Positions 1 through 64,000 of a stretch of DNA of 64,000 nucleotides are shown here, one piece after another. Where the stretch lies: contig NC_134440.1 in the NCBI RefSeq assembly GCF_030867145.1, forward strand, positions 6,510,001 to 6,574,000, written 5' to 3'. A model generated the notes under the pieces. The model saw only the letters and a list, made by a program, of their open reading frames with translations, did not search any database and was not told where the DNA came from. Made by a program: the position numbers and the translations under genes. Every line of letters starts with the position of its first letter. The first letter of the stretch is position 1. Origin of the DNA: Opisthocomus hoazin. Lineage: Eukaryota; Chordata; Aves; Opisthocomiformes; Opisthocomidae.

Positions 1-345
1 GAAAACTTTGTATTGATAAGAATCTTCACTTCTTCCTCTCTTTGCAAAAATGCAAATAGAAACATTTGAATTGCCGTCAAAATCTGGTCTGCAGAAGTTA
101 CTCTCTCTAGTCCAGAATTAAAAAGCAAAAAACGGATGTTCTAAGGAATATTAGTTATAATAGTAACAGTGCTTGTAGTTATATTCTAGTATGTCTTCTA
201 ACTCAAAACTGGTTTATCATAAGCTACTGTGCTGTAGTCTTTTTGCAAGCAATTATGCGTTGTTACAGAAATTCAGGGAGATTGCCTTTTATCTCTCTTT
301 GCTTACAAATAAGCATTCTAACTACAAATACTCTTTTGCTTTCAG

Positions 346-3300
346 CGTCGAGAAGCCCGGAAACAAGAACAGGCAAACAACCCATTTTATATTAAAAGCT
401 CTCCTTCCCCGCAGAAGGTGAGTCTGAATTAAAATCTCTTGCTGGCATCTCGTATAATTGTGTGAAGGCTCGCTGAATGTCAGAGCTGCAGCTTCCCTCT
501 GGGACGTCCTGATTATTTCCACTGCAGTTCTGACCACTAGTAGAGTGCCGATTGGAGTGGCTACCTACAACTGTATTTGTAAGTCTTGTTTGTGTTGAGA
601 AACTCATAAATGACCTAATATCACAAGAGCAGCCAGTGAATCTCTGGTGGACCTCCAGTTTAGAAATAAGAAAGTGGTAAATGTCACAGCTCCTGTTACA
701 GAGTAGTGTGGAACAATCTGGATTAATTTATCGTGGGAAGTGCAGTGATTATATTTCCGCAAGGACTCTCTAAAAGCTGTAGAGAAACACTTCTCTGTGC
801 TCCTGCGTCACAAGTTCCTGTGCAGGTAGTTTGTCCCAGCTCTGGGTGGTGGAAGGGTTCAGATTGCCAGGCACTGCATTAAGAGCGGTGAAGAGAGAGT
901 GAATCTTGAACATGCAGCGTGTTTTGTGGATCAAATAGTCGTTGTGGTCTCCTCTTAACACTGTTTTCAGGGAAGGAACCTGCTTTATTCCCTGTGTGTG
1001 CTAAGGACTGCCCCGTTTTCCTTAACTCAAATCTCGAAATTTATCTTCTGAAGAGACAAGTTACTGGTAATACAACACAACCCAAAAAGTCTTCAGAGAG
1101 TTGCCACAAGCCACCTTCAGGGCAGTAGCATGGTTAAAAAACTGTAGCTAGAAGTAGGGTCTTTTATAACAGTTATCAGCTGCCTATAAAGTACACCCTG
1201 CTACCGCATAGGATTGTTCCATTCCTATTCTTTAAAATGTGCACTTAAAGGATTAAACTGTTTGATGTTTTGAAATGTGTCTATTCTTGTAGATTTTTAC
1301 CTGGCAATGCTCACAATGTAATAACTTTTCATTTTCCCAGCGATACCAAGACACTCCAGGTGTGGAACATATACCTGTGGTCCAGATCGACCTTTCTGTC
1401 CCCTTGAAAGTTCCAGGTAAGTGCAGCTAATCTTTAAATTAATTACAGAAATTCAGTTAAGCAGAAGTAGTAATTCCTCTTTAGGTTTTTAAGGACAAGG
1501 AGCTTACTTTCATTAGACTCTTAAAAGTATCTCCTTAACTTGAATGTGTTTGAAAATAGTACTTTGCAGTCCTAGTGTGGTTCCTCTCAAGACAGAAGTA
1601 ATTCTGTGATTAAGTGTACTGTGCAGCAAAGTCTGTAACAAGTAAACTAACCACTGCTCTGCCTAGGAAACAGTCACCTTTGGAACGTCTTACAGGGCTG
1701 AGGGAGGTGATCAGGAGGCATCAAGTAGAGTCTAATGGTAGAGATGCTATTTTAATACCTTGTTTCAAATATCAAAACGTGGTTGTGTATTTAATAGGTG
1801 TTTTGATATAGCACTGAAAAGCTGTTGATAAAGTGCGGTACATTGCAAGCAGTCATGTCTAAGTGCAAATGTTGAAGGCTCACATAACAAAGGTTTTTCC
1901 AAAAGTGTGGAAAGTTGTCAGTATTACTACAGCAGTGGCACCAATTCTACTTAAAATACTGATGTTTAGATGCTCTTTGTAATCCAGTTAATGCAAACAG
2001 GAATCGGGGAGCAGGACAGAGATCTGTCCTATTTCTGGAGAGACAGAGTGTGATAGTAAGACTGCTGCTAGAGGAGCTGCATGTGAAATGATACGGAAGC
2101 ATAGAGAAGTGTTGATCCTTCTAATTCCAAGAAGCTAGAAGCAAGGTTCGCTCCGAACGTATTGTTTCAGTGAGCGATGTCCATATGCACTGTAGCCTTG
2201 AAAGCAGTTTGGCTTTCTCCACAGGAATGCCTATGTCTGACCAGTATGTGAAACTGGAAGAAGAGCGAAGACATAAACAGAAACTGGAGAAAGACAAGAA
2301 AAAGAAAAAACAGAAAAAGGAGAAGAGAGGTAAACATCATCGCCATAACTCTCTGCACACGGAGAGTGAGGAGGATATTGCTCCAGCTCACCACGTGGAT
2401 ATCATAACAGAAGAGATGCCGGAGGTCAGTTGGTCTGAGTTGTGGGGCTTGTCTGTGTGCCCTTCTTGAGAGAGTTTTTTTCCCTGAGAATTGCCAGCCA
2501 GCCTGTATTGTCGCAGTTCAAAAGCTCTGATTTCTTGCAAAGCTGTTCAAGAAATGACTGAGACGGTCCTAGGCTGTTCTTTGCAGGGAGGGAAATGATT
2601 GTCTTTTTGTGCACAAAAAGACAAAAATTGCCACTGAAGCTATTAAAAAAAACTCCAAACAAAACAAGCAATATGCATCTCTGCTATAAAAGTAATGCTG
2701 TCCAAATAGTCCCAATAGTTGCTCTGCTGCTTCGCTTTGACATTAACTTGCTGTCTAGTCAGCACGTTTGCAGCTGATTAGAGTTAATTGCGCATGCTAA
2801 TGATGGCATTTGTATTTGTTCCTAAAATTTCCTTTAATCAAAACCAAACAGCAGCAATTCAAATTCTGCAGTTTATGAGGAATGCTTTTCTGTTCTAAAT
2901 TAATCTTGTAACTAGATGCTGCATTAAAGTGCATTGTTCCTGTAGCTTACTGTGCCTGGCTGCAAGCTGGCCCGTTCCGGGGTTAATGGTAAAAGACTGA
3001 TCTGGGGGATGTAGAGCTTTAGTTCCAGAATTGCCAGTGGTTCGCTGCTTCAGTGGATGGCCTCTTTCTCTTTCCTGCAGAATGCCTTGCCCAGTGATGA
3101 AGATGACAAAGATCCCAACGATCCATATAAGGCACTTGATATAGATCTGGATAAGTAAGTGACAGCTTTGTATGTGAATTTACTTCATTATTAGCCAGAA
3201 TGCATGAGGGCAGGTCTGGGGCTAAACTGGCAAAGGCACTATCTACAGTCCACTAGGTGAAAAGACAAAGTTTCTCGCCATGCCTTGGATGTAACCTTAG

Positions 3301-6300
3301 GTGATCATCCAGGCTTGGGTTCCCACTGCAGCACAGATGATAAAAGCTAAACTGCTGAAGCAGCCCGGGTTTTGGGAGGGGCAGGGGAACCATTTTGTGT
3401 GACTGAATTGAGTCTGAAAGCACAGGCAGCGTAGCTGGGATCAGATGTGAGAGAGTTAGTCTGAGCTTTTTGGTGTACCAGTATCTCTCTGACCTCACCT
3501 GCACTGGCACTGAGTGTAACCTGTTTTCGTCTGTGTTTGTCTGAGAATCCCTGTATGCATGGCAAGCCTGTATGTTCTGTGTTGTGATAATCTGACCAGT
3601 AACAGCCAGTTCCTAGCATCCCTGTAGCCCTGTGGATATTTTAATGTGATGCCACTGTTGAAAAATGTTGTTCTAATGTGATTGAGTGAACCACATATCA
3701 TAAGTTTGACTGGAGTCTGGTCCCCATCCAGCTGCTGGAGCTGTTTACCAGCACCCCAGGCTGCAGCGCAGCAGACTCTGAATCCCTTCATGCCACGGGA
3801 TAATTAGCAGTGGCATGTTAAGTATTTCCCACGGAGATTTTTTTTTTTAGTTGCTGTTTTACAAAATCACCACACTAAAAATAGTTGCTGATTTGTGGTC
3901 CATGGATGCCTTCTGTAAAGTTCTGAAGACTGTGTGCAGGCACACGTGTGTGTGTGTGTGTGTAGTATCTCTCTCTCTCTAATGCTTCAGTTTAAAGTCT
4001 GTGCCATTCTCTGCAATTTTCAAATCTGTAGGGGTTTGGCCCCTTGGTACCTTGCAAAAAAATGACATAGCATTGTTAAAAAGTAAAAGAATAGTTTCTG
4101 AAAAACTTCGTTTTTTCATGAACTGGTCACATTCCTCTGAATCTGCAGTGGACAAATGTATAAAAGGAAATTAATTTCTGACTGTAGACCTTGTATTTGC
4201 GTGACAGGCTTAGAAAACACTGAGCAGTTTCTGAACACTGTGCTCCAGGAGGCATCCTTGGGCTTTTGTGTTGTTTCCATCCATTCTCCTTCATTTCATA
4301 TGCGTCAGTGTGCTCTCCTGTCACGTTTTCTCATGTCTGTCCTCTCTCTTTCTTTCTGTGCTTGCACTGCTATGTCTGTGTCACGCTCGCATGCAGTCTG
4401 GTTTCAGGGAAGCCTTCCAGGTAAGAACGTATTGCTAAGGGGTTGACCTGCTTTGTCAGGTTGGTTGGTTTCAGTGGACAGCGTAAATACTGGAAGGGTG
4501 GTGAAACTGTTGAAATCGTTAACTCTCAAATTAGTGTGAGTCTGTTGCATTGTTCAGCATCGATCCCTGTTCCTTTAGAAGTATATGTGAAATCGCTTAA
4601 AGATGAGATCTGTTTACTCCTCAAACAGATGGGGGGTCCATCTTGCCCTTGCAGTGTTTGTTTCAAAGTAAAAAATGAATTTGGTCTGGTTCTTCAGGCA
4701 ATAAGCAAAAAAGTTAAGGCAGGTGAGACCCTTAGAAATCTTCCTGAACAGGTGTTTGCTGCTCAAACATGAAAACCAATGTTAAGTGAAAGCTGTAGAA
4801 ATAGAAAAAGTGGCAACTGGTGAACTCACGGATTTCTGGACAGTTTTCAGTACTTGAAGTACTTCAGTACTTAAAGGGGGTTTATAAGAAAGATGGGGAC
4901 AAACTTTTTAGCGAGGCCTGTTGCAATAGGACAAGGAGTAATGGCTCTAAACTGAAAGAGGGTAGATTTAGACTGGATGTAAGGAAGAAATTTTTTATGC
5001 TGAAAGTGGTGAGCCCTGGCACAGGTTGCCCAGAGAGGTGGGAGATGCCGCATCCCTGGAAACAGTCAAGGTCAGGTTGGACGGGGCTCTGAGCAGCCTG
5101 ATCCGGCTGAAGATGTCCCTGCTCGTGGCAGGGGGCTGGACTGGATGGCCTTGGAACCTCCCTTCTAACCCAAAGCATTCTATGAGTCTGTGATTCTATG
5201 ACAGTCTTTGATAAGAATGGAGACATTTCTGTGGTCTTTTTTTTTTTTTCCCCCCTCAAGGGATGGATTTGGGCTAGAGTGTAGATCTGAGCTGCTACTG
5301 ATGCTTTTTGGAAACAAGTATCTGAAATTAAACACGACTTTTAAAATGTAATGGTAGAGTACAGGTTCATAGCATAAACTTCTGAAATGAAACAGTTTAT
5401 TGCTTGAAATAACTTCCAGTTGGAGTGATCTATTCATCAATAACAGCAAAACCAACGCCCTTCAAGGGCTGTTTGAGCCATGCTGTCTTTGCATTGCTTG
5501 AATTTCCACACTGTTGCAAGTGCTTCCTGCTGTTTAATCTTTGCTCTTGGTTTGAGAGTGGTGTCACAGAAATGCAGCATAACGCTGCATGTCTGTATTC
5601 TTCTGTAGGTGTTACTCAGCCTGCAAGTCTGTAGTTATCACTTTTAAGAGTGGTCAGGTGTCAGCAAGAGTTTGGCTCTGTCGCCTTCAAAATGTTTCTG
5701 TTAACTTCTAATCCACGAGGGTGGTGTCTGCAGTTACATAAACGAACTTCAGGTACAAAAGTATGGGCTGATTTAAGGTTTTGGGGCCCAACTCTTTAAA
5801 AACAAAGCGTATATTGTCTTGGACATCCAGCAGATAGTCTGAGCTAAGGGAGACTGTTTGCAGAAGGGTAATGGTCTCTTTATTTTTAAGACCCTTAGCA
5901 GACAGTGAGAAGCTGCCAGTGCAGAGACACAGAAATGTTGAGACCCTGAAGTCACCAGACTCGGAAGCTCCCCTAGCAGAGAAGAAGAGCAAGAAACCCA
6001 AAAAGAAGGAGAAGAAACACAAAGAAAAAGAGAGAGACAAAGGAAAGAAGAAAGAGAAAGAGAAAAAAGTAGTAGAGGAGGAGGAAGAAGAAGAAAAAAA
6101 GGTAATTCTCCAAGACTTGCATGATTTTAGAAACTGCCATATGGCCCATAAATATGGGCCATATTTATTGCTGTGTGTGTTGCTTAGGAACAGTCACATT
6201 TGACAATTCAAACAGCTGAATGTTTTCAAACTTATTTCCTTAAATTTTTACAACCGTAAGAGCAGGTGTTTAAAGATTTCTGTTATTAAAAGTAACATTT

Positions 6301-9300
6301 ACTTAGCCTCGTAAGTTAGCAGAATTCAGCTTACTGCAGCCTATGCAGCAGATCTTCCAGACCTAATTTGGAAGCTGAGTTTACTGATACTTTGTCTGTT
6401 ATTGAAACGAGGAACTCTTTAGCAAAATATCTGCAGCTCACTTTTGTTCTATATCCTGTCCCCCATGTACTTCAGAATCTTTCAATTATAAAACCTGACA
6501 TGAGTTGTCAGTTACTCTGAAGACTTGAAGTATCCTTCTTGTTAACGACTCCACAGAGGTGCACTTTTCCTCTTAAGATGCAGCCACTGTGCTTGGAATG
6601 CCTCTAGACATTGTGATACACAGGGTAGTTCGCAGTTACTGTCAACTGTTGTCCAGGTTTGGAAGTGTGCTCAAAGGCTGAAGCTGCTTGAACTATTTGC
6701 TCCTAAATATATCACGGCATCTGTGTATGAGCATTCTGGAGTGATGCGTTTCCATGAAAACCTAAGGTTTTAATTTAATTGATGGGTGTTTTTTTTATTT
6801 TTCTGAAGAGTGGTATCAAAACAACCGTAATGGTTTTGTTTTCTCTTGAAATTCAGGGGGATGACTTGGATTTCTGGCTGTCCACTGCTCCACCACCTGC
6901 TTCCACTGCCCAGCCACAGGTAGACATCTTACCACGTCACAGGAAACCTGTTCTTATGATTGCGTCTTAGCTGCGATAGGAGTGCTTTGTCATGCTGCGG
7001 GAGCGAAGGGAACGATGGGCTTCATCTCCCCAGCCTACTGCTATGAAGCAATGACATTTTATCTCCCCAGTTTACAGACACTGTAATGAGAGTTTTCATG
7101 CTCCTCCTGCTATGCAGATCAATGGGTAGAAATCCAGATGCAGCTACAGGCTTGGAGGATTTTAATACTATTGGTGGTTTTTAATATTATATTATTAGTG
7201 TGTGGTTTTATTTCCTAGTATGAGCTAGACACTGGCAATATTAATGGACATGAGACACGCAGTCTGAAAGAAAGTTGCATGAATTTTGATAGGAGATTTG
7301 AGAGAAAGAGACAGGGAATATAATGGGATAGATTCCTTGGAGGAAGTCTTTTGTATCTGTCCTCAGGTGATCGTATTTGCTGGGTTTCAGAGGCATAAAA
7401 TGAACAGTTTGGTACCTTGCTAGTATAACGTAATTTTTGAAATAACAGTTGATGTGGGGGGGAGTGTCACTGCAAAGGTTTCTTTTGGTGTGGGATTCAG
7501 TTGTGGAATCACTGCGTTCCATTAGTGGCATAGTCTTTCTGCTAATCTACTCAGAGCGAGCCTGAAGTGGGTGCTGCTGTTGTGGCTGAACCTCAAGAGG
7601 TGAAAAAGGAAGAAAGGGAAGAGCGAGATGAGGAGGAGGATGATGAAGGAAAGGTAAGTGGTTGAAGTTGCTGACACCCTTAGCCGTATTCTCCTAGTGT
7701 TTTGTGTTCCTTAAAAAGAAGGACACAGGAATTACCAACAGCATCCTCGTCAGTGTGGTGACCACCTGCAGATAGGCAGCAGTGGGATGTTGTGCCCTTG
7801 AGGAGCCGTAAACACTTCACAGTGAGGTTTGGTTGGTCCTTGAGCCAAGGGTCAGGCAGCATTTTTAAAGCTGAGCTTCCAAACAGTTGAAGAGATTTGG
7901 CCGCCTTCTGATCCCAGGCTGCTTTGGGTTAAGGTATTGTCATCTGAGCGGGGAGCAAGGGCTTACGGGGACTCCACACGGAATGACGATAGGATTTAAG
8001 GAGTGGGAGCTCTGTTTTGGGTTTCTGCAGTCATAGGAAACTTTACTGAGTCATGCAGAAGGCTGCGTAGCATGAGAGTCTACAGTTTGAAAGATTGGTG
8101 GGGGGGTGTCTTGATTTAATGGCTAGAAATATAGCGTGTCTTTAAGGGTTTGTTGTAGTTTCATGGTGTTCTTGGTAGAAATCCTCCAAGCATAAGAAGA
8201 AGAAGCACAAGAAAGAGAAAGAAGAGAAATCAAAGGATAAAAAGAAATCCAAAAAGAAGAGTCATCACAGTGAGGAGGAGACAGCAGGGTCGGTGCAGAA
8301 TGGAACACTAGATGATGAACCGCTACCAGTGAGTAGCTGTGGGCGCTGGGAGCGCTTGCCATGGGGAAAAGGCAGGAGCTAAACTGTTTTTGGGAGGAAG
8401 GAGAAGGCAAGCTCTTTTCACAGAAATTAGTTACATTGTGACTGTGATTTCTTTCTTGTTTTTCAGCCTATGTCCAGTTACCGCCTTCTCGCTGAAAATC
8501 CATACATTAAAATGGTGAGTTTTTGGTGTTCAAGTCCAGATGTCTTCTCTTGTTGTGTTCTTTAGCAAAAGAGGGGATACCCTGTGGATAGTATAGGGAC
8601 TTTATGTAGACAACAGTTAACTGAAGAACTGTTTAAATCCCAGGAGGTAGAAACATAACAAAGCTCCATTTCCATTCCTTTGGATGTCCCACTTAGCAAG
8701 TTTACTATGTAGCGGTACTGTGGAGCTGACCACCAGTGTGCTTTCCGTTATCCTGTGTCTCTACCAAATTACCTTCTTTTTGTGGCTTTCTTTATTCTGA
8801 TGCTGTGTTCTGTTCTGATGCTTTGCTGTTTGAGGTTTGTCAGTCTTTCCTGTGATTTTTTTTTTTTCTTCGTTTGCAGACCTACGATATTCAAGGAAAC
8901 CTACAGAATGATAGTCAAGTTACTGTCTCTGTTATCTTTGAAAACAAAAGCACTAGCTTCCTGAAGAGCATGGAACTAAATGTCCTGGACTCTCTCAACA
9001 CTAAAATGCTCCGACCAGAAGGATCATCAGTACATGATGGGATACCTGTGCCCTTCCAGCTACCCCCTGGTATGCGCAGCTTTGCAGAGAGTTTTTGGAG
9101 TATGGCTAGTCCTGCACTGCCCTCCTGTGGAAAGAATTGTCTGAACTTCTTGCTGCTTGTTTTCCAGACAGACATGTCCCTCTGCCTGGGTGTTCACTGG
9201 GCTTGCTCACAGCTCACTGGAGAGGATAAGCCTTCTTACAGTGTGGCTATAAACGCAGGCGGTTCTGTACAGCAAGAGCAAAGCCTGTAACGTAGGGCTG

Positions 9301-12300
9301 GGAGTCCAAATGTCTGAGGTCCTTTTTCAAGTGACTGCAGGCTGGCCCAGCCTTGAACGTGTCAGCATCGCTGGCTACAGGAATCCCAAATTCCTGAGGA
9401 GATTGCTAAGAGATTGAAAATGAAACAAAGCTATAGGTTCTTGAACCGCTAGAATCTGCTCTGAATTTATTCTTGCGCTATTGTCCCTCCATTTTAATGA
9501 CAGAGACCACATGCAGTGAAAGTTAATGATAAGCATGTGCTTATTTGGAGGGGAAGGGGGAGCTAAGCCCTTAAGAAGTGTTACACACGGAGATGAAGGA
9601 TAATACTTAGTACAGTAATACAGTTGAATCGCTGAACTACTTTGAATTTCAGTTCCTTCATGGAAGAGTTGATGTGAATACTGAAACAGCTCACAGAAGT
9701 CTTCTGGGATTTATTAGCTTCTGGGTGTATTTTTATCCCCCATGGAAAGCAGTGGAGTATTTTTTTTTTTACTCTGTATAAGGCACTTGTATATTAGAAG
9801 AAAACCAGAGAGAAACAGAATTTGAGTTAGTTCTGAAAACAACTGGAAAATACAAGTAATAGAAACAGTTTAAATATATTGCCACTGTGACATACTTTGC
9901 CCAGGCACTCGCTCGATCACCTCTACAGATGCCAGCTATCGCTGCTGCTTTTCAGAGACCCAAGAGCTAAGTGCTGTAACAACACTGTTATTTCACAACA
10001 GGAATTGTGCGTATAACTCTCTTCCAACTGCATGGAAAACTCCAAACTTGGTTCAAAAATAGTCAGTACATAAAGCTTAGCTGCTACTGATCCATTTATT
10101 CTAACCATTACTTAGATATGGAAACCATTTTCTGACCTGACTTCTCGCTCTCCTCTCTTCATGCTAGGAATCTCTAATGAAGCCCAGTTTGTGTTTACAC
10201 TTCAGAGTATTGTTATGGCTCAGAAGTTAAAAGGAACACTGTCCTTTATAGTCAAAGTAAGTGCAGCTTTAAACTCTGTGCTTCTGCTTCCTTTGGAACT
10301 GCATAAGGGAGCTTGACTTGGGTGGGAGGCACTGCTTTAGAGCTTTTTTAGGCATCATTTCATCTCTGCTGCACCAGCCCATTCTGTGATGTGAGAAGTA
10401 TTTCTACATGACATCTTGTGCAAAGAGCGTCCCAAATACTGCGTAAGCATGTCCGAAATTGTCATTCCTGGCAGTGTGTGAGCAATGCAGCCTGAAACAT
10501 CTGCCACATGGTCAGCTAGAAAATCACTGCCGTGGTGCATCTGCTGGGGAGGGGCGGTGAAGCAGCTAGTGAGAGATGCAGCCTGAGTCTGTTGCTGCTG
10601 ATCTCGGTTATCCAGAGATCAGCTGGACACTGCTACCTGGTACAAGGCTGGAAAAATAGTAAGAAGAAGTAGATACAGGTAGTAAGGATGGAAACCCAGA
10701 TATGAGTGAGGTTAGCTGGAGGCATTGTTTAGTAAGTATCGGCCTGTATAAGACTATGTGGGTTTCTAATCTTATTTCAGTAAAATTATTAATGAAGGAG
10801 CTATGTGAACAGCTCGAAGGAACTGAATGGAGACAATTGTGGCTACTTCTGAGTCAGCCATTATCTCTATTTTAAGGGTTTCCTAAAAATAGTGTACTAG
10901 TCCTATTTTCAGTGCCTAAGAATCTGGGAGATACTAGTTTATTATTTTGCTTGGGAAATAGTGAACTGTAAAATGACATTTCCAAGTGTTACTTTAAATT
11001 CAGTCTGCTCAATACATTTCAGCAAGGTGCAATGGAAAATACAGCCAGATCCCTCCAGTTGCATCCCTTATCTGCTGTAGGGGTGTGTATCAACCCAGCT
11101 ACCCAAATCTTGTCTCTGGGTGGCCTGATGTAGCGTGATGGTCATTCTCAGACTGCTCCTTGAGGCCCAGCCCCAGGGAATCGAGCCCTGAAGTCTTCAT
11201 CGGTGCCTGTTTGGTAGGTGGGGGTGGTGCCGCCTCTTGCTGCCTTGGGGCTCCCGTTCATCTCCTTTCCTTTGACCTGTTGCAGAATGATGAAGGTTCA
11301 ACCCATGAAAAACTAGATTTCAAATTGCACTTCAGTTGCGCTTCATACTTGATCACGACGCCTTGCTATAGGTAAGTGCCATTTAGGGGGCACGACGTTG
11401 GTGCTTTTGCTGCCCATGTGGAGCTGAGCTTTGGCTGCAGGCCGTCTCTGCAAGATACACAGCATGCTTGTGACTTTGGCTGCTTGTGATTGCTTTGGTT
11501 ACAGTTCAGTTATCTTGTGTAATGTTTGACTGTTAAAATATGCCCGGCAACATATTTTGAGAGATTCTGAAGAAGGAGCTCTGTGCCCTGTAGGCTGCCA
11601 GAGGTCGTGTGGAAGTAGCTCTGGTTGAGGTCTTAGGGTACTCCAGTGGAGTCTGGAGTATGGTTCACTTACTTGCTGTAAACTCATGTTCCGAGAGCGT
11701 GGTAGTACTTAGACTTCTGCATCCTGAGATGTCTCAAGGTCTGCATGGGGCTGGTGTGGCAGATGACACTTGAATTTCTAGTCCGAGTGTTTACTTTCCT
11801 TCCTGTTTTGCAGTGATGCGTTTGCCAAGCTCCTAGAGTCTGGAGATCTGCACATGAGCTCTATTAAAGTAGATGGAATTAGCATTTCTTTCCAACATCT
11901 ACTGGCAAAGATCTGTTTTCATCATCATTTTTCAGGTGAGTCTTCCTTGATACAGAACCTTCTGTAAAATTCTGTATTCTACAATTCCTGCTGTGCATGG
12001 CAAATGCAACACTCCGTGGCCTCAACAATGACAGAAGCAGGTGAGGTCCACATGAAATAAATTTGGGAGAGGAGTTTTTTTCCGGTTTTGTAATACATTG
12101 GTATCCTCAAAGCATGCAGTATTCTTCCAAATGAACTCTCCTTCTGTCTCTGTGGCTTTCCGCCAGTCCAGCGAGGCACGTGGCAAGTATCACGGGAGCA
12201 GCTTGCTTATAGTTTGGGCTGTAACTGTTCCCCGGAGGGTGTGTTTGATCTTCAGTGCTTCAGCCTGCCTCTTTCCCCGGTGCTTCGTTTCAGTAGGGGA

Positions 12301-13252
12301 GGGCATGAGCTATTCAAATTTGGACTTAGTAATTAAACACAAGTACTGGATGAAGCAAAACAAATGGCTGTTTTGTTGTGCTCTGGTGTATGCATCAGAT
12401 ACTGCCTCACTGAAAGTATTTCTGGGGAAGAGATGTACGTTCTGGTCAGCATTTTTGCCACAAAACATTTGCAGCTTACTTAAAAGACAAATGACTAACC
12501 TCGTTATTGTGAAATATCCCAGATAGGAGCTGGGAGGAGCCAGGCACGTACATCGTCTTTAACCATGGCTTCCTTCTCCCTCTCTCAGTAGAAGCGTCTG
12601 TTCCCTGAGGCCAGACACAGCAGTAGTTCCTCTTCACGGGAAGCAAAGCTTGTTTTAAAAAGTTGTCCCACTAAATGAGAACTCTCGCTTTCTTTATAGT
12701 TGTGGAACGCGTTGATTCGTGTGCATCCATGTACAGTCGTTCTATCCAAGGCCATCACGTCTGCCTACTGGTAAAAAAGGTGAGAGCATTGTACCGGTCT
12801 GAGACAAGACCTGAGAGAAGCTGAATCTGCAGCCTTTCCTGTCTTAACAGAAAGAGGGAAATATCCCTGTCTAAATCATCCAGGGACACCACGGGCCGTT
12901 GAATTCCTGTGGCCCATCTAACAGTTTTGCCTGTGCTCCTACTGAGCTTGTACCTCCCCGTGGGCTTGCTCTTGCCCGGCGCATGCCTGGTGGGTAGGAG
13001 CCCTGACAGCTTCCCCCAACGGACTGCTCAGCTCAGCCTGCTTCGTTCCTGTGCAGGCTCCACTGGCTGTTTCCAGTCCCTGAGCTGGGCTGGAAATAAA
13101 GCTGTCCCTGCTTAGAAGAGGAGCTAATGGATTTCTTTTTTCTCTTTCTTTCCAAGGGAGAGAATTCTGTATCCATAGATGGAAAATGTAATGATTCTAC
13201 CCTGCTTAGCAACTTGTTGGATGAGATGAAAGAGACATTGTCCAAGTGCTGA
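346..13252 (+). CDS. AP3D1: AP-3 complex subunit delta-1, 3' part of the gene (15 coding exons)
   Basis: Large delta subunit of the AP-3 adaptor, which sorts cargo from endosomes to lysosomes and lysosome-related organelles. The spliced translation follows vertebrate AP3D1 closely from the hinge to the C-terminus. Exons: 346-417, 1341-1416, 2225-2424, 3081-3154, 5891-6101, 6857-6919, 7555-7653, 8179-8328, 8467-8514, 8880-9069, 10168-10256, 11286-11371, 11814-11935, 12700-12779, 13157-13252 (TGA at 13250-13252). All junctions have AG acceptors and GT donors, and phases match throughout. The donor at 2425 (GTCAGT) is the least canonical. The N-terminal armadillo trunk lies upstream of the window; bases 1-345 are intron. 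The reading frame is intact. Introns hold nothing else recognised apart from a CR1 tail at 4847-5202, a microexon candidate at 4397-4420 and a short TG/CT microsatellite at about 3945-3980. Confidence 0.97.
4397..4420 (+). other. AP3D1: Candidate 24-nt in-frame microexon of AP3D1
   Basis: Inside the intron between exons 3081-3154 and 5891-6101 lies a 24-nt block flanked by a strong acceptor (pyrimidine- and TGC-rich tract 4330-4396 ending GCATGCAG) and a consensus donor CAG|GTAAGA at 4421. The host intron is phase 2. Inserting the block keeps the frame and changes one Lys to Asn-Leu-Val-Ser-Gly-Lys-Pro-Ser-Arg, with no stop. TGC-rich tracts just before the acceptor are typical of SRRM4-dependent neural microexons. 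Inferred from splice signals only; no transcript evidence is available here. Confidence 0.45.
4847..5202 (+). repeat. CR1 LINE 3' fragment in an AP3D1 intron
   Basis: A 5'-truncated CR1 in sense orientation, recognised by ATAAGAAAGATGGGGA, GGCACAGGTTGCCCAGAGAGG, GGGGCTCTGAGCAGCCTGAT and a tail of imperfect ATTCTATGA units at about 5178-5202. It differs clearly from the CR1 subfamily in the MOB3A array and carries scattered changes, so it is an older insertion. Confidence 0.9.
8467..13252 (+). other. AP3D1: AP3D1 ear (appendage) exons
   Basis: Seven exons (8467-8514, 8880-9069, 10168-10256, 11286-11371, 11814-11935, 12700-12779, 13157-13252) encode the C-terminal ear, starting near SSYRLLAENPYIKM and ending KETLSKC-stop. 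Beta-sandwich signature stretches are VLDSLNTKM, PVPFQLPPG, KLKGTLSFIVK, FSCASYLITTPC and FHHHFSVVERVDSCAS. No stop or frame break is visible. In AP-3 the delta ear binds regulatory partners and the sigma3 subunit contact lies nearby (family knowledge, not visible here). Confidence 0.92.
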
Positions 13253-15371
13253 ATATTCCTTACAAAATACTCCAGCGACAAGAAACACACCTAACGTGTA
13301 AAGATGAGCAGACCCACGTGTTAAGTTTCTCCCTCGTACGCATGTACTATCCTGGGGCACGTGCTTTTCAGTTAACTCCACCATTGTTTGCAGTTTAGAC
13401 ATTTTAAGGCTGTATGTTACCTTTTTATTTCAAAACTTTTTACGAACTGTGGTGTTAACCCTTTTTAGCCCAAAGAGATCCTGATGACATGACTGCAGGA
13501 GGGAGGGAGGGATGGGTGAGGCGCTATTTATTCAGCAGCTCGTGACGATCCCGTAAACCTTGCCATCTGCGTGGGACGGTGGACTGAGCAGAACTTTATC
13601 AACAGTAGCACAGAGTCTGTCGCTTGTGCTGATTGCCAGGAAAGGCGGACTTGATCCTTAGCCATGGAATATGTCTTCAGGGCTGCTATAGTCGATGTAT
13701 ATTTCTAGCAGAGGCTGGTGCTGGACCTGAAGGCCTCTGTGTTGTTTTTTTTTAATATGATTTATTATTATTATTATCTCAAGATCTATTGTGATCAGCG
13801 TATAAACATCCTCTGTCTCCTTGAGCTAATCCAAATGAGCCCTGTGAGAACTAGGATGGTTCAGTTTCTGTTTGTAGTAGTTGCCTTGAGCCTTAACCTT
13901 CTTTTAGTGACAGGTGAAAGAGTAGAGAGTGAATGCATGAAACAGGCTGAAAGGGTTACTGTTTGGTTCTCTGCTTCTGTTGACCACCCGTGCACGTGGA
14001 GTCTGTCACGCCTCTCCGCTTGGAGCAGTCTCTGCTGATGTGTTTTGTGAGTCCACTGAAATTTCACATTCCGGAAAAGTTAGGGTGTAGCAAGAAACTG
14101 GAAATCCAAAGGGGTCTGTTCCTGCTTTTTTTTTTTATATCATTTTGCTCACCAGCGGAGGTTGACCACTACCAGGTTAGAGAAAGGCCCGCGCGTGTAA
14201 TCCCTTGCACTCTGAACAGTTTGCAGACACAGCCCGGTCCCCTCCCTCTGTGCTGTGGACTCGGAGATGCCGCGCTGTCTCGGTTGTCCCCGTAGCTCCC
14301 GGGGCCCTGCCCTCACAGCAGCGGGTGTGCATTCAGCAGCACCAGTGTGGCGGGGTCCCTGCGTGGCGGGGTCTGTGAGTGTCTGGGTCCCTGCAGCAGA
14401 GCTCTCCCTGCCCAGTGGGCAGGAGGGTGGGCTTGGGGAGGAGCTGCACACTCGTCTCTGCAGGAGGTGACGCTGGGGGGAGGAGAGGGAGAGTCTGCAA
14501 AGTGGAGCCCATTCTGCACTATTGAAATTTTGTGGAATCACGGACTGGAAAGGGGCGTCACTGTGTCCTTCAGAGATGCTTAGTTGATGTTCTTCCCCCA
14601 AATCTCTTGCTTTTGATTCCCCCTCCAGTTCTTTCACTTGCTGTTCCGTACCCAGCAGACTGAGAACGCACTCGAACGGTTTTGCTTTGAGGCACAGGTC
14701 AAGAACTGTTTGGTTGCCGTTACCGAAAGGGTCCCCAGCGAGGAGCTGGGTTGCTCTGCACTTCTCCAGCACCGCCACCACTCCGACATGGCCAGCGGGC
14801 ATTGCCGACCCCGCACTAAAACCCTGCGCAGGGAGCAGGATGAAGCGTTCATCTGATCCTTTGGGTGAACATCCTGTACCGTAAGCGTGTCTTGGGCTCT
14901 TTCCACTCTCCCCACGTTAGGGTGTTTTTGCGAAGGTGCTGCCCTGGTTTTATTGCTAGGACCAGCTTTGTCCTCTGACCGCCCTTGTGCGCGGCAGGAG
15001 TTTGTCTGCAGCAGGCTTCGCTGCCGGTGAAGTGGTAAGTTTTGGTGTTGGTCAGCCTCCCTTGGTTAGCCAGTTTGTGTATTAGGAGCTGAACATGTTA
15101 AAATTGTCTTAAAGGATAACGTTCCTCAATTAGTGTTTTTTTTAATTCATGGATGAAAACTGTCACTTTAGCATGTAGAGTCTTCTCTTACAGAATCCTG
15201 TGCAGTGATTCTAGAATTTTGAAACTGTATGGTGTGTTACATTCACAAATTTATTTGCTATCAACATTCCCTTAAAAAAAAAAAAAGAAAAAAGGAAAAC
15301 AACATACCACAAGCTGCTGTAATGATTTTGTGTCAAGATGATCCAATAAACTTTCAAAACAAAGTTAAATT
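13253..15371 (+). other. AP3D1: AP3D1 3' UTR with poly(A) signal
   Basis: The 2.1 kb after the AP3D1 stop codon has no coding signature. An AATAAA hexamer at 15345-15350 sits in an A/T-rich setting after an A-rich run (15273-15300), making it the best candidate for the main cleavage signal. An AT-rich stretch with repeated ATT units lies at about 13750-13780. A shorter UTR using a variant signal cannot be excluded. Confidence 0.55.
15345..15350 (+). terminator. AP3D1 poly(A) signal AATAAA
   Basis: Canonical hexamer in CCAATAAACTTTC, followed within about 30 bases by T/G-containing sequence. It is the first canonical hexamer noticed after the AP3D1 stop in the right orientation. Confidence 0.55.
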
Positions 15372-17900
15372 CTTGGCTTTGTAAATAGTCCTTTTATTAG
15401 ACCCTTCCAGTTTGTATGGCCCCACAGACGTGAGGTGGATGCGCCCCAGGTCTGAACGCTCCTGTCTGGCGGAGTTAAGAGGGATCTTGTTCCAGAAGCT
15501 CTGGAGGAGGTGAGGGGTCCTTTCTAACCCCACTGCGGGGGGCGGGGGGTTTTATTGACTGGGGACTGGTGTGTGTCGGCGAGGGGAGCTCTGCCAGTCC
15601 TGTGTGCCTGCCCCCTGCACGTGTGATGGACCCGCTCTGTCAGCGCAGCAGCTCCAAGGCGTGACGTACATGAGCAGAAAAGTGTAGTGAGGGAGACTGG
15701 AGTGATGCCGTTCTTCATCTCTTGTATTTTAAACTGACCTGATTTTTACAGGCACCAAAGCTTTGATTCCTGCATGTTGTGATGAACGAAGTGGTCAGAC
15801 TGTCGGGTGTTAATGTTCCTTTGGAAGGCAGCATCGCAAGCAACAGTTGTCACTAATGCAAAAATTGCGGGGAAAAAAGAATTCCAACAACTTCAGTTAT
15901 AGCTACATGGTTTTTTTGGATTGCAATTGCAGCTAAAATCTCAGCGGTTGTGAAAACCTGAGCTCTGGTCTTAATGAGATGTCTGGAACCTGAAGGACAG
16001 AGATCAGCCACTTCTGTCCTCCTCTCAGCCTGGCATCCAGTACAACTTGTGATGGAAGCACGGTGGTGGCAATATGAGGATGAAGGCCCTGTCACAGCAG
16101 GAACAGAGACAGTTGTTCTTGCTGGTGCTCCTGGTCGTTGCCAGTAAGACCAGAACCCGTGAAAATCATCTCTTGGGACAGAAAATACCCAGGACTGTGT
16201 GGTCAGGAGGTACCAGCTCTGCACCGAGAGGCTCCCGTGGCTTGCGCTGCCTTCCCGAGTGGCCCCGTGGTTGGTAGACAAGCTCCTGCTGTGGAAGGAG
16301 GGAGGGAAGGACCAGGTCATTTGTTCCCTGCATGTGGGGCGAGCCCCGTACCCCAATCCTGCGCTGGCCTGCAGGGAGCTGCCCACTTGCTCTGCTGCAC
16401 GGCGGGGCTGCGCAGACCTGTCGGGATGAAAACGATGACAGACCCCGTCTGTGCCAGCGCACGGGGAGAAACCCAAACCTGGGAAGCACTTGGAGTGAAC
16501 ATGGAGTGGTAACGAGCTTACAGGGCCGCTGGCACTGGGTGCTTCTGGCTTCCAGCAGCCAGACAGGCTCTTGCCCTGCTCTCTGCGCTTCAGTTGTGTC
16601 AGAATTCACTGAGCAACTGGACGGAGAAAATCAGTCCTTACCCAAGTGTACTTTTGCCCACAGTATGTTGGGAATAAGCACCTAAAAGAAACAGTGCTCT
16701 GCGCCATCCATGCAGGGAAAGGAGAGGGCTGCCGCCGAGGCTGGGGCTGCAGCCGTTCCATGCTGAGCCTTGGGCAGAGCAGCATCTCTTCCTTGGAGGT
16801 ACCAGCCCTCAGCAGCCACCATGCCGGAGCAGCTTCCCCAGCTCCTCCATGGGCAACAGCCATTCCCTGTGCTGGGGCTGCGGCCGCCGGCTGCCCTCGG
16901 GAGCATCCCCGCTGCCGGAGGCCCGGACCAAGGAGCTGAAGCCGTCGCCCCTGGGTGCTGTCCCACGCTCCCGGGCTGGGGGCACTGGGAAGAGCGAGCA
17001 CCGACCTCCCCGTGGTGCCGGCACGGGAACGACGGAGCGCAGGATGCGAGGGGCCGAGGGAGCTCCGCAGGCCCCGGGGAACGGCCGTGCTTCGGGCACC
17101 GCTTGGCTCTGGGCTTCCCAGGGACTTGGCGCCTGCGTTTGGCTTCCCTTGTTCTGACGTCTGCGAAAATTTCCCTTTGAAGCAGCAGCAGCAGCTGCCT
17201 TTTCCTCTGCTTCTCCTTTTTATGACTTTAAACTTCCAAGTGTGTGCAGATGGCGTCAAACCGAGCCGGCTCCAACCATGCTGGGGCCAGAGCTGGATCC
17301 AGCTGCGAGCTGGCCGGGCTCTGCCTGGCTTCGCCCTCTCCCCGTGGTGCCAAGGCCCCACGCCAGCTCCTGCCCTTGGCCAGGCTCCAACCCAGCTCTC
17401 CTGGGCTGGAAAGGAGGAAAATGCGGGAGTCAGGGCAGCGCAGGGGGGGAAGATGCTCCAGGGAGGATGAGCGCAGGGGTGCAGGGGTTCTTCACAGCAC
17501 CCTGGGGCCCCCGGCATGGACGGGGCCCGCGTTCCCGGGCTGTGGGGTCTGGAGCCAGCCCTGCCCCTGACCTTATGCCGGAGCTGCTGCTCCGTGAAAC
17601 CTGGCTGGACCCGGGCCCTATCCAACCTGGATTTAATTTTTGCTTCATATTTCTGAGCATTCCAGCTGGTTCCAGAGCCACCTCATCACACTTTTCCCTC
17701 CCACTGTCTTGAAAAAAATGCTGGCAAAAGCGTCCCCAGCTCCCGGTGCTGGTGTTGCTGCTGGGCTCCGCAGCTGGGCTGCACCAGTTTGAAGGGGTCG
17801 TTTAATGCCCCCGAGGGGCCCAGCAGGAGGCGCAGCGGGGGCTGCAGCGCCCGGGCTGGGGTACGGCCACGGTGCCACCGGCTGCGCCTCCTCCCCAGCT
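15372..17900. other. Intergenic region between AP3D1 and MOB3A, no gene recognised
   Basis: GC-rich, with several long open frames on both strands, none resembling a known protein. Human IZUMO4 lies at this place on the opposite strand, so the minus strand was read for its cysteine-rich N-terminal pattern; it was not found. A minus-strand AATAAA occurs at about 15550 but no gene can be attached to it. Confidence 0.6.
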
Positions 17901-17904
17901 CCAG

Positions 17905-18450
17905 AGCAAGAAAAATAATAAATAAAAAAACAATAAAGGAAAAGAAAAAAGCAAAAGGGGAAGGGAAGGGGAAGGAAAAGGAAGGGGAAGGAAAAGGAAG
18001 GGGAAGGAAAAGGAAGGGGAAGGAATGGAAAGGAAAAAAGGGGAATGAAGAGGAAAGAAAAAGGGGAAGGAAAGGGAAGGAAAAAAGGGGAATGGAGGGG
18101 AAAGGAAAGAGAAGGAAAAAAGAGAAAGGAAGGGGAAAGATAAAGGGAAAGGAAGGGGAAGGAAGGGAAAGGGGAAAGAAAAAGGGAAAGGAAGGGAAGG
18201 AAGCGGAAGGAAAAAAGGGGAAGGAAAGGAGAAAAGGGAAGGGGAAGGGAAGGAAAGGAAAAAAGGAAAAGGAAGGGGAAAAAAATGCAAAAAGGGGAAG
18301 GAAAGAAGTGAAAGGAAGGGGAAAGAAAAAAGTAAAAGGAAAGGGAAGGGAAATAAAAAAGTAAAAGGGAGTGAAGGAAAAAAGTAGAAGGAAGGAGGCG
18401 GAAAGGAAGAGAAGGAAGGAGATCGAAGAAAATAAAAGAGTAAAATAACT
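17905..18450 (+). repeat. Polypurine (GGAAGG/GGGAAA) low-complexity tract
   Basis: About 540 bp made almost only of A and G on the + strand, built from irregular GGAAGGGGAAGGAAAAGG-like units, beginning AT-rich (17911-17935) and fading into AAAATAAAAG at about 18440. Such homopurine/homopyrimidine mirror-like DNA can form intramolecular triplexes. It ends about 80 bp upstream of the MOB3A CpG island. Long frames across it (Lys/Gly/Glu-rich on +, Phe/Pro/Ser-rich on -) come from composition, not genes. Confidence 0.95.
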
Positions 18451-18489
18451 CAGAGTAGAGAAGAAAACAGAGTTCCGCAAAAGAGAGCA

Positions 18490-18950
18490 GAGTTTAAAAA
18501 CTCCAATCAATAACTGTCCCCGCAGCGCTGCCCGCCCCTTTAAGAGGAAGTAGGGCCGGCCGCCGGCGCGGGGCCACGCGGGAGAGCGCGCGGCTGGCGG
18601 GCGGGGGCGGAGCGCTGCGGCCGCGCGAGGGGAGCCGCCTCCGCGAGGGCCCAGCGGCGACCGGCGAGGTGCGGGGCGCGGGGCGCGGGCGGCTGCTCCT
18701 ACTTTCTCTTTTCTTTTTATTTGCGTTATTCGTGGGGGTTTATCCGCGGGGGGAAGGCGAGGGGCTGCGGGGGGGGGCGGCGGCGGCGGCTTCTCTGGGC
18801 CGCGCCCCGACTGAGGCCTCGCTGTGGGCGGGGGGGGGGGGTCGAGGCCTGCTGGGACAGCAAAGTCCTCGTCGTGAGGGGAGAGGAACCCGCGCGGAGA
18901 GCTGGGGCTGCGCCGGCCGCGCCGTGCCGTGCGGGCTGGGATCCCCGTGA
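18490..18950 (+). promoter_or_regulatory. MOB3A: Likely MOB3A promoter and non-coding first exon in a CpG island
   Basis: Dense CpG sequence in the right place and orientation for MOB3A. It contains an ETS-type AGAGGAAGTAGG at about 18544-18555 and GC boxes (GGGGGCGGAG at about 18603). Two donor candidates could end exon 1: GAG|GTGCGG at about 18668 and the stronger CCC|GTGAGT at 18947. Exon 2 (29039) is non-coding up to its ATG, so exon 1 should be 5' UTR. TATA-less. The exact start cannot be fixed. Confidence 0.6.
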
Positions 18951-19335
18951 GTTTGTTCCGTCTCTTCCCCCCCCCCCCCCCCCCCCCCGCCTTCTCCGGC
19001 TGCGCTGAGAAATGGCTTTGCCGTGGGGAAAGCGTGGGCCGGAGGGTCAGCCGCCCCCCCCCCCCCCGGGGTTCAGCCCCCCCCAGTCTGTGAACTCCCT
19101 GGGGAGACGGGGGGGGGGGGGGATTCTCGGCTTTTTCCCGGCGCTGTGGGGGCTGCCTGGGAGAGCTTGGGCCGCTGGGAAGCCGACTGCCGCCCTGCTC
19201 CCCTCGCTGGCTGGGAGGGGGGGAACGCGACGCTTGCGGCAGCTGCCTCCGCGCTGACGGTCTCGACGCCTGTGAAGAAAACTGCTCCGGGACGGACGGA
19301 CAGACGGACGGACGGACAGACGGACGGACGGAGAG
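18820..19335. repeat. G/C homopolymer runs and (GGAC)n microsatellite in the CpG island
   Basis: Runs: G-rich at about 18828-18841, C22 at 18967-18988, C14 at about 19054-19067, G14 at about 19109-19122, and a GGAC/GACA tetranucleotide repeat at 19289-19332. The C14 and G14 runs are complementary and about 40 bp apart. These tracts can form G-quadruplex or i-motif structures. Confidence 0.9.
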
Positions 19336-19931
19336 GGCAGGGAGCCGTGTGGGGGAGAGGAGAGAGGGCTTCGGAGTTGTCCAGCGTGCGGCACGGGTGT
19401 TGGGAGGAAGCGTCTCTGGCGTGGACTCTGGTCTAGCGAAAGGCAGGAGCCCCCCTGCTCCTAGCCTGAAGCTGAAGAGCGGCCGCGCTTCCTCGATCTC
19501 CATCCCTGCTTTGTTTAAAAGCGCTTCCCGGCCGGGCAGTCTGCTGCCAGGTTGCGGGCCCCGGGGATTTCTGCCAGGAGAAGTAGGGTTTCCCCAGCCA
19601 CCTGCTTGTCCCAGTCCCCGGGGCTTTGTCCTTGCACTCTGCTTCCTTGCCGAGCTGCCGCTCGCGTCGAGCTCTGTGTTTGTCTGTCGTCGTTTCTTGG
19701 ACTGTAGATCCCATATTTTAGATTCGCTTTCTGTCTTAGTCACGCGCTTGTGAAGTTATCGTGGGCAGGAGGGCGAGCTGGTAACCTTTTAAAATTCCCG
19801 GAAAGGGAGGAGAGGAGCGCTCGGTGGTGCAGCAGAAGAAACGGGTGCTGTTGGTTTGTGCTGAGAGGCCGAGTCGAGGTGCCGAGCAGGGAGCCGGTTC
19901 CCGGTGCCTGGCTCACCGTTCGGGATCTGGG

Positions 19932-20130
19932 ATCACAGGATCCCAGCATGGCAGGGGTTGGTAGGGCCCTCTGTGGGTCACCCAGCCCAACCCCCTGCCA
20001 AAGCAGGGTCACCCAGAGCAGGCTGCACAGCACCGCGTCCAGGCGGGGCTGGAATATCTCCAGAGAAGGAGACTCCACAACCTCCCTGGGCAGCCTGGGC
20101 CAGGGCTCCGTCACCCTCAGAGTGAAAGGG
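19932..20130 (-). repeat. CR1 LINE 3' fragment (antisense)
   Basis: Reverse-complement CR1 3' end: ATCACAGGATCCCAGCATGG tail, then CACCCAGCCCAACCCC, GGCTGGAATATCTCCAGAG and CTGGGCAGCCTGGGCCAGGG. 5'-truncated at about 20130. Confidence 0.93.
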
Positions 20131-22665
20131 ATGTCATTTTGGCCTCGGTACTTGGGGCTGCGCAGCCAACTGTGCCGTCGTCAGGGCTGGAAACGGGCAC
20201 TCCTGCCTGCTTGGCTGAGGCTTGGGGAGCCTGAAGCGTCCCTGGCATCCGGCGCGCAGTCCTCCTTCGGGACTCCGGCTGTCCAGCAGCACGGGAGCGG
20301 CTGGCCAGATGCTGCCTGGGCCACGTTTGGCTCCAGCGTGACCCTTTCGTTGGTGGGATGCAAAGTGCCTCTCGAGCCGGAACGGTGCAAGGTGGTCCCG
20401 TTTGTGGAGGCTGGGTGGTGCTGGCGTGTGCCGTGTTTTGTGGCTCGTGCTCCACTGTAAAAGAGCCAGGGATCTCTGTGGCCGCAGTACAAACGTTTCC
20501 CTTGTCGGCAGTGAAAGCGTGTGGGGTCAGAGAAGAGAGATTGCAAAACCTAACCAGTGCGGATCTGAGAAAATAATTGCCCTCAACTTCTGAGTTTTAA
20601 TTTCTTGTAAGATGGGAAAGTATTTTGTGATATTTGAGCCATAAACGCTGCTGTAAGTGGATCCCTAACCCGCTTTGCTGGAGGTTTAGGAGCTTATCTT
20701 TAGAAATGCCTAATATCCTGCTAATGCTTTCGGTAACGAGTGCACCTTAGGCTGCGTCTTTACCCTCCCTTTTCCAGGTGCCCCTGGGAGGCAGAGTTAT
20801 CTGCGGCCCCTGCTTCCCTCCCTCCGGAGCTGGTGTTGTGCTGAGAGTGCTGTTCTGCGCCCGAAGAGATGGGCAAACTGTTGCTCCGAGTACAGAGAGC
20901 AGCCGAGGAGGAGCGAGGAGGAATGGAGACAGCAAAGGCCAGGAAAAAAAACCACTTCTGTGAGTGTGCAAAACCAGCACAAAACAAATCCATGGCGCTG
21001 CGGCAGCTTTGCCTTCCTCCAGAAGAGGCTGGGTGATGTCCCTTGGTGCTTGGCTTTGGTGTTGTCGAGGTGATTTGGGAAGAGGCAGCGGTGGTGACGC
21101 TGCCGGACGTCGTCCCGTGCTGCCCAGCGCAGGGCCATGCTGCTGCGGAACCATCCTGCCGCGACTGCGCTGGGTGCTCGCCCTCGGCTGCGCGGGACTG
21201 CGGGGCTGAGCTCCCGGTGTCGGTGGGCTTGGGTGCGCAGCGGCTGCGGTCACTGGCTCCGAGCAAGCCCCGCGAACAGCAAACAAGCCAGAGCCATCCA
21301 AAACCTGTTTCAGTTTGAAGCAGGAGCTGAGTCAGGCCCGTGACTGCGCTGAAAGCCACTGTACATTTTTTTTCTTCACCTTAACTCCAGGCTTCTCCTG
21401 GGGCTGTGCCTGGACCTTTTTGCTTTCTTCTTCTTCTTCCTCTCGCTGTGTGGCGGGAGGTCTTGTGATGTGGTTAGTCTCGAGGTGATCTCCTAGCTCC
21501 ACATCAGTGGGCGCATTCCTCGCCTGGAGACAAGCGAACGTGGTGGGTTACTGCCATGTCTCCTCGTGGAGGGGAAGAGCGAGCCTCGTGGGCATCTGCT
21601 TCCGCTGAGAGACAACGCTGCTTTTCTTCCGAAGGCATAATGTTAACGTGGGAGGAGAGGTGTCTGTCGGTGGGGTGAGCCCTGCCGCGGGAAGGGCTGG
21701 CCGTGGGGCCGGCTCGCGCTTCGGCTCCGTCCCCGGGTGAAGGAGCTCATAGCCCTGGCACCTCCTGTGATCGCAAACCTGTCGCCGCGCTGTTAAAACA
21801 CTGCCGCTTGCTGCGGTCGTTTTACCAGCCCACGGCAGAATTCGTGCTCCAAACCGGTGTTACCTTGCTCTGGGGTGGGGGCAGATCCCAAAGTTAGAGT
21901 GGAATAAACTGCTCTTGGTTCAAAAATATCCCTGCCAGGGAGGGCGATAACGTGGAGCCTGCAAAAGCAGGAGGAAATGTGTAGCTGGGAGCTTGGGCTT
22001 GAGGAATGTCACCCTGCCCCTTCCGAGCCCTGTGGTGGGGGCAGAGCCAGGCTGGAGGAGAGCGAAGGGCCTTCCCGAAGGAGCCGGCTGCGAAATACGG
22101 CCCCTCAGACCTCAGAAGGAGAGTGCTGCTCGCAGCATGCCGTCAGCCGCCCACGGCCTGTGGTTTATCCTAGAAATATGCGTCTGTGCAGTTAACTTTT
22201 CTCCTGGAGTCGTGACCCGGCTTGTCCGTGTAACGCAGCGTCTGTGGAGCCTGCAGCAGGTTAGCTCTGCCTCTGCATGCAGCCGGCGTCCCGGCGTGGA
22301 GGTGGGAGCGGTGGAAACCTGCCACGGCCGCCGCAGCGCTGACATTGCGACGGATGCAGATGTCACGTAAGAGGCAAGACAAGATGGCCTTCCAACCGGC
22401 GATGCTCAGGGCTCTGGTAGCTGCTCCTGCTACGCTGCCGTCGTTGCTAGGCTTTCAAATGGAGATTTTTAAGTTGCAGCATCTGCTGTCTGGCCTTCCC
22501 CTTTTGGGGAATGAAAGTAGGAGGGGTGACCTTTTGCAAAAGTTACTTTCTCGTGCGGCTTTTCCACCCTCTGGGGAGGATGCCTGGAAGGGGACAGCCC
22601 ATGCTGGAACTGCAGTTTTCTGGTGTGCAGAGTTTGAAGGCGGTTCTGCCTTCCCTCTCTCCAGC

Positions 22666-23195
22666 CAGAATCACAGAATGTTGGGGGTTGGCAGGGACCT
22701 CTGTGGGTCACCCAGCCCAACCCCTGCCCAAGCAGGGTCACCCAGAGCAGGCTGCACAGCACCGCGTCCAGGCGCGGCTGGAATATCTCCAGAGAAGGAG
22801 ACTCCACAGCCTCCCTGGGCAGCCTGGGCCAGGGCTCCGTCACCCTCAGAGGGAAGAAGTTCTTCCTCGGGTTCAGCTGGAGCTTCCTCTGCTTCAGTTT
22901 GTGCCCGTTGCCCCTTGTCCTGTCGCTGGGCACCACTGAACAGAGTCTGGCCCCGTCCTCCTGACCCCCACCCTGCAGATATTTAGAGGCATTTCTAAGG
23001 TCCCCTCTCAGCCTTCTCTTCTCCAGGCAGAACAAGCCCAGCTCCCTCAGCCTCTCCTCGTAGGAGAGATGCTCCAGTCCCCTCCTCATCCTCGTAGCCC
23101 TGTACTGGACTCTCTCCAGTAGCTCCTCATCTTTCTTGAACTGGGAAGCCCAGAGCTGGACACAGTACTCCCAAGGGTGCTCCGTCCTGTGCCCG
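22666..23195 (-). repeat. CR1 LINE 3' fragment with the end of ORF2 (antisense)
   Basis: About 530 bp of CR1 in reverse orientation, from the AATCACAGAATG tail to sequence for the ORF2 C-terminus. On the minus strand it reads [20 protein letters not shown] and [19 protein letters not shown], typical of the segment after the CR1 reverse transcriptase. Frame open over this piece, 5'-truncated. Same subfamily as the array CR1s but an independent insertion. Confidence 0.93.
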
Positions 23196-26100
23196 CCTCC
23201 GTCAGCACCCACTTACGAACCCTGCAACCTCCCTCCTGTCATCGCCACGGGGTCTGGATTGCAACCTTGAGCTTGGTCAATGGCATGCCCATAGTGGTCA
23301 GAAAATGGTGGCCTGGGCTTCGCGCTGGGCACGGCAGCGGCTGGCAGCAGGCAGCTGCCCGATGGGCTCTGCCAGAGCTGCTTGCGTTGCGTGGGTCTTC
23401 TCCCAGCCCAGTGACTTCATTTAATTAATGACTGAATTTCACAGGGCTTTTCCCTTTATTAGATAAACTAACTTGACTTTAAAATTGGTCTGAATGTGTG
23501 GCCTTTCAGGGGTGAAAGAATATACCAATTGACGCCCAGCAGAACTATTTTTGGGTCTTTTATTATGCTGTTTCCTTTTCTTTTGTATGTGTGGCGATGC
23601 GGCTGGGCTCGGCGTTTGCGCGGTGTAGAGGCGTGTGAAAGGCCTGTCCTGCTCCTCAGCGAGCCGCGTGCCGGGAAGCACCCGGGAGAGGCTGTGTCCC
23701 CCGTGTCGGTGGAGTTTCTGGCCTGGGAATTTCCACGTTGTGCAGCAGATTGAATACACGGGGGGGACAGCGATCAGCGGGACTTTCTTAAAACTTTGTG
23801 GTGAAATACAAAGGGCTCTCTGTTTGGCTAAACCTTGGGAATTCAACATTTGAAATGTGTTTCTGAGCGGCTCTGCGAAGTTCGATGCGAAGGCTGCTAC
23901 TAAAAGCGGTTTCAGAAAGAAAAACGCAGATATCGTCCAGCGGAGCGACAGAATAAGGAACGTGCCGCGTCGCTCACCCGCCCTGGGGCCTCGCTCCGCT
24001 CCTTTGGCTTCGGAGCAGCGTCGGCGAGCGCGGAGGAGAACCGGGGAAGGGCGATGGTGGAGGTGGCACCGGGCTGCTGGGCAGCTGCTCTCCTGTGCAG
24101 CAGCGTGGGGCCATCTCGGAAGGAGAAAGCGCGGCGGTGGCCTGGATCCGCTCCGCTCTCGGCACACCAAAATGCGGTTCCCATCTTGGGTTTTACAACT
24201 GAAAACACACAGCCCCTTCGCCGGGCGGGAACACGATGGCAGAGCTGATGGAGGGGAGCGATTAGCTTTTGGGAGACAGCTGGCAGCGTGGAGGTGCCGC
24301 CTCGCCAGGGTTATGGATGGCCGGGCGTGCCTGCCGCAGCCGCGCTCGGCCTCCTCCTCTGCTCCTCGCTGGGCCCGAGGCAAGCGCGGGGACAGACCAA
24401 TGCTTCTCATATCATAAATCCAAAGAGCAGCCGGAACCCTGGTCCCGCCAAGGCGAGCTGTGCTGGAGGCTGCTGGGCTGGCTCGGAGGTGCAGGGCCCG
24501 GCTGTCGTTAGTGCCAGTCCAGCCCCGCTTGCCCGAATTGGTCTGATCCTCACTCTCCGTGTTGAAAATCTCTCCTTTGATCATAGAAAACCAGGATGGT
24601 CTCGTACCGAGAAACCGAGCTAGCGCAGAATGGCCGTGGGAAGGTATTTGTGAAGGGGCAGGGGGGAGTGATGGAAAAAATGTGCATGCGTGTGTCCACC
24701 TGTGCCGGTTCGCTGCTCGGTTCTGAAGCAGCTCGGCCTCTCGGGCGTGCTCTGTAACTTCGGTTTTTGCATGAAGCGCTCGCTGTGTCTGAGACGCGGT
24801 GGCTGCTCGGTGAAGCACGATACCTGCTTGATAAATCTGGTATCATGAGATTTATTTTGGCACGAGTGGTTTTGTTGGAAGCCGTCGCCTCAGCGATGGC
24901 GCTGGTGGTGAGTAAGGATGCTGAAAACCGTGCGAGAGGAAGGCGGGGGTTCGCTGCTCCCCGCTCGCTTCTGGGGAGCCGTGGGGACAGGGTGACAGGC
25001 ACGGGCTCGTCACCGAAGGGCTGCCGCTAGCCGCAGCCGCAGAGGTAGCTGGGCTGGGCTCGGTGGGAACGCTGAGCAGCCATCCCGTGTTGGCACCGTC
25101 TTGCAGGACGGCAGCGCGGCTTCCTGAAAAGGAAACGAGAGCCATCGGTCATTTTGAGAAACGCCTCGCTCGCTGGGGTTTGCCGCAGGGCTTTCGCAGC
25201 AGCGAGGCAGTGGGACACGAGCCGCCCCGGCGCTGGGGTCACCGGGGGGGAAGTGGCCGCGCGTCTGAGCCCCCCTGGCCGGCGGGAGACTTCCGGCTGC
25301 AGCTGCGCAAGAAACGGGACCTTTTTTTCCCCCTCCTCTTTTGAAAAAGGAAGCTCTTTGCCTCAGCGCCTACGAACGCTCGTAGGAGTTGCAGAGACGG
25401 GTGAGCCGTTGCAGGAGTCATCTGCCGAGGCCAGAAACGCAGGTAGGAGCTTGCTGCTGCGCCGGGTTGGGGATTTTCCCCAACCCCAGTGTTGTCAAAC
25501 CCCTGCTCGGTGCTAGCGGGGAGCGCTGGGTGTTGCTGGGAGCAGTTGTGGGACTCTGGAAGAGGGTTTTGGCTGTTCTGCCGCTGCGGGGAGGGCAGGA
25601 TCCAACAGGAACGTTGCTCGCACCCGGAAGGCCTCGGGACGTGGCAGCAGGCTCCGAGGGGAGTCGGTTCCCCGGGGTGCTGGGGGAGGTGAGTGTCTCT
25701 CCTTTTCTCATACCCACTCTGAGCGGCGTGTAGAAGTAACCAGGAGCTGGGGAAGCAACCGGGCTCTGCCCGGAGCCTGGTTTTAAAGTCAGGCAGCGCT
25801 GCGTGATCCGCCGTTCCCGGCGAGGGAAGAGGGACAGCGGAGCCCTGCCCTGGCTTGCCACCAGCGCTGGGACTGGAGCTGCGGGACAGGGAGTGGGGGG
25901 AGAGCAGGAGCTTTCGGGCAGGGCAGGGAGGGCCAGGCCTCGGCAGCCCTGCCCGGGCAGGCAAGTCGCCTCCTGAACCCGCACCACGCCGAGCCGCTCC
26001 CCTCGCGTCCTTGGGAATAGCGGAGCAGCTGGAGGTTTGTCCGTGCTCCGGACAGCCTGCCGCGGCGTGGGGCGTTCTGCGGCAGTTGTGGATCTCGGAG

Positions 26101-29100
26101 GGGTGGCCAAGGTCCTCTCGGAGCACCACTGACATCTGCTGTAATCTTGGCTGGCTGCGAAGGAGGAGTAAGCAATATGTCCTGCACGTCTGCTTGGGGA
26201 GGATTTTTTTTCCCCCCTCACCTTTGAAGCTTGCGAATACCGTCCGGGTGCGTTGCACGTCCCATTCCCTAATGGTTCCCAGCCGGTCCTTTCTGTCCTG
26301 CGTGAAGGCCGTGTCTCAGTGCTGCCCGCGCTGTGACTCCTGCCCGAGGAAGTAGGTGTTGTACGTGTGAGATCATCTTCGAGCAATGTCAGGGATGTTT
26401 TTGGTCTCTGTGCCTTTTTCCTTAGGGCTAAATGTTTCTTTCAGCTCAGCTGTTTCTTTCAGCTCAGTTGCAGTCAAAGACCATAATTAAATAGGCTGCA
26501 TCTGCTTGGGGTCTTAGCTACTCATTTTGCTAATGCCTTCAGACGGATGCTGCTGTGTCAGGCTCCCCACTTCTCAGGAATGAGCTCTCCATAGGAAGAG
26601 GAAGTTTGTCTGTAGGACGGGTACTGCCTTGATGCCGCAGGAGCCATATTAAAAGCCTTCTCACCCTGCTCAGGTGACAATTTCTTCTGGAAAATGGTCG
26701 GTGTTCGCTTCTTGATGCGCGTGGCCAAGCCCAGGGGATGTTTGGGTTTTTTTTTCCCTGCAGTTTTGCCATTCCATGTCACCCCCTCCTCATCTCTGTG
26801 CCGGGCCCTGCAGCCGCAGCCTGACCCCAGCTCGAGAACTCGTCCTTGTCTCGCGGCAGGGCCAGTGCCTGGCTGCAGTCTCGGGCCGGCTCGGATGCGA
26901 GCGGAGTCGCTGGAATCGGACAGATCTTACAGAAAATAACCAGGAACAGAGTCATACCGTGCCGAGGATGCTGCCAGTCCTCCGGGAGCCGTGTGGAGGG
27001 CGACGCTCGTGCTGCTTTATGGTTTGTTTGTTTTAAAGGACGTTTCTTTCTCCATCTCCAGCATAAGGAAATGATTGCATGCAAATGCATCCCCGGGACT
27101 GATTTCCTGCTGGGGATCACGGCAGGCTCGGCACCTGCTGTCCACATTGTTGGTGGCTTGGAGCAGGTCCTGCTTCGGCTCCGGACGTGGCACCGCGTGG
27201 AGCGGGCGCAGTCCCCGGGTGCCTCCGCCTCGGCGTTTTGCTGCAGGATGTGGTCAGGCTGTGACACAGCTCTCGGTAACCAAAGCTGCTGCCTCGTGCC
27301 CAGACGTCCCCCCGCGGCGTTCGCTACTTCCCCTAACCACGCCTGTGCTGTGGTCACACACCTCCTAAGGACACGTTTTCGGGGGTTTTTCTTCTTTTCG
27401 ACTCTCACTCAGGGTCGCAGCAGCTGTTTTAGCGTGTGTGGCGAAAGCACGCGTGCCGTGAATTCACCTTGCAGCCCAGAGTGGATCTCGCTGAGCCGCG
27501 TTAAAATCGGGTTTTGGTTTCTCCCGACGCGTGTCGTGGCCCGTGTCGCAGCAGGAGTTTGGATCTCTGCTGTTACAGAGGTTACTGAGCCCGTTCCCGC
27601 AGGAAAAGCAGCGCTGGGAGATGTCGAGCCTGCTCTTAGTGGGACGAACTGAAGTGGTTTGGGTTTTCTTCCTTGCCATAATTAAATAAGAAAAACATTA
27701 GGCCTTGGTTTAAATCTTTCTAATCTTTCTCCGGAGAAGAAGTGCTGATTAGCACGCTGCAGCATCTGTCGGAGACGGGCTGAGCTGCGGCGAAGGTGGT
27801 CTTGACCTTGAATTTGGGATTTTCCTGCCAACATTTGAGGGCACAGATTACCTATTTGAACAACACTGTGGCTTCATGTAAACCTAAGCAGATCTCTGCT
27901 TGGTGACAGGGATTTGTTTGCCAGCTTCCTTACGAAGTTATGGAAACTCTTTATTTGCCCGATTGGGTAAGGCGTCAGCTGTACTTAATTTCTGTTACTT
28001 GATTTGTTTCTCTATCCACCACATATAAAATAATATTTTTGGTACACATTCTGCCCTAAGCTTCCATCAAAGAGCAGCTCGACACAAATTATACGAGGGG
28101 ATGGATGTGGGAACAAAGGAGGTATAATTAGCTACAGATAAATAGAGCTGTGCTGCTCGTCAGCATCCTTTCAGATCTTAACTTGTGTCTCACCCTCTTG
28201 GAGCTAATTCTTTGCCACAGACTGGAAGAGGAAGGTGAGCTTTCCCTGGTCTCCCAGCTTTCAACCAGCCTTGAAGTCAGCTAAACTGAAGTGAAAAATA
28301 TGTTTATGGTCTGTCTGCACCTGCAGAAGAGGCTGTGGCTGCGCTGAGAGCTGGGGTTATTTCAGGGTACTCTCTTTCCGGGTGCCTGAGCTGCGACTTC
28401 TTCTTCTTCTTCTTGTTCCCCTCCCCCCGTTCGTGCCGGGTTCCCAGTGCTACGGCAGCGCGCAGCCCCTGCTCGCCAGGCGCTTTCGTTGGTGTGCAGC
28501 TGGCCGCGGATCTGAGCTTTGCTGGAGGTTGGTCGTAGCCTCACCTTCTCGGCAGGCTGATTTGCAAAGAGGTGGGGGGGAAGCGGAGGTGAAAAATCTG
28601 ACCCAGGTAAAACCAACTTGTAACTCTTGGTGTGTCGGAGCTGAATGGGGGGGTCTCCTTGTTTCTGTGGGGTTTGGGTCTCAGCGTGCTGATGTCGGGG
28701 TGAGCGGCAGCGATCGCCTGCAGAGGCCGAGCTGGGGAGGACTGCGCCCCGACGTCTCGCTCTGCCCCTTCCCGTCGCGCCTCTTCCCTCTGGGGCTGGC
28801 CCCTCCGGCCCCACGCTGCGCGAGGGAGGCCTTCCAGGGGCGGCTCTTCATTCCGATCCGCTGCAAGCTGGGCTGCGAAGAGGAGGGGGGGGAAGGAAAG
28901 CTGGCGTCGGCTTCCCCTGCTGCTCAGATCTGGGGCAAGGGCCCAGATGGTATCCCAGATCTCTTCCTATGGGATTTAGGCAAGGTTTCCTGTTGAGAGC
29001 ACTGCTTCTAATCGCTGCCCTTCTGTGCTGCCTTGCAGATTGGGACCAGATGAGCAGAGGGAGGTTTCTGTGAAGATCAGAGCCCCGGGAAGTGACCCAG

Positions 29101-29162
29101 CAGCGCCGCGTCTCCGGCTGTTGTCGCTACGGTCCTGGAAAAGCAAGAAGAGGAGAAGCAAA

Positions 29163-32100
29163 ATGTCCCATGCTTTAAAGCAAGTGTTCAATAAAGACAA
29201 AACCTTCCGGCCCAAGCGCAAGTTTGAGCCGGGGACTCAGCGGTTTGAGCTGCACAAGAAGGCTCAGGCCTCGCTCAACGCTGGCCTGGACTTGAAAGTG
29301 GCCGTCCAGCTGCCGCCAGGAGAGGAGCAGAACGACTGGGTGGCCGTGCACGTGGTGGACTTCTTCAACCGCATCAACCTGATCTATGGCACCATCAGTG
29401 ACTATTGCACGGAGCAGTCCTGCCCTGTCATGTCGGGGGGCCCCAAGTACGAGTACCGATGGCAGGACGAGCACAAGTACCGAAAACCCACAGCCCTTTC
29501 TGCTCCCCAGTACATGAACCTCTTGATGGACTGGATTGAGGTACAGATCAACAACGAGGACATCTTTCCCACAAATGTTGGTGAGTTTGGGCTGGAGGGC
29601 GGAGAGGGGCTGGTGCAGAGCCTTCTGCTTTGAGCTCTTGGGTCCCGTTCCTGGTCCGGGAGATGCCGTTGCATAGGTCACCCACAGAATCACAGAATGG
29701 TGGGGGTTGGCAGGGCCCTCTGTGGGTGACCCAGCCCAACCCCCCGCCGAAGCAGGGTCACCCAGAGCAGGCTGCACAGCACTGCGTCCAGGCAGAGCTT
29801 GAATATCTCCAGAGAAGGAGACTCCACAACCTCCCTGGGCAGCCTGGGCCAGGGCTCCGTCACCCTCAGAGTGAAGAAGTTCTTCTTCGGGTTCTTCTGC
29901 TGCTACCCGAGCAGCAGAGCTAGTTCCTTTGTGCTGCGCAGAGGCTGGCGGCGTAGTAAGCTCTTCTGAGCACTTGAGAAAGTTCAGAGCTCTTGTGGAG
30001 TGCTAAAATACCCCGAGCTGTGCCAGATCCCCTGTGGAGTCCTGGATCCCTCGAGGAAAGCCGAGCTGAGCCTAGGCAGCGAAAACAAGAGGCTGCTCTT
30101 GGAGAAGTCGGTCTCTGACATGACTCTTGCGTCCTTCATGCTGGACGTGGTCTCCTGACGGACGGCTCTTTCGGAGCTGATTGCTAGCTTGGGTTCGAGG
30201 CGCGTGCTCAGCATCGGCCTGGTGATGGTGGCCGCGTTTCCATAATTAGCCTCTTTATTATTACAGGCTGGCGTTAGCTGACTCTGCCCTTTCTAGCTCG
30301 GGGCTTCCTGGCGTGCCCTTGGCTGTTTGTTGCAGTGGGGTGGGATGCTGACATGTGCGGGGAGGGAGGGGCAGGGTTTGATCTGTTGCCAGGGTGATGG
30401 AAAGGAGAATTTGGCCAAAGACACCTAAACCTGCATATCCAGACGCAGTTTTGTGTACTGGCTTTGGGACAAGGATTGTTGGCTTTTTTGTTTATTTTGT
30501 GCTGAGTAAGGCATGAGAACTCAGTGTCTAACGCATGAGGTAAATATGATTGATCCCACCCAGAGCTTTCATCTTCTGGGACGCCAAAGACAAGAGGCAG
30601 CAGAGCTCCCTCCCTCCTGCCCCGGCGTTCATCCCGTCGGAGCTCTGATGGGACGAGGTTGGCCTCTGACAGGGACACGTCTGCCGCCTCTGCCACACCG
30701 GCATCCGCGGAGCTCTGCCAGAACGCTGCTGAAACCCGGCGTGAGCGGGCAGAGCGGGGAGCTGGGCCGTAAAGAGCCGGTCCTTCAGACAGCTGCAGCG
30801 CTGCAGTCCTCCCCGCCTGTTCCTCCGGTCGCCCGAACGGCTGCTGCCTGGCTTTGGCGTTGCTGTTTCCAGCTCCGCTTCTACCAGATTCCTCGCCCTT
30901 AAGGCTGACTGACGCGCTGCGGTTCTTGCGGAGCGCTGAAAGGGTCGAACTAATCCCCGCTCCTCCAGAAGCAACCTGTGTGGACTTTAAAGTGTAATAT
31001 TCTGCGGAGATGGGCAGTTGGCCAGGCCACTCCGCAGCAGGGCCCTGGCTACGCAGATGCCGAAGCACTGCCACCTTTAAAGGGGACCTTAAAGTCTTTC
31101 ATTCTTAACCAAAGAGCTAAAGACAGACCAAAATACGAGATAACTGTGAGGAGTGAACAGCACCGAGTCTTGCTTTTGGGAAGTTGCTGCTGGAGTGGAA
31201 CTCGGTCGTGTCTGGTGTTTGTGTAAACACGACGAGTAGGAGTAGAAGAGAGCTCTGTCAGACTGCAGCAGCTGCTGGGAATCTCCGAGGCTGGTCTCTT
31301 GCTTTTGGTCGCTGGCAGCGATCGATGGCACGCAGCGCTCCGTCGCTTAAGAAGTCTGTGCTTTGAAAAATCTGATCCCAATGGAAGGGAAGAAGGAGAG
31401 GGGAACTGGGAATTACCAGGGACAGAAGCCCTCTGGCCTCAATCAGTCAGTTTTATCAGTTTATTTTAGCCCCGAGGAACTGGTTTTGACTTGGCTGAAG
31501 GTTTCTCGTGGTTGTGCCTCTCCTCCCAGGTACTCCCTTCCCCAAGAACTTCCTCCCGGTGGTGAAGAAGATCCTGTCCAGGCTGTTCCGGGTCTTTGTC
31601 CACGTCTACATCCACCATTTTGACAGGATCACCCAGATGGGGTCGGAAGCCCACGTCAACACCTGCTACAAGCACTTTTACTACTTCGTGAAAGAGTTCA
31701 ATCTCATAGACACCAAGGAGCTGGAACCGCTGGTGAGTGGCTGCCTGAGCTCGGGGCACGCGTTGGTCTGTCGGGGTCCGCAGCCGGTGGGGTGGGCTGG
31801 GGCTGGAGGGGTCGCAGAGGTCTCTGGAGCGTCCTCGAAACCAGTTCCCCAAATTCAGGCCATCGGTTGGCCTCGCGGTTTTACTGTCGGGGAACTGGGA
31901 GTGGGGACGTGCGAGCGCAGCTGAGCCGGGGCCGGTTGGGCATTGGCTGGGGGAAGCTGACTTGTTCCCCAGTGGCCTCCTTGCGTTTCCAGCAGCTGGC
32001 TCGCCGTGGCTGCGTGCGCGGCGTGAGCCTGGCGCTGTTAGCCATCCAGGGCGCAGAGGGAAGGGTAGAACCTCCATCCCTGCGCTTACTTCCCATGCTG

Positions 32101-32652
32101 AAGAGCAAGGACAACACCACTGCCCTCACAAGGAGTCTGGAGGGTGGGACCAGTTAGGCCTGGGAGGTGGTGATGGTGTTTCTAAAGCCGTGAGCAGCAG
32201 AGCTGACGTGCAGAGCCGTTGGGCAGCGGTGCCTGGCCGCGGGGGGAGCAGGGACCTGCCCAAACTGGAGCTCTCGGTAGCGTAGAGTCGTAGAATCACT
32301 GAGGTTGGAAAAGACCTCGAAGATCAAGTGCAGCTGTCAACCCAACACCCCCATGCCTGCCAAACCATGTCCTGAAGTGCCACGTCTACACGGTTTTGAA
32401 CCCCTCCAGGGATGGGGACTCCCCCACTGCCCTGGGCAGCCTGGGCCAAGGCCCTGACCACTCGTTCAGTGAAGAAATTTCAGGAAAGCAATAAAGCAGT
32501 GTCACCACGTGCCTGAGAAGGGCGTTTCCGACTACACAAAGGTGAGGCTTTCTCATCTGCACCCTCACCTGGCAGTCTGGGTCTTCATTCGTGGTCCCTT
32601 GTCTTCTCTGTCCCTTTGGCAGAAGGAAATGACCTCCCGGATGTGCCACTGA
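29163..32652 (+). CDS. MOB3A: MOB kinase activator 3A, copy 1 (3 coding exons)
   Basis: MOB-family scaffold; MOB3 proteins are reported to bind MST-type kinases of the Hippo pathway. Coding exons 29163-29580, 31530-31732 and 32623-32652 (stop 32650-32652) give 216 residues, against 217 in human. Exon 2 starts at 29039 with non-coding sequence. The ATG at 29163 has A at -3 and is followed by the conserved [20 protein letters not shown]. Zinc ligands are present: Cys82 and Cys87 (CTEQSC), His164 and His169 (HVYIHH). The C-terminus is [10 protein letters not shown] 7-codon upstream ORF starts at 29050, and the frame is open upstream of the ATG to the exon start. This copy alone is joined to the promoter/exon 1 region and keeps the conserved Asp80 and Ile129, so it looks like the ancestral gene. 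Confidence 0.96.
29684..29903 (-). repeat. CR1 3' fragment in MOB3A intron 2 (unit 1)
   Basis: Antisense CR1 tail (ACAGAATCACAGAATGGTGG, then the CACCCAGAGCAGGCTGCACA block) about 100 bp after the exon 2 donor. Present at the same place in units 2 (41384-41603) and 3 (53088-53307), so it predates the duplications. Confidence 0.93.
32284..32480 (-). repeat. CR1-like 3' fragment in MOB3A intron 3 (unit 1)
   Basis: TAGAATCACTGAGGTTGGAA, then AACCATGTCCTGAAGTGCCA and GAACCCCTCCAGGGATGGGG, an older CR1-type avian repeat in reverse orientation ending near GTGAAGAAATTTC. It is repeated in units 2 and 3 (about 43984-44180 and 55688-55884). Confidence 0.8.
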
Positions 32653-33940
32653 GACCAGAGCTTCCTGCGCCCGCCTCGGCGTCTCTCCTGAGGGCTCCGA
32701 GTCCCGCTCCTGCGCCGGAGCCGTGATGCAAGCGAAGAACAGAGAGACGCTTTGTTAAAGAAATCTATATATTTTTAATGAGTTTCAATGTAAAACTGTG
32801 ATGTTGCAGGAATATTTTTTTAAAGATGCTCTAGATAAACTAGTTTTTTATAGTAATTTCTATAAAAAAAAAAAAAAAAAAAATATTTTTGGCCGCTTGG
32901 TGGAAATGCTTGCTCTGTGGGGAGGGAGGAGCCGCCCCGTGCTGCCTCTGCCTCGAGGGTCCCCTCTCTGCAGCGGCACCAAGCGAGCCGAGCCGGATGC
33001 CTCAGAAAGAGCCACGCGGTGTGTCTGGTGCTGCCGTGGCAGCGGTGCTTCCCTCCCGACACCCATTTCCCACCCGGGAAGGGAGGTTACCTGGGGACCG
33101 GGGAAGAAACGCCAGTGTACGTGGATCCCCTGCGGTGCTGTTTGGTTCCAGCACCTCTTGCACCGGCTGCGAGTCCCGTTTTGGGACAGAGCTGCTTTTG
33201 TGCTCGCCCTCCGCTTGGCCTCCTGTCCCCGAGGCTTGGCCCTCCTTGCTTTCCCTCTGAAAGAAGCTGACCTTGGGTTTCTTTGGTGGCGAGGCCAGCG
33301 CTGCCACCGCTGATGGCGTCCGAGCCGAGCTGCTCCCTGCGCTCAGCCCAGCGGCGGGGTCCCACGGGGGCTGGGGAGCCGCGCTGGCAGCGTTCGGCCG
33401 GGCTCACCTGTGCCTGGGGGGAGCGAGCAGAGGGAAGGCGCTGGGGCAGGCGTGGGGAAGCCGCTTCCCCATCTCGTGGTACGCTGACCCTGCTGAGAAG
33501 GAACTGGGCTGCTGGCCCTCCGGCCTCGCTTACTGGCGGTGTGGGGGCCATTTTCTGCTTCCCAAGAGGGTACGGAGCCTTCTCCCTCTTCCCGAGCAGC
33601 ACGGCCCCCCGCAGCCACGCGCGTCTCGTAACCAAAGCTGCAGACCGACGGCCCCGCTGCTGCTCGCGCAAGCGACTCGGCGGCGTGGCGAGGGCTTTGC
33701 AGGGCCCTCGAGGTAGGTAGATGGGTCTACCTAGGATCGGAGGGTTTACAGTAGGACAAAAGGTTTCTATGAACAATGACCAAAACGTACCGCTAACCAC
33801 TTCTTCCTTACAAAGTTTTTCTGTGTCCTGGAATCTCTGTACGTATGTGACTCTCATTTCTCGTACTGTCGGTTGGACGCTCGTACCAATACCACTGTAG
33901 TTCTCTGAAACGGAACAATAAATTATGTCGTATTTACATA
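32653..33940 (+). other. MOB3A: MOB3A 3' UTR, copy 1
   Basis: From the stop to about 20 bases past an AATAAA at 33917-33922. Contains an A20 homopolymer (about 32864-32883) followed by TATTTTT. In copies 2 and 3 the tract is A19-G-A4 and A18-G-A4, which makes it a natural tag for each copy. The last 200 bp are A/T-rich and unlike the GC-rich surroundings, as expected for the conserved end of a 3' UTR. Confidence 0.7.
33917..33922 (+). terminator. MOB3A copy 1 poly(A) signal AATAAA
   Basis: Canonical hexamer in GGAACAATAAATTATG, followed by T/G-rich sequence (ATGTCGTATTT). The same signal lies at 45621-45626 and 57324-57329 in the other copies. Read-through of this signal would be needed for the MOB3A promoter to reach copies 2 and 3. 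Confidence 0.7.
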
Positions 33941-35849
33941 GCACGCCCCGATTGCTGAATGTCTCGTGGTCACGCGTTCGCCAGAGGGGTTTTATCAGCA
34001 AAATAAACAGGGTGTGTTTGGGCTCCCCGGGAAGGCCGCTGGAGTTGCTGAAAGCTCTTGGGCGAGCGCTTCTGGCCGTGCTGCCCTCGGGTTTGGTTCC
34101 TCCTGCTCTGGGGGGCCGGGGCTGCCCCCAGCTCCCCGTGCGTTCCCGGGGCCATGGGGCAGAGCACGCGGGCCTGGAGCTCACCCAGGGGGCTGGGGTC
34201 GTCCTGATTTGTCTTTCCAATGTCCCTGTACCCAAGGGCTGCTTCTCCCAGCCATAAACCTTGGGTGGATGTGGGCTGGAGAGGTGAACTCGAGTTTCCC
34301 CGCTTGCTGTTGGGCTCTTCGCTGCCGAGTAGCCGTGGGGCTGACGGGCTGCACTGGCCAAGGCTCTGCGTTCGGGGTCCGCAGGCTGTTTTCCGGAGGG
34401 GGAGAGGAATCCTGGGCTCTGCAGCCGTAGCTCCTGCCTGTCCCGGACCCAGCCGTGCCCTGCCTGCAGCACCAGGCCCTCCCGCTCCCCTGGCATGTCT
34501 GCCGCAGGCTCCCTGCCCAGCCCAGCTGCTGGTCCCCCCCAAGCCCCCTCCCGCCCCTCTCCTGGGTTTTCGTGGGTGCAGCTCAGCCGCAGCCCTGTCT
34601 CCCCTCGGCTGGGTGCTGCTGGAGGGTTTGGCGTGGCTGCCCGGTGCTGTGGCCCGAGCCCCCCGCGGAGCTGAGACCCAGCGCTGCTGGGGAGGGGGGG
34701 CAGCAACCCCCCAGCCCCTGCTGCCCCCGGGAGTGAGCGAGGCCGGATGCTGCGCAGGGGCAGGAAAGGGCACAAACCCGCATCCGCTGCTCTGTGTCGC
34801 ACGCTGTCCCCAACAGAGGGGGCAGTCCCTCGCTGCCTCGCCTTACCCAAGGGCTTGGCCAGTGGCAGCATAAAAAAAGGGGCCCTCGGGTTCATTTCTG
34901 CCCCCTGCGAAGCCAAGAGGGTGCCAGGATGCAGCCACTGGCCCCAGCGTCTGCCAGCCCGGGGGTGGTCGAGCCCCCGCCGCGGCTCCAATGCCCTGTG
35001 CGGGCAGCGAGGGTGCAGGGGGGGTGGTTCTGGGGATTTGGGACATTTTCTGCTCCTTCAGGGAAACCGGGCACTGCGCCAGCCTGGACCCCCCCCTCCC
35101 AGCGCATCCCCCAGCTCCCGGGGCGCCCGCAGCGAGCTGGCTGCAGTGCGTCGGGGATGCTCCTGTGGCTTTCGCCCCTTCCCGGGGAATCTGGAGGATG
35201 GAGAGGGGCAAAAAAGAGCCCCGGTTGTTTAAAAGCCGCCTGGAAATGCTTCTCCCATCTGCTGCCAGCGAGCAAGGCGGGACCCCCGCTGCGGCACGGC
35301 GCAAGCCCCCTCACCCCAAGCACCCTGAAAGCGCAGCTCCCAGAGCTCCCGGCCCGTGTTCTGGGGGTGCAGGGGTTTCCCCTCCCGCAGCGACTCGCCC
35401 CGTCTTCCCCATGGACGCCCGCGCCGAGGCCCCGCTCAGCCCCGCCATCGCCAGCTCCTCGCGCCCCGGGTCTTGGCCGGTGCAGAGCAGTGGAGCTGGG
35501 GCCGGCCGTGTCCCTGCGGGGCTGCTGGGGGCCGGGGGGTGCTCCCCACTGCACCGGCGTCTCCCCTCAAAGGTGTTTTGGGGCGTGAAACCACCCTGTG
35601 CCATGTTTGTGCCCTCCCCCGGGGCCACGCTACCCGGCTGCTTCGGCTGCGGGGTTACGGGTGCTCCCTAACCCCAAGGCATCTGGCTGGGGAAACTGAG
35701 GCACGGCACAACGCTCCCTGCCCCGCGCGTGGCCGCCCTTCCTTGGGCAGCTCTGCCGCGGGGGGCCCTGGGCGTAGGGGGAGGCACCCCCAAAATACGA
35801 GAAACCCAAGTGGGGTTTGGGGACCGGGGACACGTCCCTGGGGAGAAAC
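33941..35849. other. GC-rich spacer between MOB3A 3' end and CR1 (unit 1)
   Basis: About 1.9 kb without a recognised gene or repeat. Several long open frames on both strands (for example a 634-residue minus-strand frame over 33087-34991) reflect high GC. Their predicted proteins are Pro/Gly/Arg/Ala-rich with no family resemblance. The spacer recurs almost unchanged at about 45645-47553 and 57348-59256. Confidence 0.6.
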
Positions 35850-36259
35850 CCAGCTACTGAAGGTGAAGGGCTCTGGAGCAGAGGCTCGCGCCGAGGGACC
35901 CTTTCTCCAGTGGCAAAACCGCAGCGGCGAGGCGGCAAAAAGTGCCGAGAGAGAGAGAGGAGACCCCAGCCCTCCCCCGAGCGGGAAAGCGGGAAGTGCC
36001 AACGAGCGGCAGCTCTGCCTCAGCGGGCGCGGAGTCGAGTGTGACAGCGGCCAAACCCCCGCACGGGTAAGAGCGGCCCCCAGGGAGCGCGAGCGACCAG
36101 AGCCGGCAAACAGAGCCGGCGCAGCAGCCCGGGAGCGGCGCAGCAGTTTGCGCAGCAGTTTGCGCAGCAGTTCGAGCGGGGAAGGCGACTGGCAGGGTGC
36201 AGCCGCCCCTGCTGGCAACTCAAGCAGGGGGCATCGCCTATCCAGGAGATATTCTAGCC

Positions 36260-37355
36260 ATGGTTACCAGCCGTGGGAAAGCTGTTGCTCGAAGGAGTGT
36301 GGGGACCCAGACGGAGGCCCCCACGCAAGAACGCGGGTGTCCAGGTCTCTGGCTGCAGGGAGGGCCTGAGCCTGGCGCTCGTACCGGAGGACAGCAGAGA
36401 CAGCGGCTGTGTTCGGTGCGAGCAGGTGAATGACCTGCTCAGCCTGGTGGCAGAGCTGAAGGAGGAAGTGGAGAGGCTGAGGAGCATCCGGGAGTGTGAG
36501 AGGGAGATCGACTGGTGGAGCCGCACCCTGCCCTCCCTGAGGCAGAGGCAGCAGGAGGCGGCTCCACAGAAAGCAGAGAACCCCCTACGCTCTTGCCACC
36601 GAGCAGAAAGAGGGGACCTAAGAGATGGGGGGGAATGGAAACGGGTTCCTGCTCGGGGTGGCAAGCGAATCTCCCCCCGGCCTCCCTCACCTGCCCAGTT
36701 GCCCTTAAGCAACAGATATGGGGCTCTGGAATATGAGGGACTGGCCACAGAGGATGTGGGTGAAGGTGAAGCTCCATCCAGGGGGTTGCCTAGAACGAGT
36801 CAGACAGCCCCACGTATTACAACTGCCTCAACTAAGAAAAAAAGGAGGGTCATTGTCATAGGTGATTCCCTTCTGAGGGGAACAGAGGGCCCGATCTGCC
36901 GACCGGACCCATCCCACAGGGAAGTCTGCTGGCTCCCTGGGGCCCGGGTTAGGGATGTTGCGAAGAGACTCCCTGGTCTGGTGCAGCCTTCTGATTACTA
37001 CCCCCTCTTGGTAATGCAGGTTGGCGGGGACGAGATCGCAGAAAGAAGTCCCAAGGCCATCAAAAGGGACTTCAGGGCACTGGGGCGACTGGTTGAGGGA
37101 TCAGGGGCGCAGGTGGTGTTTTCCTCCATCCCATCAGTGGCAGGGAACAGCACTGAAAGGGGCAGGAAAACTCACCTGGTTAACAGGTGGCTCAGGGACT
37201 GGTGCCATCAGTCAAATTTTGGCTTCTTTGATCATGGGGAGGTGCACACAGCACCGGGCCTGCTGGCGACAGGTGGAACTCAGCTATCTCAAAGGGGAAA
37301 AAGAATTCTTGGCCACGAGCTGGCCCCGGGGCTCATTGAGAGGGCTTTAAACTAG
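36260..37355 (+). pseudogene. CR1 ORF1 (coiled coil plus SGNH-esterase-like domain), unit 1
   Basis: Starts MVTSRGKAVARRSVGTQTE, then changes frame once near 36330; the rest is open in the 36273 frame to 37355. Contains a coiled coil (VNDLLSLVAELKEEVERLRS) and an esterase domain beginning RRVIVIGDSLLRGTEG, with GDS at 36861-36869. The usual DGxHLS block that supplies catalytic Asp and His reads GGTQLS (GGTQ at 37272-37283), so the esterase is probably inactive even apart from the frame change. CR1 ORF1 proteins are thought to bind RNA and lipids in the retrotransposition particle. Confidence 0.85.
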
Positions 37356-37411
37356 GTTCGAAGGGGGGAGGGGATATTGCCCAGCTCACTAGGGATGAGC
37401 CTAGGCTTGGC

Positions 37412-40349
37412 GTGCCAAGGCCAGGCATGAGATTGACAGCCCAGCTCAAGTGTGTTTACACCAATGCACGTAGCATGGGCAATAAACAGGAGGAGCTGGA
37501 AGCCATTATACAGCAGGACGGCTACGACTTGGTCGCCATCACAGAAACGTGGTGGGACAACTGGCATGACTGGCATGCTGTCATGGATGGCTACAGACTC
37601 TTTAGGAGAGACAGACCAACAAGGAGAGGTGGTGGAGTTGCTCTACATGTGAGGGAGCAACTGCAATGCATTGAGCTTGGCCTGGGGGCAAATGAGGAAC
37701 AAGTTGAAAGCTTGTGGGTTAGAATTAAGGGACAGGCTCATACAGGTGACATTGTGGTGGGTGTGTTCTACAGGCCACCTGAGCAGGAGGAGGAGGTTGA
37801 TGAGGCCTTCTACAGGCAGCTGCAAGCAGCCTCACAGTCACAGGCCCTGGTTCTCATGGGGGACTTCAACCACCCTGACATCAGCTGGGAAGACCATACA
37901 GCTAGGCAGGCGCAATCCAGGAGGTTCCTACAGAGCATCGATGATAACTTTCTGATGCAAGTGGTGGAGGAACCAACAAGGAAAGGCGCGCTGCTGGACC
38001 TTGTGTTAACAAACAAGGAGGGACTGGTGGAGGATGTGAAGGTAGGAGGTAGACTCGGCTGCAGTGACCATGAAATGGTCGAGTTCAGGATCCTGCGTAG
38101 AGGAAGCAGGGCGATAAGCAGGATCAAAACCTTGGACCTCAGGAGGGCTGACTTTGCCCTCTTCAAGGAGCTACTGGGAGGTATCCCGTGGGCCAGGGCT
38201 CTCGAAGGCAGGGGGGTCCATGAGTGGTGGTCGCTCTTTAAACGACACTTCCTCCATGCTCAGGAGCAATGCATTCCCCTGAGAAAGAAATCGAGCAAAG
38301 GAGGTAGGAGACCTGCATGGTTAAACAAGGAGCTTCTAGCAGAGATCAGGCAGAAGAGAAAGGTCCATGGAATGTGGAAAGAGGGGCAGGCCACTTGGGA
38401 AGAGTACAGGAACGTGGTGAGAGCATGCAGGGATGCGACGAGGAAGGCCAAGGCCCACCTGGAATTGAAGCTGGCAAGGGATGTCAAAAACAACAAGAAG
38501 GGCTTCTTCAACTACATCAGCAGTAAAAGAAAGGCTAGGGACAATGTGGGGCCGCTGCTGAATGAGGCGGGTGTCCTGGCGATGGAGGATGCGGAGAAGG
38601 CAGAGCTACCGAATGCCTTCTTTGCTTCAGTCTTCAGTGCTAAGACTGGCCCTCAGGAATCCCAGGCCCTGGAGGTAAGAGATGAAGCGTACAAAGAGGA
38701 CGACTTTCCCTTGGTCGAGGAGGACTGTGTGAGGGATCGCTTAAGCGATCTGGAAGTCCACAAATCCATGGGCCCTGATGGAATGCACCCACGAGTGCTG
38801 AGAGAGCTGGCGGATGTCATTGCTGAGCCACTCTCCATCATCTTTGAGAGGTCCTGGAGGACAGGAGAGGTGCCCGAGGACTGGAGAAAGGCCAATGTCA
38901 CTCCAATCTTCAAAAAGGGCAAGAAGGAGGACCCAGGGAACTACAGGCCGGTCAGCCTCACCTCCATTCCGGGAAAGGTGATGGAGCAGCTTATCCTGGA
39001 GGTCATCAACAAGCAAGTGGAGGAAAAGAAGGTTATCAGGAGTAGTCAGCATGGATTCACCAAAGGGAAATCATGCCTGACCAATCTGATAGCTTTCTAC
39101 GATGACATGACTAGCTGGGTAGATGAAGGGAGAGCAGTGGATGTTGTCTACCTAGACTTCAGCAAGGCTTTCGTCACAGTCTCCCATAATATCCTCCTAG
39201 AGAAGCTCAGGAAGTATGGGCTGTATGAGTGGTCAGTGAGGTGGATTGAGAACTGGCTAAATGGCAGAGCTCAGGGGGTTGTCATCAGCAGCGCTGAGTC
39301 TGGTTGGAGGCCGGTAACCAGTGATGTGCCCCAGGGGTCAGTACTGGGCCCAGCCTTGTTCAACTTCTTCATCAGTGACCTGGATGAAGAGTTAGAATGT
39401 ACCCTCAGCAAGTTTGCTGATGACACCAAACTGGGAGGAGTGGCTGATAACACCAGCAGGCTGTGCTGCCATTCAGCGTGACCTGGACAGGCTGGAGAGT
39501 TGGGCAGAGAGGAACCTGATGAGGTTCAACAAAGGCAAATGCAGGGTCCTGCACATGGGGATGAACAACCCTATGCATCAGTACAGGCTTGGGGCGGACC
39601 TGCTGGAGAGCAGCTCTGCGGAGAGGGACCTGGGTGTCCTGGTGGACAACAGGTTAACCATGAGCCAGCAGCGTGCCCTGGCTGCCAAGAAGGCCAATGG
39701 GATCCTGGGGTGCATTCAGAGGAGCGTGGCCAGCAGGTCGAGGGAGGTTCTCCTTCCCCTCTACACTGCCCTAGTGAGGCCCCATCTGGAGTACGCTGTC
39801 CAGTTCTGGGCTCCCCAGTTCAAGAAAGATGAGGAGCTACTGGAGAAAGTCCAGTACAGGGCTACAAGGATGTTGAGGGGACTGGAGCATCTCTCCTGCG
39901 AGGAGAGGCTGAGGGAGCTGGGCTTGTTCAGCCTGGAGAAGAGAAGGCTGAGAGGGGACCTTAGAAATGCATCTAAATATCTGCAGGTTGGGTGTCAGGA
40001 GGACGGGGCCAGACTCTGTTCAGTGGCGCCCAGCAACATGACAAGGGGCAACAGGCACAAACTGAAGCAGAGGAAGCTCCAGCTGAACCCGAGGAAGAAC
40101 TTCTTCCCTCTGAGGGTGACAGAGCCCTGGCCCAGGCTGCCCAGCGAGGCTGTGGGGTCTCCTTCTCTGGAGATATTCCAACCGCGCCTGGACGCGGTGC
40201 TGTGCAGCCTGCTCTGGGTGACCCTGCTTGGGCAGGGGGTTGGGCTGGGTGATCCCAGAGGTCCCAGTCAACCCCAAACATTCTGTGGTTCTGTGACTCA
40301 CAGAGGGCCCTGGCAACCCCCACCATTCCGTGATTCCGTGATTCCGTGA
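37412..40349 (+). pseudogene. CR1 ORF2 (endonuclease and reverse transcriptase), unit 1
   Basis: A 689-codon open frame from [23 protein letters not shown]-type endonuclease: ITETWW (residues 43-48), [10 protein letters not shown] (150-159), SDHEMVEF (218-225). Reverse transcriptase: [39 protein letters not shown] (motif A Asp present), [12 protein letters not shown] and FADDTKLGG (about residues 666-674). Just after FADD the frame changes (about 39455-39475) and continues in a second open frame to 40349 covering the C-terminal region. The main frame therefore keeps both catalytic domains but loses the C-terminus. One further notable change is AFVTVSH where most CR1s have AFDTVSH. Confidence 0.88.
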
Positions 40350-40516
40350 GTGTGCAGGGAGCGTGCAGGGAGTGTGCAGAGAGGCCAGGCGTACACAGGG
40401 AGCAAGTCGCGAGCGTGGAGCATGAGCAGTGACCACGCAAGGAGCACGCGGTAAGTGTGCATTAAGCGTGCAGTGAGTGTGCAGACAGGCCAGGAGCGTG
40501 CAGGGAGCTTTCTACG
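40325..40516 (+). repeat. Degenerate GTGCAGGGAGC minisatellite after the CR1 tail (unit 1)
   Basis: Between the CR1 tail and a second CR1 fragment lie irregular repeats of GTGCAGGGAGC/GTGTGCAG/CACGCAAGGAGCACG type (40348-40510). The same sequence recurs at about 52029-52220 in unit 2. Confidence 0.7.
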
Positions 40517-40638
40517 AAAGGACAAGGGGCAACGGGCACAAACTGAAGCAGAGGAAGCTCCAGCTGAACCCGAGGAAGAACTTCTTCCCTCTGAGGGTGA
40601 CGGAGCCCTGGCCCAGGCTGCCCAGGGAGGCTGTGGAT
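40517..40638 (+). repeat. CR1 fragment at the junction of units 1 and 2
   Basis: GGACAAGGGGCAACGGGCAC through GGCTGCCCAGGGAGGCTGTGGA, a CR1 ORF2-end piece in sense orientation, truncated at both ends. At 40637/40638 it stops and MOB3A intron 1 (GGGCCCAGATGGTATCCC, equal to 28939 onward) begins. Only a 3-bp stretch (GGG) and one extra T are possible microhomology or filler. The identical junction occurs at about 52341. Confidence 0.92.
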
Positions 40639-40862
40639 GGGCCCAGATGGTATCCCAGATCTCTTCCTATGGGATTTAGGCAAGGTTTCCTGTTGAGAGC
40701 ACTGCTTCTAATCGCTGCCCTTCTGTGCTGCCTTGCAGATCGGGACCAGATGAGCAGAGGGAGGTTTCTGTGAAGATCAGAGCCCCGGGAAGTGGCCCAG
40801 CAGCGCCGCGTCTCTGGCTGTTGTCGCTACGGTCCTGGAAAAGCAAGAAGAGGAGAAGCAAA

Positions 40863-43800
40863 ATGTCCCGCGCTTTAAAGCAAGTGTTCAATAAAGACAA
40901 AACCTTCCGGCCCAAGCGCAAGTTTGAGCCGGGGACTCAGCGGTTTGAGCTGCACAAGAAGGCTCAGGCCTCGCTCAACGCTGGCCTGGACTTGAAAGTG
41001 GCCGTCCAGCTGCCGCCAGGAGAGGAGCAGAACGACTGGGTGGCCGTGCACGTGGTGGACTTCTTCAACCGCATCAACCTGATCTATGGCACCATCAGTG
41101 TCTATTGCACGGAGCAGTCCTGCCCTGTCATGTCGGGGGGCCCCAAGTACGAGTACCGATGGCAGGACAAGCACAAGTACCGGAAACCCACAGCCCTTTC
41201 TGCTCCCCAGTACATGAACCTCTTGATGGACTGGATTGAGGTACAGACCAACAACGAGGACATCTTTCCCACAAATGTTGGTGAGTTTGGGCTGGAGGGC
41301 GGAGAGGGGCTGGTGCAGAGCCTTCTGCTTTGAGCTCTTGGGTCCCGTTCCTGGTCCGGGAGATGCCGTTGCATAGGTCACCCACAGAATCACAGAATGG
41401 TGGGGGTTGGCAGGGCCCTCTGTGGGTGACCCAGCCCAACCCCCCGCCGAAGCAGGGTCACCCAGAGCAGGCTGCACAGCACTGCGTCCAGGCAGAGCTT
41501 GAATATCTCCAGAGAAGGAGACTCCACAACCTCCCTGGGCAGCCTGGGCCAGGGCTCCGTCACCCTCAGAGTGAAGAAGTTCTTCTTCGGGTTCTTCTGC
41601 TGCTACCCGAGCAGCAGAGCTAGTTCCTTTGTGCTGCGCAGAGGCTGGCGGCGTAGTAAGCTCTTCTGAGCACTTGAGAAAGTTCAGAGCTCTTGTGGAG
41701 TGCTAAAATACCCCGAGCTGTGCCAGATCCCCTGTGGAGTCCTGGATCCCTCGAGGAAAGCCGAGCTGAGCCTAGGCAGCGAAAACAAGAGGCTGCTCTT
41801 GGAGAAGTCGGTCTCTGACATGACTCTTGCGTCCTTCATGCTGGACGTGGTCTCCTGACGGACGGCTCTTTCGGAGCTGATTGCTAGCTTGGGTTCGAGG
41901 CGCGTGCTCAGCATCGGCCTGGTGATGGTGGCCGCGTTTCCATAATTAGCCTCTTTATTATTACAGGCTGGCGTTAGCTGACTCTGCCCTTTCTAGCTCG
42001 GGGCTTCCTGGCGTGCCCTTGGCTGTTTGTTGCAGTGGGGTGGGATGCTGACATGTGCGGGGAGGGAGGGGCAGGGTTTGATCTGTTGCCAGGGTGATGG
42101 AAAGGAGAATTTGGCCAAAGACACCTAAACCTGCATATCCAGACGCAGTTTTGTGTACTGGCTTTGGGACAAGGATTGTTGGCTTTTTTGTTTATTTTGT
42201 GCTGAGTAAGGCATGAGAACTCAGTGTCTAACGCATGAGGTAAATATGATTGATCCCACCCAGAGCTTTCATCTTCTGGGACGCCAAAGACAAGAGGCAG
42301 CAGAGCTCCCTCCCTCCTGCCCCGGCGTTCATCCCGTCGGAGCTCTGATGGGACGAGGTTGGCCTCTGACAGGGACACGTCTGCCGCCTCTGCCACACCG
42401 GCATCCGCGGAGCTCTGCCAGAACGCTGCTGAAACCCGGCGTGAGCGGGCAGAGCGGGGAGCTGGGCCGTAAAGAGCCGGTCCTTCAGACAGCTGCAGCG
42501 CTGCAGTCCTCCCCGCCTGTTCCTCCGGTCGCCCGAACGGCTGCTGCCTGGCTTTGGCGTTGCTGTTTCCAGCTCCGCTTCTACCAGATTCCTCGCCCTT
42601 AAGGCTGACTGACGCGCTGCGGTTCTTGCGGAGCGCTGAAAGGGTCGAACTAATCCCCGCTCCTCCAGAAGCAACCTGTGTGGACTTTAAAGTGTAATAT
42701 TCTGCGGAGATGGGCAGTTGGCCAGGCCACTCCGCAGCAGGGCCCTGGCTACGCAGATGCCGAAGCACTGCCACCTTTAAAGGGGACCTTAAAGTCTTTC
42801 ATTCTTAACCAAAGAGCTAAAGACAGACCAAAATACGAGATAACTGTGAGGAGTGAACAGCACCGAGTCTTGCTTTTGGGAAGTTGCTGCTGGAGTGGAA
42901 CTCGGTCGTGTCTGGTGTTTGTGTAAACACGACGAGTAGGAGTAGAAGAGAGCTCTGTCAGACTGCAGCAGCTGCTGGGAATCTCCGAGGCTGGTCTCTT
43001 GCTTTTGGTCGCTGGCAGCGATCGATGGCACGCAGCGCTCCGTCGCTTAAGAAGTCTGTGCTTTGAAAAATCTGATCCCAATGGAAGGGAAGAAGGAGAG
43101 GGGAACTGGGAATTACCAGGGACAGAAGCCCTCTGGCCTCAATCAGTCAGTTTTATCAGTTTATTTTAGCCCCGAGGAACTGGTTTTGACTTGGCTGAAG
43201 GTTTCTCGTGGTTGTGCCTCTCCTCCCAGGTACTCCCTTCCCCAAGAACTTCCTCCCGGTGGTGAAGAAGATCCTGTCCAGGCTGTTCCGGGTCTTTGTC
43301 CACGTCTACATCCACCATTTTGACAGGATCACCCAGATGGGGTCGGAAGCCCACGTCAACACCTGCTACAAGCACTTTTACTACTTCGTGAAAGAGTTCA
43401 ATCTCATAGACACCAAGGAGCTGGAACCGCTGGTGAGTGGCTGCCTGAGCTCGGGGCACGCGTTGGTCTGTCGGGGTCCGCAGCCGGTGGGGTGGGCTGG
43501 GGCTGGAGGGGTCGCAGAGGTCTCTGGAGCGTCCTCGAAACCAGTTCCCCAAATTCAGGCCATCGGTTGGCCTCGCGGTTTTACTGTCGGGGAACTGGGA
43601 GTGGGGACGTGCGAGCGCAGCTGAGCCGGGGCCGGTTGGGCATTGGCTGGGGGAAGCTGACTTGTTCCCCAGTGGCCTCCTTGCGTTTCCAGCAGCTGGC
43701 TCGCCGTGGCTGCGTGCGCGGCGTGAGCCTGGCGCTGTTAGCCATCCAGGGCGCAGAGGGAAGGGTAGAACCTCCATCCCTGCGCTTACTTCCCATGCTG

Positions 43801-44352
43801 AAGAGCAAGGACAACACCACTGCCCTCACAAGGAGTCTGGAGGGTGGGACCAGTTAGGCCTGGGAGGTGGTGATGGTGTTTCTAAAGCCGTGAGCAGCAG
43901 AGCTGACGTGCAGAGCCGTTGGGCAGCGGTGCCTGGCCGCGGGGGGAGCAGGGACCTGCCCAAACTGGAGCTCTCGGTAGCGTAGAGTCGTAGAATCACT
44001 GAGGTTGGAAAAGACCTCGAAGATCAAGTGCAGCTGTCAACCCAACACCCCCATGCCTGCCAAACCATGTCCTGAAGTGCCACGTCTACACGGTTTTGAA
44101 CCCCTCCAGGGATGGGGACTCCCCCACTGCCCTGGGCAGCCTGGGCCAAGGCCCTGACCACTCGTTCAGTGAAGAAATTTCAGGAAAGCAATAAAGCAGT
44201 GTCACCACGTGCCTGAGAAGGGCGTTTCCGACTACACAAAGGTGAGGCTTTCTCATCTGCACCCTCACCTGGCAGTCTGGGTCTTCATTCGTGGTCCCTT
44301 GTCTTCTCTGTCCCTTTGGCAGAAGGAAATGACCTCCCGGATGTGCCACTGA
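40863..44352 (+). CDS. MOB3A: MOB3A copy 2 (3 coding exons, no own promoter)
   Basis: Coding exons 40863-41280, 43230-43432 and 44323-44352, with exon 2 acceptor at 40738/40739. All splice sites and zinc ligands are kept and the frame is open for 216 residues. Differences from copy 1: His3Arg, Asp80Val, Glu103Lys (only in this copy) and Ile129Thr. Asp80 lies two residues before zinc ligand Cys82 and is also Asp in human MOB3A. The copy lacks the CpG-island promoter and exon 1; upstream sequence is CR1. Expression would need read-through from copy 1 or a CR1-derived 5' exon. Confidence 0.9.
41384..41603 (-). repeat. CR1 3' fragment in MOB3A intron 2 (unit 2)
   Basis: Copy of 29684-29903, carried along by the segmental duplication and not a new insertion. 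Confidence 0.93.
43984..44180 (-). repeat. CR1-like 3' fragment in MOB3A intron 3 (unit 2)
   Basis: Copy of 32284-32480 by segmental duplication. Confidence 0.8.
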
Positions 44353-45644
44353 GACCAGAGCTTCCTGCGCCCGCCTCGGCGTCTCTCCTGAGGGCTCCGA
44401 GTCCCGCTCCTGCGCCGGAGCCGTGATGCAAGCGAAGAACAGAGAGACGCTTTGTTAAAGAAATCTATATATTTTTAATGAGTTTCAATGTAAAACTGTG
44501 ATGTTGCAGGAATATTTTTTTAAAGATGCTCTAGATAAACTAGTTTTTTATAGTAATTTCTATAAAAAAAAAAAAAAAAAAAGAAAATATTTTTGGCCGC
44601 TTGGTGGAAATGCTTGCTCTGTGGGGAGGGAGGAGCCGCCCCGTGCTGCCTCTGCCTCGAGGGTCCCCTCTCTGCAGCGGCACCAAGCGAGCCGAGCCGG
44701 ATGCCTCAGAAAGAGCCACGCGGTGTGTCTGGTGCTGCCGTGGCAGCGGTGCTTCCCTCCCGACACCCATTTCCCACCCGGGAAGGGAGGTTACCTGGGG
44801 ACCGGGGAAGAAACGCCAGTGTACGTGGATCCCCTGCGGTGCTGTTTGGTTCCAGCACCTCTTGCACCGGCTGCGAGTCCCGTTTTGGGACAGAGCTGCT
44901 TTTGTGCTCGCCCTCCGCTTGGCCTCCTGTCCCCGAGGCTTGGCCCTCCTTGCTTTCCCTCTGAAAGAAGCTGACCTTGGGTTTCTTTGGTGGCGAGGCC
45001 AGCGCTGCCACCGCTGATGGCGTCCGAGCCGAGCTGCTCCCTGCGCTCAGCCCAGCGGCGGGGTCCCACGGGGGCTGGGGAGCCGCGCTGGCAGCGTTCG
45101 GCCGGGCTCACCTGTGCCTGGGGGGAGCGAGCAGAGGGAAGGCGCTGGGGCAGGCGTGGGGAAGCCGCTTCCCCATCTCGTGGTACGCTGACCCTGCTGA
45201 GAAGGAACTGGGCTGCTGGCCCTCCGGCCTCGCTTACTGGCGGTGTGGGGGCCATTTTCTGCTTCCCAAGAGGGTACGGAGCCTTCTCCCTCTTCCCGAG
45301 CAGCACGGCCCCCCGCAGCCACACGCGTCTCGTAACCAAAGCTGCAGACCGACGGCCCCGCTGCTGCTCGCGCAAGCGACTCGGCGGCGTGGCGAGGGCT
45401 TTGCAGGGCCCTCGAGGTAGGTAGATGGGTCTACCTAGGATCGGAGGGTTTACAGTAGGACAAAAGGTTTCTATGAACAATGACCAAAACGTACCGCTAA
45501 CCACTTCTTCCTTACAAAGTTTTTCTGTGTCCTGGAATCTCTGTACGTATGTGACTCTCATTTCTCGTACTGTCGGTTGGACGCTCGTACCAATACCACT
45601 GTAGTTCTCTGAAACGGAACAATAAATTATGTCGTATTTACATA
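44353..45644 (+). other. MOB3A: MOB3A 3' UTR, copy 2
   Basis: Matches copy 1, with poly(A) tract A19-G-A4 and AATAAA at 45621-45626. Confidence 0.65.
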
Positions 45645-47553
45645 GCACGCCCCGATTGCTGAATGTCTCGTGGTCACGCGTTCGCCAGAGGGGTTTTATC
45701 AGCAAAATAAACAGGGTGTGTTTGGGCTCCCCGGGAAGGCCGCTGGAGTTGCTGAAAGCTCTTGGGCGAGCGCTTCTGGCCGTGCTGCCCTCGGGTTTGG
45801 TTCCTCCTGCTCTGGGGGGCCGGGGCTGCCCCCAGCTCCCCGTGCGTTCCCGGGGCCATGGGGCAGAGCACGCGGGCCTGGAGCTCACCCAGGGGGCTGG
45901 GGTCGTCCTGATTTGTCTTTCCAATGTCCCTGTACCCAAGGGCTGCTTCTCCCAGCCATAAACCTTGGGTGGATGTGGGCTGGAGAGGTGAACTCGAGTT
46001 TCCCCGCTTGCTGTTGGGCTCTTCGCTGCCGAGTAGCCGTGGGGCTGACGGGCTGCACTGGCCAAGGCTCTGCGTTCGGGGTCCGCAGGCTGTTTTCCGG
46101 AGGGGGAGAGGAATCCTGGGCTCTGCAGCCGTAGCTCCTGCCTGTCCCGGACCCAGCCGTGCCCTGCCTGCAGCACCAGGCCCTCCCGCTCCCCTGGCAT
46201 GTCTGCCGCAGGCTCCCTGCCCAGCCCAGCTGCTGGTCCCCCCCAAGCCCCCTCCCGCCCCTCTCCTGGGTTTTCGTGGGTGCAGCTCAGCCGCAGCCCT
46301 GTCTCCCCTCGGCTGGGTGCTGCTGGAGGGTTTGGCGTGGCTGCCCGGTGCTGTGGCCCGAGCCCCCCGCGGAGCTGAGACCCAGCGCTGCTGGGGAGGG
46401 GGGGCAGCAACCCCCCAGCCCCTGCTGCCCCCGGGAGTGAGCGAGGCCGGATGCTGCGCAGGGGCAGGAAAGGGCACAAACCCGCATCCGCTGCTCTGTG
46501 TCGCACGCTGTCCCCAACAGAGGGGGCAGTCCCTCGCTGCCTCGCCTTACCCAAGGGCTTGGCCAGTGGCAGCATAAAAAAAGGGGCCCTCGGGTTCATT
46601 TCTGCCCCCTGCGAAGCCAAGAGGGTGCCAGGATGCGGCCACTGGCCCCAGCGTCTGCCAGCCCGGGGGTGGTCGAGCCCCCGCCGCGGCTCCAATGCCC
46701 TGTGCGGGCAGCGAGGGTGCAGGGGGGGTGGTTCTGGGGATTTGGGACATTTTCTGCTCCTTCAGGGAAACCGGGCACTGCGCCAGCCTGGACCCCCCCC
46801 TCCCAGCGCATCCCCCAGCTCCCGGGGCGCCCGCAGCGAGCTGGCTGCAGTGCGTCGGGGATGCTCCTGTGGCTTTCGCCCCTTCCCGGGGAATCTGGAG
46901 GATGGAGAGGGGCAAAAAAGAGCCCCGGTTGTTTAAAAGCCGCCTGGAAATGCTTCTCCCATCTGCTGCCAGCGAGCAAGGCGGGACCCCCGCTGCGGCA
47001 CGGCGCAAGCCCCCTCACCCCAAGCACCCTGAAAGCGCAGCTCCCAGAGCTCCCGGCCCGTGTTCTGGGGGTGCAGGGGTTTCCCCTCCCGCAGCGACTC
47101 GCCCCGTCTTCCCCATGGACGCCCGCGCCGAGGCCCCGCTCAGCCCCGCCATCGCCAGCTCCTCGCGCCCCGGGTCTTGGCCGGTGCAGAGCAGTGGAGC
47201 TGGGGCCGGCCGTGTCCCTGCGGGGCTGCTGGGGGCCGGGGGGTGCTCCCCACTGCACCGGCGTCTCCCCTCAAAGGTGTTTTGGGGCGTGAAACCACCC
47301 TGTGCCATGTTTGTGCCCTCCCCCGGGGCCACGCTACCCGGCTGCTTCGGCTGCGGGGTTACGGGTGCTCCCTAACCCCAAGGCATCTGGCTGGGGAAAC
47401 TGAGGCACGGCACAACGCTCCCTGCCCCGCGCGTGGCCGCCCTTCCTTGGGCAGCTCTGCCGCGGGGGGCCCTGGGCGTAGGGGGAGGCACCCCCAAAAT
47501 ACGAGAAACCCAAGTGGGGTTTGGGGACCGGGGACACGTCCCTGGGGAGAAAC
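45645..47553. other. GC-rich spacer, unit 2
   Basis: Copy of 33941-35849, no gene recognised. Carries ATGCGGCC where unit 1 has ATGCAGCC (about 46635), a change shared with unit 3. Confidence 0.6.
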
Positions 47554-47963
47554 CCAGCTACTGAAGGTGAAGGGCTCTGGAGCAGAGGCTCGCGCCGAGG
47601 GACCCTTTCTCCAGTGGCAAAACCGCAGCGGCGAGGCGGCAAAAAGTGCCGAGAGAGAGAGAGGAGACCCCAGCCCTCCCCCGAGCGGGAAAGCGGGAAG
47701 TGCCAACGAGCGGCAGCTCTGCCTCAGCGGGCGCGGAGTCGAGTGTGACAGCGGCCAAACCCCCGCACGGGTAAGAGCGGCCCCCAGGGAGCGCGAGCGA
47801 CCAGAGCCGGCAAACAGAGCCGGCGCAGCAGCCCGGGAGCGGCGCAGCGGTTTGCGCAGCGGTTTGCGCAGCAGTTCGAGCGGGGAAGGCGACTGGCAGG
47901 GTGCAGCCGCCCCTGCTGGCAACTCAAGCAGGGGGCATCGCCTATCCAGGAGATATTCTAGCC

Positions 47964-49059
47964 ATGGTTACCAGCCGTGGGAAAGCTGTTGCTCGAAGGA
48001 GTGTGGGGACCCAGACGGAGGCCCCCACGCAAGAACGCGGGTGTCCAGGTCTCTGGCTGCAGGGAGGGCCTGAGCCTGGCGCTCGTACCGGAGGACAGCA
48101 GAGACAGCGGCTGTGTTCGGTGCGAGCAGGTGAATGACCTGCTCAGCCTGGTGGCAGAGCTGAAGGAGGAAGTGGAGAGGCTGAGGAGCATCCGGGAGTG
48201 TGAGAGGGAGATCGACTGGTGGAGCCGCACCCTGCCCTCCCTGAGGCAGAGGCAGCAGGAGGCGGCTCCACAGAAAGCAGAGAACCCCCTACGCTCTTGC
48301 CACCGAGCAGAAAGAGGGGACCTAAGAGATGGGGGGGAATGGAAACGGGTTCCTGCTCGGGGTGGCAAGCGAATCTCCCCCCGGCCTCCCTCACCTGCCC
48401 AGTTGCCCTTAAGCAACAGATATGGGGCTCTGGAATATGAGGGACTGGCCACAGAGGATGTGGGTGAAGGTGAAGCTCCATCCAGGGGGTTGCCTAGAAC
48501 GAGTCAGACAGCCCCACGTATTACAACTGCCTCAACTAAGAAAAAAAGGAGGGTCATTGTCATAGGTGATTCCCTTCTGAGGGGAACAGAGGGCCCGATC
48601 TGCCGACCGGACCCATCCCACAGGGAAGTCTGCTGGCTCCCTGGGGCCCGGGTTAGGGATGTTGCGAAGAGACTCCCTGGTCTGGTGCAGCCTTCTGATT
48701 ACTACCCCCTCTTGGTAATGCAGGTTGGCGGGGACGAGATCGCAGAAAGAAGTCCCAAGGCCATCAAAAGGGACTTCAGGGCACTGGGGCGACTGGTTGA
48801 GGGATCAGGGGCGCAGGTGGTGTTTTCCTCCATCCCATCAGTGGCAGGGAACAGCACTGAAAGGGGCAGGAAAACTCACCTGGTTAACAGGTGGCTCAGG
48901 GACTGGTGCCATCAGTCAAATTTTGGCTTCTTTGATCATGGGGAGGTGCACACAGCACCGGGCCTGCTGGCGACAGGTGGAACTCAGCTATCTCAAAGGG
49001 GAAAAAGAATTCTTGGCCACGAGCTGGCCCCGGGGCTCATTGAGAGGGCTTTAAACTAG
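47964..49059 (+). pseudogene. CR1 ORF1, unit 2
   Basis: Same as unit 1 ORF1, including the single frame change and the GGTQLS replacement of the catalytic block, so it did not evolve separately. Confidence 0.85.
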
Positions 49060-49115
49060 GTTCGAAGGGGGGAGGGGATATTGCCCAGCTCACTAGGGAT
49101 GAGCCTAGGCTTGGC

Positions 49116-52053
49116 GTGCCAAGGCCAGGCATGAGATTGACAGCCCAGCTCAAGTGTGTTTACACCAATGCACGTAGCATGGGCAATAAACAGGAGGAGC
49201 TGGAAGCCATTATACAGCAGGACGGCTACGACTTGGTCGCCATCACAGAAACGTGGTGGGACAACTGGCATGACTGGCATGCTGTCATGGATGGCTACAG
49301 ACTCTTTAGGAGAGACAGACCAACAAGGAGAGGTGGTGGAGTTGCTCTACATGTGAGGGAGCAACTGCAATGCATTGAGCTTGGCCTGGGGGCAAATGAG
49401 GAACAAGTTGAAAGCTTGTGGGTTAGAATTAAGGGACAGGCTCATACAGGTGACATTGTGGTGGGTGTGTTCTACAGGCCACCTGAGCAGGAGGAGGAGG
49501 TTGATGAGGCCTTCTACAGGCAGCTGCAAGCAGCCTCACAGTCACAGGCCCTGGTTCTCATGGGGGACTTCAACCACCCTGACATCAGCTGGGAAGACCA
49601 TACAGCTAGGCAGGCGCAATCCAGGAGGTTCCTACAGAGCATCGATGATAACTTTCTGATGCAAGTGGTGGAGGAACCAACAAGGAAAGGCGCGCTGCTG
49701 GACCTTGTGTTAACAAACAAGGAGGGACTGGTGGAGGATGTGAAGGTAGGAGGTAGACTCGGCTGCAGTGACCATGAAATGGTCGAGTTCAGGATCCTGC
49801 GTAGAGGAAGCAGGGCGATAAGCAGGATCAAAACCTTGGACCTCAGGAGGGCTGACTTTGCCCTCTTCAAGGAGCTACTGGGAGGTATCCCGTGGGCCAG
49901 GGCTCTCGAAGGCAGGGGGGTCCATGAGTGGTGGTCGCTCTTTAAACGACACTTCCTCCATGCTCAGGAGCAATGCATTCCCCTGAGAAAGAAATCGAGC
50001 AAAGGAGGTAGGAGACCTGCATGGTTAAACAAGGAGCTTCTAGCAGAGATCAGGCAGAAGAGAAAGGTCCATGGAATGTGGAAAGAGGGGCAGGCCACTT
50101 GGGAAGAGTACAGGAACGTGGTGAGAGCATGCAGGGATGCGACGAGGAAGGCCAAGGCCCACCTGGAATTGAAGCTGGCAAGGGATGTCAAAAACAACAA
50201 GAAGGGCTTCTTCAACTACATCAGCAGTAAAAGAAAGGCTAGGGACAATGTGGGGCCGCTGCTGAATGAGGCGGGTGTCCTGGCGATGGAGGATGCGGAG
50301 AAGGCAGAGCTACCGAATGCCTTCTTTGCTTCAGTCTTCAGTGCTAAGACTGGCCCTCAGGAATCCCAGGCCCTGGAGGTAAGAGATGAAGCGTACAAAG
50401 AGGACGACTTTCCCTTGGTCGAGGAGGACTGTGTGAGGGATCGCTTAAGCGATCTGGAAGTCCACAAATCCATGGGCCCTGATGGAATGCACCCACGAGT
50501 GCTGAGAGAGCTGGCGGATGTCATTGCTGAGCCACTCTCCATCATCTTTGAGAGGTCCTGGAGGACAGGAGAGGTGCCCGAGGACTGGAGAAAGGCCAAT
50601 GTCACTCCAATCTTCAAAAAGGGCAAGAAGGAGGACCCAGGGAACTACAGGCCGGTCAGCCTCACCTCCATTCCGGGAAAGGTGATGGAGCAGCTTATCC
50701 TGGAGGTCATCAACAAGCAAGTGGAGGAAAAGAAGGTTATCAGGAGTAGTCAGCATGGATTCACCAAAGGGAAATCATGCCTGACCAATCTGATAGCTTT
50801 CTACGATGACATGACTAGCTGGGTAGATGAAGGGAGAGCAGTGGATGTTGTCTACCTAGACTTCAGCAAGGCTTTCGTCACAGTCTCCCATAATATCCTC
50901 CTAGAGAAGCTCAGGAAGTATGGGCTGTATGAGTGGTCAGTGAGGTGGATTGAGAACTGGCTAAATGGCAGAGCTCAGGGGGTTGTCATCAGCAGCGCTG
51001 AGTCTGGTTGGAGGCCGGTAACCAGTGATGTGCCCCAGGGGTCAGTACTGGGCCCAGCCTTGTTCAACTTCTTCATCAGTGACCTGGATGAAGAGTTAGA
51101 ATGTACCCTCAGCAAGTTTGCTGATGACACCAAACTGGGAGGAGTGGCTGATAACACCAGCAGGCTGTGCTGCCATTCAGCGTGACCTGGACAGGCTGGA
51201 GAGTTGGGCAGAGAGGAACCTGATGAGGTTCAACAAAGGCAAATGCAGGGTCCTGCACATGGGGATGAACAACCCTATGCATCAGTACAGGCTTGGGGCG
51301 GACCTGCTGGAGAGCAGCTCTGCGGAGAGGGACCTGGGTGTCCTGGTGGACAACAGGTTAACCATGAGCCAGCAGCGTGCCCTGGCTGCCAAGAAGGCCA
51401 ATGGGATCCTGGGGTGCATTCAGAGGAGCGTGGCCAGCAGGTCGAGGGAGGTTCTCCTTCCCCTCTACACTGCCCTAGTGAGGCCCCATCTGGAGTACGC
51501 TGTCCAGTTCTGGGCTCCCCAGTTCAAGAAAGATGAGGAGCTACTGGAGAAAGTCCAGTACAGGGCTACAAGGATGTTGAGGGGACTGGAGCATCTCTCC
51601 TGCGAGGAGAGGCTGAGGGAGCTGGGCTTGTTCAGCCTGGAGAAGAGAAGGCTGAGAGGGGACCTTAGAAATGCATCTAAATATCTGCAGGTTGGGTGTC
51701 AGGAGGACGGGGCCAGACTCTGTTCAGTGGCGCCCAGCAACATGACAAGGGGCAACAGGCACAAACTGAAGCAGAGGAAGCTCCAGCTGAACCCGAGGAA
51801 GAACTTCTTCCCTCTGAGGGTGACAGAGCCCTGGCCCAGGCTGCCCAGCGAGGCTGTGGGGTCTCCTTCTCTGGAGATATTCCAGCCGCGCCTGGACGCG
51901 GTGCTGTGCAGCCTGCTCTGGGTGACCCTGCTTGGGCAGGGGGTTGGGCTGGGTGATCCCAGAGGTCCCAGTCAACCCCAAACATTCTGTGGTTCTGTGA
52001 CTCACAGAGGGCCCTGGCAACCCCCACCATTCCGTGATTCCGTGATTCCGTGA
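49116..52053 (+). pseudogene. CR1 ORF2, unit 2
   Basis: Same 689-codon main frame as in unit 1, with endonuclease and reverse transcriptase motifs and the shared frame change after FADDTKLGG. The C-terminal part continues in the 51118 frame. Confidence 0.87.
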
Positions 52054-52220
52054 GTGTGCAGGGAGCGTGCAGGGAGTGTGCAGAGAGGCCAGGCGTACAC
52101 AGGGAGCAAGTCGCGAGCGTGGAGCATGAGCAGTGACCACGCAAGGAGCACGCGGTAAGTGTGCATTAAGCGTGCAGTGAGTGTGCAGACAGGCCAGGAG
52201 CGTGCAGGGAGCTTTCTACG

Positions 52221-52342
52221 AAAGGACAAGGGGCAACGGGCACAAACTGAAGCAGAGGAAGCTCCAGCTGAACCCGAGGAAGAACTTCTTCCCTCTGAGG
52301 GTGACGGAGCCCTGGCCCAGGCTGCCCAGGGAGGCTGTGGAT
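52221..52342 (+). repeat. CR1 fragment at the junction of units 2 and 3
   Basis: Same fragment and same fusion point (GAGGCTGTGGATGGGCCCAG) as at 40517-40638. Identity of the two junctions shows that one founding breakpoint was later amplified. Confidence 0.92.
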
Positions 52343-52566
52343 GGGCCCAGATGGTATCCCAGATCTCTTCCTATGGGATTTAGGCAAGGTTTCCTGTTGA
52401 GAGCACTGCTTCTAATCGCTGCCCTTCTGTGCTGCCTTGCAGATCGGGACCAGATGAGCAGAGGGAGGTTTCTGTGAAGATCAGAGCCCCGGGAAGTGGC
52501 CCAGCAGTGCCGCGTCTCTGGCTGTTGTCGCTACGGTCCTGGAAAAGCAAGAAGAGGAGAAGCAAA

Positions 52567-55500
52567 ATGTCCCGCGCTTTAAAGCAAGTGTTCAATAAAG
52601 ACAAAACCTTCCGGCCCAAGCGCAAGTTTGAGCCGGGGACTCAGCGGTTTGAGCTGCACAAGAAGGCTCAGGCCTCGCTCAACGCTGGCCTGGACTTGAA
52701 AGTGGCCGTCCAGCTGCCGCCAGGAGAGGAGCAGAACGACTGGGTGGCCGTGCACGTGGTGGACTTCTTCAACCGCATCAACCTGATCTATGGCACCATC
52801 AGTGTCTATTGCACGGAGCAGTCCTGCCCTGTCATGTCGGGGGGCCCCAAGTACGAGTACCGATGGCAGGACGAGCACAAGTACCGAAAACCCACAGCCC
52901 TTTCTGCTCCCCAGTACATGAACCTCTTGATGGACTGGATTGAGGTACAGACCAACAACGAGGACATCTTTCCCACAAATGTTGGTGAGTTTGGGCTGGA
53001 GGGCGGAGAGGGGCTGGTGCAGAGCCTTCTGCTTTGAGCTCTTGGGTCCCGTTTCTGGTCCGGGAGATGCCGTTGCATAGGTCACCCACAGAATCACAGA
53101 ATGGTGGGGGTTGGCAGGGCCCTCTGTGGGTGACCCAGCCCAACCCCCCGCCGAAGCAGGGTCACCCAGAGCAGGCTGCACAGCACTGCGTCCAGGCAGA
53201 GCTTGAATATCTCCAGAGAAGGAGACTCCACAACCTCCCTGGGCAGCCTGGGCCAGGGCTCCGTCACCCTCAGAGTGAAGAAGTTCTTCTTCGGGTTCTT
53301 CTGCTGCTACCCGAGCAGCAGAGCTAGTTCCTTTGTGCTGCGCAGAGGCTGGCGGCGTAGTAAGCTCTTCTGAGCACTTGAGAAAGTTCAGAGCTCTTGT
53401 GGAGTGCTAAAATACCCCGAGCTGTGCCAGATCCCCTGTGGAGTCCTGGATCCCTCGAGGAAAGCCGAGCTGAGCCTAGGCAGCGAAAACAAGAGGCTGC
53501 TCTTGGAGAAGTCGGTCTCTGACATGACTCTTGCGTCCTTCATGCTGGACGTGGTCTCCTGACGGACGGCTCTTTCGGAGCTGATTGCTAGCTTGGGTTC
53601 GAGGCGCGTGCTCGGCATCGGCCTGGTGATGGTGGCCGCGTTTCCATAATTAGCCTCTTTATTATTACAGGCTGGCGTTAGCTGACTCTGCCCTTTCTAG
53701 CTCGGGGCTTCCTGGCGTGCCCTTGGCTGTTTGTTGCAGTGGGGTGGGATGCTGACATGTGCGGGGAGGGAGGGGCAGGGTTTGATCTGTTGCCAGGGTG
53801 ATGGAAAGGAGAATTTGGCCAAAGACACCTAAACCTGCATATCCAGACGCAGTTTTGTGTACTGGCTTTGGGACAAGGATTGTTGGCTTTTTTTTTTATT
53901 TTGTGCTGAGTAAGGCATGAGAACTCAGTGTCTAACGCATGAGGTAAATATGATTGATCCCACCCAGAGCTTTCATCTTCTGGGACGCCAAAGACAAGAG
54001 GCAGCAGAGCTCCCTCCCTCCTGCCCCGGCGTTCATCCCGTCGGAGCTCTGATGGGACGAGGTTGGCCTCTGACAGGGACACGTCTGCCGCCTCTGCCAC
54101 ACCGGCATCCGCGGAGCTCTGCCAGAACGCTGCTGAAACCCGGCGTGAGCGGGCAGAGCGGGGAGCTGGGCCGTAAAGAGCCGGTCCTTCAGACAGCCGC
54201 AGCGCTGCAGTCCTCCCCGCCTGTTCCTCCGGTCGCCCGAACGGCTGCTGCCTGGCTTTGGCGTTGCTGTTTCCAGCTCCGCTTCTACCAGATTCCTCGC
54301 CCTTAAGGCTGACTGACGCGCTGCGGTTCTTGCGGAGCGCTGAAAGGGTCGAACTAATCCCCGCTCCTCCAGAAGCAACCTGTGTGGACTTTAAAGTGTA
54401 ATATTCTGCGGAGATGGGCAGTTGGCCAGGCCACTCCGCAGCAGGGCCCTGGCTATGCAGATGCCGAAGCACTGCCACCTTTAAAGGGGACCTTAAAGTC
54501 TTTCATTCTTAACCAAAGAGCTAAAGACAGACCAAAATACGAGATAACTGTGAGGAGTGAACAGCACCGAGTCTTGCTTTTGGGAAGTTGCTGCTGGAGT
54601 GGAACTCGGTCGTGTCTGGTGTTTGTGTAAACACGACGAGTAGGAGTAGAAGAGAGCTCTGTCAGACTGCAGCAGCTGCTGGGAATCTCCGAGGCTGGTC
54701 TCTTGCTTTTGGTCGCTGGCAGCGATCGATGGCACGCAGCGCTCCGTCGCTTAAGAAGTCTGTGCTTTGAAAAATCTGATCCCAATGGAAGGGAAGAAGG
54801 AGAGGGGAACTGGGAATTACCAGGGACAGAAGCCCTCTGGCCTCAATCAGTCAGTTTTGTCAGTTTATTTTAGCCCCGAGGAACTGGTTTTGACTTGGCT
54901 GAAGGTTTCTCGTGGTTGTGCCTCTCCTCCCAGGTACTCCCTTCCCCAAGAACTTCCTCCCGGTGGTGAAGAAGATCCTGTCCAGGCTGTTCCGGGTCTT
55001 TGTCCACGTCTACATCCACCATTTTGACAGGATCACCCAGATGGGGTCGGAAGCCCACGTCAACACCTGCTACAAGCACTTTTACTACTTCGTGAAAGAG
55101 TTCAATCTCATAGACACCAAGGAGCTGGAACCGCTGGTGAGTGGCTGCCTGGGCTCGAGGCACGCGTTGGTCTGTCGGGATCCGCAGCTGGTGGGGTGGG
55201 CTGGGGCTGGAGGGGTCGCAGAGGTCTCTGGAGCGTCCTCGAAACCAGTTCCCCAAATTCAGGCCATCGGTTGGCCTCGCGGTTTTACTGTCGGGGAACT
55301 GGGAGTGGGGACGTGCGAGCGCAGCTGAGCCGGGGCCGGTTGGGCATTGGCTGGGGGAAGCTGACTTGTTCCCCAGTGGCCTCCTTGCGTTTCCAGCAGC
55401 TGGCTCGCCGTGGCTGCGTGCGCGGCGTGAGCCTGGCGCTGTTAGCCATCCAGGGCGCAGAGGGAAGGGTAGAACCTCCATCCCTGCGCTTACTTCCCAT

Positions 55501-56056
55501 GCTGAAGAGCAAGGACAACACCACTGCCCTCACAAGGAGTCTGGAGGGTGGGACCAGTTAGGCCTGGGAGGTGGTGATGGTGTTTCTAAAGCCGTGAGCA
55601 GCAGAGCTGACGTGCAGAGCCGTTGGGCAGCGGTGCCTGGCCGCGGGGGGAGCAGGGACCTGCCCAAACTGGAGCTCTCGGTAGCGTAGAGTCGTAGAAT
55701 CACTGAGGTTGGAAAAGACCTCGAAGATCAAGTGCAGCTGTCAACCCAACACCCCCATGCCTGCCAAACCATGTCCTGAAGTGCCACGTCTACACGGTTT
55801 TGAACCCCTCCAGGGATGGGGACTCCCCCACTGCCCTGGGCAGCCTGGGCCAAGGCCCTGACCACTCGTTCAGTGAAGAAATTTCAGGAAAGCAATAAAG
55901 CAGTGTCACCACGTGCCTGAGAAGGGCGTTTCCGACTACACAAAGGTGAGGCTTTCTCATCTGCACCCTCACCTGGCAGTCTGGGTCTTCATTCGTGGTC
56001 CCTTGTCTTCTCTGTCCCTTTGGCAGAAGGAAATGACCTCCCGGATGTGCCACTGA
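52567..56056 (+). CDS. MOB3A: MOB3A copy 3 (3 coding exons, no own promoter)
   Basis: Coding exons 52567-52984, 54934-55136 and 56027-56056, with the exon 2 acceptor at 52442/52443. 216 residues, intact, zinc ligands and splice sites kept. Shares His3Arg, Asp80Val and Ile129Thr with copy 2 but has Glu103 and the nearby CCGAAAA of copy 1. It has private intronic changes clustered just after the exon 3 donor (about 55150-55192). Like copy 2 it has no promoter or first exon of its own. Confidence 0.9.
53088..53307 (-). repeat. CR1 3' fragment in MOB3A intron 2 (unit 3)
   Basis: Copy of 29684-29903 by segmental duplication. Confidence 0.93.
55688..55884 (-). repeat. CR1-like 3' fragment in MOB3A intron 3 (unit 3)
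   Basis: Copy of 32284-32480 by segmental duplication. Confidence 0.8.
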
Positions 56057-57347
56057 GACCAGAGCTTCCTGCGCCCGCCTCGGCGTCTCTCCTGAGGGCT
56101 CCGAGTCCCGCTCCTGCGCCGGAGCCGTGATGCAAGCGAAGAACAGAGAGACGCTTTGTTAAAGAAATCTATATATTTTTAATGAGTTTCAATGTAAAAC
56201 TGTGATGTTGCAGGAATATTTTTTTAAAGATGCTCTAGATAAACTAGTTTTTTATAGTAATTTCTATAAAAAAAAAAAAAAAAAAGAAAATATTTTTGGC
56301 CGCTTGGTGGAAATGCTTGCTCTGTGGGGAGGGAGGAGCCGCCCCGTGCTGCCTCTGCCTCGAGGGTCCCCTCTCTGCAGCGGCACCAAGCGAGCCGAGC
56401 CGGATGCCTCAGAAAGAGCCACGCGGTGTGTCTGGTGCTGCCGTGGCAGCGGTGCTTCCCTCCCGACACCCATTTCCCACCCGGGAAGGGAGGTTACCTG
56501 GGGACCGGGGAAGAAACGCCAGTGTACGTGGATCCCCTGCGGTGCTGTTTGGTTCCAGCACCTCTTGCACCGGCTGCGAGTCCCGTTTTGGGACAGAGCT
56601 GCTTTTGTGCTCGCCCTCCGCTTGGCCTCCTGTCCCCGAGGCTTGGCCCTCCTTGCTTTCCCTCTGAAAGAAGCTGACCTTGGGTTTCTTTGGTGGCGAG
56701 GCCAGCGCTGCCACCGCTGATGGCGTCCGAGCCGAGCTGCTCCCTGCGCTCAGCCCAGCGGCGGGGTCCCACGGGGGCTGGGGAGCCGCGCTGGCAGCGT
56801 TCGGCCGGGCTCACCTGTGCCTGGGGGGAGCGAGCAGAGGGAAGGCGCTGGGGCAGGCGTGGGGAAGCCGCTTCCCCATCTCGTGGTACGCTGACCCTGC
56901 TGAGAAGGAACTGGGCTGCTGGCCCTCCGGCCTCGCTTACTGGCGGTGTGGGGGCCATTTTCTGCTTCCCAAGAGGGTACGGAGCCTTCTCCCTCTTCCC
57001 GAGCAGCACGGCCCCCCGCAGCCACACGCGTCTCGTAACCAAAGCTGCAGACCGACGGCCCCGCTGCTGCTCGCGCAAGCGACTCGGCGGCGTGGCGAGG
57101 GCTTTGCAGGGCCCTCGAGGTAGGTAGATGGGTCTACCTAGGATCGGAGGGTTTACAGTAGGACAAAAGGTTTCTATGAACAATGACCAAAACGTACCGC
57201 TAACCACTTCTTCCTTACAAAGTTTTTCTGTGTCCTGGAATCTCTGTACGTATGTGACTCTCATTTCTCGTACTGTCGGTTGGACGCTCGTACCAATACC
57301 ACTGTAGTTCTCTGAAACGGAACAATAAATTATGTCGTATTTACATA
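56057..57347 (+). other. MOB3A: MOB3A 3' UTR, copy 3
   Basis: Matches copies 1 and 2, with poly(A) tract A18-G-A4 and AATAAA at 57324-57329. Confidence 0.65.
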
Positions 57348-59256
57348 GCACGCCCCGATTGCTGAATGTCTCGTGGTCACGCGTTCGCCAGAGGGGTTTT
57401 ATCAGCAAAATAAACAGGGTGTGTTTGGGCTCCCCGGGAAGGCCGCTGGAGTTGCTGAAAGCTCTTGGGCGAGCGCTTCTGGCCGTGCTGCCCTCGGGTT
57501 TGGTTCCTCCTGCTCTGGGGGGCCGGGGCTGCCCCCAGCTCCCCGTGCGTTCCCGGGGCCATGGGGCAGAGCACGCGGGCCTGGAGCTCACCCAGGGGGC
57601 TGGGGTCGTCCTGATTTGTCTTTCCAATGTCCCTGTACCCAAGGGCTGCTTCTCCCAGCCATAAACCTTGGGTGGATGTGGGCTGGAGAGGTGAACTCGA
57701 GTTTCCCCGCTTGCTGTTGGGCTCTTCGCTGCCGAGTAGCCGTGGGGCTGACGGGCTGCACTGGCCAAGGCTCTGCGTTCGGGGTCCGCAGGCTGTTTTC
57801 CGGAGGGGGAGAGGAATCCTGGGCTCTGCAGCCGTAGCTCCTGCCTGTCCCGGACCCAGCCGTGCCCTGCCTGCAGCACCAGGCCCTCCCGCTCCCCTGG
57901 CATGTCTGCCGCAGGCTCCCTGCCCAGCCCAGCTGCTGGTCCCCCCCAAGCCCCCTCCCGCCCCTCTCCTGGGTTTTCGTGGGTGCAGCTCAGCCGCAGC
58001 CCTGTCTCCCCTCGGCTGGGTGCTGCTGGAGGGTTTGGCGTGGCTGCCCGGTGCTGTGGCCCGAGCCCCCCGCGGAGCTGAGACCCAGCGCTGCTGGGGA
58101 GGGGGGGCAGCAACCCCCCAGCCCCTGCTGCCCCCGGGAGTGAGCGAGGCCGGATGCTGCGCAGGGGCAGGAAAGGGCACAAACCCGCATCCGCTGCTCT
58201 GTGTCGCACGCTGTCCCCAACAGAGGGGGCAGTCCCTCGCTGCCTCGCCTTACCCAAGGGCTTGGCCAGTGGCAGCATAAAAAAAGGGGCCCTCGGGTTC
58301 ATTTCTGCCCCCTGCGAAGCCAAGAGGGTGCCAGGATGCGGCCACTGGCCCCAGCGTCTGCCAGCCCGGGGGTGGTCGAGCCCCCGCCGCGGCTCCAATG
58401 CCCTGTGCGGGCAGCGAGGGTGCAGGGGGGGTGGTTCTGGGGATTTGGGACATTTTCTGCTCCTTCAGGGAAACCGGGCACTGCGCCAGCCTGGACCCCC
58501 CCCTCCCAGCGCATCCCCCAGCTCCCGGGGCGCCCGCAGCGAGCTGGCTGCAGTGCGTCGGGGATGCTCCTGTGGCTTTCGCCCCTTCCCGGGGAATCTG
58601 GAGGATGGAGAGGGGCAAAAAAGAGCCCCGGTTGTTTAAAAGCCGCCTGGAAATGCTTCTCCCATCTGCTGCCAGCGAGCAAGGCGGGACCCCCGCTGCG
58701 GCACGGCGCAAGCCCCCTCACCCCAAGCACCCTGAAAGCGCAGCTCCCAGAGCTCCCGGCCCGTGTTCTGGGGGTGCAGGGGTTTCCCCTCCCGCAGCGA
58801 CTCGCCCCGTCTTCCCCATGGACGCCCGCGCCGAGGCCCCGCTCAGCCCCGCCATCGCCAGCTCCTCGCGCCCCGGGTCTTGGCCGGTGCAGAGCAGTGG
58901 AGCTGGGGCCGGCCGTGTCCCTGCGGGGCTGCTGGGGGCCGGGGGGTGCTCCCCACTGCACCGGCGTCTCCCCTCAAAGGTGTTTTGGGGCGTGAAACCA
59001 CCCTGTGCCATGTTTGTGCCCTCCCCCGGGGCCACGCTACCCGGCTGCTTCGGCTGCGGGGTTACGGGTGCTCCCTAACCCCAAGGCATCTGGCTGGGGA
59101 AACTGAGGCACGGCACAACGCTCCCTGCCCCGCGCGTGGCCGCCCTTCCTTGGGCAGCTCTGCCGCGGGGGGCCCTGGGCGTAGGGGGAGGCACCCCCAA
59201 AATACGAGAAACCCAAGTGGGGTTTGGGGACCGGGGACACGTCCCTGGGGAGAAAC
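57348..59256. other. GC-rich spacer, unit 3
   Basis: Copy of 33941-35849, no gene recognised. Confidence 0.6.
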
Positions 59257-59666
59257 CCAGCTACTGAAGGTGAAGGGCTCTGGAGCAGAGGCTCGCGCCG
59301 AGGGACCCTTTCTCCAGTGGCAAAACCGCAGCGGCGAGGCGGCAAAAAGTGCCGAGAGAGAGAGAGGAGACCCCAGCCCTCCCCCGAGCGGGAAAGCGGG
59401 AAGTGCCAACGAGCGGCAGCTCTGCCTCAGCGGGCGCGGAGTCGAGTGTGACAGCGGCCAAACCCCCGCACGGGTAAGAGCGGCCCCCAGGGAGCGCGAG
59501 CGACCAGAGCCGGCAAACAGAGCCGGCGCAGCAGCCCGGGAGCGGCGCAGCGGTTTGCGCAGCGGTTTGCGCAGCAGTTCGAGCGGGGAAGGCGACTGGC
59601 AGGGTGCAGCCGCCCCTGCTGGCAACTCAAGCAGGGGGCATCGCCTATCCAGGAGATATTCTAGCC

Positions 59667-60762
59667 ATGGTTACCAGCCGTGGGAAAGCTGTTGCTCGAA
59701 GGAGTGTGGGGACCCAGACGGAGGCCCCCACGCAAGAACGCGGGTGTCCAGGTCTCTGGCTGCAGGGAGGGCCTGAGCCTGGCGCTCGTACCGGAGGACA
59801 GCAGAGACAGCGGCTGTGTTCGGTGCGAGCAGGTGAATGACCTGCTCAGCCTGGTGGCAGAGCTGAAGGAGGAAGTGGAGAGGCTGAGGAGCATCCGGGA
59901 GTGTGAGAGGGAGATCGACTGGTGGAGCCGCACCCTGCCCTCCCTGAGGCAGAGGCAGCAGGAGGCGGCTCCACAGAAAGCAGAGAACCCCCTACGCTCT
60001 TGCCACCGAGCAGAAAGAGGGGACCTAAGAGATGGGGGGGAATGGAAACGGGTTCCTGCTCGGGGTGGCAAGCGAATCTCCCCCCGGCCTCCCTCACCTG
60101 CCCAGTTGCCCTTAAGCAACAGATATGGGGCTCTGGAATATGAGGGACTGGCCACAGAGGATGTGGGTGAAGGTGAAGCTCCATCCAGGGGGTTGCCTAG
60201 AACGAGTCAGACAGCCCCACGTATTACAACTGCCTCAACTAAGAAAAAAAGGAGGGTCATTGTCATAGGTGATTCCCTTCTGAGGGGAACAGAGGGCCCG
60301 ATCTGCCGACCGGACCCATCCCACAGGGAAGTCTGCTGGCTCCCTGGGGCCCGGGTTAGGGATGTTGCGAAGAGACTCCCTGGTCTGGTGCAGCCTTCTG
60401 ATTACTACCCCCTCTTGGTAATGCAGGTTGGCGGGGACGAGATCGCAGAAAGAAGTCCCAAGGCCATCAAAAGGGACTTCAGGGCACTGGGGCGACTGGT
60501 TGAGGGATCAGGGGCGCAGGTGGTGTTTTCCTCCATCCCATCAGTGGCAGGGAACAGCACTGAAAGGGGCAGGAAAACTCACCTGGTTAACAGGTGGCTC
60601 AGGGACTGGTGCCATCAGTCAAATTTTGGCTTCTTTGATCATGGGGAGGTGCACACAGCACCGGGCCTGCTGGCGACAGGTGGAACTCAGCTATCTCAAA
60701 GGGGAAAAAGAATTCTTGGCCACGAGCTGGCCCCGGGGCTCATTGAGAGGGCTTTAAACTAG
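59667..60762 (+). pseudogene. CR1 ORF1, unit 3
   Basis: Same as ORF1 of units 1 and 2, including the frame change and GGTQLS. Confidence 0.85.
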
Positions 60763-60818
60763 GTTCGAAGGGGGGAGGGGATATTGCCCAGCTCACTAGG
60801 GATGAGCCTAGGCTTGGC

Positions 60819-63052
60819 GTGCCAAGGCCAGGCATGAGATTGACAGCCCAGCTCAAGTGTGTTTACACCAATGCACGTAGCATGGGCAATAAACAGGAGG
60901 AGCTGGAAGCCATTATACAGCAGGACGGCTACGACTTGGTCGCCATCACAGAAACGTGGTGGGACAACTGGCATGACTGGCATGCTGTCATGGATGGCTA
61001 CAGACTCTTTAGGAGAGACAGACCAACAAGGAGAGGTGGTGGAGTTGCTCTACATGTGAGGGAGCAACTGCAATGCATTGAGCTTGGCCTGGGGGCAAAT
61101 GAGGAACAAGTTGAAAGCTTGTGGGTTAGAATTAAGGGACAGGCTCATACAGGTGACATTGTGGTGGGTGTGTTCTACAGGCCACCTGAGCAGGAGGAGG
61201 AGGTTGATGAGGCCTTCTACAGGCAGCTGCAAGCAGCCTCACAGTCACAGGCCCTGGTTCTCATGGGGGACTTCAACCACCCTGACATCAGCTGGGAAGA
61301 CCATACAGCTAGGCAGGCGCAATCCAGGAGGTTCCTACAGAGCATCGATGATAACTTTCTGATGCAAGTGGTGGAGGAACCAACAAGGAAAGGCGCGCTG
61401 CTGGACCTTGTGTTAACAAACAAGGAGGGACTGGTGGAGGATTTGAAGGTAGGAGGTAGACTTGGCTGCAGTGACCATGAAATGGTCGAGTTCAGGATCC
61501 TGCGTAGAGGAAGCAGGGCGATAAGCAGGATCAAAACCTTGGACCTCAGGAGGGCTGACTTTGCCCTCTTCAAGGAGCTACTGGGAGGTATCCTGTGGGC
61601 CAGGGCTCTCGAAGGCAGGGGGGTCCAAGAGTGCTGGTCGCTCTTTAGATGTCACTTCCTCCATGCTCAGGAGCGGTGCATCCCCCTGAGCAGGAAATCT
61701 AGCAAAGGAGGTAGGAGACCTGCATGGTTAAACAAGGAGCTTCTAGCAGAGATCAGGTGGAAGAGAAAGGTCCATGGAATGTGGAAAGAGGGGCAGGCCA
61801 CTTGGGAAGAATACAGGAATGTTGTCAGAGAATGCAGGGATGCGACGAGGAAGGCCAAGGCCCACCTGGAATTGAAGCTGGTAAGGGATGTCAAAAACAA
61901 CAAGAAAGGCTTCTTCAACTACATCAGCAGCAAAAGGAAGGCTAGGGATAATGTGGGGCCGCTGCTGAATGAGGCGGGTGTCCTGGTGACGGAGGATGCG
62001 GAGAAGGCAGAGCTACTGAACGCCTTCTGTGCTTCAGTCTTCAGTGCCAAGGCGGGCCCTCAGGAATCCCAGGGCCCGGAGGTAAGAGAGGAAGCCTACA
62101 AAGAGAACGACTTTCCCTTGGTCGAGGAGGACTGTGTGAGGGATCGCTTAAGCGATCTGGAAGTCCACAAATCCATGGGCCCTGATGGAATGCACCCACG
62201 AGTGCTGAGGGAGCTGGCAGATGTCATTGCTGAGCCACTCTCCATCATCTTTGAGAGGTCCTGGAGGAAGGAGAGGTGCCCGAGGACTGGAGAAAGGCCA
62301 GTGTCACTCCAATCTTCAAAAAGGGCAAGAAGGAGGACCCAGGAAACTACAGGCCGGTCAGCCTCACCTCCATCCTGGGAAAGGTGATGGAGCAGCTTAT
62401 CCTGGAGGTCATCAACAAGCAAGTGGAGGAAAAGAAGGTTATCAGGAGTAGTCAGCATGGATTCACCAAAGGGAAATCATGCCTGACCAATCTGATAGCT
62501 TTCTACGATGACATGACTGACTGGGTAGATGAGGGGAGAGCCGTGGATGTAGTCTACCTCGGCTTCAGCAAGGCTTTGGACACGGTCTCCCATCACATCC
62601 TCCTAGGGAAGCTCAGGCAGTGTGGGCTGGACGAGTGGTCGATGAGGTGGATTGAGAACTGGCTGAATGGCAGAGCTCAGGGGGTTGTCATCAGCAGCGC
62701 TGAGTCTGGTTGGAGGCCGGTAACCAGTGGTGTGCCCCAGGGGTCAGTACTGGGCCCAGCCTTGTTTAACTTCTTCATCAGTGACCTGGATGAAGAGTTA
62801 GAGCGTACCCTCAGCAAGTTTGCTGATGACACCAAACTGGGAGGTGTGGTAGATACACGAGCAGGCTGTGCTGCCATCCAGCGTGACCTGGACAGGCTGG
62901 AGGGTTGGGCAGAGAGGAACCTGATGAGGTTCAACAAAGGCAAATGCAGGGTCCTGCACCTGGGGAGGATCAACCCCAGGCACCAGTACAGGTTGGGGCG
63001 GCCCTGCTGGAGAGCAGCTCTGCGGAGAGGGACTGGGAGTGCTGGGGGATGA
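60819..63052 (+). pseudogene. CR1 ORF2, unit 3, chimeric and interrupted
   Basis: 522 codons open from 60819, ending at 62387 after a frame change near 62265 (one base short relative to unit 1 within GGAGGACAGGAGAGG). The reverse transcriptase then continues in the 62276 frame to 63052, reading through [20 protein letters not shown] without the frame change seen there in units 1 and 2. The motif A catalytic Asp is Gly ([15 protein letters not shown], codon 62561-62563). It ends without the C-terminal region. The different set of lesions shows that this 3' half has a separate history. Confidence 0.87.
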
Positions 63053-63133
63053 CAGGGTGACCTTGAGCCAGCAGCGTGCCCTGGGTGCCAAGAAGGCCAA
63101 TGGGATCCTGGGGTGCATTAGGAGGAGTGTGGC

Positions 63134-64000
63134 TAATTGGGGCGCCCTCGTTAGCAGCGCTAATGTGGAGCGGGGCGCTGATTGCCCCGGCTGCGAGGGG
63201 GGTGGGATTTGGGGGGGCTGGGGGGGTCGCGACCCCCCTGCTGTGGCCCCACCGGCACTTTGGAGGGGGGAGGCACACCCGGACTGCGGGGAGGGGGGCG
63301 GAGCGTGCGTGGTGCCCGGGAGGGGAGGGGCGGGACGCGGGGGGGGGGAGGGGCGATGGCGGCTCTGGAGGGGAGGGGGCGAGCAGCCAATAGGCGACGC
63401 GGCAGTGACGTCATGCGCAGCCATTGGCCGAGGCGCCGCCGCTCGGCGCGTGCGTTCTCAGCCCGGGTCGGCGTCACGCGAGACGTGGGGTGGGGGGAGG
63501 GGAGGGGGAACACCCGCGCCGTGACGGGCTCCCACGGTGCCACCCAGCCGGGGGGGGGCCCCCAGGGGGGGTTGTGCTGTGACCCCCTGCCGCGCGCAGG
63601 CCTCGCGGCTGAGCACCGCCCCGCTCGTGACACGCGTGGGCTGCGGGGGGGGGACCCCGGAAGGTGCCCCTGGTGCTCCCCGCACCCCGCCTGCTGCAGC
63701 GCGGGGGGGGGCTGGGGGGGTCCCCGCCCCTGGGCGCAGCGCGGGGGGTGGGGTGGGGGTGTGTCCCCGCGGGGGGGCGGTGTCGCGCGGTGGGGGCGGG
63801 GCGGGGGAGGGGCGGAGCCGCCACTATAAAGCGGCGGGGGGGGGGGGGGCGCGGTGGCGCGTCTCCTCCCGGCGGTGTGGAGCGATGCGGAGCGGAGCGG
63901 GTTGCGGTACCACCGGCAGCGGCGGCTCTGCGGGGCCGGTGAGCGCCGGGGGGGCTCGGGACCGGGGGGGGCTCCGTGCCACCGCAGCCCCCTGACACCC
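63134..64000 (+). promoter_or_regulatory. CpG-island promoter of the next gene (MKNK2 by synteny only)
   Basis: Extremely CpG- and G-rich. A compact module lies at 63387-63427: CCAAT (63387-63391), the palindromic CRE TGACGTCA (63406-63413), an NRF1-like TGCGCAG, and an inverted CCAAT (ATTGG, 63423-63427). Further down, GC boxes (GGGGCGGGGCGGGGGAGGGG, about 63795) lead to a TATAAA at 63825-63830, followed by a G run of about 16 and a candidate first exon ending at 63938 before a GTGAGC donor. An ATG at 63885 is open to that donor, but whether it is used is unknown. In human, MKNK2 follows MOB3A; no MKNK2 coding sequence is visible here. Confidence 0.5.
63825..63830 (+). promoter_or_regulatory. 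TATA box
   Basis: TATAAA in CCACTATAAAGCGGCGG, directly after a run of GC boxes and about 110 bp before a consensus splice donor at 63939. Start of transcription expected near 63855. Confidence 0.55.

Follow-up and report, generated by a model that had tools for sequence, protein, structure and literature searches.

Tandem segmental duplications that grow by unequal crossing-over are characterized by head-to-tail units, a mosaic middle unit, divergence at the outer edges and repeats at the junctions. The gene considered here, MOB3A, is a Hippo-type adaptor gene. Array-based copy-number regions listing MOB3A and MKNK2 have been described in dog and pig (PMC7774950, PMC9375371), and the MOB3A-MKNK2 neighbourhood varies in copy number there as it does at the hoazin locus; these regions differ from the hoazin array in that they measure 36 and 522 kb and are mammalian, and no unit structure is given in the passages of the two papers at hand. 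In birds, passages of one study report that the PAK3-, PIM1- and PHF7-like expansions of the zebra finch were not found in canary, and the title of a reference cited there points to accelerated evolution in the PAK3- and PIM1-like families (PMC4373106). The amplification of MKNK2 presented below is similar in that host genes, two of the zebra finch ones being kinases, were amplified in one bird lineage, and differs in that MKNK2 is amplified here with MOB3A as an apparent passenger; MKNK2 is unnamed in these passages. The single mention of MKNK2 in the available part of a turtle paper concerns expression (PMC4054807), and an amplification of MKNK2-like genes was not found in titles and abstracts of the literature on MKNK2/MNK2.

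The window is a 64,000-nucleotide stretch of hoazin DNA (C27:6510001-6574000) from a 1.48-Gb assembly of 415 contigs. The initial annotation had described three head-to-tail units in it, and self-comparison of the window bore this out: 28939-51434 aligned to 40639-63133 with 99.4% identity, and a chance origin is excluded at such length and identity. The units measure 11700, 11704 and 10791 bp, and the end placed earlier at about 61.44 kb is correct for near-identity (61442), with a weaker match extending over 61443-63133 (Table 1). With head-to-tail copies, high identity and a common junction, the array reads as a tandem segmental duplication. Each unit contains a retroelement that we take to be CR1, the name used by the earlier reader, and unit 3 lacks the final 908 bp of the unit. 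Within the 9.1-kb core (unit positions 1-9097), units 1 and 2 differ at 13 sites, units 1 and 3 at 22, and units 2 and 3 at 13; outside the core, there is 1 difference in 2603 sites between units 1 and 2, and there are 94 in 1691 (5.6%) between unit 3 and either of them. The CR1 tail of unit 3 matches that of a single-unit sister locus at 97-99% in 200-bp blocks, compared with mostly 89-97% for the tails of units 1 and 2; therefore the right edge of unit 3 seems to be the original one.

Table 1. Features of the array, its genes and its flanks, in window coordinates
Feature	Position	Strand	Basis
Part of segment present once at C27:8371839-8416053	10331..64000	+	blastn of both loci; 91-97% in pieces >1 kb, 88% in last 536 bp
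9-nt perfect inverted repeat around left breakpoint (28938/28939)	28926..28962	.	repeat search
Unit 1, 11700 bp, joined to unique left flank	28939..40638	+	self-comparison, unit alignment
MOB3A coding exon 1, unit 1	29163..29580	+	exon search, translation
MOB3A coding exon 2, unit 1	31530..31732	+	translation
MOB3A coding exon 3 with stop, unit 1	32623..32652	+	translation
CR1 of unit 1, ends approximate	35852..40300	+	long frames; dispersed genome matches from 35852 on
Junction 1: repeat-rich stretch, second CR1 fragment (40515-40637), next unit	40301..40638	+	self-comparison
Unit 2, 11704 bp, mosaic of units 1 and 3	40639..52342	+	self-comparison, unit alignment
MOB3A coding exon 1, unit 2 (H3R, D80V, E103K, I129T)	40863..41280	+	translation, alignment
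MOB3A coding exon 2, unit 2	43230..43432	+	exon 2 search, alignment
MOB3A coding exon 3 with stop, unit 2	44323..44352	+	translation, alignment
CR1 of units 2 and 3 (the latter cut short)	~47556-52004; ~59259-63133	+	as for unit 1 CR1
Junction 2, twin of junction 1	52005-52342	+	self-comparison
Unit 3 to limit of near-identity	52343..61442	+	self-comparison, unit alignment
MOB3A coding exon 1, unit 3 (H3R, D80V, I129T)	52567..52984	+	translation, alignment
MOB3A coding exon 2, unit 3	54934..55136	+	exon 2 search, alignment
MOB3A coding exon 3 with stop, unit 3	56027..56056	+	translation, alignment
CR1 tail of unit 3, 5.6% from tails of units 1 and 2; meets right flank at 63133	61443..63133	+	unit and sister-locus alignment
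CpG-rich stretch opening right flank	63101..64000	+	CpG scan; MKNK2 exons beyond window

Each unit holds a complete MOB3A coding region of 216 codons in three coding exons. As had been claimed, all three copies keep open frames and splice sites (216 aa each, no stop, GT donors and AG acceptors), and the residues of both motifs that presumably bind zinc are unchanged in all three units. The product belongs to the Mob1/phocein family (Pfam PF03637 Mob1_phocein, 263 bits against a curated cut-off of 27), with MOB1B/1A as the nearest solved chains. Other MOB3-like genes lie on C41 (87%) and on C6 (80%, with an MKNK-like exon 50 kb away), and the neighbours AP3D1 and MKNK2 identify the array's gene as MOB3A rather than MOB3B or MOB3C. 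To the left of the array lie exons that we read as AP3D1, named by eye with the backing of Adaptin_N, which was matched by two of three pieces while the third matched nothing. To the right, beyond the window, lie MKNK2 exons at window coordinates 67885-71970, whose equivalents at the sister locus have solved human MKNK2 as their best match. A gene list for pig runs AP3D1, IZUMO4, MOB3A, MKNK2 (PMC9375371), which places the array at the native MOB3A locus.

The sister locus lies 1.85 Mb away on the same chromosome and strand, and is collinear with the array's surroundings from window position 10331 to window coordinate 75477, beyond the window. It has a single unit, into which the same left flank as that of the array runs directly, and likely represents the pre-triplication arrangement. 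Its left end adjoins a minisatellite-like repeat, noticed by eye, and we therefore take it as a derived copy. Its MOB3A exon 1 carries 1-bp and 24-bp insertions and stops, and its exon 3 is intact. MOB3A sequence also occurs outside the three units: eight further MOB3A-derived copies were found in the genome, the sister locus and seven on other contigs (C24, C31, two on C34, C35, C320 and C336), all broken or incomplete as read. Searches of the genome gave 22 rows for exon 1 and 16 for exon 2, 11 of the latter being MOB3A-type (three units, sister locus, seven dispersed). Exon 3 was absent from the seven fetched stretches (6-10 kb, both strands, at most 8 mismatches) and may lie further away, and window 31942-34779 matched these stretches only in 52-61-bp pieces at 77-79% or not at all. 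A 1-bp insertion in exon 1 is common to C34b, C320 and C336, and C24 gave no exon 1 match; C31, C34a and C35 have no insertion or deletion in exon 1, and their putative decay is indicated by the missing exon 3 and by replacements only. In an unrooted tree over 3 kb, which left out C24 (only 927 bp), the three units split from the rest with support 100, as did the dispersed copies from the units plus the sister locus. The seven outgroup copies in this tree, including the sister locus, make up four sequence classes. The count of seven dispersed copies is an upper one, because some of them differ by 0-0.17% and could be duplicates arising from the assembly or from haplotypes. Paralogues at about 95% would confound read depth over whole units.

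The joined junction sequence (CR1 tail, repeat-rich stretch, CR1 fragment, unit start) occurs twice in the array and is missing from both outer edges. Counterparts of its pieces exist elsewhere, partly in the sister locus, and the pieces were seen joined only in the array. At least one tandem duplication is therefore needed and is probably real, although the true number of units may be 2, 3 or more. Haplotypes without any new junction do not explain the copies, although the units may still be over-counted. The earlier argument that repetition of one read is unlikely holds, given unit-specific SNPs and a poly(A) at about 32879 that differs in length by 3-4 bp between units. Unit 2 follows unit 1 or unit 3 blockwise (22 informative core sites in 5 runs, shuffle P ~0.0014) and has only 2 private SNPs in the three-way unit alignment, while divergence is retained at the two outer borders of the array, on the left in unit 1 and on the right in unit 3. 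Seven of the 11 differences that set unit 1 apart from units 2 and 3 fall within its first 610 bp, a cluster for which selection or a conversion tract might be an alternative explanation. The mosaic unit 2 and the edge divergence could come from out-of-register crossing-over or from a haplotype-switch error.

We favour, with a probability of about 0.68, a recent tandem duplication at the native MOB3A locus, followed by unequal crossing-over to three units, of which unit 1 would be the working copy and units 2 and 3 passengers. A first step would have joined the CR1 tail to sequence starting 100 bp upstream of the MOB3A coding-exon acceptor, perhaps via template switching, given the second, roughly 120-bp CR1 fragment found in the junction, and a later out-of-register crossover between arrays would have given the middle unit. 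We regard it as unlikely that the assembler instead over-expanded a single duplication (two units, perhaps in one haplotype) with a haplotype-switch product as the middle unit. The block mosaic of unit 2 and its scarcity of private SNPs would fit such an error, as would the lack of any further contig with the unit, expected from the other haplotype, among 40 scored of 3180 candidates. Possible haplotype copies also occur elsewhere in the assembly: C34 at 2.62 Mb and C35 at 0.36 Mb may form a pair (99.7% over 9.8 kb), and C34 at 3.85 Mb, C320 and C336 are 0-0.1% apart over 3 kb. However, neither outer edge supplies the joined junction sequence, which requires at least one tandem duplication even then, and there is no N in the window, in the 10 kb to its left or in the 30 kb to its right.

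The preferred duplication and crossing-over would make the array like known tandem segmental duplications in its head-to-tail units, mosaic middle unit, divergent outer edges and junction repeats. It is unlike them in its breakpoints, which are not a pair of similar repeats: no CR1 adjoins the left one (27500-28938), and at the right one a CR1 tail is accompanied by an extra CR1 fragment. A simple origin by recombination between two similar CR1 copies is accordingly not supported, as no CR1 match was found within 27500-28938; at the sister locus, a CR1 lies about 1 kb left of the unit start, not at the breakpoint. A strong hairpin at the left breakpoint was also rejected, since 19 of 200 shuffled sequences folded equally well and the z-score of the DNA fold (-1.42) was not significant. 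Four dispersed copies, in two sequence classes, start at most 6 bp from the array's left breakpoint. The breakpoint neighbour of the C31 copy shows a 497-bp tandem period, and the tandem finder reported nothing in that of C34b.

The coding-exon acceptor lies at 29038, 100 bp into unit 1, and units 2 and 3 are without everything left of 28939. As the unit starts so close to the acceptor, a leader exon or promoter further left would serve unit 1 alone. We infer that the promoter is absent from units 2 and 3; the MOB3A 5' leader was not located, and promoter activity could come from CpG-rich stretches within the unit (30601-31100, 33301-33800, 35701-36400). Units 2 and 3 share three derived replacements (H3R, D80V, I129T) and no silent change, and unit 2 alone has E103K and one silent change, which gives a small number of five derived coding changes (4 replacements, 1 silent). 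Unit 1 has a silent change of its own in codon 3, and at sites 3, 80, 103 and 129 it has the same residue as the seven outgroup copies, these being only four sequence classes. Conversion of units 2 and 3 from one of the outgroup copies is not supported, since none of these has the replacement alleles. From these sequence patterns, units 2 and 3 look to us like passengers with little or no constraint, for which positive selection could be an alternative. Unit 1 would remain the working MOB3A, with the upstream DNA where leader and promoter should lie, and units 2 and 3 would be drifting, either silent or transcribed solely by read-through from unit 1.

It is improbable that the triplication was adaptive, with three working MOB3A genes raising dosage or taking new roles: all three frames and splice sites persist, poly(A)-like signals stand at matching places in every unit and the near-lack of silent change could reflect positive selection, yet units 2 and 3 miss the upstream DNA, their replacements fall on residues kept by all seven outgroup copies, loss of constraint explains the pattern equally well, and none of the eight other MOB3A copies found is complete. 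Of the triplication reading in the initial annotation, a recent tandem triplication at the MOB3A locus stands as the best reading; MOB3A sequence is found beyond the units as well, and three functional MOB3A genes are not supported.

A 50-aa MKNK2 exon query of the genome gave 63 rows, none with a stop and 59 at 72-100%. Leaving out two C27 loci and C6, which stands beside a MOB3-like gene and was taken as MKNK1, up to 56 MKNK2-like copies remain beyond the two on C27: 29 on C11-C38 and 27 on contigs C125 and above, the latter a group in which haplotype duplicates are likely. Many are clustered on small chromosomes, near contig ends or on unplaced contigs, and every one of the seven dispersed MOB3A copies has an MKNK2-like copy 15-17 kb downstream. 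All 24 copies read over two exons (two on C27 and 22 of the 56) are open, with a pooled pN/pS of 0.90 over 276 non-independent pairs (1.30 in one exon, 0.59 in the other). Of the five copies followed through seven exons, the one on C34 at 2.64 Mb is frame-shifted in its last exon, and two have DFG in place of DFD, the MNK hallmark. The native MKNK2 copy has changes of its own (HRDV, a shortened tail stretch). The C11 copy was rejected as a processed retrocopy because its long open frame crosses non-exon sequence. The array's segment is likely the source of this larger MKNK2 amplification. Tentatively, with somewhat less than even odds for the whole, the AP3D1-MOB3A-MKNK2 segment may be the cradle of a lineage-specific amplification of MKNK2-derived kinases, explained by diversifying selection on the kinase or its driven spread; the kinase exons would stay open despite fast replacement change while the MOB3A copies carried along with them decay, and the locus would be unstable, with the MOB3A triplication as one of its late by-products.

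As a recently formed array of a Hippo-type adaptor gene, the MOB3A triplication would by itself be a clean case of growth by unequal crossing-over, for which the single-unit sister locus offers the 'before' state. The largely open MKNK2-like exons, set against the decaying companion MOB3A, serve as an internal control and suggest that it is MKNK2 that is being retained. Dozens of MKNK2-like kinases seem to derive from this segment, and this wider context weighs more than the triplication alone.

A genome search with a 50-amino-acid MKNK2 exon found up to 56 MKNK2-like kinase copies besides the two on C27, the contig carrying the MOB3A array, and no stop codon was present in the searched exon of any of these copies. 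They were located on contigs C11, C24, C28, C31, C33, C34, C35 and C38 as well as on unplaced contigs, and were clustered in places, for example on C38 with a spacing of about 30 kb. Among five copies read over seven exons, two (L038 on C31 and L039 on C34) have DFG in place of the MNK hallmark DFD, and the last exon of L039 is frame-shifted.

In four dispersed MOB3A-derived copies (L033-L036), which represent two sequence classes, the MOB3A homology starts at most 6 bp from the left breakpoint of the array. Self-similar sequence adjoins this start on its left and has no match within the window. At the single-unit sister locus, a tandem repeat consists of a CR1 tail and a repeat-rich stretch.

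Two stretches, L031 and L032, lie on separate contigs; their sequence similarity suggests either a very recent copy or an assembly duplicate.

Coordinates and properties of the features
Feature	Location	Property
Sister-locus tandem repeat	C27:8400121-8403468	1355 bp; copies 98.4% identical
MKNK2-like cluster	C38:1652659-1774324	
L031	C34, 2.62 Mb	99.7% identical to L032 across 9.8 kb
L032	C35, 0.36 Mb
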